This document shows positions 1 through 64,000 of a stretch of 64,000 bases of DNA, in pieces. This DNA comes from Malassezia japonica (lineage: Eukaryota > Basidiomycota > Malasseziomycetes > Malasseziales > Malasseziaceae). The notes beneath the pieces are model-generated. The model saw nothing but the letters and a program-made list of their open reading frames with translations. It was not told the DNA's origin and did no database searches. Numbering within the stretch: the first letter of the stretch is position 1; every line of letters starts with the position of its first letter. The stretch spans positions 1,426,001 through 1,490,000 of the forward strand of contig NC_083370.1 in assembly GCF_029542785.1 (NCBI RefSeq), given 5' to 3'. The translations under genes were made by a program, and so were the position numbers.

Positions 1-823
1 CCAGGTCTGGGACGTGAACCGCGGCATGCGTCTCCGCACGCTGCGGCCGGACCCCAACGGCGGCGCCGACGCCAGCACGATCAATGCGCTGGCCTGGGCA
101 CCGGACGGCACGCTGAATGCGGGCTACGCGAGCGGCCTCATCCGCGAGCACGACGTCCGCCAGCGCAGCTCCATTACGCGCTCGCTGGACCGTGCGCATT
201 CCGCGCAGGTCTGTGGCCTGGAGTGGCGCGCGGACAGCGCGCTGCTCGCCTCGGGTGGCAACGACAACGTGGTCAAAGTATGGGACCGGCGCACGTCGGT
301 CGCCAAGATGCGCAAGGAGAACCATGCGGCGGCGGTCAAGGCGCTCGCCTGGTCGCCGCACAACAGCAGCCTGCTCGCGACGGGCGGCGGCAGCGCCGAC
401 CGCTGCATCCACTTTTGGAACACGACGCAGAACACACGCGTGCAGACGATCCAGACTGGCGCACAGGTGACGTCGCTGCAGTGGGCGCCGCACTACCGCG
501 AAATTGTCTCGTCGCACGGCGTCGCGAGCGCGGAAAGCAACGAAGGCGCGCTCTGCGTGTGGGCGCACCCCTCCGGGCAGAAGGTGGCCGAGGTGCAGGC
601 GGCGCACGACGGTCGTGTCCTGCACACGAGTCTGAGCCCCGACGGCCAGTCGCTCGCGACGGTCGGCAGCGACGAGAGCCTCAAGTTCTGGCGCGTCTTT
701 GAGCAGAGCGTCGAGCAGAGCAAGGGTGCGCAGCGCGGCATCCTTGGCTCGGGCTACAAAGGCATGCTCGGCACGTCGCGTCCGGGCGCAGGCGGCGCAG
801 CTGCGCCGCGCTCGCTGCGTTAG
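1..823 (+). CDS. Cdc20/Cdh1-family WD40 APC/C activator, C-terminal part (5' end outside window)
   Basis: Only the C-terminal beta-propeller is present; the reading frame is already open at base 2 and stops at 821-823. About six WD repeats are visible. The signature follows the Cdc20/Cdh1/Fizzy family: GGNDN, then AVKALAWSPH, LLATGGGSADRCIHFWN, a VSSHG segment and SPDGQSLATVGSDESLKFWRVF. Family members recruit substrates to the anaphase-promoting complex. The protein ends in RSLR after a Gly/Ala-rich tail, not in the Ile-Arg dipeptide that many activators use to dock on APC/C, so a meiosis-specific or divergent activator cannot be excluded. The N-terminal C-box that would separate Cdc20 from Cdh1 lies outside the window. 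The 3' end faces the MFS gene with a 26 bp gap. Confidence 0.85.
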   Translation, partial: QVWDVNRGMRLRTLRPDPNGGADASTINALAWAPDGTLNAGYASGLIREHDVRQRSSITRSLDRAHSAQVCGLEWRADSALLASGGNDNVVKVWDRRTSVAKMRKENHAAAVKALAWSPHNSSLLATGGGSADRCIHFWNTTQNTRVQTIQTGAQVTSLQWAPHYREIVSSHGVASAESNEGALCVWAHPSGQKVAEVQAAHDGRVLHTSLSPDGQSLATVGSDESLKFWRVFEQSVEQSKGAQRGILGSGYKGMLGTSRPGAGGAAAPRSLR

Positions 824-849
824 TTGATAGTATTCTATACATAATACTC

Positions 850-2235
850 CTAGTAGACATAATCGCGCTGGATCAGCGCTGCCGCCACGAGATTCGCGGC
901 GCCAAACACGACAAAGACCAGGCCGCCCGTGCCGCGGTCCCACGCGCCGAGGGCCGAGCGCAGTGGCGGAAAGCCGGCCGCGACAATAATGTTGGAGATC
1001 CAGTTGACGCTGAGGCCGAACGAGGAGCCGAGCGAGCCGTACTGTGCGGGAATCACTTCGGGGAGGATCACAAACGGCACGGGCCCCAGGCCCATGGAGA
1101 AGCACGCAATGACGCACAGGATCGCGATCGCGCTCAGCGCCGCGTACCCGTACGTGAGGCTGTACGCGAGCACGAAGCAAAAGAGGCCCATGCCGCTCGC
1201 CGAGCCGACCAGCAGCGCCTTGCGGCCCACGCGTTCTTCCGAGATGAGGAAGATCGGCGGAAAGGTCAGGGCACCGTTCACGACCGTGATCAAGAGCCCG
1301 ATCTGGCTCGCGAGCGTCGGCATGAGCGACGAGAGGATGCCGGTACTGTAGTATAGGATGGCATTCACGCCGCTCAGCTGCTGCGCGGCCTGCGTGAGGC
1401 CAACGAGCCACAGGCCGCGGCGCAGCTGGGGGTCTCTGCGCCAGTCTGGCGCGGTGCGCTGCGCGGTCTCGTCCGGCGGCGTGGGCAGCACTTCGTACGT
1501 CGCCGTGCCCCACAGGCGCTTGCGGATCGTTTCGGGGCTCTGGGGCGCCGCCGCGGCGAGGTGCGCGCCCTCGCCCTCGAGCCACCCCGGGCTCTCGCAC
1601 GCCCAGAGCGCGCCGATAAGCAGCTGGCACGCGGCAAGCACCGCGCTGACTTGGGGAACGTAATAGGTCGGCGCGTTGGCTGACACGACGAGCGTGCCTG
1701 TCGCCTGGGCCACAAAGATGCCGCACACGACCGCGACCTGGTTCAGGATGCCGACCTCGCCGCTGAGCGCTGGCGGCGAGATCTCCTGGAGGTACAGCGG
1801 CACCTGCACGACGCCGATCCCCGCGCCGATGCCCTGGAGGAGGCGCGCCAAGGAGAGCATCGCAAACGAGGACGACACGCAGAGGAGGATGCCGCCTGCC
1901 AGGACGCACGCTGCGCTCGCCTGGAGGCACGCGCGACGCCCCGCGTGCATGTACCGCGCGACGCTCCCGCACGCCAGCGACGAGAGCGTGCCGCCGATCG
2001 TGAACATGGTGGTCACCAGTCCGAACGCGTTATTCGACAGGCCAAAGCATGCGGCGCTGCCTGTGCAAGTCAGCCGGTGCTCGAGTGCATTGAGCTCCGA
2101 GATTCCAAAGCCAAACTGAAAAACGCACAGCACCACCCATGCGATCATCCCCGCCAAGGCGGCTCGTATTGGCGTCCGTGCCATGGTGGGGAAAGATTGC
2201 TGACTCATCGAAATACGCCCGAATTGAGAAGACAT
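850..2235 (-). CDS. MFS sugar-porter family transporter
   Basis: A 461-residue polytopic membrane protein of the sugar porter branch of the major facilitator superfamily. Visible hallmarks are GRRACLQ after TM2-3, RLLQGIGAGIGVVQVPLYLQEI (the sugar-porter R-G-G/E pattern), QQLSGVNAILYYSTGI in TM7, ERVGRKALL in the second half and a PxxPxVILPEVIP segment. The central loop is long, as usual. I chose the ATG at 2235 (MSSQFGRIS); the frame is open upstream, but that stretch overlaps the divergent ferredoxin gene and has no transporter character. Substrate cannot be read from sequence; a vacuolar or plasma-membrane hexose transporter is the likely class. Its start codon lies only 24 bp from that of YAH1, so the two promoters must overlap each other's 5' coding sequence. 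Confidence 0.85.
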   Translation of the reverse strand: MSSQFGRISMSQQSFPTMARTPIRAALAGMIAWVVLCVFQFGFGISELNALEHRLTCTGSAACFGLSNNAFGLVTTMFTIGGTLSSLACGSVARYMHAGRRACLQASAACVLAGGILLCVSSSFAMLSLARLLQGIGAGIGVVQVPLYLQEISPPALSGEVGILNQVAVVCGIFVAQATGTLVVSANAPTYYVPQVSAVLAACQLLIGALWACESPGWLEGEGAHLAAAAPQSPETIRKRLWGTATYEVLPTPPDETAQRTAPDWRRDPQLRRGLWLVGLTQAAQQLSGVNAILYYSTGILSSLMPTLASQIGLLITVVNGALTFPPIFLISEERVGRKALLVGSASGMGLFCFVLAYSLTYGYAALSAIAILCVIACFSMGLGPVPFVILPEVIPAQYGSLGSSFGLSVNWISNIIVAAGFPPLRSALGAWDRGTGGLVFVVFGAANLVAAALIQRDYVY

Positions 2236-2259
2236 TGTTTTTTCCGTACGCTGCTTAGC

Positions 2260-2831
2260 ATGGCGAGTGTGGCACAGGTCCTGCGACGCAATCTTGCGGT
2301 GGCGCCGCGCATGGCACTGCGCGCGCCTGCGGTGTGCCGTGCCTCCCCCGCGGCACCGCTTGCGACCCGGTTTCTGCATACAACACGGCGTATGTACGAG
2401 TGGCGCTGACCTAGCTTCCTTGCACGAAGGCATTACGCGCCCCGAGCCAGGGACAGGGTAGGTGTTGTGGCTGACGCAGGATCAAGATCAACTTTAAGGA
2501 CTCGAATGGGAACCCCATCAAGACCGTCGAGGCGAACGAGGGCGACGACCTGCTGAGCATTGCGCACGAGTACGACATCGACCTCGAAGGCGCCTGCGAG
2601 GGCTCGATTGCCTGCTCGACGTGCCACGTCATCCTCGACGAGGACGCATACTACCATCTCGAGGAGCCCGGTGATGACGAAAACGACATGCTCGACCTCG
2701 CCTTTGGCCTCACCGACACGTCGCGCCTCGGCTGCCAGGTCAAGGTCGAAAAGGCGCTCGACGGCCTCAACGTACAGCTCCCCGCAGCGACGCGCAACAT
2801 GTACGTGGACGGCGCCAAGCCGGGTCATTAG
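2260..2831 (+). CDS. YAH1: mitochondrial adrenodoxin-type [2Fe-2S] ferredoxin
   Basis: Spliced model of three exons: 2260-2389, 2415-2457, 2480-2831, with introns of 25 and 22 nt; 174 residues. The first ~43 residues are Arg/Ala-rich with no acids and end in LHTTR, a matrix-targeting presequence. The mature part reads RPEPGTGIKINFKD and contains the cluster ligands C97, C103, C106 (CEGSIACSTC) and C143 (SRLGCQ), with the family segment EEPGDDENDMLDLAFGL. Yah1 passes electrons from ferredoxin reductase to mitochondrial iron-sulfur assembly and to heme A synthesis. Both introns are needed: without them the presequence and the ferredoxin domain lie in different frames. The second intron follows the rigid 22-nt layout found throughout the window. 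Confidence 0.93.
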
Positions 2832-2852
2832 CTATGTAATCTGGTATAGGTC

Positions 2853-4692
2853 CTACGCATCCAGCAAGGAAAGGTCAAAGGGGCCAGGCACCAGGCCGAG
2901 GCGCTTGTACAGCGATGACATCTTTTCCTCGTTCGACGAGATCGTGTCGCGCGCCTGGCCTTTGTGGCCACGCAGCAGCGTCACGACCTTGCCGGGCGCC
3001 CGGCGGCCATCGCGGCCGATGCGCGCGACGCGCCCAGCAAGGTGGGTATACTGCACCGCGTCGCCCACGGCCGGCATGCCGACCAAAAAGACGTGCGTCA
3101 GGCCGGGCACGTCGAGGCCGCGCGCGCTGCTCGACTGCAGCAGGTAGAGCACCGGCGATTCGTGCGGCGCGGCGCGGCGTTCGGGCGACACAACCTGCAC
3201 CGGCACGCCGAGCGCCTCGAGCGCCGCCTGCGTCTTGCGCATGCTCCAGCGCGGGGGAAAGAGCGCGAGGCCGCTCTGGACACCATCGGCCGCAAACGCA
3301 AACGCAAGCGCCTCGAGCAGCGCCGCATCAATCACATGCTCTTCCGGGCCGTCGGACGGGGAGACGGGCGCGCGCTCGGTGCGCATCTCACGGGGCACGG
3401 CGTCCGAGGCGCTCCGCGCCAGGTTCCGGATCGGCGGCAGCTGCAGGCCCGCGTCCGCGTACGGCGCGTCGCCCGGCGTGTCTACGACGAGGCACGTGTG
3501 CGAAATCTCACGGGGCAGCGCTGCCGACGCCGACGCGCCGTCCGTGAGGCCCGTCTGGTCGAGGTAGCATGCCGTGTCGCGTGTCTCGCGCGTGTTGGTG
3601 CGGAGCCATCCGGTGCGTGCGCCGAGAAAGTGGCGCAGCACCGAGTTGGCCGTCGCGCTCGTGCAGATCAGCTGCAGCGGCACCGTGCCGGGCTCGCGCG
3701 GGAGCGCAGGCGCGAGGTCCTGCGCCTTTTCGGCGCCGCGATACTGCGCGCGGCGCACATGCTCCGGCGGGCGCTTTTCGGGGCCACGGCGGGGCCCGGT
3801 GCGCTCGAGGCCGGCGGTGAGCAGGCGCTCGCCCCCCGAGTAGGTCGCGCGCCGGAGCATCACCTGGTTCAGCAGCTGGAGGCCCGGCGTGCTATGCGTC
3901 TGGTGGCGCCACACTTGCTTCGCGCTCGGAAAGCGCCCTGGGAGCTGGAGGAGCGCATCCGCCTCGTCCAGTGCCACGGTACGGATCGTCTCGAGGCCCA
4001 GCAGCGAGCGGCCCTCTGGTTCGTTCAGCAGCTCCAAAAACCGCGTCGGTGTTCCGACTACCACATGCGGCGGTGATTCCCGAAGTTTGGAACTTTGCAT
4101 AGCTGCATCCTGTCCGCGCACCACGCATTGGATCACGGCGTCCATCGAGGTAGCGAGCTGTGTGGGGACGAGCGCACGCGCCCACGCCATGTACTGTTCC
4201 GCCAGCTCGTTGCTCGGCACGATGATCCACGCCGAAATGCCGGCCGCCGGCGCTTTTCCTGCGTGACGAAAGAGCAGGCGGGGCTTCGCGAGCAGCGCGA
4301 GCAGCAGCGCGAGGCTCTTGCCCGAACCGGTATGCGCGCGCAGGATCACGTCACTTGGCGACAGGACGGCCGGAATGAGCGCGGCCTGCGCCGGCGTCGG
4401 CTCCGCCACATGCGGCATCGTCGCGGTGAGCTGCGCACAGAGCGTCGGCGAGAGGCCTAGTTTCTGGATAAGACGCGCAACGTACCTCGAATGCCGACGA
4501 CGGCTTCCCCTCGGCCCCGGCAGGCGCGGCGGTCGCGGCGAAGCGCGCGGGCCACGCAAAGCGCGCCCAGCGCGCGGGCGGGAGGATCCCGGGCCTAGCA
4601 ACCCGAGCCACCTCCAGTGCGCTCCTGCGCACCAAGGATGGAATCACGCCGCCCATCTTGATGGGGCGCCGTGCCAAGACGTCGCTGCCCAT
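2853..4692 (-). CDS. DEAD-box RNA helicase, probably mitochondrial (Mrh4-like)
   Basis: Exons 4692-4486 and 4463-2853 separated by a 22-nt intron (4464-4485) in phase 0; 605 residues. Motif I is AHTGSGKS (residues 112-119), the Q-motif region PTPAQAALIP precedes it, motif II is DEAD, motif III SAT, and motif VI HLAGRVARIGRDG. A long low-complexity insert separates DEAD from SAT. The first exon is basic and Ala/Arg-rich with few acids, consistent with a mitochondrial presequence, which is why Mrh4-type function in mitochondrial ribosome assembly is the leading guess. The splice joins SSAFE to KLGLSPT. Its 3' end converges on YAH1 with 21 bp between stops. Confidence 0.85.
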
Positions 4693-4884
4693 TTACGAAA
4701 GACCGCCACAACGCCGCGGAGGGATGCAGGAAATTTCGCCCGCCCGACAAATCACACGGCCATGTACGCAGCCAACACATGTTTAGTCAGCGAAACGCGT
4801 CGGTGTTGCAAGCGAAAGTTGTTTGGCTGCGTGCCTTTTGACAAGTCGAGTGTCGCTCTGACCCACCACCCAACTTCGGTGAGA

Positions 4885-7620
4885 ATGGCAGGCCCTGGGC
4901 CATACCTGACTGTGGATCCCCCTGGAGGGGGTCCGGTCGCTCGGGAATCGAACGTACAGGGCTCACGACCACCAGAATTTGATGAACACGACAATCATTC
5001 GATCATGGATGCGTACGGCTCTCCGGACGCAAGCGACGACGACGAACTGCCACGCAGCGTCCACGGCGAGGCAATGGGGGGGAGCAGGCCATCTACGGCG
5101 ATGCACAGCCCTTTTGTGAAAAACCTGCCTCTGGTGCCTGACGCTACGCCGGGGTCGGGCCAGCTGCACCCCACACCTCGACTCCCTCCTACGCTGACGC
5201 TCGCAGCATCGCCCACGATCGACTCGCCGGACAGCGAGTCACCCGCCGTGATTTATGCGGAGGCGTTTGCGACCGACGATGCCACGCCGCAGATGCCCTC
5301 CGGACGCTGGTCGTCCGTGCAGCCCGAAGAGGAGGCACAGCCCGGGGCTGTGGCTGCCAACTCGGTGTGGCCGGAGAGCGATGCGCCACGGCAGTCGACA
5401 CCCCCGCCGCCATCGACGCCGCCGCACGCATCGACACCGCCGCGCGTGTCGACGCCGCCGTCGATGCAACGGCACCAGAGTACGGCCGGCCAATTTGATA
5501 TCCCGACCTATTACGGAGATGACAGCGACGACATGATCAACGTGATCGACTCGTACGACCGTGCGCCGACGCGGCAGTTATCGCGCACATCGATGCGCAG
5601 CAACGCATCGCCGTCGCTCGCAGCGAGCATCGTCGACGAATACGGGAGCTTGTCGCGCATGTCTTCGGTGGTGTCCCGCTCCGGTACCTTTCAGAAGCGG
5701 CATCCCCATGCGACGCTTCCAGATACGCCGCAGAACATGTCGGGCAAGCGCCAAGAGGTTATGCGCCGCGGGACGGCCGAGAGCGACGATACCGGTGTGA
5801 TGAGCGACAGGTACCCGGGCGCCTATCCAGCGTCATACACCGGCCTCGATTCGCCGCTCTCCTCGCCGGGACGCCGCCAGATTATCCGTGCGTATGCGCC
5901 GCGCGTCGGCGACACGAGCGAGGCGGACCACTCGGTGGTGTCTTTTCCGGACCAGTCCACGGACCAGTTCATCCTGCCGCCGGACTATCAGTCGCAGGTG
6001 TTCCTCGGCGACCACCCGGAGCAGCTCTATGGTGCAGACCGCGACTGGGACGAGCGCAAGCTCGCGGGCAAAAACCACTTTTCGATTCGCGGCATTGCCA
6101 ATCTGAGCGCGCTCATCCTGCTTGTTCTGTCTGTGCTCATGCTCTTTTTGGGCTACCCGTTGCTGAGTGCCTACCGCTCCTTTACCCAAAATCGCGCGCG
6201 TGCGCAGCTCTTGGGCCAGCAGCCCGACGCGCCGATCCAGACACTCAACATCGACCACCTGCGCAACTCGCTCATTGACCCCGACACACCAATGGAGGAG
6301 CGCAACCGGACGCGGTTCCGCGACGGAAAGCCCATGAAGCTGGTCTTTAGCGACGAATTCAATGTGCCGGGGCGCTCGTTTTACCCCGGCGAAGATCCTT
6401 TCTGGCAAGCCGAGGATCTTCATTACTGGCAGACGGAGAACTACGAATGGTACGACCCCGAGACGATCACGACACAAGACGGCGACCTGGTGATTACACT
6501 CTCGGAGAAGCCTGAGCGCGGCCTCAACTTCCGCGGCGGGCTCTTGTCGAGCTGGAACAAGTTTTGCTTCACGGGCGGCTACCTGGAGGTACGCTTGCAG
6601 CTGCCCGGCAGGAACAATGCCTCGGGCCTGTGGCCTGCCGTGTGGACGATGGGCAATCTCGGTCGTGCTGGCTACGGTGCGTCGACCGAGGGCCTGTGGC
6701 CGTACTCGTACGACTCGTGCGACGTCGGCACGATGACGAACCAGACCTACCTGGACAGCCAAGGCGGCGGCCCCGTTGCCGCCGAGACGTCCGGGCACTA
6801 TGTGGACCAGTACGGCCCAGCGCTGAGTTTCCTGCCCGGGCAGCGCCTGAGCCGGTGCACATGCCCGAACAGCGACGACCACCCCGGCCCCAGGCACCCC
6901 GACGGCACGTTTGTCGGCCGTTCTGCGCCCGAGATCGATGTGCTGGAAGCCGCAGCAAACAATGGCGAGGACGAGCATGGCCAGGTGTCCATGTCGCTCC
7001 AAGTGGCGCCTTTTGACGATGCGTACAACATCTCGCAGGCGAACGGGGGGTTTATCAATCACAACAACTCGAAGCATGCCGCGAAGCTGAATGACTATAC
7101 CGGCTCCTCCTTCCAGCAGGCGGTGTCTGCCAAGGTGAATACGACGGACGCCGCTTATCAATACACGGGGGGTGAATACGATGAATACGGCTTCGAGTAC
7201 AGTCCAGGCGGCGGCCCTGACTCGTACATTACGTGGACCTTGTCCCAGGAGCCTGCAGTCACCTTTAATGCCACGGCGCTTGGGCCGAACCCAAGGACAG
7301 AGGTGGGGCAGCGCCTCATCCCTCAGGAGCCCATGTACATCCTGATGAACCTCGGCATTGCGTCTTCCTTTGCTTGGGTGAACTGGGACGTACTCAGCGC
7401 CGAGTTCCCTGCTGTGATGCGCGTGGACTATGTTCGTGTCTGGCAGGAGGTGGACAAGATCAATGTCGGTTGCTCGCCTCCCGACTTCCCCACGGCGGCG
7501 TACATCGAAAAGCACCATGATGCATATCACAACACGCAGTATACCTCTTGGCTTCGGCCCAAAGACGAGGGAGGCTATGATCATCCTTTCCCTGGGAATA
7601 TGCTCAAGGGCGAATGCTAG
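4885..7620 (+). CDS. KRE6: Kre6/Skn1-type beta-1,6-glucan synthesis protein (GH16 fold, type II membrane)
   Basis: A 911-residue protein. The N-terminal ~400 residues are cytosolic, Ser/Pro/Thr-rich and acidic. One transmembrane segment lies at about residues 403-427 (ALILLVLSVLMLFLGYPLL). A lumenal SKN1/KRE6 domain follows: FSDEFNVPGRSF, NFRGGLLSSWNKFCFTGGY, WPAVWTMGNLGRAGYGAS and the GH16-like catalytic motif EIDVLE at 683-688. This topology matches yeast Kre6 and Skn1, which act in the ER/Golgi in cell-wall beta-1,6-glucan synthesis. I chose the ATG at 4885 because the frame upstream lacks plausible coding character; an in-frame ATG at 4762 is the alternative. It has no intron, unlike most neighbours. 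Confidence 0.9.
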   Translation: MAGPGPYLTVDPPGGGPVARESNVQGSRPPEFDEHDNHSIMDAYGSPDASDDDELPRSVHGEAMGGSRPSTAMHSPFVKNLPLVPDATPGSGQLHPTPRLPPTLTLAASPTIDSPDSESPAVIYAEAFATDDATPQMPSGRWSSVQPEEEAQPGAVAANSVWPESDAPRQSTPPPPSTPPHASTPPRVSTPPSMQRHQSTAGQFDIPTYYGDDSDDMINVIDSYDRAPTRQLSRTSMRSNASPSLAASIVDEYGSLSRMSSVVSRSGTFQKRHPHATLPDTPQNMSGKRQEVMRRGTAESDDTGVMSDRYPGAYPASYTGLDSPLSSPGRRQIIRAYAPRVGDTSEADHSVVSFPDQSTDQFILPPDYQSQVFLGDHPEQLYGADRDWDERKLAGKNHFSIRGIANLSALILLVLSVLMLFLGYPLLSAYRSFTQNRARAQLLGQQPDAPIQTLNIDHLRNSLIDPDTPMEERNRTRFRDGKPMKLVFSDEFNVPGRSFYPGEDPFWQAEDLHYWQTENYEWYDPETITTQDGDLVITLSEKPERGLNFRGGLLSSWNKFCFTGGYLEVRLQLPGRNNASGLWPAVWTMGNLGRAGYGASTEGLWPYSYDSCDVGTMTNQTYLDSQGGGPVAAETSGHYVDQYGPALSFLPGQRLSRCTCPNSDDHPGPRHPDGTFVGRSAPEIDVLEAAANNGEDEHGQVSMSLQVAPFDDAYNISQANGGFINHNNSKHAAKLNDYTGSSFQQAVSAKVNTTDAAYQYTGGEYDEYGFEYSPGGGPDSYITWTLSQEPAVTFNATALGPNPRTEVGQRLIPQEPMYILMNLGIASSFAWVNWDVLSAEFPAVMRVDYVRVWQEVDKINVGCSPPDFPTAAYIEKHHDAYHNTQYTSWLRPKDEGGYDHPFPGNMLKGEC

Positions 7621-7676
7621 TTACCAATAGTCACGACAAAATCACACCTATCGCTTGTACGAATCCACACACCGAT

Positions 7677-8338
7677 TTAGGCGGTCTGCTGAGGGCACGA
7701 AGCCGCCAGGTGGTCGCCCGAGCCACACGAGTAGCACGAGCGCTGGGGCGGCTGCGAGCAGTTGCGCGACATGTGGCCGAACTGGCCACAGTTGTAGCAC
7801 TTGGGGCCGTCGCCGCCGGCGCCGGCGCCGGCGCCCATCGCACCCGAGGCCGACGGGCACTCGCGGCTAATGTGGCCGGCACCGCCACAGTTGTAGCAGC
7901 CGCGGCTGTTGCCGCGCGCACCAGTGGGGTTCTTGGGGCAGGCACGCGCCATGTGGCCGACCTCACCGCAGCGGTAGCACTCCTGGCCGCTCTGCGCGCT
8001 CTCGGCGGGCTGCGTCGGGCAGTCGCGCGACAGGTGCTCGGTGCTGTTGCAGCGGAAGCAGGCCTTGGGCATCGTCTCCTGCGGGCAGTCAGACGAGACG
8101 TGGCCCTGCTCGTTGCAGTTGTAGCTGCGGTTACATCCTCTGTTCGCACACTTACCAAGTCGGGTTGCCGGCCGTCGGGCACGATGCAATGTTGTGTCCA
8201 GCTAGGGGTCAGTCGACAACACGTACGACGTCCACAGCTAAAAAACGAAACAAAACGCGACAAAAAAAGTACGCCCCATCAGCCCCCCTTCTTCACAACG
8301 TGTGACACCCACTTATAACAGCTCCTCGAAAACGACAT
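7677..8338 (-). CDS. GIS2: CCHC zinc-knuckle RNA-binding protein (Gis2/CNBP/Byr3 type), seven knuckles
   Basis: Spliced model: exons 8338-8313, 8237-8227, 8201-8156, 8124-7677; introns 75, 25 and 31 nt; 176 residues. Exon 2 is an 11-nt microexon. Seven CX2CX4HX4C knuckles result: CYNCGRPGHNIASC, CYNCNEQGHVSSDC, CFRCNSTEHLSRDC, CYRCGEVGHMARAC, CYNCGGAGHISREC, CYNCGQFGHMSRNC, CYSCGSGDHLAASC. The first is assembled from three exons, which strongly supports the model because every junction restores a Cys or His in register. Knuckles 3 and 7 deviate in the usual Gly before His. Gis2/CNBP proteins bind single-stranded nucleic acid and polysomal mRNA. The first donor is GTGGGT, weaker than the others. 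Confidence 0.9.
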
Positions 8339-8459
8339 CCTCAGCAAAAATCTTCACCGTGGCAAGACGAACGGCGCTCCGCGGCTTTTTCGGGGGTGTC
8401 GCGTGCCGTGTACGGAGCCATGTGATTGGATGGCTACAGTGGAGGTGTGTATACTACCG

Positions 8460-9368
8460 CTAGCGCGCAATCCGCACGACGCGCTTGCGCTGGCGGCGGC
8501 CGAGCGCGGGCTGCTGAGGCGCGGCAGGCTTTTCTTCCTCCTCCTCCTCCTCGTCATCGTCGCCACCGAGGCCCATGCTACTCATCATGCTCCCCAGAGG
8601 ACCCATGTTTTGCAGCGCACCCGCCGCGCCGGCCATCTTGGACAGGTCCATGCCCAGCATCCCGGCCGGCACTGCCGGCGAGTGCGGCGGATAGATCTCG
8701 TCCACCGCAATGCGCCGGATCACACGCTCACGCTCGCGCATCGGGTTGCGCGCCCGCGCCGGCGCGCCGCGCTTGCTCTTGGGCTGCTTCACCACCGGCA
8801 GCGGCGGCGGCTTGCCGCCGGCAACAGGCTGCAGCGTCGTCGCGAGCGCTTCCAGCAGCTTTTGTTTCGTAGGGAGGTCAGAACGCACGAGGCTGCCGTC
8901 GTCCTTGTGCAGCTTGATCTTGACACGCCCCGGATTTGCCCAGTCCCGGGGATGCGTGCGATAGGGCTCGTGCATGTACTCGAGCCGCAGCTGCTTGGCC
9001 GCATTCGAGATATACTGACTGTTGGGGTGGAGCACCGCTTTTTCGTAGGCAACGCGGCGGCACCCCTTGCGGTAGCGCTGCTTTGCGTCGAGATAAATGG
9101 GGTACACGCACGTCCAGTGCTTGTGCGGGCCGTCCTCTTCGCCATCGTCTGCCACGTTCGGCGCGGCATGGCGCGGCGCACTGCCGCTGCTCGCGCCGCC
9201 GCCAGTCATCTGCGCCATCATCTCCTGCATCATATCCATGCTCGGCACGTTGCCTGCATTTTGCGCAGACATGCCCGGCAAGTCGAACTGCGTAAGTACA
9301 TCGTGCGGCGCGCTACGCACGTCTGTGTCGTCATTGAACTCCTCCACCGTTGCGTGCGGCGCCGCCAT
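8460..9368 (-). CDS. SEC65: signal recognition particle subunit SRP19 homologue (Sec65)
   Basis: A 302-residue protein with the SRP19 core at about residues 85-185: CVYPIYLDAKQRYRKGCRRV, VLHPNSQYISNAAKQL and PRDWANPGRVKIKL. SRP19 binds SRP RNA and promotes assembly of SRP54 for co-translational targeting to the ER. The N-terminal part carries a Met-rich stretch (MDMMQEMMAQM), and the C-terminus has an acidic run followed by a basic tail (RRQRKRVVRIAR), both common in fungal Sec65. No intron is needed. The gene is divergent from ProRS, sharing a 95 bp promoter with a CACGTG site at 9417-9422. Confidence 0.9.
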   Translation of the reverse strand: MAAPHATVEEFNDDTDVRSAPHDVLTQFDLPGMSAQNAGNVPSMDMMQEMMAQMTGGGASSGSAPRHAAPNVADDGEEDGPHKHWTCVYPIYLDAKQRYRKGCRRVAYEKAVLHPNSQYISNAAKQLRLEYMHEPYRTHPRDWANPGRVKIKLHKDDGSLVRSDLPTKQKLLEALATTLQPVAGGKPPPLPVVKQPKSKRGAPARARNPMRERERVIRRIAVDEIYPPHSPAVPAGMLGMDLSKMAGAAGALQNMGPLGSMMSSMGLGGDDDEEEEEEEKPAAPQQPALGRRQRKRVVRIAR

Positions 9369-9416
9369 CTCGGTCTACAGCAATCACGGCGGTCGCGAAG
9401 AAGCTGCTGACTAAGC

Positions 9417-9422
9417 CACGTG
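9417..9422. promoter_or_regulatory. CACGTG palindrome between SEC65 and ProRS genes
   Basis: CACGTG lies in the 95 bp between the divergent start codons at 9368 and 9464. The same hexamer recurs in many short intergenic regions of the window; it is the classic bHLH E-box (Cbf1-type) core. Confidence 0.5.
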
Positions 9423-9463
9423 GTACAGCAGCGCGGCGCCGCGCCTTTTTGCTCTGTGCACTG

Positions 9464-11639
9464 ATGAGTGACTCCCTCCTCGCCGCGCTGTCGTCGCTCT
9501 CCATCGAGCCGGCCGCTCCCAAGGCCGTGTCGCACCAGGCTGCCGAGTCTCAGGCTGCCTGGGGCGAGGCCCTTGCTGCGCTCCCTGCTGCGGAGCTGCC
9601 GAGCGGCTACCACCTGCTCAAGACGCTCGTCTTCAAGCCCAAGACCGCCAAGAACGATACGCCGGTGCCTGTGATCGTCGTGACGGACGAACAGACGCAG
9701 ACGAACACGAGCGCTATCGGCGCACACCTCAAGCTGAAGGAGCTGCGCCTCGCTGTTCCGGAACTGCTGCGCGCGACACTCGACGCGACCAAGGACGATG
9801 GTACGTGCATCTTCTCACCCAGTCTCGCCCTTTAATGTGACCGAGGCGAACGCGGGCAAGGTCCGTGTCCTCCTTGACGAAGGAATCGTGGGGTCGGATG
9901 TGCCGTACGCCGTCCACGCGCGCTCCGCGTCCGAGACGGTGTTTGTGACCGGCGCGGCGCTCAAGGCCTACCTCGAGAGCACCAAGGTGCCGCTCGATGT
10001 CGCCGCCTTTAGCTCGCTCGCTGCCCCTACCCCGGCTCCGCCTGCCGCGAAGCCCGCCGCAAAGGCCAAGGCGGTGGACGCAAAGATCGCCGACGCCGAG
10101 CTGATCGGCATTACGGTGCAAAAGGACCTCGACTTCCCCGAATGGTACCAGCAGGTGCTGCGCAAGGGTGACATGCTCGACTACTACGATGTGAGTGGCT
10201 GCTACATCCTTAAGCCCTGGAGCTACTTTGTCTGGGAGTCTATCCAGAAGTTCTTTGACGGCGAGATCAAGAAGATCGGTGTCCAGAACTGCTACTTCCC
10301 GATGTTTGTCTCGTCGGATGTGCTCGAAAAGGAAAAGGACCACATTGAGGGCTTCGCCCCCGAGGTCGCGTGGGTGACGCGCGCCGGCAAGTCGGAGCTC
10401 GAGAAGCCCGTCGCGATCCGTCCCACGTCCGAGACGGTGATGTACCCCTACTATGCGCGCTGGATCCAGAGCCATCGTGACCTGCCCCTGAAGCTCAACC
10501 AGTGGAACAGTGTCGTGCGCTGGGAGTTTAAGCACCCCCAGCCCTTCCTGCGTACGCGCGAGTTCCTCTGGCAAGAGGGCCACACCGCGCACCTGACCCA
10601 GGAGTCGGCCGGCGAGGAGGTCATGCACATCCTCGACCTGTACCGCCGCGTGTACGAGGAGCTGCTTGCGCTGCCCGTCGTGCCCGGTGTCAAGTCTGAG
10701 AAGGAAAAGTTTGCCGGTGGTCTGTACACGACCACCGTCGAGGGCTACATCCCCACGACCGGCCGCGGTATCCAGGGCGGTACCTCGCACTGCCTCGGCC
10801 AGAACTTTTCCAAGATGTTTGACATTACTGTGCAGGACCCCAAGGCGACGGACGAGACGCGCGGCAAGCCCGAGGGCCGTCTCTTTGTCTGGCAGAACTC
10901 GTGGGGTCTATCTACGCGCCCGATTGGTGTGATGGTCATGGTGCACGGTGACAACAAGGGTCTTGTGATGCCCCCCCGCGTCGCGAGCACGCAGGTGGCG
11001 ATTGTCCCCTGTGGTCTGGGTGTCAAGGTTGCGCAGGACGTCAAGGACGCTGTGAACGAGACGTGCACGCGCATCGCCAACGAGCTGACCAAGGCGGACG
11101 TGCGTGCGCACGCCGACCTGCGTGACAACTACAACCCCGGCTTCAAGTTCAACGACTGGGAGCTGCGCGGTGTGCCGATCCGTCTCGAGATCGGCCCCAA
11201 GGACCTGGAGAAGAAGTCGGTCGTTGGTGTGCGCCGCGACAATGGTGCGAAGGAGTCGCTCCCCATCGACACGATCGCCGAGACGATCCCTGCGCTGCTC
11301 AACACGATCCACAACGACATGTACGCGCGCGCCAACGCCGAGTTCCGCGACCACCGCAAGGTGGTCACCGAGTGGGACGCGTTTACCTCTACGCTCAACG
11401 CCAAGAACCATGTGATCATCCCGTGGTGCGAGGAGGAGGCGTGCGAGGATCAGATCAAGGACCGCAGTGCGCGCACGGTCACCTCGGGCGAGGCGCAGGA
11501 CGAACGTGCCCCCTCGATGGGCGCCAAGTCGCTGTGCATTCCCTTTGACCAGACGCCCTACCCCTCGATCGAGGGCAAGCAGTGCCCCCAGTGCGGCAAG
11601 GCTGCCAAGCGCTGGACGATGTTTGGCCGTAGCTACTAA
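9464..11639 (+). CDS. cytosolic prolyl-tRNA synthetase with N-terminal YbaK/ProX-like editing domain
   Basis: Exons 9464-9800 and 9823-11639 with a 22-nt intron (9801-9822); 717 residues. The first ~170 residues resemble a YbaK/ProX-type trans-editing domain (ELPSGYHLLKTLVFKP, then SPFNVTEANAGKVRVLLDEG across the junction). A class II catalytic core follows: GCYILKPWSYFVWESIQKFF, RPTSETVMYPYYARWIQSH, RTREFLWQEGHTAH and STRPIGVMVMVHGDNKG. An anticodon-binding domain and the archaeal/eukaryotic-type C-terminal zinc region ending in GRSY complete it. It charges tRNA-Pro. It converges on the seryl-tRNA synthetase with just 6 bp between stop codons. Confidence 0.95.
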
Positions 11640-11645
11640 TTAGCT

Positions 11646-13004
11646 CTACTTGCGCTTCTGGCTCGTGGTGCCCTTGGGCAGTGCACGCGTGAACGGAATA
11701 AAGTCGCGGCCCTGCATATAGGGTTGGAGCACCGGGGGAATGCGCAGGCCCTCCTCCGTCTGCCAGTTCTCGACGATGCAGCACAGCGCGCGCTCCGTAG
11801 CGCAGAGCGTGCCGTTGAGCATGTGGCAGTACTGCTTCTTGGAGTCGCCCTGCTTCTTGATGCCGCAGCGCACCTCGAGCCGCCGGCTCTGGTAGTCGGT
11901 GCAGTTCGAGCAGGAGACGAGCTCCTTGTGCTCACCCTGGAAGGGGAACCAGGCCTCGAGGTCGTACTTTTGCGCCGCCGCGTTGTTCAGCGCGCCCGAC
12001 ACGATGCCCACGACGCGGTAGGGGATCTGGAGGCTCTGGTAAAACTCCTCCGAGTTCTGCAGCATCTCGTCGAGCATCGCCCACGAGCTGGCAGGGTCCG
12101 TGATGCAGAACTGCTCGATCTTCTCGAACTGGTGCACGCGGAAGATGCCCCAAGTGTCCTTGCCGTGGGAGCCGGCTTCCTTGCGGAAGCACGTCGAGTA
12201 GCCCGCGTACTTGATCGGGAGCTGCTCGGCAGGCTTCTCGAACCACTCGTTCGAGTGGAACGCCGAGATGGGCTGCTCGGACGTGGCAATGAGGTACTTG
12301 TCGTCCTCGTCGCCGGTGACCTTGTAGAGCTCCTCGTCAAAGTCCTCGAGCTGCGCCGTCTTGGCCATGTGCTCCTTGCGCATCATGAACGGCGTCATGA
12401 TCTTCTTGAAGCCCTTCTTGCGCAGGAAGTCGAGACCGTAGTTGATCAGCGCCTGGTTCAGGTCGACACCGTCGCCGGTCAGGTAGAAACCGCGGTGGCC
12501 GGCGATCTTTGCGCCGCGCTCCGTGTCAAAGGTCTCGAGGCGGTACATGACCTCGTGGTGCGACAGGATATTGTCCTTCTTCTCAAACACGCCGTTGGGC
12601 CCGTCGGGGTGCCACGTCTTGGTGGTCACGTTGTCGTCCTCGGTCTGGGACACCGGGGCGTTGTCGCCGACAATGTTGCCGATCGTGCCCGCTTTGGCGC
12701 GCATCACGCGCTCCGCCTCGGCGACCTTGGGCTTGAAGTCGGCAATCTTGGCATCGATCTCCTTCTTCTGGGCGAGCTCCTCGTCGGCGCTCTCCTTGTT
12801 CTTCTTCTTCGCGGTGATCGCCTTTTGGGTCGCGTTGACCTCCTGCTGGAGGTTGTTCAGCTGGAACTCGAGCTGCACCCACTCCTTGTACAGGCCGAGC
12901 ACCTCGTCGACGAGCTCCACGCTCGCGCCACGCTTGCGCTGCGACTCACGCACCACCTCGGGGTTGCCGCCTTTCTCTACCTGGAGCTGCTGCAGGTCAA
13001 TCAT
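11646..13004 (-). CDS. SES1: cytosolic seryl-tRNA synthetase
   Basis: A 452-residue class II synthetase. Starting at the ATG at 13004 gives the family-typical MIDLQQLQVEKGGNPEVVRESQ; an in-frame ATG at 13076 would add 24 basic residues and overlap the Zuo1 start, so I reject it. The N-terminal helical hairpin that grips the tRNA long arm (about residues 30-110, KKKNKESADEELAQKK) is clear. The catalytic motifs include TPFMMRKEHM, TSEQPISAFH, FRKEAGSHGKDTWGIFRVHQFEK and the serine-site NGTLCATERALCCIVEN. No intron. Divergent from ZUO1 across 52 bp that contain CACGTG. Confidence 0.95.
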   Translation of the reverse strand: MIDLQQLQVEKGGNPEVVRESQRKRGASVELVDEVLGLYKEWVQLEFQLNNLQQEVNATQKAITAKKKNKESADEELAQKKEIDAKIADFKPKVAEAERVMRAKAGTIGNIVGDNAPVSQTEDDNVTTKTWHPDGPNGVFEKKDNILSHHEVMYRLETFDTERGAKIAGHRGFYLTGDGVDLNQALINYGLDFLRKKGFKKIMTPFMMRKEHMAKTAQLEDFDEELYKVTGDEDDKYLIATSEQPISAFHSNEWFEKPAEQLPIKYAGYSTCFRKEAGSHGKDTWGIFRVHQFEKIEQFCITDPASSWAMLDEMLQNSEEFYQSLQIPYRVVGIVSGALNNAAAQKYDLEAWFPFQGEHKELVSCSNCTDYQSRRLEVRCGIKKQGDSKKQYCHMLNGTLCATERALCCIVENWQTEEGLRIPPVLQPYMQGRDFIPFTRALPKGTTSQKRK

Positions 13005-13028
13005 GTTGCGAACGAGACCGTGATGGGT

Positions 13029-13034
13029 CACGTG
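13029..13034. promoter_or_regulatory. CACGTG palindrome in the 52 bp SES1/ZUO1 divergent promoter
   Basis: The hexamer sits almost centrally between start codons at 13004 (minus) and 13057 (plus). With so little space it is likely to serve both genes. Confidence 0.5.
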
Positions 13035-13056
13035 TTTCTTCTTCCCCCGTTTTACG

Positions 13057-14403
13057 ATGGTGCCCGTTGTGGACATTCCGTTTGCGCTGCCGGCCGCGCC
13101 GGCGAACTACGCTGCGCCCGCTGCCTCGACCTCGGCGGTGCCGCTGACGACCGCCAAGGTGGAGCCTGCGGGCCCTGCCTTCCTCGGCTTCATCCGCCGC
13201 AGCCTGCACCAGAGCTCGTTTGCGGAGGACGACGCGCTGATGAAGCAGCGCCTCGCCGACCACGCCGCGGCGAACGCCGAGGTGGACGAGCTGGACAACG
13301 ACATCGGTGAGGAGCCCGAGAGCGAAGAGCTGCTCGAGAGCGACCCGAAGGAGTGGAAGTCGCAAGACCACTACGCGGTCCTCGGTCTCTCGTCTCGCCG
13401 CTACAAGGCCACCGACCACGAGATCAAGATTGCGCACCGCAAGAAGGTTCTCAAGCACCACCCCGATAAGAAGGCGGGCGCTTCTGGCCTTGCGAACGAC
13501 GACTCCTTCTTCAAGTGTGTCGCCAAGGCGCACGAGATCCTCTCGAACCCGGAGAAGCGCCGTCAGTTTGACAGTGTCGACGAGGGCATCGACGACGAGG
13601 CTGTGCCGACTGGCAAGGAGGCTCCCGAGCGCTTCTTTGAGCTGTGGGGCCCTGTCTTCGAGCGCGAGGCGCGCTTCTCGAAGAACACGCCGGTGCCGTC
13701 GCTTGGCGACGAGAACAGCACCAAGGAGCAGGTCGACGAGTTCTACAACTTCTTCTACGACTTTGACTCGTGGCGCAGCTTCGAGTACCTCGACAAGGAG
13801 GCGAACGAGGGCAGCGACTCGCGCGACGAGAAGCGCTACACCGAGAAGAAGAACCGCAACGAGCGCGCCCGCCGCAAGAAGGAGGACAACGCCCGCCTGC
13901 GCAACCTCGTCGACAAGGCGCTGTCGGTCGACCCGCGCATCAAGCAGTTCCGTGCGCAGGAGCGTGCCGCGCGTGAGGCCAAGAAGAACAAGGGCCGCCC
14001 GGGTGCGCCGGGCAACGCTGCCGCTACCGCCGCCGCTGAGGCCGAGCGCAAGAAGGCCGAGGCCGAAAAGGCGGCTGCCGACGCCGCCGCGAAGGAGGAG
14101 GCCGAGAAGGCGCAGCGTGCCGACGCCAAGAAGGTGCGCGAGGCTGCCAAGAAGAACCTGAAGAAGGAGAAGAAGGCGCTGCGCACCCTCATCGCCGAGG
14201 CAAACTACTTCCAACCGGACGGCACGACGCCGTCGGCGAGCATCCTCGACAAGCAGCTCACCACGCTCGACGCGCTCTGCACTGCGCTCGAGCCCGAGGC
14301 GGTGCAGGCCCTGCGCGAGACGTGCGAGAAGGACAAGGCCAGCGCTCAGGCCGCGCTGCACCAGGCCGCCCAGGACAAGTCGCTGGGTGATGCGTTCGCT
14401 TAA
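13057..14403 (+). CDS. ZUO1: Zuotin, ribosome-associated J-protein
   Basis: A 448-residue protein with a J-domain (DHYAVLGLSSRRYKATDHEI, HPD at residues 135-137) followed by the ZHD region and a long charged Ala/Lys/Glu helix (KKAEAEKAAADAAAKEEAEK). This is the layout of Zuo1, which pairs with Ssz1 in the ribosome-associated complex and stimulates Ssb-type Hsp70 at the polypeptide exit tunnel. The C-terminal ~100 residues form the four-helix bundle region; no SANT repeats are present, so this is the fungal Zuo1 and not the MPP11 form. No intron. It lies in a block of translation genes (Sec65, ProRS, SerRS). Confidence 0.92.
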   Translation: MVPVVDIPFALPAAPANYAAPAASTSAVPLTTAKVEPAGPAFLGFIRRSLHQSSFAEDDALMKQRLADHAAANAEVDELDNDIGEEPESEELLESDPKEWKSQDHYAVLGLSSRRYKATDHEIKIAHRKKVLKHHPDKKAGASGLANDDSFFKCVAKAHEILSNPEKRRQFDSVDEGIDDEAVPTGKEAPERFFELWGPVFEREARFSKNTPVPSLGDENSTKEQVDEFYNFFYDFDSWRSFEYLDKEANEGSDSRDEKRYTEKKNRNERARRKKEDNARLRNLVDKALSVDPRIKQFRAQERAAREAKKNKGRPGAPGNAAATAAAEAERKKAEAEKAAADAAAKEEAEKAQRADAKKVREAAKKNLKKEKKALRTLIAEANYFQPDGTTPSASILDKQLTTLDALCTALEPEAVQALRETCEKDKASAQAALHQAAQDKSLGDAFA

Positions 14404-14413
14404 GTAGTATACA

Positions 14414-15688
14414 CTATTTCATCGCAGCAAGCTCGGCGTGCGTAAATACGTGATGGTCGCGCAGAAAGACGTAGTGGAAGCGCGCATTGCGGCGCACCTC
14501 AGCAGAGGTAAACTCGGCGCGGAGCCGCTCGCGCTCCTCGTCCGAGAGGCGGCATGGGCGGCCGGCCGCACGCTGCGCGGCCAGCTCCTCGTCCAGCGCA
14601 CGCATCACGTACCGCGCCGAGGTGCCGATGCGGATGCATGCGCGCGACGCGAGCTCGACCAGGGTGAGCTGCTTGGTGCGCCACGCGGCGAGTGCGCGCT
14701 GGTACGCCTTCTTTTCGGGGCCAAAGGAGCTGTCGAGACGACTTGGCCGCGCCTTTTTCGGCTTCGGCGGCGCGTCGCTCACGCTGCTGGTTGCGTGCCG
14801 CACGACCGCCATCGCCGCCTCGTACGGCGTCGCGGCGAGGTCGGCGGGGGGCTGCTCGAGCACCCGCCGTGTCGCCCGCTCATAGGTACGCAGGACGAGC
14901 TGGTGAAAGAGCTCGAGGCCAACGTACGCGTCGCTCGCCGCGTACTCTTGCTGCAGGTGCGACAGGGGGGTATTGGTCCACCGGCTCACACGCACTGCGT
15001 CCTTGCGCAGCGTGCGGTCGAGGTAGGACTGGCACAGGTCGCGCAGGCTGACGAGCAGACGGCGGTGCTTCCAGCGGCTGGGATCGAGCGCCTTGGCCAT
15101 CGCACTTAGCTCGACCAGCCCGTTGCTCACGAGCTTAAAGTCGCGCCGAAGCTTGTGCCCGTCGTTGCGCACCGCGACACCGACCTTGAGGATATGCGGA
15201 TCGGCGAGCATCTCTCGTATGCTCTGGGGCACACAACCCATTGCCGAGAGGTGTATAATGTAGATATTGTTTGCCATGCCGAGCTGCATCACGGCCGTGC
15301 GCCCGGGAAACTGGCCCATATTCCACTCCAGGTCGAAGCCCACCGACTTGGCGACGGTGCCACAGCGCGCCAACGCGCCGGGCAGCAGCGCATCGACCTC
15401 GCGCTCGCTATCAAAATACGTCACTTTGGGCTTGCGCACTACGCTCGGCACGTCGGGCGCGTACAGCTGGTCGTAGCACCGTGGCACCGTGCCAAGCGGG
15501 CGCCGGTAGGAATAGATCGGATCGCCGACTTCGGCGTCGACGCGCGCCTGGTCGGCAAGCGCCGCGGCAAGGCGATCAATGCTTTTCGGTACGGCAATCG
15601 CCTCGTACGGCGGCGCGCGGCTCGAGTACGCCCGCTTGGGGCGCACAAACATCCGCTTCGCGCCGCGGCTCGCCGAACACAGGGCCAT
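14414..15688 (-). CDS. DEDDy 3'-5' exonuclease (WRN-exonuclease-like)
   Basis: A 424-residue protein starting at MALCSASRGAKRM (ATG 15688). The exonuclease core shows the DEDD residues: motif I FDLEWN, motif II around KVGVAVRNDGHKLRRD, motif III YAASDAY, with Tyr giving the DEDDy subclass. The region VSLRDLCQSYLDRTL between motifs is typical of WRN/RNase D-type domains. The C-terminal ~120 residues are basic and helical with no helicase domain, so it is a stand-alone exonuclease. The frame is open upstream, but that part overlaps the coding sequence of the GH8 gene. The N-terminus is Arg/Ser-rich and could be a mitochondrial signal. The role (DNA repair or RNA processing) cannot be decided from sequence. 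Confidence 0.82.
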   Translation of the reverse strand: MALCSASRGAKRMFVRPKRAYSSRAPPYEAIAVPKSIDRLAAALADQARVDAEVGDPIYSYRRPLGTVPRCYDQLYAPDVPSVVRKPKVTYFDSEREVDALLPGALARCGTVAKSVGFDLEWNMGQFPGRTAVMQLGMANNIYIIHLSAMGCVPQSIREMLADPHILKVGVAVRNDGHKLRRDFKLVSNGLVELSAMAKALDPSRWKHRRLLVSLRDLCQSYLDRTLRKDAVRVSRWTNTPLSHLQQEYAASDAYVGLELFHQLVLRTYERATRRVLEQPPADLAATPYEAAMAVVRHATSSVSDAPPKPKKARPSRLDSSFGPEKKAYQRALAAWRTKQLTLVELASRACIRIGTSARYVMRALDEELAAQRAAGRPCRLSDEERERLRAEFTSAEVRRNARFHYVFLRDHHVFTHAELAAMK

Positions 15689-15714
15689 GGCAGCAGCGTG
15701 GCCCCTGCACGAGC

Positions 15715-15720
15715 CACGTG
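15715..15720. promoter_or_regulatory. CACGTG upstream of the exonuclease gene
   Basis: Located in the 40 bp between the GH8 stop codon (15729) and the exonuclease start (15688), 27 bp upstream of the ATG. Confidence 0.45.
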
Positions 15721-15728
15721 GAGCAACA

Positions 15729-16852
15729 CTACGAAAGCCAATACGGAGCGGCCATGGCCTCCTCGGCAATGACCAGGTCGATCGAGTCGCCAAAGTACTC
15801 GGGCTCCTCGTCATCGAGCGCACGCACAGCAGCAAGCTGGTTCTGCGAGTCGCCCAGGGCATAACACAGGTAGCCCGCGGGGGCAATGTAGGCACGCGCT
15901 GGGTCAGTGCGGCGACATACACGAATAGTCGACCAATGCCTTGCCGTCGCGCACGCGGATTCCGGCGGGCACCGCGGGGAACTTGCACGAGAGGAGCGTG
16001 CGGTGCATCGCCTGGAGCAGAGGCAGGATGCGCTGGTCGCCGCTCACGGCGTAATAGTGCGCGAGGCGCCACGCTGGGTGAGTCAAGTTACGTACGCGTA
16101 CGGCACGCGTTCCAGCTCATCTCGCCGTCGTACTTCGACTCGAGGTGCTTGCCGCGCGGGGGATGCCAGCCATGGCGCGAGTCGTATACCAAAAAGTCGG
16201 CAATGAGGCCCGTATGAGTGTGCTGCATCTGGGTCAGCGCGACCTGCAGCGTCGCTTCGAGGACCTGTTGCCAGCGCGAGCGCGCATGGGGGTCGGGGTG
16301 CTTCAGGTGAAACAGGAGGAAGCTCGACAGGATAAAGTCGGAACTACGCGTCGAGTTGTAGAGCCGCTGGTTGTCGCGCCCGTCCTGGTTGCACCAGTCG
16401 CCGAGCAAAGGAACGTGGAGCGACGGGTGGATGCAGTGCGCCATCAGCGCGTCGCACAGGCGCGCAGCCTCTGCGCCGTACACACCGCCGGGGTGCATCT
16501 GCGAGCCATGCGGCCACTTGCGCGCAGCGAGGAACAGCGCCGTGGCAATGTCAATGTCGCCGTCCGTGGCGCAGTCCTCGGCATCCTCCGCGACGTACAG
16601 CTGCTGGCGCGAGTCCATGCGCACCTGCCACTTCATCAGGCCATGATTGTTGCGGTAGGCCTGAAAGAAGGACAGCAGCCCGTCAAAGTCGGCCTGGTTG
16701 CCGTGCAGCACCGCAATGAGCATCGCGTATCCGTGCGCCTCTGAGCACGTCACTGCGTCACCATTGTCGCCCGAGCCGTTGTAGAAGCAGTACATGCCCA
16801 TAGGGCTCGACCGCATGTACGTTCCACACCAGCTACGGTACCGCGCGTCCAT
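15729..16852 (-). CDS. glycoside hydrolase family 8 enzyme (endoglucanase/chitosanase-like)
   Basis: Exons 16852-16096, 16073-15921, 15898-15729 with two 22-nt introns; 359 residues. GH8 hallmarks: SEAHGYAMLIAV with the expected proton-donor Glu at residue 38, ATDGDIDIATALFLA with the acidic residues at 97-101, and NACRTPWRLAHYY, a motif reassembled exactly across the first intron. GH8 enzymes hydrolyse beta-1,4-linked cellulose, xylan or chitosan. The family is predominantly bacterial and unusual in fungi. No signal peptide is visible at the ATG at 16852, and no in-frame upstream ATG exists in the 319 bp before eS17. Secretion would need an unseen upstream exon. The two introns match the host's own 22-nt pattern, so if acquired, the gene is long resident. 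Confidence 0.85.
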
Positions 16853-17171
16853 CACAAACGAAACAGGGAAATGACAGGGGCTCGGATCTGGCCACAGCCC
16901 GACTCGACAAGTGGAGCGCGCCGAAACTCGGCGAAACTATCCCGAGGTGTTCGCTGCGCAACGCGACTGGGTCGCAGCAGGGCGAGGTCTATGCGCTATC
17001 CGCGCCAGACTATCGGAACCAGTGTGTCATTTGACACTGCCATCTCCCCATACACACAGTGCCAAGTACGACTCTAGCCGTTGGCCAAAGGAAACATGCA
17101 TTACATGATGTATTTTTAGTACGCCTACTGTAGGCACACTAGCGTATACCGCCGTATTTTATGCAAACGGC
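16853..17171. other. 319 bp intergenic region between GH8 and eS17 genes
   Basis: It holds the GH8 promoter and the eS17 3' region, both on the minus strand. I see no RNA gene, repeat or credible small reading frame in it. Confidence 0.5.
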
Positions 17172-17839
17172 TTAACGACGGCCGGCACCAGGGACGTGGC
17201 GACCCTTGCGCTCCGGAACCTGCGAGAGGGTGACCGGGGCGGTGACCGTGACCGGGAGGTTGTCAAAGCCGAGGCTGTGGATCAGCTCATCGGTGTCAGG
17301 GTCGATCTCAAGCGGCGCAACCGACGAGTCCAGGGCAGAGACCTCGGGCACGTATTGGTCCTGGAGTGTAAGTACAATGACGGGGGGTGAAAACGTACCT
17401 TGCGCTCGCGCTCCTCCTCCTGGAGCTTGAACGAGATGCCGCGGACGGGGCCACGCTGAATCCGCTTCATCAGGTGGGTGGTGAAGCCGGCAATCTTGTT
17501 CCTCAGGCGCTTCGAGGGGATAATGGCGACCTCATCGATGACCTTCTTGTTCGTGTGGAAGTCCACCGGGTTGAGACGGGGGTAGTACTTCTCGATGAGA
17601 ACGCGAGCGGCGCGCTTGGTGGTCTTGGTACGAACGCGACCCTGTTAGGTGTTAGCTTTATCCTCAAAGAGAGAGTGCATGGGCAAGCTCGTCTCGCATA
17701 GTGCTTGGGCCTCTGTCCTCTTTTCCCATGCTGCCAAGCGCGGGTCAAGGCGAGGCGCAGTGTGCTCCGCAGACGGCGCATCTGCCGAACACCATGCAAG
17801 ACGTGCCGGCCCAACGCACATCATTATGTCACTCACCAT
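17172..17839 (-). CDS. RPS17: 40S ribosomal protein eS17
   Basis: Exons 17839-17837 (just the ATG), 17641-17399, 17360-17172; introns 195 and 38 nt; 144 residues. The protein begins [21 protein letters not shown] and contains [17 protein letters not shown] and [20 protein letters not shown], the eS17 signature, ending in GAGRR. An intron directly after the start codon is typical of fungal ribosomal-protein genes. The long first intron has complementary 7-bp arms (17705-17711 and 17808-17814) that could fold the donor towards the branch site. The promoter (17840-18089) is shared divergently with uS8 and has a CACGTG at 17939. Confidence 0.95.
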
Positions 17840-17938
17840 ACTGTGCTAGTGTTGTAGGAACAGGAAAAGGCAGCGCTGGCAGAGGCACTTTGTACGGCGC
17901 ACCTTCCTGCGTGGCTCCGCTTGTAGTTTTGAACACTT

Positions 17939-17944
17939 CACGTG
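17939..17944. promoter_or_regulatory. CACGTG in the shared eS17/uS8 promoter
   Basis: Lies in the 250 bp between the divergent start codons of two small-subunit ribosomal protein genes (17839 and 18090), about midway, suggesting co-regulation. Confidence 0.5.
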
Positions 17945-18089
17945 ACAATGTACATTACCAAGGCCCGGCGGAGGCATTACGGAAAAAATTCGGAAATGCC
18001 CCTGTACCCCCCAGGCAATTCGCACGCTCAGCGCGCGCCATTTTCTTCTCGCTACCGATTCCTTAGTCGATCGTCACCGCAAGTACAAT

Positions 18090-18806
18090 ATGGTCAGGGT
18101 CTCGGTTCTGGTACGTATTGATGTCTACGGCAAGAGCATGGGCTAACACTGAACAGAATGACGCCCTTGTGAGCATTGTTAACGCTGAGCGCCGGGGTAA
18201 GCGCCAGGTTCTCCTCCGCCCCTCCTCGAAGGTGGTGGTCAAGTTCCTCAGCGTTATGCAGAAGCACGGTACGTATTCGTATCGCACGGCACAGGGGAAA
18301 GAGGAGAGAATGCGGCGCTCCATTGTGGTCAGCGGCATGCCTGCTCGGGATTATAACTGTTGAACTACTGGGTATCTCTTCCACCGGTGTTCATCTTTAA
18401 GATTCCGAGATATCAACGCGGCTAGCTTGGTGCATGTCAGACTCTCTGGCGTGCTCCAGTGCGTAATAGGCATGTCCTGTGGCTGCTACATTCTCTCTTT
18501 TTTTTACTTGTGCTGTGCTTTTTCAGGACAGAATACTGACCGTCAGGTTACATTGGTGACTTTGAGATCATTGACGACCACCGTGCCGGCAAGATCGTGG
18601 TGAGCCTCAACGGCCGCATCAACAAGTGCGGTGTTGTCTCGCCCCGCTTCTCCGTTCCCCTTAACCAGATCGAGGGCTGGGTCTCGAACATGCTTCCCGC
18701 CCGTTCGTACGGCTTTGTCGTCCTCACCACCTCGGCTGGCATTATGGACCACGAGGAGGCCCGCCGGAAGCACGTTGCCGGCAAGATCCTCGGCTACTTC
18801 TACTAA
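18090..18806 (+). CDS. RPS22: 40S ribosomal protein uS8 (S22/S15A)
   Basis: Exons 18090-18110, 18157-18268, 18547-18806; introns 46 and 278 nt; 130 residues, the usual uS8 length. It starts [18 protein letters not shown] and includes [40 protein letters not shown] and ends GKILGYFY. The protein sits in the central domain of the 40S subunit. The second intron is the longest in the window and contains a well-formed H/ACA snoRNA (see 18344-18493), as in Saccharomyces cerevisiae, where one RPS22 paralogue hosts snR44. Confidence 0.96.
18344..18493 (+). ncRNA. snR44: H/ACA box snoRNA in uS8 intron 2, snR44-like, predicted to guide 18S pseudouridylation
   Basis: Two hairpins with the H/ACA layout. 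Hairpin 1: lower stem 18344-18350 with 18403-18409 (7 pairs), upper stem GAAC/GTTC (18362-18365 with 18389-18392) and CTGG/CCGG (18368-18371 with 18384-18387). The H box ATATCA (ANANNA) follows at once at 18410-18415. Hairpin 2 spans about 18416-18487 with upper stem CATGTC/GGCATG (18433-18438 with 18469-18474), and ACA is at 18488-18490. The pocket arms of hairpin 1 (ATAACT at 18353-18358 and TTTAA at 18396-18400) are complementary to UUAAA and AGUUAU flanking a U-C in 18S rRNA. By my count on the recalled yeast 18S sequence this is U106, the known snR44 target. The target of hairpin 2 I could not assign. Confidence 0.8.
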
Positions 18807-19041
18807 ATGCCTTGCACGGAACTTGAATGCCGACCGGTGACACGGCTTGCATACTCATCATCAAGTCAGGCATCAAAAGCCCGCAGTGCCAAGAAGACGG
18901 AGTCTTGGCCTGTACTATGTCGTAGTATGTCTACGCGATAGCTGTGGGCCGTAGCCTTATGGGCAACGAGGTATGCATCGATTCCCTTCGAGCACCACGT
19001 CGCCTGCCAGGAAATCATGATGGCTTTTCCCTATACGCTAG

Positions 19042-19922
19042 CTATTCCCTCTTCCGTAGGCGCTTGGGCTCGGGCTGGTCGCGCGGCGCGGCGTGGGTAG
19101 TTTCGGGTGCGGCGTGCACACGCTTGGCATTCCCAGCAGGCTCCTCGGCAGCGTGAGTCTGCGGTGTAAAGGAGGGGACGTTGGGGTTGAGCTGCGTCTT
19201 GGGCTCACCTCCATCCGCATCTGCATCCGCCTCGGCAGGGCCCGAGGCAACCGGCGCCTGCCTAAGCGAGGCATCGATCGACTCGTGGAGCTTCTGCAGC
19301 TGAGCCACAATCGCATCCAGACCACTCCGTGTCTCGGCAGTGATGCTGGAAAACGACTCATTCTCCTGCTTGAGTGCCGCGACACGCTCCTGGAGCGACT
19401 GCAGCGTGCTCTCCATGTCTTCGCGGCTGGGGTATACAACAATCTTGCGCGCGAGCTCGTCGTACTCGATGCGGTTCTGCCGCGTCTGCTGCGCTGCCTC
19501 GAGTTCTTTCTTGAGACGCGCAATATTTTTACGCTCTTCCTCGCATGATGCGTCTGGGTCAGCGGCGGGATACGTACGTAGCGCGGCTGCCTCGCTGTCG
19601 TACGCCTCGATTTCGCGCTGGGTGGTCGACTGAGACGTGGCCTGCAAGCGGTTAAGGTGATTGCAGAACAAATCGAGGTCGCTCTTTAGCATTATGACCG
19701 CCGCATTGCTGTATAAGTAGATGCAAAGTACGTACTGTTCCTCGTCGCTGGCAGCTTGCGCAACGGTCGTGATGCGTTTTGTGAGGCGCCGGAGGTATTT
19801 CTCGTCTGTGGCCAGGCGCGCTTTAAGGATATCATCTAAGGAGTAAGTATGCACATTCCATAGGAGTACTTACCCTGCTCCTGGCCCGTAAGGAGCGCCA
19901 TGGCCGGCTGTGTGTCGGTCAT
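19042..19922 (-). CDS. THO complex subunit 7-like coiled-coil protein
   Basis: Exons 19922-19874, 19835-19736, 19708-19042; introns 38 and 27 nt; 271 residues. It starts MTDTQPAMALLTGQEQ and continues DDILKARLATDEKYLRRLTKR. The central coiled coil contains NRIEYDELARKIVVYPSREDM, which matches the YDxLAKxI...P.R signature of THOC7. THO/TREX couples transcription to mRNA export. The C-terminal tail is Ala/Pro-rich and ends in a basic KRLRKRE. The 27-nt intron (19709-19735) is a multiple of three with no stop, so retention would insert nine hydrophobic residues; splicing restores a normal heptad region. The assignment rests on a short motif, so a different coiled-coil protein remains possible. 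Confidence 0.62.
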
Positions 19923-20216
19923 CGTCGCCGCGCCTCGCCAACAAGTGGAGTGTGCGTCGTGCGGGGATCTATGTACTTTCCTGGCATACAAACCTTGCTC
20001 ACCCAACCCCGGGAGAGATGCTATGAGGTTCACCAACGTCAAGACGCGTGGACATAGAATGTATTCACAGCTATGCCTGCATTGAGAGGCGCGCTGCTCT
20101 CAAGGGAATACTAGCACAAAGAGGAGCGCCACCCAACAAGGGTGTACGCGGCACTCGGGACCGCTGCTACGTTTTGGCTGCCGAACAAAGCGTTCGGCAG
20201 TGTCGTAAATTCAAGT

Positions 20217-20896
20217 TTAGGCCTGGACCTTCTTGACGGCGGCACCGAGGATGCGGCGGCGCTGCTTCTTGAGGACCTGAACGTGGAAGCGCTCGACTGC
20301 AGTGTCAGTATACTGTGCAATGAAAAAAACTTACAGTCAGTAGTGTTCTTGCGCGTCTCGCGGGCCTGGAGAGTCTTGGCCCACTTGGTGTTGGCCCACT
20401 TCTCCGCAACACCCGAAGCATCGAAGGCCTTCTTCACAGCGGTGGTGCCGGCAGCGAGAGGAAGCTGGATCTTCAGGGGGGTGAGGGTCATCTCACGGTA
20501 GCGCAGAGGCTGGCGAGCGACACCGGTCGACGGGCCGTCGATCATGGCCTGCAGAGTTAGCATATGTTCCAAAAAAGGGGTGGACCATTCGAGTCATGCC
20601 GTGGTGGTTATGGTGCTGGGTTCATCCGGCGACGTCGAAAGCGCGGCAGCGCGAGTAGCACACGCACCGTCGTGTTCTTCTCAGCCCTTCCGCACCTCTT
20701 GATCTGTCGCAGAAAGCTCACCGGCCCCAAAGCAACACGGCATGTCTGTCCTGTCTCCTCCCTCTTGTGCTGTACTTACCCTGTTCTGGTCAATGATCTC
20801 AACAATGACGGCGATCTTGTTCTTGTTCTCGCCGTTGTTGAGGAGGACGACACGGCCGACCTCAACGTAGCGCTTGAAAGACTCCTGCGAACCCAT
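20217..20896 (-). CDS. RPL14: 60S ribosomal protein eL14
   Basis: Exons 20896-20780, 20548-20335, 20296-20217; introns 231 and 38 nt; 136 residues. The sequence MGSQESFKRYVEVGRVVLLN, IVEIIDQNRAMIDGPSTGV, RYREMTLTPLKIQLP and FERFHVQVLKKQRRRILGAA is eL14. The first intron is long and has 9-bp complementary arms (20595-20603 and 20736-20744), which would bring donor and branch site together. The promoter is shared with KCS1 and contains three CACGTG sites. Confidence 0.95.
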
Positions 20897-21238
20897 GACG
20901 TTTAGAGAACCTTGGAGGAGGATGCTGGAAGAGGCGCTGCGCTCGCGGCGTGGCAAGCCCACGTCGCGCTGAATCTAAACACGTGATCTATGCAGTTTTG
21001 GAACCACTCGTCATTCTGCCCACGTGGATGCCAGGTGGGCCGCCAAAACACGTGGGATACCCGACCTCCACCGCGCACGAGCGCACGTTGATCGCTCACG
21101 CCAGGCCGCGACCGGGGCTGCTGTGGACGCCCGTTGCCTCTCTATACCAAGCCGCTAGCACTTTGCTAGAGTGATTGTAGGCACTTGGGCAGTAGCCAAA
21201 TACACTCGCATACCGCGTTCGGTGACTGCAGGGCCTGC
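20897..21238. promoter_or_regulatory. 342 bp divergent promoter, eL14 / KCS1, with three CACGTG sites
   Basis: CACGTG occurs at 20980-20985, 21021-21026 and 21049-21054, three copies in 75 bp. This is the densest cluster of the hexamer in the window. No other gene or repeat is visible in this gap. Confidence 0.55.
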
Positions 21239-23926
21239 ATGACCATGCACCCTACCAGTCCTCATGTTATGAACCCCGATGACCATATTCCGTGCTCCGC
21301 GCCGAGTGCTCTCACACCGAGCACTGCGAGACTGATGTCAGGGCAGAGCAGCGTGGAGCGCCCGAACAGCGTCCCACCGCTCGTACCCCGCGACGATGCC
21401 GACGACGAGCAAGTCGATCCCTCGTCGCCGTCGTCGCCACGCGTGGGCACGGGCCGCAAGGCCACTGTATCTTTAAATTTGTTTATGGCGACGCAGATGG
21501 GCAATGTTTCTGCAGCACCATCTCCCGCATATACCGCTGACGCGCGCGCTCCTGACTTGCACGAAGCCGCAAGGGAGGACAAGAGCACGCCGTATACCGA
21601 GCCAAACTTGCCGAGCGCAGTAGATACCGAGGCGGCCACTCCGCGTGCGTTGTTTGAGCGGTCACCTGCAGTAGTGGTCTCGCGCCGCGAAAGCGACGTG
21701 AAGCGCACCGCGACGCGTCCTGTTGTCCCGGATAGCGATCTGCTGAGCAGTTCGGTGATGTACGACGACAGTGACGCTGGAGATACCTCGTTCGTGAGCA
21801 ACTCGAGCGACGCCTCGTCGAGCAGTTCGTCGAGTGTGTCGGACGATGGCCGTACCGAGCCCGAAGTGCGTCCGCTGCCTCCTGGCTCGTACCCCGCCGC
21901 GTCGCCACAGACGATCACCATTCCATCGCCAAATATTGCGGACGATGGCGGTATGCATCCCCGGAAGCACCACCACCACCACGTGCAGGACTCATCGGAG
22001 CCCCCGCCGAATGTTGTGCAGCTGCAGCCTTTCAACCACCAGGTTGGCGGCCACAACCACATCTTTCAGTTCTCACGGCGCGCCGTGTGCAAGCCGCTCG
22101 TTTCCCGAGAGAACCAGTTTTACGAGGCGCTCGAGCGCGACCACCCCGATATGCTCGCGTTTGTGCCACAATACCTCGGTGTGCTGAACGTCACGTACCG
22201 CCACGTCCAACGTGATGCCGAGGCGGAAGGCGAGGCTGGCACGACACCGTCGAGCCAGCCGGCGCGGCGCAAGGTCTTTGAAGGCCAAGACGAGTCGGAC
22301 GAGGTTCCCGAAGTCGCACTGGATATGAACCAGCACATTATTCCCGATTGGCTCCTGCGCAAATCGCGCGCGGCGCACCAGCGGCATAGCAGCGAGACGA
22401 ACGCAGGCCCTTCGCGGTCTGCCGAGTCGGACTCGCACATGGCGCACGATGGTGCGCTGGATACCGACGAGCCCTCGCTGCACAACTGCATCTTGGGCAC
22501 AGGGAGCACGTCCGTCAACCGCCGGCTCCAGGAGCAGGTGATCCGCGAAGTCTTTCACCAGTCCAAGCCGCGGAACCCCCGCGGACGGCGCAGCGAGACG
22601 ACCGACGAGCGCGGCCGGCTGGCTAAGTCGTGGGACGAGAAGAAGGATGCAGTCTCCGGCCTCTCGTCGTTGGACGACTCGGAGCGGTGGCAGAATGCGC
22701 GGCACGTTTCGGTCGACGCGGTGACGCTGCCCTCCGAGGCGCCGAGCACGCCGACGCCTGCACCGGGCACGCCGATGGCAGCGCCTGCATCTGCGACGCC
22801 CAAGAGCGGGACGTCGGACGCGTCGCCGCGCCCTCGCCAGGAGCAATTTTTGCTGCTAGAGGACCTGACTGGCGGCCTCAAGGCGCCCTGCGTGCTGGAT
22901 CTCAAGATGGGTACGCGTCAGTACGGCATGGACGCCACGGATGCCAAGAAGCGCAGCCAAACCAGCAAGTGCAACAAGACGACGAGCCGCTGCAAAGGTG
23001 TGCGTATTTGCGGTATGCAAATGTACGATGCACGCACGGAGCAATTCATCTTCCAGGACAAGTACTACGGCCGGAGCATCAAGCCGAGCGAGTTTACCGA
23101 GGCGCTCGAGCGTTTCTTCTTCAACGGCTACCAGGTACTTATCCACCACGTCCCGGTTATGGTCGACAAGCTGTACCGCCTTGCGCGGCACGCCTGCAAG
23201 CTGAATGGTTACCGGTTTTATGCGAGCAGCCTGCTGCTTATCTACGACGGCGACCTGCGCCGGCAGAATGCGCTGCTGGATGCGTTTGAAGCAGAGCTGC
23301 CGTGTGGCACGTCGCGCGTGCCCTCCTCGGCGAGCTCCGAGATCAGCCCCGATATGCAGGCCCTGCAGCTGAGCGGCGAGCCGAGCCCGCTCACGACCGG
23401 CTCCGTTGCTCCGAGCTCCGTGTCCTCTGCGACGGTGCTGACGCTCCCCTCGCCTACGATCTCTGCGACAACGCCGCCATCGACGACCGACTCCCATTCG
23501 CAGTGGCGCCGCGCGCGCCGCCTGGGCTATATTAATATCCGCATTATCGACTTTGCGCATTGTACGACTGGCGACGACTTTTACTTCCCAGCCGACCATG
23601 ATGGCCGGCCGCCGAGTAAGCCGGAAGAGATGGCACTCCCGATCGCGCGCCTTCCTCCGCAGCACCGCGACGAGCCCGACGCTGGGTATCTATGGGGTCT
23701 GCGGTGCCTCGCGTTGGCCTTTCGCGAGATTTGGGAGCGCGAACGTGTGCGCCGTATCGACGCGGCGCTCAGTGCCCTGCCACTGGATGCGTCTGTCTCC
23801 TCTCGCGAGATCGCGGTACGCAGTGTGGACATTGGCGAGCTCAACGTGCCCGGCGCAGAGATCTTTACCGAGCTCTTTGGCACCGAGGACGAGCCTGGTT
23901 CGCTCTCTGGCTATATTTCCTCGTAG
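21239..23926 (+). CDS. KCS1: inositol hexakisphosphate kinase, Kcs1 type
   Basis: An 895-residue protein. The catalytic signature PxxxDxKxG is PCVLDLKMG at residues 550-558. [26 protein letters not shown] and [11 protein letters not shown] (the IDF metal-binding motif) follow, as in Kcs1/IP6K enzymes that make 5-InsP7. The first ~540 residues are low-complexity Ser/Thr/Pro with a His run (about residues 245) and the conserved [24 protein letters not shown] substrate-side block near residues 280-305. A Ser/Thr-rich insert splits the catalytic domain before IIDF, as in other fungal Kcs1. I chose the ATG at 21239 as the first in-frame one. No intron. Confidence 0.93.
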
Positions 23927-24030
23927 CCCCGCTTGGCCCGAGCGCATGGTTAGCAATGAATTATATAATCGAATGTCAGCTATGCCATTGCGGCGCGTGG
24001 CTGGAGCCGGCTTCACACACGGCGTGATCC

Positions 24031-26022
24031 ATGGGACGAAGAGACCTCTCGACGCGCACGGCGTCTTTATTTTTGGGAAAGGATCATGAGCGATGGGCGC
24101 CGCACGACCCCGATCGTATGGTGGGGCCAGTGTGGAAGGGCGTCAAGAGTGCGCAATCGGCTGGCATGAGTCAGTGGAACGATGCACCGACCCGCCTGCC
24201 GATGCGTGCGAGCTCGCTGGGAATCATTGCTGAATATGCGCATGAGGCGCTACCGGTGAATGGAAGTGCAATGGATGGCGCTGTGCCACTGGATTGGAAG
24301 ATGGAGACGGAGCGCTCGCTCTTTCCGCCCCGGAAACGCTCGCCGGGCGTCCTGTGGATGCAGTCGGGCATGCCGCGCTCACCACGCTCGCCTGATGCAC
24401 GCTTTGATGTAAAAGCACCCGTGCCGGAAGAGGACGTGGCCGATGTGCTCACCGAGTCTTCACTGCAGTCGCCGAAGTCACTTGCGCCACCCAAAATTGC
24501 GCAGCCCGCACGCCCCTCGTCGCTGAATGTGGCCAGCGGGGCGAGCACTGCGCCGGTATCGCGGGTCGAGACCACGTTTGCGGCACCTACACCCCTCTTT
24601 GCATCCAAGCACCCCCCGCCGGCGTGGGAGCAGCTCCCGAGTGTCGAGTCACGGCGTAACCGCCGCTCGCGTCTGCTGCGTATTGCCGAGAAGGACCGTG
24701 AGCGTTCGCGGCCCGGCACGCCCGAGCATGGCGCGCGGATCGAGCCGCGGATCCCCCTGTACGGCGACCTAGAGATGTGGAAGCTGTGTCCCCGCCGCAC
24801 GGTCGAGCACGTCGAAGGCACGCTGTACGATTCCGAAGGACCGTTTATGGAGGGCGCGACCAGCGACAGTCTGAGTGTGCGTCTTTTCTATGCGCCGGGT
24901 GTGGACGGCGCGGACGGCGTGTCATACCTCATTACCACGCCGGACAACCGTGTGTTTAGTGCTGCAAAGCGGCGGCGGTGGGCGATGGATAACCACGGCA
25001 ACTTTTTTGCCGCGATGGAGATCAAGAGTGTCGAGTCGAAGCTCGCTGCTGTCCACAGCGACATCCACGATCAGGTATACGCGGAAGAGTACGAGCGCGA
25101 TCTGCGCAAGCACTTTTTGGGCGATGTGCTCGACGAGCTGCAAAAGGCCGAGTCGCTGATGACCGGCCCGCGCCGGCAGACGCCGCATCTCTTGCAGACC
25201 GAGGACGGAAAGCTGGTGCGTCTGGAGGAAGACTTTCCGGAGGAGGCGTTCTTTGCGATCGCCGGGAGCGCCGAGCAGGAACTGTACCCGGTCATTGCCA
25301 AGGTGTTTGTCGAGGCGATCCAGCTCCTCTGGGAACTGCACTCGCACGGCTGGATGCACGGCGATATCAAGCTCGAGAATCTCATGTTTGACTCGTCGGC
25401 CAAGCTCGTGCTGATCGACTTTGAGAACGCGAGTCCATTCCGCGGCTCGCGGCAGCATGACGGCAAGATCCAGCTGCTGAGCTTTGACTGGACACCGCCG
25501 GAGCTCGAGGTAAGCCACCTCGGGCGGCGCATGGGGCCGTCCGGCGACCTGTGGGCGCTGGGATGCAATCTCATTCGCGCATTTGCGCTGCGGGACGGCG
25601 TCGAAGATACGACTGTGCGCGAAATGCTTCTGGGCCCGGGTCTCCCGTCGTTCTTTGCATTCCGCGAGACACTGCTCGGCGGCCCTGGACGCGACTTTGG
25701 CGTGGACCTCGGTCCGCTGCTCGAGGCGGCCGACACGGAGCAGCCTGCGCCGCTCATCCACCCTGCGCGCCTCTTGCGCCGCTTTGCACACACCTCGCCC
25801 CGGCTCCTGCAGTACGTCCTAGCGCACGCAGTGACCCCCACGCCCGCCGAGCGCAATGAGCGGCGCGGTGTCGAGCTTGCGCAAGAAATGCTGCACGACC
25901 CCCAAAATGTCCCGCTCTGGCAGTCGGTCAAGACGGCGCTCGCGACTTCGATCGAGATGAGTGGTAGTGCATGGGTGCGCCCGAAGCTCGACGAAGCGCG
26001 GGCGATCATGGAGCTCTCGTAG
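24031..26022 (+). CDS. divergent protein kinase-like protein with DFE in place of DFG
   Basis: A 663-residue protein. The first ~240 residues are low-complexity. The C-lobe of a protein kinase is clear: catalytic loop HGDIKLENLMF (H443, D445, K447, N450), then LIDFENASPF where DFG is D463-F464-E465, WTPPELEV as an APE-like segment and SGDLWALGCNLIRAF as subdomain IX. The N-lobe lacks an obvious glycine-rich loop; MEIKSVESK may supply the VAIK-type lysine. Catalytic Asp and Asn are kept, so activity is possible despite the Glu. I do not recognise a named orthologue. It lies 104 bp downstream of KCS1 on the same strand and converges on the H15-domain gene. Confidence 0.72.
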   Translation: MGRRDLSTRTASLFLGKDHERWAPHDPDRMVGPVWKGVKSAQSAGMSQWNDAPTRLPMRASSLGIIAEYAHEALPVNGSAMDGAVPLDWKMETERSLFPPRKRSPGVLWMQSGMPRSPRSPDARFDVKAPVPEEDVADVLTESSLQSPKSLAPPKIAQPARPSSLNVASGASTAPVSRVETTFAAPTPLFASKHPPPAWEQLPSVESRRNRRSRLLRIAEKDRERSRPGTPEHGARIEPRIPLYGDLEMWKLCPRRTVEHVEGTLYDSEGPFMEGATSDSLSVRLFYAPGVDGADGVSYLITTPDNRVFSAAKRRRWAMDNHGNFFAAMEIKSVESKLAAVHSDIHDQVYAEEYERDLRKHFLGDVLDELQKAESLMTGPRRQTPHLLQTEDGKLVRLEEDFPEEAFFAIAGSAEQELYPVIAKVFVEAIQLLWELHSHGWMHGDIKLENLMFDSSAKLVLIDFENASPFRGSRQHDGKIQLLSFDWTPPELEVSHLGRRMGPSGDLWALGCNLIRAFALRDGVEDTTVREMLLGPGLPSFFAFRETLLGGPGRDFGVDLGPLLEAADTEQPAPLIHPARLLRRFAHTSPRLLQYVLAHAVTPTPAERNERRGVELAQEMLHDPQNVPLWQSVKTALATSIEMSGSAWVRPKLDEARAIMELS

Positions 26023-26070
26023 CTCTTGCTAGATACCAGATTACGAACTAGAATACACTCATTGTACATG

Positions 26071-28689
26071 CTACTCTTCATCGCTCTGTGCGCCGTCCTG
26101 CGCGAGACTCGCGATGAGCGCCTCGAGCTGCGACTGGATCGCTTGGTTCTTTGCCGCATCGTCCATCGACTCGTGATTGTCGGCAGGAAGCATCGCAGCA
26201 ACGTTGGGCGTGTCAGACGGCGGCGCAGGCGCCTCGGTCTGCGCCTCGGCCGTATCAGTCTGGGGCACCTGGACGTCGCCGTCGCGCAGCGTCTCGGTGA
26301 GGTGGCGTACCGCGTCGCCGGACACGTCGACACCGTACGACTTAAGCAGCGACGCCATGCGGCTCTCGCTCGACTCGGCGTGCTCCGGCGTGTCGTCGTC
26401 CGAGTCGTCGCCGCCGTGCGAATTCGTCTCGGAGTGATCGGCCTCCGCCTCGGCGATCGCACGCTCATCGGCAAGGTGCCGCTCGTTTTCGTCGTCGTCA
26501 TCGCCAGCGTTGCCTGCCAGCGCAGCAGTAAGCGTGCGCAGCGCATCGCTATAGTCGGACAAGTCGATACCATCGAGCTCGGTCGACTCGCCTTGTGCCG
26601 GCGCATCGCCTTGGCCACCGGTACGCTGCGCGTCCTGTGACGGGCCAATCTGCTGGAAGGCAGCCTCGAGCGTCTGCGACACCGCCGCATCGAGGTCGGC
26701 CTGCGACGTAGCAGGCCCCTGCTGCTCGGCAGGCGTGGCGTCCTGTGACGCCTGCGCGGCACGCGTTGCCTGGCGCATCAGCGTCTCGATCGAGGCACTC
26801 AGCGAGCCAGGGCCGGACGCCGGCAGCGACGTTGGCAGCTGCGACGTCGGCGCCGAGGCGGGCTTCGCAGCCTCCTCGCCCCGCGTACCGAGCAGGCGCG
26901 AGAGACTCTGCAGCACCGGCGACGAGGCAAAGGCGCCGCTCGCCGGCTGCCCGCTCTCGCCGACCGGTGCCGTGGGCAGCACCGGGTTCGTCTCGACGCC
27001 CGGCGTCGTCGAAAAGCCAGGACGCTGCGCGTGCTTCAGCAGGGCCGATGCCAGCATGCTCGAGAGCGACGAACCCGGCGCGTCGGCGCCGCCGGGAACA
27101 TTCGACGAACGCAGCTGCTGCACAAGCGACGTGAGCGTCGGCGTGAGGTCCGGCGTATTTTGTGACTCGCCGGTCGCGCCGCGCGACCGCTGCTGGTGCG
27201 CCAGCAACAGCGCGGCCGCTGCGGCGCCATTTTGGAAGATGCTGCTCGCAGGATTGTCGAGCGGCGCCGCGCCGGGCTGGCCGTACGGCTTCGGGCCCGG
27301 ACGCAGGCTCTGCAGCAGCCGCGAGTGGGCATTGCGCTGCTTGGTAAACGGACTCGTGGTCTGGCGGTAGGCAGCCGCGCCTTGGAACTGCGCACGCGCC
27401 TTGAACGGGCTCGCGGGCGCGGGGCCCTTGGGTCCGTTGACCATCATCGGATGGTCCTTGCCAACCTGCGGACGGCGCGTCGGCTTGCGACCCGTGTTGC
27501 TGCCGTCCCAGTCTGGGTTGATGCGGTACAGGCTGCCCACCTTGTGCAGGCGGCCGCGCTTGAACGCCTTCTGCAGCGCCTGACTCGCTGAAGGGCGGAA
27601 GTTTTTCATCAGCGGGTACGTGTCCTCCATCCAGTGGAAAAGCATACGCGGCGGCGTGCCATTCACGTCGCCGATCGCTTGCAGACCCTCGACGATCATG
27701 TCTTCGTACGATGGCAGCGTGCTTGTGACACGCGCCGTGTCGCGCTGCGACGAAATGCTGTCGTCGTGGTGGTCGTCGCCGTATCCGCCGCCCGTCTGCG
27801 TGTGCGGCAGCGACGAGCCGAGCGTCGAGGTCGTGGCGAGGCGCGTGTAGTCAAACGGCCCTGGCGTCGGGCGCGGCACGTCCAAGTGCGGCGTGATGCG
27901 CGTTTCCGGCGCATCAGGACGCGACAGCGGCGACGCACTCGCTTGGTTCTGCTCCAGCAGCTTGGAGAGCGTCGAGTTGGCCGGCAGACGCGTGTTGGAC
28001 AAAAGGTTCGCGTTGCTAAGCAGCGACGAGAGGCCGCCGCCGGTCGGGTTCGTGTTCGACGCCTGCTTCGACGGTGCGAGCGGCTGGCCCTGCAGATTGA
28101 GCATCGGCCCGGTGCTGTTGGTGTTGTGGATCGAGTCGAGGATCGCGGCGATGCGCGACGAGATGTTGGCGCTGCTTGAGAGCACCGACTCTTGGGTGTG
28201 ATCCACGGCCGGCGATTCACTCGACGGCTGTTGCTGCTGCTCGGCGGCTTCGGGCGCGGCGCTGCTCGGTGCGGGTATCGACGGGGTATAGGGTCGTGGC
28301 ACCGCCGGCTCAGGCGCGGGCGGCGCAGGCGCGTCGACTTGCGGCGCGTGGTCCGAGCCGGTGTCGCTGGGATGCACCTCGGTAGCGGCGGCGACGGCCG
28401 ATGCGGCCTGTTCGAGGTGGTGTTGTGTCACGCGTTCCTCGATGCTGTCCGGATAGAGGAGGGCGTACAGATCGGCCTCGTACTGGGTATCGTTCAAGAG
28501 CTGTTCGACCTGGTGGAGGGCTTGAATCAGCTCTTGCTTCGAGAGGCAGTCCAAATAAGCATCGGCCAGGATGGGACGCTCTGCCGGTGCGCGCGGGCGC
28601 TTATGCGTGTGCGTCGTCGGCGTGGAGGTGGTCAGTACGTCATCCGGGGAGTGGGAGCGCTTGAGCGCGAGAGATGGTCCGCCTTGCAT
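26071..28689 (-). CDS. large low-complexity protein with an internal H15 (linker-histone-like) winged helix
   Basis: An 872-residue protein without introns. Residues ~325-393 (PSYEDMIVEGLQAIGDVNG, then LFHWMEDTYPLMKNFRPSAS, LQKAFKRGRLHKVGSLYRIN) follow the H1/H5 globular-domain pattern: three helices and a beta wing ending in G-x-x-K-V-G-S-Y-R. The flanks are Gln/Ser/Pro/Ala-rich, and the C-terminus is acidic (DDDDENE, HGGDDSDDD), not a basic histone tail. Near the N-terminus KRPR lies in a basic nuclear-localisation-like stretch, followed by a helical block LADAYLDCLSKQELIQALHQ. It is probably a nuclear DNA-binding regulator. It is not the canonical linker histone and I do not recognise an orthologue. 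Confidence 0.65.
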   Translation of the reverse strand: MQGGPSLALKRSHSPDDVLTTSTPTTHTHKRPRAPAERPILADAYLDCLSKQELIQALHQVEQLLNDTQYEADLYALLYPDSIEERVTQHHLEQAASAVAAATEVHPSDTGSDHAPQVDAPAPPAPEPAVPRPYTPSIPAPSSAAPEAAEQQQQPSSESPAVDHTQESVLSSSANISSRIAAILDSIHNTNSTGPMLNLQGQPLAPSKQASNTNPTGGGLSSLLSNANLLSNTRLPANSTLSKLLEQNQASASPLSRPDAPETRITPHLDVPRPTPGPFDYTRLATTSTLGSSLPHTQTGGGYGDDHHDDSISSQRDTARVTSTLPSYEDMIVEGLQAIGDVNGTPPRMLFHWMEDTYPLMKNFRPSASQALQKAFKRGRLHKVGSLYRINPDWDGSNTGRKPTRRPQVGKDHPMMVNGPKGPAPASPFKARAQFQGAAAYRQTTSPFTKQRNAHSRLLQSLRPGPKPYGQPGAAPLDNPASSIFQNGAAAAALLLAHQQRSRGATGESQNTPDLTPTLTSLVQQLRSSNVPGGADAPGSSLSSMLASALLKHAQRPGFSTTPGVETNPVLPTAPVGESGQPASGAFASSPVLQSLSRLLGTRGEEAAKPASAPTSQLPTSLPASGPGSLSASIETLMRQATRAAQASQDATPAEQQGPATSQADLDAAVSQTLEAAFQQIGPSQDAQRTGGQGDAPAQGESTELDGIDLSDYSDALRTLTAALAGNAGDDDDENERHLADERAIAEAEADHSETNSHGGDDSDDDTPEHAESSESRMASLLKSYGVDVSGDAVRHLTETLRDGDVQVPQTDTAEAQTEAPAPPSDTPNVAAMLPADNHESMDDAAKNQAIQSQLEALIASLAQDGAQSDEE

Positions 28690-29340
28690 GTTGATGGCGG
28701 CGGGGTGCGCGACCGCGTCCGATGCACCCGAGGCACCCGCTTACGCGCGGAGCGAGGCGTAGACGGGAGCGCGTCGGGTGAGTGTTGATCTCCAATTGAC
28801 ACGCGAGGTGTCCTGTGCGCACGGCCTTGCTGACTCGTGATCCCTGGCGCCGATCCTACGACGTCAGGCGTTGAATTTGGAGCTGTATAGTTCGGTGGCG
28901 AAGGAGTGGCGGAGTGCCTGTCGAAAACTGTACAATTTGCTGGGGTTCTGCCGCCGGTATTGCCCACGTGGCTTTACAGGGAGGAGCGCACGTGCTCGGT
29001 GCGCTACGAACAATAGCCGGTAAGAGCGAGTAAATTGTGCGAATAGGGAAATTGAAAACACTCTGCACCGTGTTTTTTAGTCTGCATTGCGGTACATATA
29101 GCTGCATATCCGGGCGCAGCCTCGGACGAATTGCGCGGCTTAACGCTGTAACGGTGCGGGGTATTATGTGCCCCATGCACGATACCGCGTGGATAAACGA
29201 AAAATCACACTGGGCGCGTGACAGCCCCCAGTGCCCAGTGCAGTGTCGTTGGAATATCTAGGACCGGCACCGCTGGCTATTCTCGCTTTGACTTACACCA
29301 CTGGTGAACTTTGGTGCCGTCCTTGTGTATTCATACGAAG
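28690..29340. promoter_or_regulatory. 651 bp divergent intergenic region, largest gap in the window
   Basis: It separates the H15 gene (minus) and the hydrolase gene (plus). One CACGTG lies at 28967-28972. I looked for tRNA A/B boxes, repeats and small spliced genes and saw none. Confidence 0.45.
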
Positions 29341-30933
29341 ATGGAAGGAGACGCTGCGACGCAGCAGAATGCTTTCATCCGGTTCCTGATTGCGGTCAAG
29401 ACCTTCTTTTGGGAGGTGTGGTTTGAGCCGCTTTTGACCACGCTCGGCATCTACGAACCGCCGGACCGGACCTATGGCCGGTGGGCGATTCCGTTCAGCA
29501 AGATGGAGGAGCGTCTGCACAACAACCCGGATGTCACCTGCTCGTTCCACAAGACGATGATGCCGAACGGAAAGGACTTTGTGTGGTACCAGGTTTGGGA
29601 AGACAAGCTGGCCATGCGCGCGACAGGTCGCGAGGCTGACATGGTTTTCTGCCACGGTACTGGTGTGCACTCCGGTACGCTTGCAAGCCACTCGCGTCGC
29701 TACCTGGATGCCGGCTACCGTCTAATTGTGCCCGACCTTCCTTCGCACGGTTACTCCACTGGTATGCATGTTTACCAGCGCTACATGATGGGCTATGTCT
29801 CTGGTGTGCACCAGGTGATTCACGACGTGGCGCGCCGCGACGCTGAGGCGACCGGTGTGCGCCCGACGAAGGAGAACCGCCGCAAGACCTTCCTTCTCGG
29901 CCTTTCCTTTGGTGGTCTTGTTGCCATTCTCTACCCGCTGTACTACCCTACCTCGCTCCGTGAGGACAACTCGGACCCGAATGAAATTCCTGTGGACGGT
30001 GTGATTGGTGTTGGTCCTATTCTTGGCTGGTCGAAGAAGGATGTCAAGATCGGGCCGGGACTGCGTCTCTTGTCCTCGTTCATTGAACTAATTAAAGCGC
30101 AGCGCATGGAGCTCTTTGTGCCCCACAAGAAGGTGGTCGACAAGGATCCCAAAGTATACAAGCAGCTGATCGATTCCGACATGCGCAGCCACCGCGGTGC
30201 GTTCCGCGTGGGCCACCTTCTCTGTCTGCGTGACGCGATTCTTGACACGGAGAAGATGGCACCGCAGCTCAAGACGCCCATCTTTATCCAGCACGGTGCA
30301 CAGGACCGCGTGGTGCTTCCCGAGACCTCGGTCAAGTTCCTGCGCGACGTGAGCTCGACGGACGTCAAGCTGACGATCTACCCTGTCTGCCAGCATGTCA
30401 TCTACCGCAAGGCTAAGACCGAGACCGAGGACAAGGCCGGTCGTATTGCAGTCTTGGAGGACAACGTCGAGTGGATGAACGAGCGCTGCCCTGGTCACGG
30501 CCACATTGACCGTGGTGTGTCGTTCTCGTCGGACATCTCGGACGGCGACATGAAACCCCCGCCTATGAACCGTATGGCTTCGTTTTCTACGTTCTCGGGC
30601 CCTGGCACGCCTGGTAGCGGTGTCACGCCCAGCGAGTCGCTTCCTGAAACGCCTGGTGCGGATAAGGGTCACGGCGTGGTGACCGACACGCTCCATTCGC
30701 TTACGAGCCAAATCGACACGGCGATCGAGACCGCTGCTACAGCTAGCGCGGTTCCCCGTGTGGACCAGGAGCTTACCAACCGCGGTGCCCGTCTCAGCGG
30801 CCCCAAGGTGCAGCACCCCATCGCCAAGGAGGACGTGCGGAAGGGCGCTAATGACGACTGGACCGAGAAGCGCGTCTACCGTGAGGAGTGGGATCTGCCG
30901 GACGACCTCCGTCCGTACGACATTCTCATCTAA
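29341..30933 (+). CDS. alpha/beta hydrolase, monoacylglycerol-lipase/serine aminopeptidase (S33) type
   Basis: A 530-residue protein. The nucleophile elbow is LGLSFGG (Ser189), the acid is in HGAQDRV (Asp322) and the histidine in VCQHVIY (His352). The oxyanion region is FCHGTGVHSG, followed by DLPSHGYSTG, as in Hydrolase_4 lipases. The first residues (FIRFLIAVKTFFWEVWFEPL) form an amphipathic or membrane-associated helix. The last ~150 residues are Ser/Pro-rich and lack domain features. The likely role is hydrolysis of monoacylglycerols or related esters; the substrate is not decided by sequence. I chose the ATG at 29341 (MEGDAATQQ). No intron. Confidence 0.8.
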   Translation: MEGDAATQQNAFIRFLIAVKTFFWEVWFEPLLTTLGIYEPPDRTYGRWAIPFSKMEERLHNNPDVTCSFHKTMMPNGKDFVWYQVWEDKLAMRATGREADMVFCHGTGVHSGTLASHSRRYLDAGYRLIVPDLPSHGYSTGMHVYQRYMMGYVSGVHQVIHDVARRDAEATGVRPTKENRRKTFLLGLSFGGLVAILYPLYYPTSLREDNSDPNEIPVDGVIGVGPILGWSKKDVKIGPGLRLLSSFIELIKAQRMELFVPHKKVVDKDPKVYKQLIDSDMRSHRGAFRVGHLLCLRDAILDTEKMAPQLKTPIFIQHGAQDRVVLPETSVKFLRDVSSTDVKLTIYPVCQHVIYRKAKTETEDKAGRIAVLEDNVEWMNERCPGHGHIDRGVSFSSDISDGDMKPPPMNRMASFSTFSGPGTPGSGVTPSESLPETPGADKGHGVVTDTLHSLTSQIDTAIETAATASAVPRVDQELTNRGARLSGPKVQHPIAKEDVRKGANDDWTEKRVYREEWDLPDDLRPYDILI

Positions 30934-31075
30934 CCAACAAAGAGTCTATAGAAATGATTGGATACTAGTCCAGGTGGGGCCTGAATATACTGCGCATCTT
31001 TTGACCGTTGACCGCATGTCACACCACGACACCGCCTGTGCATCCCCTCAACTCTCCATGCGTGTGCGTGCATCG

Positions 31076-31085
31076 CTTATATAAG
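31076..31085 (+). promoter_or_regulatory. TATA-like element upstream of MAS2
   Basis: CTTATATAAG lies about 45 bp before the ATG at 31129, at normal TATA spacing for a compact fungal promoter. Confidence 0.45.
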
Positions 31086-31128
31086 CGTCTTGCGTCGTTG
31101 GCCGAGGCGCGTCGCAAGTCGTGGAAGA

Positions 31129-32677
31129 ATGGCCATGCTGAACACGGCGCATTTCGCACGGCTCGCGCACGGGGCACGCGCGGTGCCGACCAGCACGGTC
31201 GTGCCGCTTGCACAGCGTGCTTTTACCTCGTCTACAGCGCCCCAACTCGCTCTCGGGACGGCGGCCGCGGCCGGTGGCGCCACGGGCCGCCCACCGATCC
31301 AGGTATCGACGCTGCCGAACAAGGTGCGCGTCGCCACTGAGCCGATGCCGGGCCACTTTTCGGCGGTGGGTGTGTACGTCGATACCGGTTCGCGCTTCGA
31401 GCGGACGTGGGTGCCCGGTGAGAGTGGCGTGAGCCACCTGCTGGACCGCATGGCTTTCAAGGTACGTGGCAAGACGTCTTACCCAGGCCACGGCCAAGCA
31501 TAGCGCGTCGGATATGGAGCAGTTGATCCAGTCGGTCGGCGGCAACGTGATGTGCTCGTCATCGCGCGAAACGATCATGTACCAATCGTCAGTCTTTAAC
31601 CAGGATGTGCCAACGATCCTGTCGATCTTTGCCGACACCATCCAGAACCCCCTGCTCGAGTCGGAGGAGCTCGCGATCCAGCGCGAGGCGGCCGCGTGGG
31701 AGGTCACGGAGATCTGGAACAAGCCCGAGATGATCCTCCCCGAGCTCGTGCACGCCACCGCGTACATGAACAACACGCTGGGCAACCCTCTGCTGTGCCC
31801 GATGGAGAACCTGCAGGTGATGACCACCGAGAACTTGCGCACCTTTATGGATGCGTGGTACCGTCCTGATCGCATCGTGGTGGCCGGTGCAGGTATGCCG
31901 CACGAGCAGCTCGTCGAACTGAGCCAAAAGCTCTTTGGCCACATGAAGGCGCCGCTGCCCGGCACGCCCGGCGCCGACCCTGTCTTTGCGCAGCTCGCCA
32001 AGGAGCCCGCACAGTACACCGGCGGCGAACTATACCTGAGCAAGCCCGAGCTGGAGTTTACGCACGTCTATGTGGCCTACGAGGGTCTGTCGATCCACGA
32101 CGACGACATCTACACCCTGGCTACGATGCAGATGCTGCTTGGTGGTGGTGGCAGCTTCTCGGCAGGCGGCCCCGGCAAGGGCATGTACTCCCGCCTCTAT
32201 ACCAATGTGCTGAACCAGTACCACGGTGTGGACCACTGCGCCGCCTTCCATCACTGCTACGCCGACTCGGGCCTGTTTGGCATCTCGGCGAGCGTGCACC
32301 CCAGCTTTGCGCCGAGCATCCCCTATATTATTGCGCGCGAGCTCGAGCTGTGCACTGCTGGCGACTACCACGGTAGTGTGACACAGCTCGAGCTGGACCG
32401 CGCCAAAAACCAGCTCAAGAGCAGCCTCGTGATGGCGCTCGAGAGCCGCCTGGTCGAGGTCGAGGACCTCGGCCGCCAGGTCCAGGTGCACGGCCGCAAG
32501 GTGTCAGTCGACGAGATGTGCGAGATGATCGACCGCGTCGACCTGCCCACGCTGCACCGCGTCGCATCGCGTGTGCTCATGACCAGCAAGCCGGCGACTG
32601 TCGTGGTCCAGGGGCAGATGGACGGTATGGAGGATGTGCGCAAGCTGCTCGCCTCGCGCGGCATGGGTTCTGTGTAG
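31129..32677 (+). CDS. MAS2: mitochondrial processing peptidase alpha subunit
   Basis: Exons 31129-31461 and 31487-32677 with a 25-nt intron; 507 residues. The N-terminus (MAMLNTAHFARLAHGARAVP) is a matrix presequence. The splice gives LLDRMAFKATAKHSASDMEQ, the conserved M16-family helix. The inactive-subunit marker is present: no HxxEH zinc site. The flexible glycine-rich loop is GGGGSFSAGGPGKGMYSRLY, used by MPP-alpha to move presequences into the MPP-beta active site. The 3' end converges on the PHD gene with 33 bp between stops. Confidence 0.94.
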
Positions 32678-32710
32678 TTCGTAGAATAGTTCTATGCATG
32701 CTAGTGTACA

Positions 32711-34738
32711 TCAAACCTCCTCGGACATGAAGCTGGACAAGGAGGGGAGGAGCTCAGACTGCAAACGCGGCTTTGGCGTCGCACGGTCCAGATGCAGATT
32801 CATCACCATGCCGGCGCGCTCGACATTCGCCGTGGCACGCGGCCGGATCCGGTCGCGCGACGGGAGCGTCGGCGTGACGGGGTACGGACTGCTGGACGGC
32901 ATGCCATGGCTCTCGTCGCCGTCGTGGCCAGCGCCAAAGAGCGGCGACGAGGCAGGCGGATCGGAACGCAGCGCGTCCCAATGGCCGTGGCGCGGCGTCG
33001 TGGTCGCCTTGTGCGGTGACGCGTGCATGCGGCGGGGCGAGCCGGTCGCCATCGCATGCCGCGCACGCGCGCCGCGCGTTGCGGGCGTCGGCGACTCGGG
33101 GTGCGCCCACGCATCGTGGTGCGCACTGTGAGGGCTGCTGCCGCTCGCAAATGGGGTCTGTGTCGCCCCCCATGCGCTCGCGCTCCCGTTCAAAAGATCG
33201 TGGGGCGTCGCCCAGAGCGACGACGAGAGCTCGCCCGGTGTGCGCATCGCCCACTCGTGCACAGCTCGCGGCCCATGGGGCGTGTGCGTGCCAAACATGG
33301 GCGTCGGCACGCCGGCCTGGGGCGTCTGCATGAGGTAGCGCGACGGTGTCGGGAGGAACTCGTGTGCGACAGGAGGCGTCGCGGATGCATGTGGCGCCAT
33401 GCGGCGCATACGTGCGTCGCCCACAAGCACGTCTGGGGGAACGTATCGGCTGGGCGTCGTAAACATGTCCATGGACGGCGGCGGCGAGGGCGTGCGCCAT
33501 GCACGGTCCGAAGCCGACGAAGAGAGTGGCGAGGTAAGAGGCATGCCGTTCGACTCGGCGCTGAAAGAGGGCCGGGGGTACGGCGGTGCATACACGACGT
33601 CCGCCTCGTGCATCGTCTCGCGCCGGGGGCTCGGCGCAAGCGACAGCATCGCACCTGCACCGTGTTGTACAAGTCCCGAACCGTTCGACGCGGCGCGCTT
33701 TTCGTCCGACACGGAGCGGTCGTAGCAGTCGTCACACACCCACTCGTCGGTGCCGAGCTGGTCGACGTGCCCGACGCCGACACAGGCCAAGTGTAGCCAG
33801 CGCGTGCAGCCGTCGCACTGGACCATGTCCATGTGCTGGTCAGTAAAGCCACAGCGGCAGCCCATCACCGGCGCAATACCCCGCGCAGCAAGCGTGTGCG
33901 AGGTGAGAGCGACACGGCGGCGAACGCGACGCTTGGGCGGCGTATTTGCCGTGGGCCGTGGCGCGCGGTGGCCGTCGGACGAAATCCACAGGTCCTTGAC
34001 ATTGGTATGGCGCAGGCGGCGCATGCGGTGCGCTCGGCACTGGTCGCGCAAAAATTTAGCGACCATCGGGTGGTGAAAGTGGTCCGCTGCACTGTCGCTT
34101 TCTTCGTCGTCCGACTCGCTGGGCGACGGGCTCATTAGCCAGTGCTCGATGCCGTGGCGCCGCGTCTTGGCCTGCTGCGCAATCGCATCGCACGTCCCTC
34201 GCCAGGCATTATCCGGCGCATCGGGCCAGGCCAGCGACGGAAATTCGACATTCGCGCCGAGCAGCGTGCCCGAGGCGCCGCCGAGGCGTGGCGCGTAGTT
34301 CGGCGTGGGCGGCGTGCGGCCTGGCGACGGCTTTTCGCCCAGCATCGCCGGGGGCATCACCACGCGGCCGAGTCCTTCGACGTACACCGGGCACAAGGTG
34401 CAGCTCGACGACGACGGCTCGCCGCTGTACGACGGGTGAGAAACGTGGGTCATGGGGTCCATGCGCGCCTCTGGCACCGCAGGGACTTGCGGCGGGGATG
34501 GTGGAGGCGACGGCGGCCCCGGGCGCTCACTGCGCATCGCAACGTGAGCGCGGCCATAGGAGCTGCGAAGCGCATACTGCGTGCGTCCCCACGCACTCCG
34601 CCGGGACTTTTTTGGTGACGAACGCGGGGTACGTTTCCGCATCGACTTCTGAGGTGTTTTGAGAGCGCCAACTCGTGGCAAGGGCTTGCGTGGCGTACTG
34701 CCTGGCGGCATTGGGGATGCCAATGACCTGCCCAGCAT
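32711..34738 (-). CDS. PHD-finger protein
   Basis: A 675-residue protein with one PHD finger at about residues 292-337: CRCGFTDQHMDMVQCDGCTRWLHLACVG then DEWVCDDC, giving a C4-H-C3 zinc pattern with the aromatic Trp of a methyl-lysine reader. The N-terminus is basic (KSMRKRTPRSSPKKSRRS), consistent with nuclear location. The remainder is Ser/Pro/His-rich with repeated TPSRY motifs (FTTPSRYVPP, LPTPSRYLMQ) and many TP sites, suggesting phosphorylation. No catalytic domain is visible, so this is a chromatin reader or adaptor. No intron is needed from the ATG at 34738. Confidence 0.78.
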   Translation of the reverse strand: MLGRSLASPMPPGSTPRKPLPRVGALKTPQKSMRKRTPRSSPKKSRRSAWGRTQYALRSSYGRAHVAMRSERPGPPSPPPSPPQVPAVPEARMDPMTHVSHPSYSGEPSSSSCTLCPVYVEGLGRVVMPPAMLGEKPSPGRTPPTPNYAPRLGGASGTLLGANVEFPSLAWPDAPDNAWRGTCDAIAQQAKTRRHGIEHWLMSPSPSESDDEESDSAADHFHHPMVAKFLRDQCRAHRMRRLRHTNVKDLWISSDGHRAPRPTANTPPKRRVRRRVALTSHTLAARGIAPVMGCRCGFTDQHMDMVQCDGCTRWLHLACVGVGHVDQLGTDEWVCDDCYDRSVSDEKRAASNGSGLVQHGAGAMLSLAPSPRRETMHEADVVYAPPYPRPSFSAESNGMPLTSPLSSSASDRAWRTPSPPPSMDMFTTPSRYVPPDVLVGDARMRRMAPHASATPPVAHEFLPTPSRYLMQTPQAGVPTPMFGTHTPHGPRAVHEWAMRTPGELSSSLWATPHDLLNGSASAWGATQTPFASGSSPHSAHHDAWAHPESPTPATRGARARHAMATGSPRRMHASPHKATTTPRHGHWDALRSDPPASSPLFGAGHDGDESHGMPSSSPYPVTPTLPSRDRIRPRATANVERAGMVMNLHLDRATPKPRLQSELLPSLSSFMSEEV

Positions 34739-34965
34739 CGCCGACGGGGTCTACCTGCACTGCAATCAGGGCGACGCAGGTGGAGGACGCTCGTGGCGGC
34801 GAATGCGGCTCCTTCCGCTGCCACGCGTCGGGAAGCGCGCGGCACGCAGACACGGGCCAATGGGACATGGGAAAATACGCGCGCGACGTGCCACGCGTAA
34901 ATAGACGCGCAGGGCGTCCGCTCCTTGCAGTGCATGCTTATGTCATCCAGGGTATCTCGTGGGCA

Positions 34966-37898
34966 CTATGCAGAGGGCGCCGTGAGGCGCTCGAGCTGGG
35001 CTTGGAGGTGCCTGGGTTAGCCAAGGGACGTACCGAATTCGTGCCTCGTCACGCGCACGGGACTCGCGGGCGCCAAGGCGCTCGCGTTTCACACGCTCCT
35101 CCGCCTCTTTGACGCGCTGCTCGAGCTCGCGCAACCGCACGGACCACCGCCCGGGCGAGTCGGCACCGGACGCGCCGCGCGCGCCGGGTGCGTCGCGCAC
35201 ACGCGCAAGCTGTTGCTTGAGCGAGGTGTTGGTGCGCTGCAGATCCGCGAGCTCCGTCTCCGTATCCACAATGCGGCGGCGCCACTGGGCTTGCTTCGCG
35301 GCAGCCGCCTTGATCGAGCGCTCAATACGCTCAATCTGGCTCCAGCGCGACTCTTGCTGCCGCCGCAGCGCGGCGAGCTGATCGGCCTGGCTGCGCTCGA
35401 GCGCACGCGCACGCTGCTCAAACGTGCTCTGCACCGCAGCCAGGCGCCGCACCAGCTGCAGCAGCCGCTCGCTAAACTGGGGGAGGTGGGTGTGAACAAG
35501 CTTGGCTTCGGACGAGGTGCCATCGTCGCCCACGTGCTTGCGCTGCGTCAGAGGGGGTACGTACAATGGTGCCGGTAGTCTGGTCCGCGCCCGCCAGCGC
35601 CTTGGTCAGCGTCTCGTAGACAGTAGCCAGCAGACTGTTGCGCTCCGCAAGCTGCGCTTGCTGCTGCGCATCGCCGCGGCGCGCCGTGCGGCTGCTCTGC
35701 TCAGACATACGCGAGCGTGTGCTCGACGCCGCGAGGTCGTGCCGCGCCTCGTCGAGAGATCGCTGATTCTGGTCCAGACGCTCTTGCGCACCGACACGCG
35801 TCCGCGTCTCGGTCTGGAGTGCAGTGACCAGCTCTTTCGTCTCGGCCTTGAGGCGCTGCGACTCGGCCTCGGCGTCCTGGCAACGGTCCTCCATGCTCGC
35901 CAGCTCGTCCTGGACGCGTTCCAGCTCGGCGGCGAGGCGCTTCGACTCGCGCTGGTGGCGCGCACGCTCCGCTTCGATCGTCTGGCGCTCGGTGGCCTGG
36001 TCCTCGCTGCGGCGCAGCTGCTTGGTGTCCTGCAGCTGCATCGCACGCTGCAGCTGAGCATGCTCCTTTTCGAGCTGCTGCTTGTCGCTGCGGGTCTGCA
36101 CGAGCTGGCGCTCGAGCGACTCGATGAGCTCGTTCTTGGTCTGCAGCGCGCGCTGCGTCTGCACTTCGGTCGAGTCGTAGCGATGGGACCAGGACGAATC
36201 GGCGCGCTCGCGTGCCGTCTCTTCATCCTTGAGGTCCTTGACGAGCTCGACGAGCTTCTCGTTCAGACGGGTGTTGAGCTCCTCGAGCTCGCTGCGCTTG
36301 GCACTGTGCCGATCGACGGCGTCGAGCAAAGAATCGCGCTCGGTGCGCAGCTGGTCCACATCGACCGACAGTGCATCGACCGACTGCTGCGCCTCGTGGA
36401 GCTGCACGGCGGTATCCGACAGCTTCTCTTTGAGCGCCTGCGAGAGGCCTTCGTGGTAGGAGTGCGCCTCTTCAAGCGACTGCTCCAGACGCTGCACCTC
36501 TTCGTCGAGCTCGCGCGCTTGGCTCAGCGCGGCCATCTCAGACTGCGTCCGGACCGCGAGTTCGTTCTCGAGCGCGGCATATGCGGCCTCGGCCTCGCGC
36601 TGGACCTGGTCGAGGCGGTCGAGCTCGCCGTCCTTCTCGGCGACCAACAGACGCTCAGCATCGAGCGCATCTTGCAGCGAGCCAATCCGCTCGCTCTGCT
36701 CCTCGACCTGGCGCTGGAGGTGCACCATCGCCTCGGCATCAGGGGCATCCGGATTCTCGTGGAAGTAGTCCAGCTCCTTCTCGGCGTCGATCAGATCGGC
36801 ACGCAGCTTGTCGATGAGCTCGTCGCGCTCGGCAATGTCCTCGTGCAGCTCGTCCACCTCGGTCTGGTGGCCACGCTGGCGCTGCGTGTCGTCGCGCAGC
36901 ACCGCAAGCTCATCCTCCAGGACAGCGCGGCCGGCTTGCTCGCTCCGCAGCTTGGCCTCGAGCGAGGCGATCCTAGCGTCGTCCGGACGCGCCGCAGCCG
37001 CCTTGGCCTCGGCCGCAGCCGCGCGCTCCTCGGCACGACGCAGCTGTTCTTGCAGCACATCATAGTCCTGGACCTTCGTCTCCCACCCTTTGACCTGCTT
37101 GTTCACCGTCTTTAGCGCCTGATCCTGGCCTTTGACCAGGTCATTGAGCTTCTGGAGGCGGCGCACGTAGCTCAACTTCTCCTGCCGCAGCGAAATAACC
37201 TCTGCACCGACGTCCTCGGGACTCATGTTGCGCCGGTGAAAGTCGACCTCGATCTTGAGATCGTCGCGTTCCGCAGTCAGCTGGTCAATCTTTTGCTGCG
37301 TCGACTTGATCGAGATGCCGGCCGCAGTGCGCCGCTTCATCTCTTGCACGCCCCACTGGCCCGAGTTGGAGCGGTCGCCAGTCGCATCGCCCTCCTCCTC
37401 CTCGAGCAGTTCGTCCACCGCCTCGTTGCCGCGCATCAGCTGGCTGGCACGCAGCGATGTCGAGAGCGACGAGTCGTCGTGGTCCCACGTCGAGTCCTCT
37501 GCCGCAGGCGTGGTATACGAGCTGCTCTTTCCGGTCGTCCGTGGCGTCGTAGAGGCAGATTGCGGAGGCTTGCGCGGCGTCGCCGACGCGGAACTCGTCG
37601 ACTTGCGCGGCGTCGCAGCAGGGTCTGGCAGCGCAGTGGGCAGCGGCTCATCCATCAGGTCGCCAGAAGACGACTCTTCTGCTGAGTGCCGCTCGCTTGC
37701 CATGCTATCTTCTGTCGTGGAGAGGAGCAGGGCGCCGCGAGGATCGGAAGTCGCCTGCAGGTCAATGCTGCTATCCGACTCCAGGCCCAGCGTCTGGTCG
37801 TTATGGACAGACGCAAGAGTCTGGTCTAATGATGCATCCTGTGCATCCTGTGTGCCTTTCTCCCAGAGCGCCTTGAGCTCATTGATACGCTTGGACAT
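34966..37898 (-). CDS. long coiled-coil protein, possible spindle-pole/cytoskeletal scaffold
   Basis: Exons 37898-35565, 35542-35034, 35011-34966 with two 22-nt introns; 962 residues. The N-terminal ~190 residues are Ser/Thr-rich with repeated TPRK motifs (ATPRKSTSS, ATPRKPPQS). From about residue 200 to the end it is almost continuous coiled coil. A block at its start (QQKIDQLTAERDDLKIEVDF, then LRQEKLSYVRRLQKLNDLVK) resembles, weakly, the CM1/centrosomin N-terminal motif of gamma-tubulin-complex tethers such as Mto1 and Pcp1. Splicing restores TGTIRKHVGDDG and, at the end, ARIRHLQAQLERLTAPSA. Function is inferred only from architecture; a golgin- or tropomyosin-like role is not excluded. 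Confidence 0.7.
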
Positions 37899-38227
37899 CG
37901 TCACCGCCCAAGAGGCACAGGCAAAGGTACGCGTGGATCAACACGTTCGGTCGCGCCCCACTTTGTGGTCACGTGATATGAGTGGCCGACGGGGATCGAG
38001 GGCTATGGCGGTCGGCGACGACGACGGCAAAGTACGTCGCTCGCGAGCAGTTTGTAGTGGAGAGGGGCGAGACGGTACTCGCACGAATTACAAGCGTGAT
38101 GCGCTCGACACACTCGACGCACGCGACTGCACAAGATCCGCGCTCGGCGACGTCACCTTGGCAACGTCGTTGGTGCGATACACACATCATATACCGCAGG
38201 ATATAGGGCTACACGCAGCGCCAAAGC
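37899..38227. promoter_or_regulatory. 329 bp gap upstream of the coiled-coil gene, with CACGTG
   Basis: CACGTG at 37970-37975, 72 bp upstream of the coiled-coil start codon. The other end is the 3' side of QCR9. No gene or repeat seen. Confidence 0.45.
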
Positions 38228-38598
38228 CTACTCGTCATCCTCCTTGATGTACTTGGTAGTGTTAGCACATGTTCGATAAGGTAAGTGCACGTACGTTTTG
38301 ACGGATGTCCTTCCACTGCTTCTGTAAGAATCAAGCCGTGCGCAAGCGCAAAGGCATGTGTTAGTATGATCCTTCATGATCCCGCAATACGCACTCCCTG
38401 GTTGTGCTTGTCCCAGTAGATCTGGGTAGCCGTGTCGAAGCCAATGCCGAAGACGAAGGCGCCAGTGAGGATGGTGCCGACGCTGTTATGGACCGCAAAG
38501 GCGGTCTAGTTAGCCCTGCTCAATCCGCGCACGCAAAATACATACTAGATCGAGTTACGCTGCACGAAAACGTTGTAGAGCGTGTTTGCAATCGCCAT
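38228..38598 (-). CDS. QCR9: ubiquinol-cytochrome c reductase subunit 9
   Basis: Exons 38598-38546, 38482-38395, 38321-38295, 38251-38228; introns 63, 73 and 43 nt; 63 residues, the normal size of Qcr9. The product reads MAIANTLYNVFVQRNSIYVG, TILTGAFVFGIGFDTATQI, then YWDKHNQGKQWKDIRQ and KEDDE. It has one membrane helix and the family's acidic C-terminus. Qcr9 is a small subunit of respiratory complex III at the inner mitochondrial membrane. Exons 3 and 4 are only 27 and 24 nt. The last acceptor (AAG) and the second donor (GTGCGT) are non-consensus, so these two boundaries are less certain, but family alignment supports them. CACGTG lies at 38677, 79 bp upstream. Confidence 0.87.
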
Positions 38599-38676
38599 GG
38601 TGACCGTGGTTGCAAATGCGCGGAACCTCCGTCTGACAAATCGCGGGCCTCTCCGGCCTCTGCCGATTGGCTACGT

Positions 38677-38682
38677 CACGTG
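38677..38682. promoter_or_regulatory. CACGTG upstream of QCR9
   Basis: In the 85 bp between the QCR9 start codon (38598) and the UBX-gene stop codon (38684), both on the minus strand. Confidence 0.45.
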
Positions 38683-38683
38683 A

Positions 38684-39443
38684 CTACTTGCCGCCGGTGC
38701 CTTTGAACCACTGCGTGAGCCGTGCGCAGGGACCTACCTTGGGGAACTTGCGCTTCTCGCGCGCATTTTGAGCATCCGACGGCGCATCGTCGGTGCTTTT
38801 GTGCCGCACGGACGGCACTTGTGTCGTAAAGGAGGGTGCAGGGGGCATCTCACGTGCATTCGAGAGCAGTTCGGAGCGCAAAGGCGCAGGCGCGTCCGTC
38901 GCTGGGTCAGTAGAGCGGCGTACCATTGCGCTGCGCATCCATCCATCGTATCCCTAGCACGGCCGCCGGCGCGAATCCCAGCTGAATGAGTGTAGCAGAG
39001 GCGCCCTGCGCGCGCGGAAAGTCGCGCTTCGGCGGCGACTGGAATAGCACATAGTCACCGGCAGCCTGCACGGAATTGTCGACCAACGCGTAGACGTCAT
39101 TGATCGTGGCGTTATGCGGAAAGACCTGCTCGATCTGCGTGCGGTCCGCAAAACGCACGCGGATCCGCACCGAGTCGTACTGCTTCTTCGCACGCCCTTG
39201 CGCCTCAGCCTGGCGCGCACGCATCGCGCTGGTCATCAGGGGTGCATTGGGGCCATGCCGCTGCTGCACGGCATCCGCAAACGCGGTACGCAGCTCGGCC
39301 GGCGTCGGCTCAAAATTGTCGCTCTCGGGGGGCGGGGGAGCTGGCGTTAGATGGCTCTACGTACCATATACACGGCTGTTTGGTGCACGGTATACAGCCA
39401 CGGGCGTGCTCCCTGCGCCTGCAGGTGGCTCGTTCGCGCTCAT
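38684..39443 (-). CDS. UBX-domain protein (ASPL/TUG/Ubx4-like)
   Basis: Exons 39443-39365, 39340-38924, 38901-38738, 38710-38684; introns 24, 22 and 27 nt; 228 residues. The UBX beta-grasp fold is central: YDSVRIRVRFADRTQIEQVF, NATINDVYALVD, YVLFQSPPKRDFP and TLIQLGFAPAAVLGIRW. The R-x-R/FP pair expected to dock Cdc48/p97 is represented by the RVRF and SPPKRDFP segments. The N-terminus (VYRAPNSRVYAPPPPESDNF, EPTPAELRTAFADAVQ) resembles the region preceding UBX in ASPL/TUG. The tail ends KFPKWFKGTGGK. Such proteins are adaptors of the Cdc48 ATPase. Three introns in a gene this small show how far splicing is needed for correct models here. Confidence 0.83.
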
Positions 39444-39508
39444 GGTCGCCAGCAAAGCGCCACAGTGCACGGCCGCGTTATGCTTAGTAAGCTGTGGAGG
39501 TGCTCGGA

Positions 39509-39541
39509 CGGTTCCTTGGCGGTTCCTTGGCGGTTCCTTGG
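39509..39541 (+). repeat. three perfect 11-bp tandem repeats in a divergent promoter
   Basis: The unit CGGTTCCTTGG is repeated three times head to tail, ending eight bases before the start codon at 39549. It could be a regulatory array or a leader-region repeat in the mRNA. Confidence 0.8.
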
Positions 39542-39548
39542 CACAACC

Positions 39549-42500
39549 ATGCATGTCTGGCTGGCAGAGGCGACGGCGCGCCAGCGCACTGTGCTGGTGA
39601 CGCGGTACGATCCGTATGATAAGTCGTCATCTGCGTCGCTCGTCCTTGCATTCTCGGTATCGGGCGACCGGTGCACCTTGTCGTTGCTATCAGCAGCAGA
39701 CCTCGAATGGTCGTCGATGCAGCGCCTCTCGTCGCCCAACACGCCACTCCTGGGCCTGTTGGGTATGATCAAAGTTGGAAATGATATCTTTATTGGATGT
39801 GTGACGAGCTCGGAGCGCGTGGGATGCTTGCAGCGTGGCCAATGGGTCGGGCGCGTACGCGGCGTCGCGTTCTACTGCGTGACCCGCACCTTGTACGACG
39901 AGGACATGTCCCTTGGTGTCGATCCACAAGATTACGGACGCGGTGGTGCGTCTGCAGCGCAGGGAGAGACGCCCTGTGCGTCGATCCGCAAGTACATTGC
40001 GTCGGGGTCGTTCTACTTCGCCGAAAAAGGCGCCTTTGATATGACGCAGCACGTTGCGCGCATAACGTCGCGCAGCGACGTTGACGAGTCGTTTCGCTCG
40101 CAATTTGCATGGAACGCCTACATGATGGAGCCAATCCTCGAGTTTCGTTCGCGCCTCGACACGTCGCAGCGGAGTGAGCTGGACAAGGAGGCGCTGCTCT
40201 CGCTCGTCATCCAGGGCTACGTTGGGATGACTAGCGTCCCGCTTGGCCCCGACCGTGCATCGAAAGGCACTCTCGCCGTAATCAGCCGGCTGAGCTCACG
40301 TAAGGCCGGCACACGCTTCAATGCACGCGGCATTGACGACCAAGGCAACTCGGCCAATTTTGCCGAGACCGAGACGGTGCTCGCGTACGGTGACGAGCTC
40401 TTTAGCTACGTACAGCTGCGTGGATCTGTCCCCATCTTTTGGGAGCAACAAGGACTGCAGGCCCTCAATGCACGCATCCAAATCACGCGCACCGGCGCTG
40501 CCTCGCAGCCTGCCTTTGACCAGCACATGGAGCAACTCTTGAACGAGTACGGCCGTGTGTTTGTACTGGACCTGCTGGGTACGCGCGATGCAGAGGTCGC
40601 GCTGAGTCAGGCGTACGTGCAGCATATCGAGAATCTCTTGCCCAACATCCAGAGCGGAGAAGAGAACCAGCCGCTGCGCTATCATAACTTTGACTTTCAC
40701 ACGATTGCCAAGGCCACGGGTGGCCTCGATGGAGCGCGCGCCGAGCTCGATCGCCTGAACAATGTCCAGCTGCAGCGCCAGCACAACGGGTATACGCTGG
40801 TACGTCTCGACCACGGGCGGCTTGTGCGCCTGGCGATGCAGCAAGGTGTCTTTCGTGTGAATTGCTTCGACTGCCTCGACCGCACCAACGTCGTGCAGGG
40901 TTGCCTCTCGCACGCAGCGCTGCGAGAGTTTTTCCGAGAAATCAAGCGCGATACGCAGGGCGATGCGCGCGGATGGCTAGGCAGCACGCCCGGTCTGCCC
41001 GAGCAGCTCTGGCCGCAGCACGGCCGCCTGTGGGCCGAGAATGGAGATGCGCTATCGCAGATCAGCACCGGCACCGGCTCGCTGAACTCGGACTATATGC
41101 GCACCGGCACGAAAAAGTCGTTTACGGGCCTCTTGAGCGACGCGGCGAAAAGCGCGAGTCGGTACGTGGACGTGCTCACACAGAATGTATATGAACAACT
41201 TCCAAGACCAGAGCAAGCAACAGGCTATCGATACGCTGCTCGGCACGCGCAGCGGCCAGTCGCAAGTCCAGCTATACGACCCCCTCTATGCAGCGGTGGA
41301 CGAGAAAATGGCGCGCCGCCGCGACGAGTACGCGTCGAAAAAGCGGGTACACCTCTTTGTCGGCACCTACAATGTGTGTGCGCAGCCCGCGCACCAGAAC
41401 GCGCTGGGAGCGTGGTTCGACGAGCATGACGTACGCAAGGCCGACGTGATCGTGCTGTCCTTCCAGGAAATTGTGCCGCTCACCGCGCAGCAAATGCTCT
41501 CGTCCGCCGCTGAGCCGATGCGGCAGTGGGAGGCGGCAGTTCTCTCGGCATTGAACCGCGGTACGACATCGTACATGGTTCTGCGTTGCGAGCTCCAGTT
41601 TGCCACCTCGCTCCTGGTCCTGGTGCACAGCGAGATGCTGCCGCATGTGCGCAACGTCGAGGCGACCTCGAAAAAAACCGGATTCCGGGGCATGAGTGGC
41701 AACAAGGGCGGCGTTGCGGTGCGCATGGATGTGTTTGACACGGAATTCTGTTTCGTCGGTGCGCACTTGGCCGCAGGCAATTCGAACGTCGACGAGCGCA
41801 ACGCCGACTACCAGAGCATTGCGCGGGGCATCCAGTTTCCTCGTGGACGCACCATCGACTCGCACACGCACGTATTCTGGGCGGGCGATCTGAACTACCG
41901 CTTCGACCAGCTGAGCAGCGACGAGGTGCGCGCGCTCTGTGCCGAGCTTACGCCGGCCACGTACGAGGGCGAGGCGCCGACGTCGAACCGCGTCCTCGAC
42001 AAGCTCTACGCACACGATCAGCTCAAGAGCGCCCAGGCGTCCAAGGCGGCGTTTGCCGAGTACAACGAGGCGCCGCTCTTATTCCGCCCTACGTACAAGT
42101 ACGACGTGCACACAGATACCTACGACTCGTCGGAGAAGGCGCGCGCCCCTGCGTGGACCGACCGCATTCTGTGCCGCAGTCGCGACGATGCGCTTCCTTT
42201 ATCTATCAAGAGGTATGGATGCGCGGACGTGCGTGTGAGCGATCATCGCCCCGTTTTTGCGGCGATCGACGCGACTGCGTACGCCGTCGACACGGCTAAG
42301 CGCGCTGAGATGCGCAAGAACGTCCTCGCGACGATGCCGGGCACGCCGGCGCAAAAGAGCGTCCTTCCCCGCCCCTCGGACGAGCTCCAGCAGTGGTGGA
42401 ATGACGGCACGCCGCTGGCACCCGTGCCCGACACGACGCCGGGCAACCCGTTCGAGGCGGCCCCCACACGTACCATGATCGGGGGGCCCGATACCCCTGC

Positions 42501-42684
42501 TCCGCCGATGCCCCCGCGTCCCCGCGCCACGGCACCGAGCTCGGAGGCGCCGAGCGTGCCTGTGCGCCCTTCTGGGCGTGCGGAGACTGCTCCTAGTCCG
42601 GGAGCAGGCGCGTCGGCCGCCTCTCGCACTCCCAGTGAGCCAAGTGCGCCGCCGCCAGTACCGCGGCGGCCCGATCGACCCTAG
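39549..42684 (+). CDS. synaptojanin-like phosphoinositide phosphatase (SAC + inositol 5-phosphatase)
   Basis: Exons 39549-41161 and 41184-42684 with a 22-nt intron; 1037 residues. The N-terminal SAC domain carries the CX5R active site CFDCLDR (Cys439 to Arg445). The splice joins SASR to MYMNNFQDQSKQQAIDTLLG, the end of the SAC-linked region. The C-terminal 5-phosphatase shows LFVGTYNVCAQP, VIVLSFQEIVPL, NKGGVAVRMDVF, WAGDLNYRFD, APAWTDRIL and SDHRPVFA. A Pro-rich tail (PPMPPRPRA, PPPVPRRPDRP) offers SH3 sites. This is the Inp51/52/53 class, acting on PI(4,5)P2 in endocytosis and trafficking. I chose the ATG at 39549 (MHVWLAEATARQ). Confidence 0.93.
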
Positions 42685-42729
42685 GGGAATAACTCGGAAT
42701 TAAGCTGCCCGTGCGCAACCCGTGCCGCC

Positions 42730-44745
42730 ATGTTGTTGAGTCGTAGCGTAGGTCGTGTGGTGCCGCGGTATCTGCCGCGTGTGCCTCTCCGTCCTGCCCA
42801 GCAATCCTTTAGCACTTCGCCCAGTCGTCCTGCGCTGCACCAATGGCTGTGGAAGCAGCGCATAGTCCGCTATCCCACCTACTGTGTGGGTTCACTGGTC
42901 TTTTCGGTGGTGACGATTATGGGTGGTCTTTTGATCTACGATTCGTTTACCTACCATCGTGTCGATGTGAAGCACACCGTGATCCCCAATCTGATGGAGT
43001 CGGAGCGTGGCGGTCCCGAAAACCTGCCGATTCTTCCGTTCAACCCCACGCAGCAGAAGGCAGAGCCCGGCAAGCGTAAAGAGCGCCTGGTGATTGTCGG
43101 TGGTGGCTGGGCCACGGTCGGTATGCTCGCCAAGCTCGACAAGGATGCGTACGATGTCGTGGTGGTGAGCCCCACGAACTACTTCCTCTTTACTCCCCTG
43201 CTGCCCTCGGTGGCTGTCGGTACGGTCGGTGTGCGTTCGGTGATCGAGTCGTTGCGCAAGTTGCTGTCCAACCGCAATGGCCGCTACGTGCAGGGTGCGG
43301 CGCGCCGCCTCCGCCCCGCGTCCGAGCTTGACAGCCGTACGCTGGCCAGGACGGAGAACGCGGCAGGGCTGCTTGCTGTCGAGGTGATTTCGTCCGAGTG
43401 GGACGGCGACATGGAAGCGTCCAACCACACGCCGGTCGAATCGTCGATGATCTACGTGCCGTACGACAAGCTGGTCGTCGCTGTCGGCAGTGTCACGAGC
43501 ACGGTCGGCATCAAGGGCCTGGAGAACTGCCAGCGCCTCAAGACGATGCGCGACGCTCAGTCGCTGCGCAAGCGCGTGATTGAGAACCTCGAGATTGCCT
43601 CGCTGCCGACGACCTCGATGGAGGACCGCGCGCGCCTGCTCTCGTTTGTGGTGTGCGGCGGTGGCCCGACGGGTGTCGAAATCGCCGCCGAGATCTACGA
43701 CATGATCAACGAAGACGTGCAGAAGCACTTCCAGCCGACGCTACAGAAGCTCGCGCGCGTCCACCTGATCCAGAGCCGCAAGCACATCCTCAACACCTAC
43801 TCGGAAAGCATCTCCGAGTTTGCCGAGCAGCGCTTCCGTAACGAAAACGTGGACCTGGTGACAAACGCTCATGTGAACGAAGTCACGCCGGACAAGGTCA
43901 TCTACAATGTCAAGAACGAGTTTACCGGCGACATCGAGCCGCGCGAGGTGATCTCGGGGTGCACGGTGTGGTCGGCAGGTATCGCCATGGCGCCGTTTAC
44001 CAAGACGCTCGCCGAGGTGCTGCCCGACCAAGGCAATCCCCATGCGCTGCGTGTCGACAGCCACCTGCGCGTGCTCGGCACGCCACAGGGCACCGTGTAT
44101 GCAGTGGGTGACGCATCGACCATCGACAACGATCTCGAGGGCTTTATGCGCTCCAACTTTTCGCACTTCGACTCCGACCATGACGGCGAGCTGACCAAGA
44201 TGGAGTTTGCCAACTTTGTCGGCAAGCTTCGCCGCAAGTTCCCGCTCGCGTCGGACCAGCTGAACGATATCGAGGATTTGTTCGCCAAGTACGATAAGGA
44301 CCACAATGGGCGCATGTGCACCGACGAGCTGCACGACTTGATCCTCGACGCGACCAAGGGGCTGACGTCCTTCCCCCCGACGGCTCAGGTTGCTAGCCAG
44401 GAGGGCAAGTACCTCTCCCGCAAGCTCAACGTGCTCTCCAAGCTCCGTGACGAGGGCCGCCTGCCGAAGCCCGAGGCGGGCAGCACGGAGCCTGTCGACA
44501 TTGACGATGAGGTGTACAAGCCGTTCCGTTTCCACTCGCTCGGCAACGTGGCCTACCTCGGCAATGCCGCGGCGTTCGACCTGCCGCTCCCGGGCCCGTT
44601 CCACACGCTGTTTGGCGGTCTGGCAGTGATGTACGCGTGGCGCAGCGTGTACCTCTCGGAGCTCGTCACACTGCGCATGCGCACGCTCGTGCTCGGTGAC
44701 TACATCAAGCGCGGTCTCTGGGGACGTGATTTGACGTGGACGTAG
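42730..44745 (+). CDS. NDE1: external alternative NADH dehydrogenase with two EF-hands
   Basis: A 671-residue type II NADH:ubiquinone oxidoreductase. The N-terminus is a mitochondrial presequence followed by a membrane segment (VGSLVFSVVTIMGGLLIYD). The FAD dinucleotide fold begins LVIVGGGWATVG (~residue 120) and the NADH fold VVCGGGPTGVEIAAE (~307). Two EF-hand loops lie at about 481 (DSDHDGELTKMEF) and 522 (DKDHNGRMCTDEL), both with the expected acidic ligands, implying Ca-regulated oxidation of cytosolic NADH, as in Neurospora NDE1 and plant NDB enzymes. No intron. The 3' end lies 12 bp from the stop codon of the first reductase of the tandem array. Confidence 0.93.
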   Translation: MLLSRSVGRVVPRYLPRVPLRPAQQSFSTSPSRPALHQWLWKQRIVRYPTYCVGSLVFSVVTIMGGLLIYDSFTYHRVDVKHTVIPNLMESERGGPENLPILPFNPTQQKAEPGKRKERLVIVGGGWATVGMLAKLDKDAYDVVVVSPTNYFLFTPLLPSVAVGTVGVRSVIESLRKLLSNRNGRYVQGAARRLRPASELDSRTLARTENAAGLLAVEVISSEWDGDMEASNHTPVESSMIYVPYDKLVVAVGSVTSTVGIKGLENCQRLKTMRDAQSLRKRVIENLEIASLPTTSMEDRARLLSFVVCGGGPTGVEIAAEIYDMINEDVQKHFQPTLQKLARVHLIQSRKHILNTYSESISEFAEQRFRNENVDLVTNAHVNEVTPDKVIYNVKNEFTGDIEPREVISGCTVWSAGIAMAPFTKTLAEVLPDQGNPHALRVDSHLRVLGTPQGTVYAVGDASTIDNDLEGFMRSNFSHFDSDHDGELTKMEFANFVGKLRRKFPLASDQLNDIEDLFAKYDKDHNGRMCTDELHDLILDATKGLTSFPPTAQVASQEGKYLSRKLNVLSKLRDEGRLPKPEAGSTEPVDIDDEVYKPFRFHSLGNVAYLGNAAAFDLPLPGPFHTLFGGLAVMYAWRSVYLSELVTLRMRTLVLGDYIKRGLWGRDLTWT

Positions 44746-44757
44746 TGCTACGTAGTT

Positions 44758-45849
44758 TTACTGGATCGCATAGGTCAGCTTCTCGCCCGACACCTTGTTC
44801 TGGCGCAGGCGGTCCAGGCCCGCGGGGATCGCCTGCAGGCCGCCGGTCTGGGGCGACGTGCGGTTCGGCTTCACGAGGCCAGCAGCGAGCAGGTTCGTAA
44901 AGACGCCACTCTGCGTAAACTTGACCATGTACTGCTGGTCCTCCTGCGCGTACTCCTTCGAAAAGTTCTCGCCAAACATGCTGAACGCCTCGCCACCGAC
45001 GGTGTACATCAGCAGGAAGGTGCCCTTGACCTTGTCGTTGACAGAGGCGAGCTCCTTGCTCAGGGGAAGAATCACGACGAGCTTCGACGGCTGCGTCTTG
45101 GACAGTGCACGCGCACACGACTCCTGCGAGCCCTTCTCAGAGAAGGTATCAAAGGCGTGCGTAAGGTCGGGGTGGGCCGCCGAAATCCTGTCCGGCGTCG
45201 CAGCGTCCGAGTAGTCGTACGTCTCCGCCGCACCGAGCTCCTTCAGGAACGCGTGGTTCTTCGGCGAGGCCGTGGCGATCACATGGATGCCAGCAGCGCG
45301 CGCAAACTGGATCACAAACTGACCAACCGACGTGGCCCCCGACCAGACCAGCAGCTTCTTGCTCTGGTCGATCGGACCCAGGCCCCGGAGGTCCGCCGGG
45401 GGGGCAGGCAGGCCGAGGTGCTTCGGCTGGAAGAGACCAAAGTACGCCGTGTAGCCACCGACGCCGAGACCGGCCACCTCCTCGTCCTTGGCCGAGGCAG
45501 GAATGGGCGTCACCGATGCGGGGTGCGTCTTGAGGTAGTCGGCAAAGGCGCCAACACCGACGTCCCAGCCACCGTGCACCATACCAGCGACACGGTCACC
45601 GACCTGGACATTGGTGCCGGCTTGCGCACCCTTGGTCACAACCGTGCCGACAAAGTCAGAGCCGAGGGTCGTGTCCACCTTGCCAAAGTAGTCGAGGTGC
45701 TTCCAGTCCGTGGGGTTCAGAGCCACGTTGTGCACGCGCACAATGATCGAGTGGTCATCCGGCTTGGGCGTCTCGGTCTGCTTAAGAGCGACCTTGCCGT
45801 GGCCTTCGACAATGAGGGCATTCATCTGAGGGGGAAGAGAAGTCGACAT
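44758..45849 (-). CDS. medium-chain reductase, ToxD-like/zinc-independent, array copy A
   Basis: A 363-residue MDR-superfamily oxidoreductase: GroES-like N-domain (NPTDWKHLDYFGKVDTTLGS, GDRVAGMVHGGWDVGVGAF) and Rossmann fold (LLVWSGATSVGQFVIQFARA). The catalytic and structural zinc ligands of classical ADHs are absent, placing it with trans-enoyl reductases and ToxD-like enzymes, which are NADPH-dependent double-bond reductases. Substrate unknown. It is the first of five tandem minus-strand copies. A central 336-bp segment is identical to that of copy D (see repeat entries). A TATA-like element lies at 45881-45890 and the shared upstream motifs at 45938 and 45955. Confidence 0.85.
   Translation of the reverse strand: MSTSLPPQMNALIVEGHGKVALKQTETPKPDDHSIIVRVHNVALNPTDWKHLDYFGKVDTTLGSDFVGTVVTKGAQAGTNVQVGDRVAGMVHGGWDVGVGAFADYLKTHPASVTPIPASAKDEEVAGLGVGGYTAYFGLFQPKHLGLPAPPADLRGLGPIDQSKKLLVWSGATSVGQFVIQFARAAGIHVIATASPKNHAFLKELGAAETYDYSDAATPDRISAAHPDLTHAFDTFSEKGSQESCARALSKTQPSKLVVILPLSKELASVNDKVKGTFLLMYTVGGEAFSMFGENFSKEYAQEDQQYMVKFTQSGVFTNLLAAGLVKPNRTSPQTGGLQAIPAGLDRLRQNKVSGEKLTYAIQ
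45076..45411 (-). repeat. 336-bp tract identical to copy D (49193-49528)
   Basis: By direct reading every base of this segment matches 49193-49528, while sequences on both sides differ between the two genes. It covers the Rossmann region of the enzyme. Confidence 0.9.
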
Positions 45850-45937
45850 GATGTTGGGAATGTGGCAACGATCTTAGCTACTTTTATATGCAGGTGATCA
45901 GCGGCCACATGGAATATCAACTCGGCCCATACCTGCG

Positions 45938-45968
45938 CTATCCCCGAACAGCGTCCGTGCGAGAAAAC
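45938..45968 (-). promoter_or_regulatory. shared array promoter elements upstream of copy A
   Basis: CTATCCCCGA at 45938-45947 and CCGTGCGAGAAAAC at 45955-45968. The same pair occurs upstream of copies B and D. Confidence 0.6.
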
Positions 45969-46091
45969 TCGCTTGCGCCAACGATTCGATCTACGAGGTT
46001 CGATGAGAAAATGTCCGCGGATGTGTATTGCAAGTAGAACGGATTGTATATTTACGAAATGAAGTACATGTTCATACATGTTCATAGAATG

Positions 46092-47180
46092 CTACAAAGC
46101 ATAGGTGAGCTTCTCGCCCGACACCTTGCCTGTGCGCTGGCGGTCCAGGCCGGCTGGGATCGCCTGCAGGCCACCGGTCTGGGGCGAAGTGCGGTTCGGC
46201 TTCACGAGGCCAGAGCTCAGCAGGCTTGTAAAGATACCGCCCGACAAGACTTTGGCCAGGAAACGCTGGTCCTCCTGCGCGTATTCCTTCGAGAAGTTCA
46301 GGCCAAACATGTTGACCTCCTCACCACCGACAGTGTACAACAGCACCGTCGTGCCCTTGACCTTGTCGTTGACCGACGCAACCTCCTTGCTCAGGGGGAG
46401 AATCACGACCAGCTTCGACGGCTGCGTCTTGGACAGAGCACGCGCACATGACTCCTGCGATCCCTTCTCAGAGAAGGTGTCAAAGGCGTACGCAAGATCG
46501 GGGTGCGCCTCGGCGATCTTTTCCGGCGTGGACTCGTCCGCATAGTCAAAGGTCTCTGCCGCGCCGAGACCCTTCAGGAATTCGTGGTTCTTGGGGGACG
46601 CAGTGGCAATCACATGGATGCCAGCAACGCGCGCAAACTGGATCACAAACTGACCGACGGACGAGGCGCCCGACCAGACCAGCAGTTTCTTTGTCTGGTC
46701 GACCGGCGGCAGCGACGTGAGCGTCGGCTGAGGCGCAGGCAAACCAAGGTGCTTCGGCTGGAAGAGACCAAAGTACGCCGTGTTACCGCCGATACCGAGA
46801 CCAGCAGCCTCCTCATCCTTGACCGAGGCAGGAACGCGCATCACCGCCGCGGGGTGCGTCTTGAGGTAGTCGGCGAAAGCACCAACACCAACGTCCCAGC
46901 CGCCGTGTACCATACCAGCGACACGGTCACCGACCTGGATGTCGGTTCCGGCTTGTGCATCCTTGGTCACAACCGTACCTACAAAGTCGGAGCCAAGCGT
47001 GGTGCCCACCTTGCCGAAGAAGTCGAGATGCTTCCAGTCTGTGGGGTTCAGAGCCACGTTGTGCACGCGCACAATGATCGAGTGGTCGTCCGGCTTGGGC
47101 GTCTCGGTCTGCTTAAGAGCGAGCTTGCCTTGGCCTTCGACGATAAGGGCGTTCATGTGAGAAGGGATTTTAGTCGACAT
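46092..47180 (-). CDS. medium-chain reductase, ToxD-like, array copy B
   Basis: A 362-residue paralogue of copy A (MSTKIPSHMNALIVEGQGKL). It shares the NPTDWKHLDFFGKVGTTLGS and WSGASSVGQFVIQFARVAG segments, again without catalytic zinc ligands. It differs from A mainly in the central loop (APQPTLTSLPPVDQTKK) and the C-terminal third. Its start and promoter layout match A: ATG at 47180, TATA-like GTTTTATAGC at 47211-47220, and both shared motifs beyond it. Expected to reduce activated C=C or C=O bonds with NADPH; substrate unknown. Confidence 0.85.
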   Translation of the reverse strand: MSTKIPSHMNALIVEGQGKLALKQTETPKPDDHSIIVRVHNVALNPTDWKHLDFFGKVGTTLGSDFVGTVVTKDAQAGTDIQVGDRVAGMVHGGWDVGVGAFADYLKTHPAAVMRVPASVKDEEAAGLGIGGNTAYFGLFQPKHLGLPAPQPTLTSLPPVDQTKKLLVWSGASSVGQFVIQFARVAGIHVIATASPKNHEFLKGLGAAETFDYADESTPEKIAEAHPDLAYAFDTFSEKGSQESCARALSKTQPSKLVVILPLSKEVASVNDKVKGTTVLLYTVGGEEVNMFGLNFSKEYAQEDQRFLAKVLSGGIFTSLLSSGLVKPNRTSPQTGGLQAIPAGLDRQRTGKVSGEKLTYAL

Positions 47181-47269
47181 GATGTTGGGGAACACTGGGT
47201 ATTTGCGCCAGTTTTATAGCCAGCGTGATCTGTGCCACACGATTTGTCATTCGGGCGAAAAGGCCTACG

Positions 47270-47300
47270 TTATCCCCGAGTGACGTCCGTGCGAGGAAAC
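47270..47300 (-). promoter_or_regulatory. shared array promoter elements upstream of copy B
   Basis: TTATCCCCGA at 47270-47279 and CCGTGCGAGGAAAC at 47287-47300, in the same order and spacing as upstream of copy A. Confidence 0.6.
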
Positions 47301-47417
47301 TCGCCTGCACCGATTGTTCGATCGCTTGGGCGAAAATGTTCGGCGGGATCATGTCCGCGGATCTGTCGTGCGTGGTGCGACGGAGTTTCCAATACGAATA
47401 AGTACGTGTATAGAAAA

Positions 47418-48506
47418 CTACAGTGCATAGGTAAGCTTCTCGCCCGTGACCTTGTTCTGGCGCAAACGGTCCAAGCCCGCAGGAATCGCCTGCAGGCCAC
47501 CGGTCTGTGGCGACGTGCGGTTCGGTTTCACGAGGCCGTGCGCAAGCATCTTTGAAAAGGCGCCGCTGCTAGTGAATTCACGCAAGTACGCAGCATCTTC
47601 CTCGGCCTCTTTCTGGGAGATGTGTGTGCTGTAGATATCGATTTCCTTGCCAATCATCGAGTAGAAGAGGAAAAAGGTGGCTTTGACCTTGTCGTTCACT
47701 TTGCTAATTTCGTTGCTTAGCGGAAGGATAACGACCAGCTTGGAAGGCTGCATCTTGGACAGCGCACGCGCACTCGCCTCTTGGGATCCCCTTTCGGAAA
47801 AGGTGTCGTACGCGTACACGAGGTCGGGGTGTGCCTCGGCAATCTTGTCCGGCGTCGTTGTGTCAGAGTAGTCAAACGTCTCTGCCGCACCAAGGACCCT
47901 TAGGAAGGCATGGTTCTTGGGCGAGGCAGTCGTGATCACATACAACCCGGCGGCACGCGCAAACTGAATGACAAACTGGCCCACTGACGTAGAGCCCGAC
48001 CAGACCAGCAGCTTCTTGCTCTGGTCGACCGGCGGCAGGGTCGTACTGGACGCGTCCGGCGCAGTCAGGCCAAGGTGCTTGTCCTGAAAGAGGCCAAAGT
48101 AGGCCGTGTAACCACCGATGCCGATACCTGCGGCCTCCTCGTCGGGCACATTGCTAGGAATACGCGTCACCGACTCGGGAGAAGTCGTTAGGTAGTTGGC
48201 AAAAGCGCCAACACCCACTTCCCAGCTACCGTGGACCGAGCCGGCCACACGGTCGCCGACTGCGATATCCGTGCCAGCCTTGGCCCCTTTCTGGACGACC
48301 GTTCCTACATAGTCAGAGCCGACCGTCGTGCCGACCTGCGGGAAAAAGTCGAGGTGCTTCCAGTCGGTCGGGTTGAGGCCCACATTGTGCACTTGGACAA
48401 GGATCTGCGTATCGCTGGGCACAGGCGTTTTGACCTGCTTGACAGCAGCCTGTCCCTTGCCCTCAATGATCAGTGCGTTGGTTTGGTTGGGAATTTGCGA
48501 CGTCAT
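47418..48506 (-). CDS. medium-chain reductase, ToxD-like, array copy C
   Basis: A 362-residue paralogue (MTSQIPNQTNALIIEGKGQA). Together with copy E it forms a second subfamily: both have VQVHNVxLNPTDW, FFPQVGxTVGSDYVGTVV, PSNVPDEEAAGIGI and a YIxTTASPK segment. The Rossmann motif is WSGSTSVGQFVIQFARAAG. No zinc ligands. The promoter has a TATA element (48531-48540) and the TTATCTCCGATGTCGC variant of the shared motif. A 17-bp minisatellite lies just upstream of its promoter. Confidence 0.85.
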   Translation of the reverse strand: MTSQIPNQTNALIIEGKGQAAVKQVKTPVPSDTQILVQVHNVGLNPTDWKHLDFFPQVGTTVGSDYVGTVVQKGAKAGTDIAVGDRVAGSVHGSWEVGVGAFANYLTTSPESVTRIPSNVPDEEAAGIGIGGYTAYFGLFQDKHLGLTAPDASSTTLPPVDQSKKLLVWSGSTSVGQFVIQFARAAGLYVITTASPKNHAFLRVLGAAETFDYSDTTTPDKIAEAHPDLVYAYDTFSERGSQEASARALSKMQPSKLVVILPLSNEISKVNDKVKATFFLFYSMIGKEIDIYSTHISQKEAEEDAAYLREFTSSGAFSKMLAHGLVKPNRTSPQTGGLQAIPAGLDRLRQNKVTGEKLTYAL

Positions 48507-48530
48507 GGTGGGAGCAGAAAGTACATCGCC

Positions 48531-48595
48531 GTTTATATAATAGTGGTCTGTGCGCGTTCAAGATCCGAGGCCGGGGATTATCTCCGATGTCGCTC
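48531..48595 (-). promoter_or_regulatory. copy C promoter: TATA, GGTCTGTGC and TTATCTCCGATGTCGC elements
   Basis: TATA-like GTTTATATAA at 48531-48540, GGTCTGTGC at 48545-48553 and TTATCTCCGATGTCGC at 48578-48593. The last is repeated upstream of copy E. Confidence 0.6.
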
Positions 48596-48610
48596 GCACA
48601 TGCCATGTCC

Positions 48611-48725
48611 GAGCGCATGCAATGTCCGAGCGCATGCAATGTCCGAGCGCATGCAATGTCCGAGCGCATGCAATGTCTGAGCGCATGCAATGTCTGAGCG
48701 CATGCAATGTCTGAGTGCATGCACC
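48611..48725. repeat. 17-bp minisatellite, six full units and one partial
   Basis: The unit GAGCGCATGCAATGTCY is repeated at 48611, 48628, 48645, 48662, 48679 and 48696, with a partial, diverged seventh copy from 48713. The first three units end in C, the next three in T. Each unit carries the palindrome GCATGC. It lies between the promoter of copy C and the 3' end of copy D; no coding function is evident. Confidence 0.93.
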
Positions 48726-48874
48726 TAATTTACTTGCGTCTTGGCGCGCTCCTCAGGCACATCGCTATAGCAGGAGAGCAGGTACTAGTCATCGTCTCTA
48801 GCGTCGCTTGGAGTACAGCACGAAATAGGGATGTATTATGATTTCATTCGACATCTACAGCCAACGCACTTCGT

Positions 48875-49966
48875 TTACTGGATCGCATAAATGAGCTTCT
48901 TGCCCGAGACCTGGCCCTTGCGCAGGAGATCGAGTCCCTCAGGGATCGAATCCAGGCCACCCTTCTGAAGAGACGGGCGGTTGGGCTTGACGAGGCCGGC
49001 GCCAAGCAAGTGCGTAAAGATGTCGTTCTTGGTAAAGTTGAGCAGGAATTTGTAGTAGCTCTCCGCATCCTCCTGCGAGAAGGAGCGGCCAAAGAGCGCG
49101 ATGGCCTTGCCATGAATAGCGTCAAGCAGGAAAAAGGAGCTCTGGACCTTGTTGTTCACCGTGGTAAGATCCTTGTCCACAGGCAGGATCATGACGAGCT
49201 TCGACGGCTGCGTCTTGGACAGTGCACGCGCACACGACTCCTGCGAGCCCTTCTCAGAGAAGGTATCAAAGGCGTGCGTAAGGTCGGGGTGGGCCGCCGA
49301 AATCCTGTCCGGCGTCGCAGCGTCCGAGTAGTCGTACGTCTCCGCCGCACCGAGCTCCTTCAGGAACGCGTGGTTCTTCGGCGAGGCCGTGGCGATCACA
49401 TGGATGCCAGCAGCGCGCGCAAACTGGATCACAAACTGACCAACCGACGTGGCCCCCGACCAGACCAGCAGCTTCTTGCTCTGGTCGATCGGACCCAGGC
49501 CCCGGAGGTCCGCCGGGGGGGCAGGCAGTTCCAGGTGCATGGGATGGAAGAGACCAAAATAGGCCGTGTAGCCGCCAACACCGATACCAGCGAGGTCCTC
49601 GTCTTTGAGCGAAGGAGGGGCACGCGTGAGCGACTCGGGGTATGTCTTGATGTATTCCGCAAAAGCGCCACGACCGACCTCCCAGCCGCCGTGGACCAGA
49701 CCGGCAACCCGGTCACCGACCTGGATGTCGGTGCCGGCCTTGGCGCCCTTGGCCACAATCGTACCGACAAAGTCGGAGCCAAGGGTCGTGCCCACCTTGC
49801 CGAAAAAGTCAAGGTGCTTCCAGTCCGTGGGGTTCAGCGCGTTGTCGTGCACACGCAGAATAACTGAGTGGTCGTCAAGCTTAGGGGTCTCGGTTTGCTT
49901 GAAGGCCAGCTTGCCGAGGCCTTCAACAATGAGAGCGTTCATCTTAGGGGGGAGTTGAGTAGACAT
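48875..49966 (-). CDS. medium-chain reductase, ToxD-like, array copy D
   Basis: A 363-residue paralogue (MSTQLPPKMNALIVEGLGKL). It is a mosaic: residues encoded by 49193-49528 are identical at DNA level to copy A, while both ends are distinct. For example it has IKTYPESLTRAPPSLKDEDL in the N-half and LVMILPVDKDLTTVNNKVQS in the C-half. The C-terminal region (NRPSLQKGGLDSIPEGLDLL) is the most diverged of the five, so substrate preference may differ. Promoter elements match those of A and B, plus the GGTCTGTGC seen in C and E. Confidence 0.85.
   Translation of the reverse strand: MSTQLPPKMNALIVEGLGKLAFKQTETPKLDDHSVILRVHDNALNPTDWKHLDFFGKVGTTLGSDFVGTIVAKGAKAGTDIQVGDRVAGLVHGGWEVGRGAFAEYIKTYPESLTRAPPSLKDEDLAGIGVGGYTAYFGLFHPMHLELPAPPADLRGLGPIDQSKKLLVWSGATSVGQFVIQFARAAGIHVIATASPKNHAFLKELGAAETYDYSDAATPDRISAAHPDLTHAFDTFSEKGSQESCARALSKTQPSKLVMILPVDKDLTTVNNKVQSSFFLLDAIHGKAIALFGRSFSQEDAESYYKFLLNFTKNDIFTHLLGAGLVKPNRPSLQKGGLDSIPEGLDLLRKGQVSGKKLIYAIQ
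49193..49528 (-). repeat. 336-bp tract identical to copy A (45076-45411)
   Basis: See copy A entry. The boundaries are sharp: one base beyond each end the two genes differ. Confidence 0.9.
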
Positions 49967-49997
49967 GTTGCTGAGAAACAGCTCATACGAGCCCTTA

Positions 49998-50124
49998 CAT
50001 TTATAAGATTAGGGTCTGTGCCACACCGTCCTGACCCTCGGACCTAGCGCTTGGGCCAGCTCTGAACCCTGAATTATCCCCGAAATCTTGCGCTAACCCC
50101 GTTGGTGGGACCGTGCGAGAAAAC
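49998..50124 (-). promoter_or_regulatory. copy D promoter elements
   Basis: TATA-like sequence at about 49998-50008, GGTCTGTGC at 50013-50021, TTATCCCCGA at 50074-50083 and CCGTGCGAGAAAAC at 50111-50124. This promoter carries all element types found in the array. Confidence 0.6.
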
Positions 50125-50239
50125 CCAATACCATTGATTGGTCGATGCCTAGGCGATATAGGTCAGAGGGCAAAGAAATTGACGGAATTTTGGTGGTGTA
50201 ACAGTCTATGAGTTCAACGTGCAGCGTAGGACTATAGGG

Positions 50240-51331
50240 CTACTGGACAGCATAGGTGAATTTTTCACCCGACACTTGACCGTTGCGCAATCGGTCCAAG
50301 CCCGCAGGGATCGCCTGGAGACCACCCGTCTGGGGCGATGTGCGATTCGGCCTCACGAGGCCGTGCGCAAGCAAGTTTGTAAAAGTGCCGCTGCTAGTAA
50401 ACTTGGACAAGTATGCAAAGTCGTTGTCTGCTTGCTCCTGGGAGACGTGTTGGTGGTAAATATCGATTTGTTGGCCACCCAGCGAGTAGAATAGGAAGAA
50501 CGTAGCCTTGATATTTTTGTTAATATTGCTGATTTCGTTGCTGGGCGCGAGGATGACAAGCAGCTTTGAAGACTGGGTTTTGGAAAGCGCACGCGCACTA
50601 GCTTCTTGTGAACCTTTTTCCGAAAAGGTATCGTATGCATACACAAGGTCAGGGTGTGCCTCGGAGATTTTTTCTGGCGTTGTTTCGTCCGAGTAGTCGT
50701 ATGTCTCTGCCGCACCGAGTTCGTGCAGGAAGTCGTGGTGCTTTGGCGACGCCGTCGTAATTACATATAACCCGGTGGCTCGCGCAAACTGAATGACAAA
50801 CTGGCCAACAGAAGTGGCACCCGACCACACCAGCAGCTTTTTCGTCTTGTCGACCGGTGGCAGCGACGTGAGCGTTGGCTCGGGCGGAGTGAGGCCGAGA
50901 TGCTGGCTTTGAAAGAGACCGAAGTAGGCAGTGTACCCAGTAATTCCAATACCCGCGGCTTCTTCGTCGGGCACATTGCTAGGTATGCGCGTCACTGACT
51001 CGGGCACCGTCGTCAGGTATCCAGCAAAGGCCCCGACCCCCACTTCCCAAGCACCGTGGACAGCGCCAGCCACCCGGTCGCCAACAGTAATTTCCGTACC
51101 GGCCTTGGATCCTTTCTCAACGACTGTTCCGACATAATCAGAACCGACGGTTGAGCCGACCTGCGGAAAAAAGTCAATATGCGCCCAGTCCGTTGGGTTA
51201 AGAGCTACGTTATGCACTTGGACAAGAATTTGCTTGTCATTGGGCTGGGGCGTGTCGACCTGCTGGACAGCAGTCTGTCCCTTGCCTTTGACGATTAACG
51301 CGTTGGTATGAGTGGGAATTTGCGAAGACAT
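50240..51331 (-). CDS. medium-chain reductase, ToxD-like, array copy E
   Basis: A 363-residue paralogue (MSSQIPTHTNALIVKGKGQT), closest to copy C in the N-half and in its Rossmann region (WSGATSVGQFVIQFARATG, YVITTASPKHHDFL). It lacks catalytic zinc ligands. Base composition is slightly more AT-rich than in A. It is the 5'-most gene of the array on the minus strand. It faces an uncharacterised gene across a 473 bp divergent promoter that contains its TATA element and the TTATCTCCGATGTCGC motif. Confidence 0.85.
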   Translation of the reverse strand: MSSQIPTHTNALIVKGKGQTAVQQVDTPQPNDKQILVQVHNVALNPTDWAHIDFFPQVGSTVGSDYVGTVVEKGSKAGTEITVGDRVAGAVHGAWEVGVGAFAGYLTTVPESVTRIPSNVPDEEAAGIGITGYTAYFGLFQSQHLGLTPPEPTLTSLPPVDKTKKLLVWSGATSVGQFVIQFARATGLYVITTASPKHHDFLHELGAAETYDYSDETTPEKISEAHPDLVYAYDTFSEKGSQEASARALSKTQSSKLLVILAPSNEISNINKNIKATFFLFYSLGGQQIDIYHQHVSQEQADNDFAYLSKFTSSGTFTNLLAHGLVRPNRTSPQTGGLQAIPAGLDRLRNGQVSGEKFTYAVQ

Positions 51332-51804
51332 AAGGCGAGCTATGGAATCGTACCGCCTTATATATTATGGTGGTCTGTGCGCCACTGTTAAGGCCGAGGT
51401 CAAGGTGACGGTTATCTCCGATGTCGCAAGAGTGCGAGCCATTCCAGGACTGAGCACATACTGTGACCGTGTAGCACAGTTAGTGGCTTTCCATTCACTT
51501 GAGATGTAAAGGATAAGCACAAGCAGGTCATTGGATAGACTGGCTTGTAATGTGCAATGGAGTACCTCGACTCCTCCGTCCAAAGCCACGTATCTGCCGC
51601 GCATATCCCAAAACATAAGGATTCTAAAGTGACTAGAGATATTCTATCGAATGCCTTGTACCAATTCAGAATTTCGTCGCTATTCTGACCACTTTCCACG
51701 AGTTAGTGTCGGTGCGTTCCACCGCACTGACCTCGTGCCCTACGAAATAGGCGTTGACTAAGCAAGCACGCTGGTGTTTGTCCTGCATACACTCCACCCC
51801 GTTG
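51332..51804. promoter_or_regulatory. 473 bp divergent gap between copy E and the gene at 51805
   Basis: It contains TATA-like CTTATATATTA at 51357-51367, GGTCTGTGC at 51372-51380 and TTATCTCCGATGTCGC at 51412-51427 for copy E. The half nearer 51805 shows no recognisable element or gene. Confidence 0.5.
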
Positions 51805-52686
51805 ATGACCACCGTGTCGACGCTCTGGGCCTTCCAGGCCCATCCTATTACACGCGAGTATCGCACACGCTCGCAGCGTCGTGGGGCAGATACAGATACC
51901 CCGGAGCTGGAGGTCGACTCGTCAGACGACGCGCTTGACGAGCTAGCCGACGAAGGTGCACTGCCTCGCGACGTAGGCACAAGCCACGCCTCGCGCCCGA
52001 GCTCCACGGCAGCAGAGCAGGTAGAAGACCGGCGGTGGCTACGCACGACCAATGTCGTAGCGCGTGCCGGCTCGACGCAGCAGACGGCTGAGCTGCGTAC
52101 ACAGCAACGTGCCGTGCAAGAGGCGCGACGTGCGGCGCGAGGCGAGCACCTTCCGTGGCGCGGAGACGCCGCCGAAAGCGCACGGCTGCTGCGTGTACTC
52201 AAAGGACTTCCGCCGCTAGGCAGCACGGCTGACGCCGACCAGCTGAGTGACTGGGAAGATGCGCTGGAAGGGGCCAAGGTGCAACGTGTACGCTACGGCG
52301 AAAAAGACATTGTACAGATCGGGCGGCGGCGGACGCTCGCCGAGGAGGAGATGAGCCACCACGAAGACGAGATCCAGCGGCACGTAAACCTCGGCGTGCC
52401 AAGCGTGCCCGACATCTCTCTTCCCAGCGAGCTCTATGGCTCCTACGACGATGGACTCGTGGCCGAGACGTCGAACTGGACAGACTCACGCTCGATGGTC
52501 CTCGAAGACCCCCGCTCCACGCGTCCTCGACGCTCGCTTCCGCACCGTTGGACGCCGCAGCGGGCACCAGCCAATGCGGCCGCTGCTGCGGCGCTCGATG
52601 CGATTGCGCGGCAGCAGACGATTCAAGCGTCGCCTCTCGCGGTCCAAGAGGAGGACCTAGATGCAGATGTAGAAGACTTGGACTAG
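51805..52686 (+). CDS. uncharacterised charged protein
   Basis: A 293-residue hydrophilic protein that I do not recognise. It starts MTTVSTLWAFQAHPITREYR and then has an acidic patch (LEVDSSDDALDELADEGALP). A helical Arg/Gln/Glu region follows (QQTAELRTQQRAVQEARRAA), then LSDWEDALEGAKVQRVRYGE and an acidic C-terminus (EEDLDADVEDLD). No signal peptide, membrane helix or catalytic motif is visible. It looks like a nuclear or scaffold protein. The ATG at 51805 is the first in frame. It converges on the next gene with 5 bp between stop codons. Confidence 0.6.
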   Translation: MTTVSTLWAFQAHPITREYRTRSQRRGADTDTPELEVDSSDDALDELADEGALPRDVGTSHASRPSSTAAEQVEDRRWLRTTNVVARAGSTQQTAELRTQQRAVQEARRAARGEHLPWRGDAAESARLLRVLKGLPPLGSTADADQLSDWEDALEGAKVQRVRYGEKDIVQIGRRRTLAEEEMSHHEDEIQRHVNLGVPSVPDISLPSELYGSYDDGLVAETSNWTDSRSMVLEDPRSTRPRRSLPHRWTPQRAPANAAAAAALDAIARQQTIQASPLAVQEEDLDADVEDLD

Positions 52687-52691
52687 ATACC

Positions 52692-53354
52692 CTAACAAGC
52701 CACCTTGAGGTTTGCGCCGATGCGCTCGGTAATGAAGCGGCGCGCAATCGGGTGCAGAGTCGTATTCGCGCTCATCGCCTGGTCGGCGCTGATCAGCGCG
52801 CCCTTTTCCGGGGTCTTGGCCGCATCCGCAGCGCGCAGGCTCCTGTCGTGGAGCGACGCCTTGGGCAGGTACGGCGTATAGTCGCCCTTGGCGACCTGGC
52901 TCTTTTGCAGGTCCTTGAGCTGCTGCAGGCGCTCACGCAGCGACGCAGTCGAGTCGCCTGCGATCTGCGCGTCCGCGGGCACGGCGACCGGCGGCGCATA
53001 GCGGATCGTCGGCGTGCGTGCACCGCCGAGCACCGTCGGTGCATGCGGGCGGAAGTCGAGCATCATCGCGCGGAACGTCGCACGCTGCGACAGTGTCGGG
53101 CGCTTGATATCGGATGCCTTGGCGCCCACGTCGCCCGCCGTGCTCGGCAGGCCCTGCAGAGGCTTCCGGCTGGCGACGCGGTACAGCGGGTGGTCCCAGA
53201 GGGTCAGCGGCGTCGGCGCGGGCGCGTCCGCTTTGGGCGCGACCTGCGCATGGGCCTGCTTCCCCGCCTTGCGCGGTGTACGCGCACTCTCTCCCTGGCT
53301 CACACGGCCTGCCGCGTGAAAGAAGCGCCGCGGCGCGCTCGTACGGCTTGCCAT
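52692..53354 (-). CDS. uncharacterised protein with a possible mitochondrial presequence
   Basis: A 220-residue protein starting MASRTSAPRRFFHAAGRVSQ, which has the Arg/Ala/Ser composition and lack of acids expected of a matrix presequence. The body is basic, with LRERLQQLKDLQKSQVAKGD as a likely helix and a conserved-looking C-terminal block (SANTTLHPIARRFITERIGA). No known domain is recognised; a mitochondrial ribosome or assembly component would fit its size and charge. The frame is open further upstream, but an earlier ATG would overlap the divergent HSBP1-like gene. CACGTG lies at 53375 in the shared 52 bp. Confidence 0.55.
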   Translation of the reverse strand: MASRTSAPRRFFHAAGRVSQGESARTPRKAGKQAHAQVAPKADAPAPTPLTLWDHPLYRVASRKPLQGLPSTAGDVGAKASDIKRPTLSQRATFRAMMLDFRPHAPTVLGGARTPTIRYAPPVAVPADAQIAGDSTASLRERLQQLKDLQKSQVAKGDYTPYLPKASLHDRSLRAADAAKTPEKGALISADQAMSANTTLHPIARRFITERIGANLKVAC

Positions 53355-53374
53355 CGTCGAAGAAGAAGCAAAAC

Positions 53375-53380
53375 CACGTG
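53375..53380. promoter_or_regulatory. CACGTG in the 52 bp divergent promoter upstream of the HSBP1-like gene
   Basis: Between start codons at 53354 (minus) and 53407 (plus), 21 and 27 bp from them. Confidence 0.5.
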
Positions 53381-53406
53381 GCTCTCCACTTTCCCCGCCG
53401 TTCGCC

Positions 53407-53681
53407 ATGAGCCAAATCACAACACCCCAGCAGCTTGGGGACTGGGTTGAGTCGCTCCTGACGCAAGTCGAGACGCGGCTCGGCGAGCGCAACAAGCAGG
53501 TGGAAATGCGGAGTAGGTGGTGTGACTAATGCAGTGAACGAAATGGCCGATCGCATCGACGCGCTCGAATCGTCGATTCAGGGTAGGTGGTCCGCCTGAC
53601 GCAGAACTGGTGCACGGTGCCGAGACCGGCGCGGGGGTGCCTGCTAGCACCTCGAGTATCACCGCGAGTGAGACGCACTAG
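53407..53681 (+). CDS. small coiled-coil protein, heat-shock-factor-binding-protein-1-like
   Basis: Exons 53407-53512, 53535-53582, 53605-53681 with two 22-nt introns; only 76 residues. Without splicing no frame is longer than a few dozen codons, so it is easily missed. The core TPQQLGDWVESLLTQVETRL followed by MNEMADRIDALESSIQELVH shows the a/d heptad pattern and the R-I-D-x-L-E-x-x-I motif of HSBP1, a trimeric coiled coil that binds heat-shock factor and also supports WASH-complex assembly. Both introns obey the window's rigid 22-nt layout, and both junctions keep the heptads in register. Confidence 0.8.
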
Positions 53682-53696
53682 TCTCTATGTATTTTA

Positions 53697-54713
53697 TCAA
53701 CGTTTGTTGCCAAAGGTCACGCCGTATCCATACACAGGATCGCCGCGCTCCAGCGCAGGCCAGCTCTGGCCCGACGCCGCCTTGACGAGGACCATATCGA
53801 GCTTCATTTTTCCGATAGTGTACGATGACTTTTCGGGATCGATCGCTGCATAGGGGTGCAGCGTACGCGCAAAGCGGCGGGTATGCGTGATGGACCCGAC
53901 CGGCGCCAGTTCCAGGTCGAGACGCACCTCGTCGGCGCCAAAGTCGATCGTAGAGTTTTCCGCAACGACTGACTTGGCGTATACAGTGATGCGCACATCC
54001 GCCGGCGTCTCGTAGTGGTCGATGCGGCAGTCGACCGTCGCGCCGTCCTTGGGAACCGGGGGCGCAAACAGGTGGCCGTGTTCCGCCGTCGTGCACGGCT
54101 CGATGCCGAGGAAGTCGTCAAAGTGCAGGACGCGGCGCTTGCAGCATGTGTAGCCTTTCGAGCCCTCGTGGAAGATGGGCGTGCCGCGGTGGTACCTGCA
54201 CGACTCGTTCGCGCGATCGCGCATCGGAATGTCGTCCTCGGCAGTAAAGTTGCAGCCAGGGCGCTGGCAGCGCGTGCCCTTGGGCACCGCCTGGAGTGTT
54301 TCGGGGTCCTTGGGCTCGGGCGCAGGCTCTTTCGGTGCGCTCGGCTTCGGCGCGGCCATTGGCGCAAGGGGGGCCGGGTTGGAGGGCGCAGGCGCCGACT
54401 CCTTGAGCTTCACATTGTCGAGCGCCTCGGCCGTCTGCGACACCTCGGCGGTGCTCGCCACCTTGCCGCCCGGCACCTGCGTCGGTGCGGGGGCCTGCGC
54501 CTCGGTCGTGTGCTCGGGCGCGGTCGCGCATCCTTTCAGGGCCAGGAACTGGTCAAATTCCATCACCGGCTTGTTCGTCTCGCGGCAGCATGACCACGAC
54601 TTGAGGCCCTCGTGGAAGACGGGCGCACCTGGGTGGTAGGTACATTGTCCTGCCTCCTTCGCCGCCTCCGGTTGAAAGTCGACACCACATCCCCGACGCT
54701 TGCAAATCACCAT
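53697..54713 (-). CDS. CHORD and CS-domain Hsp90 co-chaperone (Chp1/RAR1-like)
   Basis: A 338-residue protein starting MVICKRRGC. CHORD1 spans about residues 4-62 (CTYHPGAPVFHEGLKSWSCC) and CHORD2 about 150-208 (CRYHRGTPIFHEGSKGYTCC), each with the Cys/His zinc pattern. A CS/p23-like domain follows (ADVRITVYAKSVVAENSTID, YTIGKMKLDMVLVKA). The Pro/Ala-rich linker between CHORDs is low complexity. CHORDC1-type proteins bind Hsp90 nucleotide domains and act with Sgt1. The frame is open upstream of the chosen ATG, but that part lacks conserved character and overlaps the divergent gene at 54776. Confidence 0.9.
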   Translation of the reverse strand: MVICKRRGCGVDFQPEAAKEAGQCTYHPGAPVFHEGLKSWSCCRETNKPVMEFDQFLALKGCATAPEHTTEAQAPAPTQVPGGKVASTAEVSQTAEALDNVKLKESAPAPSNPAPLAPMAAPKPSAPKEPAPEPKDPETLQAVPKGTRCQRPGCNFTAEDDIPMRDRANESCRYHRGTPIFHEGSKGYTCCKRRVLHFDDFLGIEPCTTAEHGHLFAPPVPKDGATVDCRIDHYETPADVRITVYAKSVVAENSTIDFGADEVRLDLELAPVGSITHTRRFARTLHPYAAIDPEKSSYTIGKMKLDMVLVKAASGQSWPALERGDPVYGYGVTFGNKR

Positions 54714-54775
54714 TCTGTTGTGTGCTAAGAAAAGTGGAGACTCGAAAATTCGGCGCATTTCCAGCTTGTTTTGTG

Positions 54776-55895
54776 ATGCCGCGCGCGGGGGCCGGCCGGC
54801 AGGACAGCGCGTCGCCGCACAGCAGTACGGCGTCGCTGCCGCCCAAACGCGCGCCCTCCCTGCGGCGCTCGCAGCTAGAGTCACGGCTGCTGGCAGGCAG
54901 CCAGGGCGATGTCGAGATGCTCTTGAATCCACCGCCCCGGCCTGTACACGGTACGTCGCCTGACTCACGCAGACAACCCCTTTCTCCCGGGCGATACCGT
55001 GCTATGGCTGGATGGGCGTTTGCCCGAGTCCGGCACACACACCCGCCCGATCGAGGACCACGTCCAGGCGATCCTCACCTACCTGTCTGACCCCGAAAAA
55101 GCACGCGTTTGCGCTGCGATGCAAGAGGTCGAGACGCCCGACTACTGTGCGGCCGATGCGCCCACGAGCCTCGGCAAGACACGCGGTGCATCCTTACAGC
55201 CGCAGCGCGACACATCCGACGCGGCGTACCTCGCGCGGCACTTGCGGCATGAGCGCAACGAAAAGAAGCTGCGGCGTCAGGAGAAGGACGCACTCGTGCG
55301 CGACCGCAAGCGCCTCATTGCACAGATCGCAAGCATGGAACAAGTCGACGTCGCGCTGCTCGTCCCTGCGCTGGCGGCGCGCGAGGCCGAGCGGGGCGCC
55401 GCGCCTCGCGACGAAGACGAGCTGCTTGCGCACCTTGGAAACTTGCGTACGGAACTCGTGAGCGACGCCAAGGCGACGCTCGCACGCTACGACAAACTCC
55501 TGCCCGACGAGGCGCAGCGCGGTGCACCGAGCGAAATCCGCGCCTCGCCGGCGCCCAAAACACGCGCCTCGCCTACGCCGCTCGTCGCCGATCCCCCCGT
55601 GCCCCGGGTGGTGAAGGAGCGGACGTGTGCACTTGGCGCGCACACCAGCACGCCGTACACGACGCCGCCCCGCCGCGTGGGGCCGACGCTCGCCGAGCTC
55701 GCCCATACGCCGCGCGATGCTTCCCCGACACCGCCCGGCTCCGTATACCCCCCGCATCCGCCCAAGCGGCGCAATTCCTCGCGTAGAAAGGCCACCAGTG
55801 CGTTTGGCGAGCGCGTGCCCGACTATGCGGCGCACCGCGAGCCCTTCGACACGGCCATGGCGCACTTTCTCCACGGTGCGGAAACCCCTCCATAA
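54776..55895 (+). CDS. uncharacterised protein with conserved-looking N-terminal half
   Basis: Exons 54776-54950 and 54973-55895 with a 22-nt intron; 365 residues. The junction gives PPRPVHDNPFLPGDTVLWLD followed by IEDHVQAILTYLSDPEKARV, a compact region that looks folded. A Lys/Arg/Glu helix follows (LRHERNEKKLRRQEKDALVR), then a Pro/Thr-rich tail with TPP and SPTP sites and KRRNSSRRKA, a likely nuclear signal. I do not recognise the family; nuclear chromatin or kinetochore-type proteins have this composition. It sits head to tail with SWD2, 20 bp apart. Confidence 0.6.
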
Positions 55896-55915
55896 TTCCC
55901 CAATCGATCTCTGCC

Positions 55916-57108
55916 ATGAGCGACCAAAGGACCGCGCCGACGGCGGGCGTGCCGAGCGGCTCGCTGGCGCTGTCGTTGGGCCTTGTCGATAGTTTCAAGC
56001 CTGCCAAGGTGTTTCATGAGTTTGTACAGCCTGACTGCCAAGTGACGAGCGTCGACTACGACGATCGTGGCGAGATGTGCGTCACGGCGTCGAACGACGA
56101 GACGATCCAGCTGTACAATTGCCGTGCGGGACGGTATGTGGGCACGCTGACGCAGGCATACCAAGACGCTCTATAGCAAAAAATACGGCGTGTACCTCGC
56201 GCGCTTTACGCACCGCGCATCGGCGATTATTTACGCGTCGACCAAGGAAGATGGTACGTGCGAAGGCTCACCCAGACACCATTCGATACCATTCGCTGCA
56301 CGACAACAAGTACCTGCAGTACTTTCGTGGACACAAGCGGCGGTATGTATTTGTGCTAACAGTAGCGTTGTGTCGCTCGAAATGTCGCCGGTCGACGATA
56401 CCTTTTTGTCCGGCGCAGTGGACGACGCCGTGCGGCTGTGGGACTTGCGCAGCCCGGCCGCGCAAGGCCATCTGCGTGTGCAGGGCCACCCGGTCGTGGC
56501 GTACGACCCCACCGGCGCGGTGTTTGCCGTGGCACTGAACGAGCGCAATGTCGTGCTCCTGTACGACGTGCGCAAGTTCGACCACAGCCCATTCCTTACC
56601 ATCACGATCGACGACACGGCCGCCCTCTCGCAGGTGTCGATGCCGCCGCGCGTGCCGGTGATTACCCATCTCTCCTTCAACCAGTCGGGACAATTTATTT
56701 TGGCCGGCACGGCGGGCGACGTGCACTACGTCGTCGACTCCTTCTCAGGCAAGGTCCTATGGCGCCTCGTCGGCCATCTCGGGCTCGAGCAGGCTTCGGG
56801 CGGCGGAGTGGGCATGGTGCCGCAGGCGGGCATTAGCGGCCAGGAGGTGTGCTGGACACCCGACGGCAAGATGGTGATCTCTGGCTCGGCCAACGGACAG
56901 CTGTGCATCTGGGCCATGCCGGAACAGATTCCCACCTCGCCCAAAACACTCCAGCCGAGTGCGATGCTCAACGGGCACGAGGGGCCGGCGCGTGTCGTTG
57001 CGTTCAACCCTAAATGCGCTCGTACGTACTATGGCTCACACAGAATTGTGCACAGCGGGCGCGCAGGTTGCACTCTGGCTCCCGGACCTCGAAGGAGTCG
57101 CTGAATAG
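55916..57108 (+). CDS. SWD2: Swd2/WDR82 WD40 subunit of COMPASS and cleavage/polyadenylation factor
   Basis: Exons 55916-56133, 56156-56253, 56276-56342, 56366-57021, 57044-57108; introns 22, 22, 23 and 22 nt; 367 residues. The spliced protein has HTKTLYSKKYGVYLARFTH, YHSLHDNKYLQYFRGHKRRV, VVSLEMSPVDDTFLSGAVDD, VRLWDLRSP and ends TAGAQVALWLPDLEGVAE, a close match to Swd2/WDR82 throughout. Swd2 serves both the Set1 H3K4 methyltransferase and, in fungi, mRNA 3'-end processing. The third intron ends in CAGTAG. The first AG abuts the branch motif, so I use the second; use of the first would add one Ser. Unspliced, the gene falls into four frames. Confidence 0.93.
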
Positions 57109-57172
57109 CTTCTATAGCTGCCTTACCACACAGTGGACGGCGACCTGGCCAGAGTGTCGCACGGTGCGCAGC

Positions 57173-57188
57173 CACGTGCTCCCACGTG
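57173..57188. promoter_or_regulatory. paired CACGTG sites upstream of isomerase copy 1
   Basis: CACGTG at 57173-57178 and 57183-57188, 10 bp apart centre to centre, 60-75 bp upstream of the ATG at 57248. One further copy is at 58177 upstream of isomerase copy 2. Confidence 0.5.
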
Positions 57189-57247
57189 GCCCGGCTAGCG
57201 CTCGGCTTTGGCATTGCGGGGATTCGGCGGGGATACACTTTCCGACC

Positions 57248-58045
57248 ATGTCGCAGCCGCAGTCGACGACGTTCACCACGAAGGAGGGCAACGTTCCTCT
57301 TCTCCGCCTGGACCTTGACCCGAACACGCGCATCTTTGTGCTGTACCTGCTTGGCGAGCAGACGCCCGACAACCGTCTGACGCACGAGCTGATTCGCGAG
57401 GGTTTCGTGCCGGCCCTGCAGCACGTCAAGAAGCAGTGGGCCGAGTGGGTGGATAATGACGATGTCCGCGAGGGTGCAGCGCTTATCACCACTTCGTTGA
57501 CGTCGAACAAGATCTTCTCGAACGGTCTGGACCTGATGAATGCCATCGCCGATCCCAAGTTCTTCGACGAGTACCTGAACGTGCTGTTCAAGGAGTACCT
57601 TACGCTCCCGATCCCCACAGTCGCCTCGGTCGGTGGCCATGCGTTCGCTGGTGGGTTTACGCTCGCGTGCGTGCACGACTACCGCGTGCAGAACGGCCAG
57701 AAGGGCTACATGTGCATGAACGAGATCGAATTTGGCGCGCCGGTTCCCAACGGTATGATGGCCGCGGTCAAGACCGTGACGCAGAACCCCACGGTTATCC
57801 GCAAGATCGTGCTCGAGGGCCACCGCTTCTCGGCGAAGGACGCGCACGCGCACGGCATCGTCGACGTGATCGCCAACGGCCCCGGCTACGAGGGCTCGGA
57901 GGGCACGCTCAAGAAGTCGATCGAGCTCGCGACGGCGCTGCGCTCGCGCTCGGCAAAGAACGCCTGGCTCGTCAACCGTGAGCTGCTGTACAAGGAACAG
58001 CTCGAGACGATGAACCGCCCTGACAAGTTCAACATGCCGTCGTAG
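57248..58045 (+). CDS. enoyl-CoA isomerase/hydratase-like (crotonase fold), tandem copy 1
   Basis: A 265-residue crotonase-superfamily protein. Oxyanion-hole segments are NKIFSNGLDLMNA and GGHAFAGGFTLACVHDYRVQ, and the catalytic acid region is MNEIEFGAPVPNGMM, the pattern of delta3-delta2-enoyl-CoA isomerases needed for beta-oxidation of unsaturated fatty acids. No presequence is present, and the C-terminus (MPS) is not a PTS1, so cytosolic location or piggy-back import is likely. It is the first of three same-strand copies. Its 3' part shares a 119-bp identical tract with copy 2. Confidence 0.85.
   Translation: MSQPQSTTFTTKEGNVPLLRLDLDPNTRIFVLYLLGEQTPDNRLTHELIREGFVPALQHVKKQWAEWVDNDDVREGAALITTSLTSNKIFSNGLDLMNAIADPKFFDEYLNVLFKEYLTLPIPTVASVGGHAFAGGFTLACVHDYRVQNGQKGYMCMNEIEFGAPVPNGMMAAVKTVTQNPTVIRKIVLEGHRFSAKDAHAHGIVDVIANGPGYEGSEGTLKKSIELATALRSRSAKNAWLVNRELLYKEQLETMNRPDKFNMPS
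57878..57996 (+). repeat. 119-bp tract identical to isomerase copy 2 (58868-58986)
   Basis: Base-by-base identity by reading, against clear divergence in the preceding 600 bp and after the tract. Confidence 0.85.
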
Positions 58046-58176
58046 ATTTCTAGAAAGATGCCCTCGACCGCGATGCCGCGAGGCGCGTCAAATGCGTAAT
58101 GCGATCGTTCTGCGACGCGCCATTGCACCCGACGGCGCTGCAGCGCCGCTCCGAGAGCACAGGCCCATGCGCGACT

Positions 58177-58182
58177 CACGTG
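58177..58182. promoter_or_regulatory. CACGTG upstream of isomerase copy 2
   Basis: 56 bp before the ATG at 58238, at a position matching that of the sites upstream of copy 1. Confidence 0.45.
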
Positions 58183-58237
58183 GACAGGCAACCGATCGGC
58201 TTAGCGTTGCGGGGAAGTGGGGGATCCACTATTTATC

Positions 58238-59035
58238 ATGTCGCAGCTGCAGTCGACGACATTTCGCGCGAGCGGGGAGGGGATACCGCTGGTGCGACTC
58301 GACTTGGACCCCAGCACACACATCTATGTGCTCTACTTGCTGGGCGAACAGACGCCGGACAACCGCCTTACGCACGAGCTCATTCGCGAAGGAATTTTGC
58401 CGGCCGTGCGCCAGATCAAGAAGCAGTGGGCCGAGTGGGTGCAGAAGGACGAGGTAGGCGAGGGCGCGGCGCTTGTTACCACTGCACTGACGACCAACAG
58501 GATCTTTTCCAACGGGCTCGACCTGGCGAACGCGGTCGCGGACCCCAAATTCTTTGACGAGGTTCTGAATGTGCTCTTTAAGGAGCTGCTCACGCTCCCT
58601 ATTCCCACGGTCGCCTCGATCGGTGGGCACGCATTTGCGGCTGGGTTCTCGCTCGCGTGTGCGCACGACTACCGCGTGCAGAACGGCAAGCGAGGCTACA
58701 TATGCATGAACGAGATCGAGTTTGGCGCGCCTGTCGTCAACGGCATGATGGCCACGGTCAAGACCGTGACATCGGACCCCAGAGTTTACCGCAAGATTAT
58801 CCTCGAGGGGCACCGCTTTGGGGCGAAGGATGCATTCACATACGGCATCGTGGACGTGATCGCCGATGGCCCCGGCTACGAGGGCTCGGAGGGCACGCTC
58901 AAGAAGTCGATCGAGCTCGCGACGGCGCTGCGCTCGCGCTCGGCAAAGAACGCCTGGCTCGTCAACCGTGAGCTGCTGTACAAGGAGCAGCTCGAGACGC
59001 TGAATCGCCCCGACAAGGTCAACGTGCCGTCGTAG
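58238..59035 (+). CDS. enoyl-CoA isomerase/hydratase-like, tandem copy 2
   Basis: A 265-residue paralogue of copy 1 with identical length and ends (MSQLQSTTF to NVPS). The oxyanion segments are NRIFSNGLDLANA and GGHAFAAGFSLACAHDYRVQ, and the catalytic region MNEIEFGAPVVNGMM has Pro replaced by Val, which may affect acyl binding. No targeting presequence. The 3' 119-bp tract (58868-58986) is identical to copy 1. The intergenic region before it contains a CACGTG. Confidence 0.85.
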   Translation: MSQLQSTTFRASGEGIPLVRLDLDPSTHIYVLYLLGEQTPDNRLTHELIREGILPAVRQIKKQWAEWVQKDEVGEGAALVTTALTTNRIFSNGLDLANAVADPKFFDEVLNVLFKELLTLPIPTVASIGGHAFAAGFSLACAHDYRVQNGKRGYICMNEIEFGAPVVNGMMATVKTVTSDPRVYRKIILEGHRFGAKDAFTYGIVDVIADGPGYEGSEGTLKKSIELATALRSRSAKNAWLVNRELLYKEQLETLNRPDKVNVPS

Positions 59036-59239
59036 ATTAAGTCCATGTTCGTGGTTTGCTGGAATGTTATAAAGAAGAACTAGCGAATCGCTACTTTGGA
59101 CCGGTCCTGTGTGGCTATTGCATGGCTCTCCGTACGCATGTACGCCGACGCACTGTCGATCGCGCTCTGCACAATGCACGGCCCATCCAGATTTAAGACT
59201 CCACACTCGGCATCAACGTGTTTTCCAGCAGAGACCACC

Positions 59240-60187
59240 ATGCTCTGCCTTGCGCGTCTTGCCGCCCCCGGGCTTGTGCGCCCGTCACTTGCATCGCGGA
59301 GCCTTGCGCGCCGTGCCCCTACGCCATGCGCGAGTACATTTTCGCGTCCGTCGGCGCTGCGGTGGGCCATGCAGACTCCCGCCTACTCGACGGTAGCCGA
59401 GCCGCAGTCGACGACGTTCCGCACGGCCAAAGACGACGTCCCCCTTGTGCGTCTTGAGCTGGACCCCAGCACGCGCATATTTGTGCTGTACCTGCTTGGC
59501 GAGCAGACTCCCGACAACCGACTGACGCATGAAATGATCCTCGAGGGCATCCTTCCTGCGCTGGAGCACGTCAAAGCGCAGTGGGCCGACTGGGTCGCAA
59601 ACAAAGACGTTGGCCCTGGCGCGGCGCTCGTAACCTCTGCGCTGACGACGAACAAGATCTTTTCAAACGGCCTCGATCTCCAGCGTGCGATCGCGGATCC
59701 CAAGTTCTTTGACCAAGTCCTGAACGGCCTCTTCCGTGCGTACCTCACTCTCCCGATTCCCAGCGTCGCGTCGGTCGGCGGCCATGCGTTCGCGGCCGGC
59801 TTTACGCTTGCGTGCGCGCACGATTACCGGGTGCAGAACGGCCACCGGGGCTATGTGTGCCTGAACGAGATCGAGTTCGGCGCGCCGGTCCCCACGGGCA
59901 TGACGGCGATGCTGCGTACGGTGACGTCTGCGCCCACGACGCTGCGCAAGATCATCCTCGAGGGCCACCGCTTTAACGCACAGGATGCTTTCGAGCACAA
60001 ACTCGTCGATGTGATCGCCCAAGGCCCCGACTACGAGGGCCCTGCCGGCACGCTGAAGAAGTCGATCGAGCTTGCGATGGACCTGCGCTCGCGCTCTGTG
60101 GCCAAAGCCTACGGCGTGAACCGCGAGCGGATCTACCGCGAGCAGCTCGAGGAGCTCGCCCGTCCCGACAAACTAGAGGTTGTGTAG
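59240..60187 (+). CDS. enoyl-CoA isomerase/hydratase-like, tandem copy 3, predicted mitochondrial
   Basis: A 315-residue paralogue with an N-terminal extension of about 50 residues (MLCLARLAAPGLVRPSLASR, SLARRAPTPCASTFSRPSAL). It is rich in Arg, Ala and Ser and free of acids, a typical matrix presequence absent from copies 1 and 2. The core has NKIFSNGLDLQRA, GGHAFAAGFTLACAHDYRVQ and LNEIEFGAPVPTGMT. It is the most diverged of the three in its C-terminal third and ends LEVV. The trio suggests parallel cytosolic/peroxisomal and mitochondrial activities. The stop codon is only 2 bp from that of the convergent gene. Confidence 0.85.
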   Translation: MLCLARLAAPGLVRPSLASRSLARRAPTPCASTFSRPSALRWAMQTPAYSTVAEPQSTTFRTAKDDVPLVRLELDPSTRIFVLYLLGEQTPDNRLTHEMILEGILPALEHVKAQWADWVANKDVGPGAALVTSALTTNKIFSNGLDLQRAIADPKFFDQVLNGLFRAYLTLPIPSVASVGGHAFAAGFTLACAHDYRVQNGHRGYVCLNEIEFGAPVPTGMTAMLRTVTSAPTTLRKIILEGHRFNAQDAFEHKLVDVIAQGPDYEGPAGTLKKSIELAMDLRSRSVAKAYGVNRERIYREQLEELARPDKLEVV

Positions 60188-60189
60188 TG

Positions 60190-61155
60190 CTATGTCTTAC
60201 TTTCCAAGTCCGCGTCGGACTGGGCCACGGATACGTCGCCCGGCGCCTCGGAGCTGTCGTCCTCCTCTGCTTCGTCCGGTGCTGCAACGTCGCCCTCGCT
60301 GAGCCACACCGGCGCGCGCCACGGGCGGCCGCCGATGCTCATAATCTCGCGCTGGCTATGCCGCCAATGCCGCGGCTTGAGATCCGAGCGCTGCAGCGGC
60401 GTAATGGTAGGAATGACATTCGGCACGCGCGGCAGCGGCAGCAGCGCCGGCGCGTCTTTGAGGCTGGGAATACTGGGATATTTGAACACGGCGTCCGGCG
60501 AGTTGGGCGAGACTTTGATCGTTGCGCTGAGCAGCGGGCCGCTCTCCACCTTGGCGGCGCTCGATGCGCTCTTTGACTTGCGCGACGGCCCGTTCGAACC
60601 GCTAAAGCTCGACGGTGTCGACGCCTGCACCGCGAGCTTGGAGGGGTCATGTGTGACGTCCGCCGTGCTGCGGTTCATATCTGGCAGGCGATACACAGGC
60701 TTCTGGCCTTTCGACAGGCCCTTGCGCCAGCCGCGGCCGGGACCCGGCGCGCCTCGCGTCTTGAGACTCTTGCGCCGCTTGGCAGACGGCAGCGCATCGA
60801 GCTCCTCGAGCGTAAGCGACGCGGCGACGGCCGAAATCGAGTTCGGCGCATGCGTGCTGCTGCTCCGCCGCTGCTTGGCAGATTTCTTGGATGCCTTGCC
60901 ATCTGGCGCAGGCGACGAATCAGCCGGGGTGCTCTCCGGTGTGCCTTCCGCGCTCGACGGCGGCGCGCCGCTCGTCGGCTGGCTCGGCAGCGGCATCGGC
61001 GCTGGGCTGGACTCTGGCTCGACGACCAACGGCGTCTCGGGCACACTCAGCTCCTCAACAGGCGATCCCGCAGTGTCGGACCCGTCCGGCGAGCCCGCAC
61101 CGCCTTTCGGCGTGCCATTGTTCGGCACACGCAACTTGACCTTGAACGAGGACAT
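60190..61155 (-). CDS. INO80 complex subunit Ies4-like protein
   Basis: A 321-residue protein starting MSSFKVKLRVPNN. The start motif (FKVKLRVP), the KRRKSLKTRGAPGPGRGWRK basic block followed by GLSKGQKP, and a C-terminal PRHWRHSQREIMSIGGRPWR segment agree with the fungal Ies4 family of the INO80 chromatin remodeller as I recall it. The rest is low-complexity Ser/Pro. The start codon lies 15 bp downstream of the stop codon of the PPR-like gene on the same strand, so its promoter must lie within that gene. Assignment is by short motifs and remains tentative. Confidence 0.55.
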   Translation of the reverse strand: MSSFKVKLRVPNNGTPKGGAGSPDGSDTAGSPVEELSVPETPLVVEPESSPAPMPLPSQPTSGAPPSSAEGTPESTPADSSPAPDGKASKKSAKQRRSSSTHAPNSISAVAASLTLEELDALPSAKRRKSLKTRGAPGPGRGWRKGLSKGQKPVYRLPDMNRSTADVTHDPSKLAVQASTPSSFSGSNGPSRKSKSASSAAKVESGPLLSATIKVSPNSPDAVFKYPSIPSLKDAPALLPLPRVPNVIPTITPLQRSDLKPRHWRHSQREIMSIGGRPWRAPVWLSEGDVAAPDEAEEDDSSEAPGDVSVAQSDADLESKT

Positions 61156-61170
61156 GGCGGACGCCAACGG

Positions 61171-63108
61171 CTATGGACGATGTGGAGGTAAAGCCCGCGG
61201 CGCCGGCGCTGCGCGCTGGACGCGGCGGCGCCCTTGCCGGGCGAGGAACTGCGCGCTGCGTGCGCTGCGGTGGTCCAAGCGACGTGCAAACGCCGCCGCG
61301 AGCTCTACAAGAAGTGCCGAGTTGGACGAGTGCACGGGGCCCGTGTCCGTGCGGGTATGACGGCGCCCTTCGGGGAGGACGAGCTGTGCAATGTGCCACA
61401 GCTGGCGCGAATCCAAGCTCTCGTCCCACTGTGCGGCGGCGCGTACGAGGAGCAGGAGCGTCGTGCGATCGGGGTGCGCCGCACAGGAGCCGGCGTACTG
61501 CACAATCGCATTCGCAAACAAGAGGAGCGACGCGCTCTCGGGGCCGGTCGACGGCAGGCGGTGCGCCTCGCCGCACGGCGTACGTAGCAGGCCCGTGTAG
61601 AGCAGCGAGAGGATCTGTGCGCGCTCGTTCTGTGGAACGCGAGCTTCCACAAGCGTCGCGACGAGCGCATTGAGCCACGCCGTGGCGTTCGGCGGCGTGC
61701 CGTGCCGCCGGCGGTGGCGGCGTGCGTGGCGCACCGCGAGGCTCCAGCGGCCTTGGCGCAGGAGCGCACGCATCGCACACAGGCCCGCATCGGCAAGCGA
61801 CGCCTCGTCGACCGGTGCACGGCGGAGCGCGCGCAGATCCTGCAGCGCATGCGCGCCGCGCCCGTGATTCGCATGCGACACAAGCCGTGCGACGTACGCG
61901 GCAGCACCCGGCGGCATAAGGTGCGGCACGGTGCACAGGTCATGCCACAGCACCGCGCTCGGCGTAGCCTCTTTCTGCACGAGGGCCCCCGTAGCGTCGA
62001 GCCACGCATCGCCAAAGTGAGCGAGCAGCGGGGCGTACATGCCGCGCGTCCGCCACGCCAGCGGCAGCGTCTGGACGTAGGCAAACGCCTCGTCCAGTGC
62101 GCCGTTGCGGCACAGGCGCCGTGCGACGTCTGCGAGCAGGCGCACGTCCATGTCTGGCACGGCCGTGTGCGCCACGAGCGCGGCCCACTGCAGGAGCGTG
62201 GCGTGCATACGCAGTCCAGCGAGCTGCGTGAGCATCGCCGCAAATGTGTGCGCGCGCATGTCGGGCGGCGGCCGCCGGCAGATCGCGTCGCACGCCTCTT
62301 GCAGCGCGGCACGCACCGACTGCTGTGGGTCGACGCCTAGCGGCGGCGCGCGGCGTACGCGTGCCGTGCGCCGCAACAGCATGCCGAGCATATGCTTGGG
62401 CTGCGCCGGACGCAAGCGAGCGTCGTGGAGAATGCACGCTGCTCCGTGCAAGCGGCTTGCCTCGAGTTCTGCATGGAATAGGCGATAGAGTGCCGCGCGC
62501 TGGAGGCGCCGGAGCTCGGGTGCGGCGTCGGTGGGCACCATGTGCAGGGTATCGTCAAACGCGGCGTTCGGATAGTACGTCGCGCTGATGCGTGCGAGGG
62601 GGAGGCGGCGCTGGGCGACGAGGTACATGAGGAGGACACACTGCAGCTCCTCTTTTCGCACATCGCCCCCTTGCTCCGCCAGGCGTGCGCTCGCCGGCGC
62701 CGCGCGCGCCACGGCCGTCGGCAGCGCGCGCTCCGCCGCGAGCTCCGCAGCAGCGGCGTGAACAAACTGCCCGCGCTCTTTTTCGGTAAGTGTGCTCGAC
62801 CAGAGTCCCCGGGAAGACTCTGCTGTCCTTGTCTCTGTGCTGCGCTCCATGTCGCGCGCATAGGCGCTCGCGAGCGGCACGCGTGGAGGATTTGCGCGCA
62901 CCGGATCGGCTGTTCGGGGCGTATACGCTCGTGCGGCGCGCGGAAAACGCGCAGGTCTATGTACATCCACACCCTGCACCCATCTCTGCGCCATACGCCG
63001 CACAAACGCCCCCGCGTGCCACGGATCATGGACGATCCATGGCCCCGACGCGCGCATCGGCAAGGTCGCGACCGTCTGTGCGCCGCCACGTGGGAGACGA
63101 AAATGCAT
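61171..63108 (-). CDS. helical-repeat protein, PPR-like, possibly mitochondrial
   Basis: A 645-residue protein of Ala/Arg/Leu-rich helices. Blocks such as VPDMDVRLLADVARRLCRNG followed by ALDEAFAYVQTLPLAW resemble pentatricopeptide (PPR) helix pairs, though the repeats are degenerate. The N-terminus (MHFRLPRGGAQTVATLPMRA) is basic and could be a presequence. Very high GC. PPR proteins in fungal mitochondria stabilise or translate organellar mRNAs. The exact start is uncertain: the ATG at 63108 is directly adjacent to a CACGTG (63109-63114), so a downstream in-frame Met may be the true start. Confidence 0.55.
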   Translation of the reverse strand: MHFRLPRGGAQTVATLPMRASGPWIVHDPWHAGAFVRRMAQRWVQGVDVHRPARFPRAARAYTPRTADPVRANPPRVPLASAYARDMERSTETRTAESSRGLWSSTLTEKERGQFVHAAAAELAAERALPTAVARAAPASARLAEQGGDVRKEELQCVLLMYLVAQRRLPLARISATYYPNAAFDDTLHMVPTDAAPELRRLQRAALYRLFHAELEASRLHGAACILHDARLRPAQPKHMLGMLLRRTARVRRAPPLGVDPQQSVRAALQEACDAICRRPPPDMRAHTFAAMLTQLAGLRMHATLLQWAALVAHTAVPDMDVRLLADVARRLCRNGALDEAFAYVQTLPLAWRTRGMYAPLLAHFGDAWLDATGALVQKEATPSAVLWHDLCTVPHLMPPGAAAYVARLVSHANHGRGAHALQDLRALRRAPVDEASLADAGLCAMRALLRQGRWSLAVRHARRHRRRHGTPPNATAWLNALVATLVEARVPQNERAQILSLLYTGLLRTPCGEAHRLPSTGPESASLLLFANAIVQYAGSCAAHPDRTTLLLLVRAAAQWDESLDSRQLWHIAQLVLPEGRRHTRTDTGPVHSSNSALLVELAAAFARRLDHRSARSAQFLARQGRRRVQRAAPAPRALPPHRP

Positions 63109-63114
63109 CACGTG
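63109..63114. promoter_or_regulatory. CACGTG adjacent to the PPR-like gene start, in the divergent gap with RPP0
   Basis: Abuts the ATG at 63108 and lies 143 bp upstream of RPP0. A second copy at 63087-63092 falls inside the first codons of the PPR-like model. Confidence 0.45.
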
Positions 63115-63256
63115 ACGAATACAGTTTGCGTTTCTTCGTGCGCCGCCGCGCTGACGGCCCTCACCGTCTACCATCCCTTTAAATTTCCTTTCAACCCGCG
63201 AAGCGAGGTGTTAGGAAGGGCAAGACAGCAACTGAACAACTTAACAACTAACAGAA

Positions 63257-64000
63257 ATGGGTGTTACTCGCGCTTCTAAGGAGGCTTGGTTCTCCAAGCT
63301 CACCGAGCTCCTCGACACGTACTCGTCGCTCTTCGTGGTGAACGTGGACAACGTCAGCTCGCAGCAGATGCACCAGATCCGTTCGTCGCTCCGTGGCGAG
63401 GGTGTTGTGCTCATGGGCAAGAACACCATGGTCCGCCGTGCTCTGCGCATGATCATCAACGAGCGCCCCGACCTCGAGAAGCTGATGCCCTTTGTCCGCG
63501 GCAACATCGGTTTCGTGTTCACCTCGGGTGACCTCAAGGACGTCCGCACCAAGATTCTCGAGAACCGTGTGGCCGCTCCTGCCCGTGCCGGTGCTTTCGC
63601 CCCGTCGGACATCTATGTCTCGGCTGGCAACACTGGTATGGAGCCCGGTAAGACCTCGTTCTTCCAGGCCCTCGGTGTGCCCACCAAGATTGCCCGTGGT
63701 ACCATTGAGATTGTCTCGGACGTCAAGGTCGTCGAGGCTGGCAACCGTGTCGGTCAGTCGGAGGCTACCCTGCTTAACCTGCTCAACATCTCGCCGTTCA
63801 CCTTCGGTATGGTTGTTGTGCAGATCTTCGACAAGGGCAACGTCTTTGACTCGAGCGTGCTCGACGTGAGCGAGGACGACCTCATCGCCCGCTTCGCTCT
63901 CGGTATCAAGCAGGTGGCTTGCGTTTCGCTCGCCATCAACTTCCCGACCATCGCCTCGGTCATGCACACCCTTGTCAACTCGTACAAGAACCTGCTTGCC
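63257..64000 (+). CDS. RPP0: 60S acidic ribosomal protein P0 (uL10), 3' end outside window
   Basis: The first 248 residues are present and the frame is open to the window edge. It starts [20 protein letters not shown] and contains [49 protein letters not shown] and [20 protein letters not shown], the uL10 signature. P0 anchors the P1/P2 stalk at the GTPase-associated centre of the 60S subunit. Codon use is strongly biased, with C-ending codons dominant, as expected of a highly expressed gene. The conserved acidic C-terminal peptide lies beyond 64000. Confidence 0.96.

Follow-up and report, generated by a model that had tools for sequence, protein, structure and literature searches.

Our data support 15 segments of exactly 22 nt as real introns with fixed internal spacing in a 64,000-nt stretch of DNA (the window) from the skin yeast Malassezia japonica, whose whole genome appears to carry about 2,700 such introns, each of 22 nt. 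We infer splicing itself from reading frames, homology and genome-wide counts.

Occurrence of the 22-nt motif

A first-pass annotation of the window had proposed 15 introns of 22 nt, built from a GTANGT-like donor, seven free bases (N7), a CTNAY branch motif at positions 14-18 and a terminal NCAG. We found this layout at all 15 positions, with GTANGT in 14 and GTACGC at 38902 (Table 1), and a relaxed motif scan of both strands of the window returned exactly these 15 22-mers. The strict motif occurs 14 times in the window and zero times in each of 100 dinucleotide shuffles. The further eight introns proposed at 23-31 nt agree with the eight motif hits of 23-27 nt, and our gene model supports four of the eight. 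The proposed total of 34 coding introns was not reproduced: our gene model has 25 window introns, of which one or more are doubtful.

Genome-wide, GTANGT-N7-CTNAY-NCAG matches 2,703 sites, and the reversed pattern, which served as the control for genome-wide motif counts, matches one. With 4,715 genes in the M. japonica draft annotation (PMC4634964), there are ~0.57 strict matches per annotated gene. Matches of 15-21 nt are no commoner than in the control (16 versus 16) and those of 23-45 nt number 722 versus 34, placing the mode of the genome-wide lengths at 22 nt. In 264 kb scanned with a loose donor, a 7-nt gap with a 1-nt tail occurs 67 times (reversed control, 1) and a 6-nt gap with a 1-nt tail does not occur (reversed control, 0). 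Introns of 21 nt are about a thousand times rarer than those of 22 nt; two of them appear genuine, so the length wall at 22 nt is steep, not absolute. Above 22 nt the lengths fall unevenly: among the first 100 matches listed of 23-45 nt, 20 and 12 are of 25 and 28 nt, and 3 and 5 are of 26 and 27 nt. Among 73 22-mers sampled solely by GT, CTNA and YAG, 92% have G at +5 and 90% have T at +6.

Table 1. Introns and intron candidates in the window, with the evidence for each.
Feature	Gene	Positions	Strand	Evidence and remarks
22-nt intron	Yah1-like [2Fe-2S] ferredoxin	2458..2479	+	motif, gene model; Fer2 domain begins 3' of junction
22-nt intron	DEAD-box helicase	4464..4485	-	motif, gene model; DEAD domain begins 3' of junction
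22-nt intron	prolyl-tRNA synthetase	9801..9822	+	motif, gene model, length-blind model; tRNA_edit domain crosses junction
22-nt intron	GH8-like	15899..15920	-	motif, gene model, length-blind model
22-nt intron	GH8-like	16074..16095	-	motif, gene model, length-blind model; WNACRTPWR restored; Pfam GH8 stretch stops just short of junction
22-nt intron	coiled-coil-like	35012..35033	-	motif, gene model, length-blind model
22-nt intron	coiled-coil-like	35543..35564	-	motif, gene model
22-nt intron, GTACGC donor	UBX-domain	38902..38923	-	motif, gene model; UBX domain 5' of junction
22-nt intron	Sac1/inositol-phosphatase (synaptojanin-like)	41162..41183	+	motif, gene model, length-blind model; Sac1 alignment crosses junction
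22-nt intron	HSBP1-like	53513..53534	+	motif; HSBP1 domain crosses junction; absent from gene model
22-nt intron	HSBP1-like	53583..53604	+	motif; HSBP1 domain crosses junction; absent from gene model
22-nt intron	SAS4 match below threshold	54951..54972	+	motif, gene model
22-nt intron	Swd2	56134..56155	+	motif, gene model, length-blind model; orthologue alignment crosses junction
22-nt intron	Swd2	56254..56275	+	motif, gene model, length-blind model; orthologue alignment crosses junction
22-nt intron	Swd2	57022..57043	+	motif; orthologue alignment crosses junction; different acceptor in gene model
25-nt intron	Yah1-like	2390..2414	+	motif, gene model
25-nt intron candidate		8202..8226	-	motif only; absent from gene model
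24-nt intron candidate		19554..19577	-	motif only; absent from gene model
27-nt intron candidate		19709..19735	-	motif only; absent from gene model
25-nt intron		31462..31486	+	motif, gene model
27-nt intron candidate		38711..38737	-	motif only; absent from gene model
24-nt intron	UBX-domain	39341..39364	-	motif, gene model
23-nt intron	Swd2	56343..56365	+	motif, gene model; orthologue alignment crosses junction
38-nt intron, longer class		17361..17398	-	gene model; TACTTAC branch; branch A to end 8 nt
38-nt intron, longer class		19836..19873	-	gene model; GTAAGT donor; branch A to end 8 nt
38-nt intron, longer class		20297..20334	-	gene model; GTAAGT donor, TACTGAC branch; branch A to end 8 nt

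Gene models, reading frames and tiny exons

The gene model finds 12 of the 15 window 22-mers exactly. At 57022 it has the correct donor and a distant acceptor, because two genes were fused; the pair at 53513 and 53583 sits in a 76-codon gene that it missed, whose spliced product matches HSBP1. A gene model blind to both branch motif and length, which permitted introns of 12-200 nt, placed 36 of its 79 introns at exactly 22 nt and none below, and recovered 7 of the 15 window introns. Given decoy signals, it made 17 calls, one of them of 22 nt; of the introns that it otherwise predicted, many longer than 70 nt resemble these decoy calls. In a frame test, splicing fits 46 of 54 strict matches, compared with 4 of 34 and 4 of 74 in the two control sets. 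Four of the eight misfits are confident: three form the Rieske cluster, in which the flanks that the test relies on are crowded with introns, and the fourth (L008) lies outside that cluster.

Domain or orthologue alignments cross 7 of the 15 junctions (9801, 41162, 53513, 53583, 56134, 56254 and 57022), and reading frame and motif support another seven (2458, 4464, 15899, 35012, 35543, 38902 and 54951). Splicing at 16074 recreates WNACRTPWR, identified in the first-pass annotation with the GH8 motif. Swd2, Sac1, HSBP1 and the ProRS editing domain are all continuous over 22-nt junctions, and SNRNP27K is continuous through one 22-nt and one 23-nt intron. In Swd2, orthologues align through the 22-nt junctions, and the read-through prediction P0242 diverges from them exactly at the 57022 donor.

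Elsewhere, two or three introns are packed within 1-7 nt of each other. In a TatD gene the reading frame requires a 1-nt exon, and its inclusion restores LLVDAHCHPTE, also present in M. sympodialis; exons of 3 and 7 nt in a Rieske gene restore CPWH of the Rieske domain; and a JmjC gene has a 3-nt exon within its JmjC domain. Both 3-nt exons are frame-neutral, whether included or skipped, so that motif and spacing are their only support. Plant 1-nt microexons, reported in APC11 and VPS55 (PMC8831610), are likewise single bases between two introns; unlike in plants, the M. japonica exon is flanked by 22-nt introns, which makes the whole intron-exon-intron unit 45 nt.

We also searched public records for two multi-intron genes, taking as candidates proteins of 0.55-1.75x query length. 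No M. japonica-named record was among the matches listed (119 of 119, and the best 120 of 728), and most of the entries from unnamed sources carried no name. The intronless U2AF65 reading frame retrieved an exact M. japonica record. These results suggest, without proving, that public gene models miss the 22-nt introns. Software for gene finding or read mapping whose minimum intron length is set higher would break such genes.

Intron geometry and the splicing machinery

Two intron classes are present, one short and uniform and one longer with a different 3' geometry. The branch A lies 5 nt from the intron end (a 1-nt tail) in 55 of 57 22-nt introns and in none of 14 introns of at least 33 nt, whose branch-to-acceptor spacing is longer; donor +4 is A in 0 of 57 and 4 of 14, respectively. 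Lengths of 23-32 nt form a transition, the 1-nt tail being present in 18 of 30 and in 3 of 7. The 22-nt class coexists with introns of 23-45 nt and with modelled ones of up to ~230 nt, and its layout leaves no room 3' of the branch point for a polypyrimidine tract. Rigid spacing is thus a property of the 22-nt class, not of longer introns.

U2 and U6 carry canonical recognition sequences, GUAGUA and ACAGAG, and the U2 gene contains GUGUAGUA. Cwc25 has not lost its Gly-rich N-terminal plug, which reads MGAGDLNMKKSWHP versus MGGGDLNLKKSWHP in the best solved homologue, with two of three glycines kept; the extreme N-termini are MGAGDLN and MGGGDLN. The Isy1 N-terminus is also conserved, with solved Isy1 chains aligning from residue 1 and gap-free over the first 24 residues. 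SNRNP27K, U2AF65 and a METTL16-family gene have conventional sequences. U1 was not detected with its Rfam model.

The first-pass annotation had read the fixed donor-branch and branch-acceptor distances as implying a spliceosome adapted to them. The distances themselves are supported for the 22-nt introns by frames, homology and genome-wide counts, and this class has its own rigid spacing. Longer introns are spaced otherwise, and U2, U6, Cwc25, Isy1, U2AF65, SNRNP27K and the METTL16-family gene are all conventional, so adaptation is only partly supported.

The class has two sequence features of U2-type introns: GT and AG termini, the donor following a U1/U6-type consensus (GTANGT...CAG in 14 of the 15 window introns), and a branch motif, CTNAY at 14-18, that would be able to pair with U2 GUAGUA. 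Minor, U12-type introns have an ATATCC or GTATCC donor and a TCCTTAAC branch; the GTANGT-like donors and CTNAY branches rule out this identity for the 22-nt class.

Possible origins of the 22-nt class

We consider it probable that the 22-mers belong to the ordinary U2-type spliceosomal introns and have shrunk to the lower size limit of the M. japonica spliceosome. In this reading the 5' splice site would be GTANGT, position 17 would hold the branch-point A and the 3' splice site would be the AG at positions 21-22, with seven free bases between the expected U6-pairing stretch (+4 to +6) and the expected U2-pairing branch motif, and one base between that motif and CAG. Deletions would shorten introns until further donor-branch loss impaired splicing, so that lengths would accumulate at 22 nt. 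Recognition would be by intron definition, since adjacent 22-nt introns lie as little as 1 or 3 nt apart. Against compaction, it gives no reason for the rarity of 21 nt, nor does trimming alone predict that longer introns have a branch-to-acceptor spacing of their own. The uneven fall of lengths above 22 nt, the two 21-nt introns, the eight frame misfits and the recovery of only 7 of the 15 window introns by the length-blind model, with its decoy-like long calls, also weigh against it. A more tentative proposal, which we think less likely than not, is that 22-nt introns are handled as one rigid unit (first base to branch A 16 nt, branch A to end 5 nt), distinct from longer introns; weaker +4 pairing (mostly C, no A in the sample) may free U1 so that U2/U6 could dock on the seven-base bridge, which would permit one-base exons.

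The differences in 1-nt tail and in +4 A would also fit a molecular ruler in a retuned spliceosome, where one or more factors would set both distances and the 22-nt introns would form their own substrate class with a distinct mode of removal, as would the undetected U1 and the retention of U2AF65 despite the lack of space for a polypyrimidine tract. We think this unlikely: the components listed above are conventional, whereas Stentor is reported to have altered N-termini in both Cwc25 and Isy1 (PMC9505925), and introns of 23-32 nt bridge the classes. Less probable again is that the 22-mers are insertions, introner-like elements acquired whole, as opposed to old introns that were trimmed. Their uniform length and motif and their packing 1-7 nt apart speak for this origin, but N7 duplication among 67 introns is not clearly above the column-shuffled expectation, with 3 identical pairs versus a mean of 0.96 (reached by 13 of 200 shuffles), 20 versus 14.0 at up to one mismatch (19 of 200) and 103 versus 95.3 at up to two (48 of 200), a comparison of low power with seven bases, in which old copies would have diverged. 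That the segments are not introns, but are retained in mRNA or match a loose consensus by chance, we find scarcely credible; the eight frame misfits would agree with it, and the frame-test controls, the single reversed match, the orthologue continuity and the departure of P0242 from orthologues at a donor count against it.

Compaction to 22 nt can be compared with ultrashort introns reported in ciliates, trichomonads and a nucleomorph. The first-pass description of 22 nt as near the shortest intron size known agrees with reports of 15-16 nt in Stentor coeruleus (PMC9505925) and 18 nt in Bigelowiella natans (PMC12316389); Trichomonas vaginalis type B introns are about 23-25 nt (PMC12316389). 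As far as that report describes it, Stentor shares with M. japonica a dominant fixed length, a nearly fixed branch A position and conserved snRNAs (PMC9505925), whereas M. japonica has a length of 22 nt, a strong donor, a CTNAY branch, CAG signals, coexisting longer introns, and the conserved Cwc25 plug and Isy1 N-terminus. T. vaginalis also combines a uniform short class with a longer one, the two classes carrying different motifs, but its 24 type B introns have T-rich filler (PMC12316389), which the 2,703 strict 22-mers do not. Yarrowia, Trichomonas and Giardia, by the account in PMC2483917, similarly fix the branch motif a few bases from AG with no polypyrimidine tract; they are intron-poor, whereas M. 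japonica has 2,703 strict matches for 4,715 genes, which excludes it from that category, and also fixes donor-branch spacing. In the same genus, with compact genomes as well, introns are reported at a mean of 37.2 and median of 30.0 nt in M. restricta (PMC9241646) and a mean of 76-79 nt in M. globosa (PMC4634964), and a review mentions 'very short introns' in Malassezia (PMC7426719). We found no single 22-nt mode with a wall, two geometries or 1-3-nt exons in the portions of the Malassezia literature searched.

If the rigid-unit reading is true, a fungus whose splicing components are largely standard would define a near-minimum U2 spliceosome substrate. Transformation methods are reported for M. 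furfur and M. sympodialis (PMC5654937). With about 2,700 such introns, an almost complete wall separating 21 from 22 nt, a longer class to compare and conventional U2, U6, Cwc25 and Isy1, M. japonica makes the smallest spliceosome substrate directly testable.

A 22-nt intron class across the genome

All 15 of the 22-nt segments that the first-pass annotation had read as introns are present in the window with the layout it described, and a relaxed motif returned precisely these and no other of that length. With the motif held strict (GTANGT-N7-CTNAY-NCAG) we found 14 matches, compared with none in 100 dinucleotide shuffles. Across the M. japonica genome (8.43 Mb, 9 contigs) the same motif has 2,703 matches, and the reversed pattern has one. 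Varying the gap between donor and branch motif gave 16 matches at 0-6 bases (15-21 nt) versus 16 in the control, and 722 at 8-30 bases (23-45 nt) versus 34; matches of exactly 22 nt thus make up about 79% of strict matches within 22-45 nt.

We tabulated this gap against the tail (the bases between branch motif and acceptor) in 264 kb, comprising the window and 20 pieces of 10 kb. For GTANGT donors paired with YAG acceptors, 58 matches fall in a single dominant cell (gap 7, tail 1), and gap 6 has no match. A looser donor gave 67 matches in the dominant cell versus 1 in the reversed control, together with four matches each at gap 3/tail 1 and gap 5/tail 4, for both of which the control gave none. 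We rejected both small groups as introns: the former, of 18 nt, all lie within 22-nt matches to the motif, and neither they nor the latter, of 23 nt, fit splicing by frame. Motif matches of 23-27 nt correspond to all eight further short introns claimed for the window, and a gene model backs four of them; the claimed total of 34 window introns was not reproduced, the gene model placing 25.

A gene model blind to length, supplied with GTRNGY donors, YAG acceptors and codon usage but no branch motif, and allowing 12-200 nt equally, called 79 introns in the 264 kb. Exactly 22 nt was the length of 36, and none was shorter; a decoy signal set gave 17 calls scattered over lengths. This model recovered 7 of the window's 15 segments. 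In a frame test of 54 strict 22-mers (56 were found, two lying too close to a sequence end), 46 fit splicing, four fit retention and four fit neither, with splicing fitting 4 of 34 and 4 of 74 control positions. Three of the four confident misfits form one cluster that is consistent with splicing on inspection; the fourth, in L008, a sequence examined besides the window, stays a misfit.

Protein alignments run across 22-nt junctions in several genes. The four Swd2 junctions, three of them of 22 nt, align gaplessly to the M. vespertilionis, M. pachydermatis and M. nana orthologues, with identical or similar residues on either side, and P0242, a database prediction that reads through the Swd2 intron at 57022, departs from the orthologue alignment exactly at that donor. 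The Sac1 alignment crosses a 22-nt junction. The HSBP1 alignment likewise crosses two 22-nt introns, the editing domain of prolyl-tRNA synthetase spans a 22-nt junction, and SNRNP27K, encoded outside the window, matches its solved counterpart to the C-terminus once a 22-nt and a 23-nt intron are removed. Frame test, length-blind model and protein continuity suggest, indirectly, that the segments are real introns, as first proposed.

The shortest introns and smallest exons

The length wall below 22 nt is steep, not absolute. We inspected four of the 16 matches at 15-21 nt, namely the three of 21 nt found genome-wide and one of 20 nt. Two of the three 21-nt matches appear to be real, judging by frame and alignment. 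One lies in a CDK8-like gene, where its retention would introduce in-frame stops and its removal leaves a protein that aligns across the junction. The other is in an NAE1-like gene; here the alignment of the spliced protein crosses the junction with a one-residue gap, at a point where retention would insert seven residues. The 20-nt match, the only one inspected among the 13 below 21 nt, gave no support for splicing.

Above 22 nt, intron lengths follow a three-base rhythm: among the first 100 listed of the 722 matches at 23-45 nt, 25 and 28 nt (20 and 12 matches) outnumber 26 and 27 nt (3 and 5). Nonsense-mediated decay does not account for the rhythm, and we rejected it as the cause of the favoured lengths 22, 25 and 28, because retention of a 3n+1 intron reaches its stop later than that of a 3n+2 intron (median 143 versus 94 nt, leaving out stops within the intron itself).

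We looked for places where a full 22-nt intron begins within 0-4 nt of the tail of another intron; there are three, versus none in the control, and at all three a complete 22-nt intron lies upstream. In a TatD-family gene, a one-base exon separates two 22-nt introns; the frame requires that base, and the spliced product reads LLVDAHCHPTE, the same as in M. sympodialis. A Rieske-domain gene carries three 22-nt introns with exons of 3 and 7 nt between them, and joint splicing restores CPWH. Another 3-nt exon, that of a JmjC gene, falls within the matched domain; the gene has no PDB match at E 0.001, and its alignment with JMJD6, a weak match (E 0.04), is gapless when the exon is included. Both 3-nt exons are putative calls from motif and spacing, because the frame survives inclusion or skipping alike. 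One-base exons are known in plants, according to passages of PMC8831610.

Two geometries and the splicing machinery

The spacing described as fixed holds for the 22-nt class but not for introns of at least 33 nt. Among 108 of 117 modelled introns with a clear branch motif, the tail is 1 nt in 55/57 introns of 22 nt, 18/30 of 23-25 nt, 3/7 of 26-32 nt and 0/14 of at least 33 nt; the model rewarded branch motifs, GTANGT and CAG, so the list is not independent of those features, and some calls above 100 nt are doubtful. Donor position +4 also differs, being A in 0/57 and C in 46/57 of the 22-nt introns versus A in 4/14 of those of at least 33 nt, against a background at all GTRNGY sites of 11% A and 53% C. 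The dominant donor of the class is GTACGT, with +4 A in 0% of 73 sampled. At least one intron-bearing gene in the region that holds the window's longer introns resembles a ribosomal protein gene. Trichomonas introns are comparably split into short and long, as passages of PMC12316389 describe.

Features located in the window and in L004, another sequence examined
Feature	Location	Detail	Basis
Three introns of exactly 38 nt	window, within 17361-20779	branch A to intron end, 8 nt	gene model
Longer introns of the window	window, 17361-20779	in adjoining genes; further calls of 88-231 nt	gene model
Five intronless genes in tandem	window, 44758-51331, minus strand	about 355-363 codons; three begin MNALIVEG; look like a putative single family	
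Rieske and DUF455 domains	L004, reverse complement, about 6,400-7,600	in one open frame once spliced	

METTL16 and SNRNP27K have been linked elsewhere to donor +4 A (PMC10581693). We rejected loss of either as the explanation for the odd +4 base, since the genome has a METTL16-family gene and an SNRNP27K in which the counterpart of human Met141 is kept.

Origin of the 22-nt length

Three readings compete with that of an ordinary spliceosome on compacted introns. That the segments are not introns would suit the eight frame-test positions that do not fit splicing, against the 46 that do. A spliceosome retuned to fixed geometry, as the first-pass annotation proposed, would suit the near-constant tail of the 22-nt class, but the components compared look conventional. 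U2 and U6 genes score over the cut-off and carry the usual recognition sequences, and the Rfam U1 model has no match in the genome, a failed match that does not mean absence. U2AF65 (100% identical to M. japonica MJAP1_004289) has 487 residues, inside the 474-508 of other named Malassezia matches. The Cwc25 N-terminus reads MGAGDLN, versus MGGGDLN in the best solved homologue, and that of Isy1 is conserved; in Stentor, by contrast, whose introns are 15-16 nt, passages of PMC9505925 report a changed Cwc25 plug and Isy1 N-terminus. Insertion of ready-made 22-mers would make the introns copies of a unit; the seven free bases show no clear duplication, in a comparison of low power, and therefore lend no support to recent copying.

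Excerpts from earlier work note very short Malassezia introns in a review (PMC7426719), a median of 30 nt in an RNA-seq-aided M. restricta annotation (PMC9241646), the lower intron limits, 20 and 15, set for that species (PMC6473144) and a mean of 76-79 nt in M. globosa (PMC4634964). Among the top-ranked literature matches, none describes a predominant 22-nt length, a length wall or one-base exons for Malassezia.

Most likely, an ordinary U2 spliceosome acts here on introns trimmed down to its lower limit. The seven free bases would be the sequence left over between two expected helices, U6 with the donor and U2 with the branch motif, with the acceptor coming one base past that motif, and trimming of introns would be the origin of the 22-nt length. 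Introns lying 1-3 nt apart should need recognition across the intron and removal in succession.
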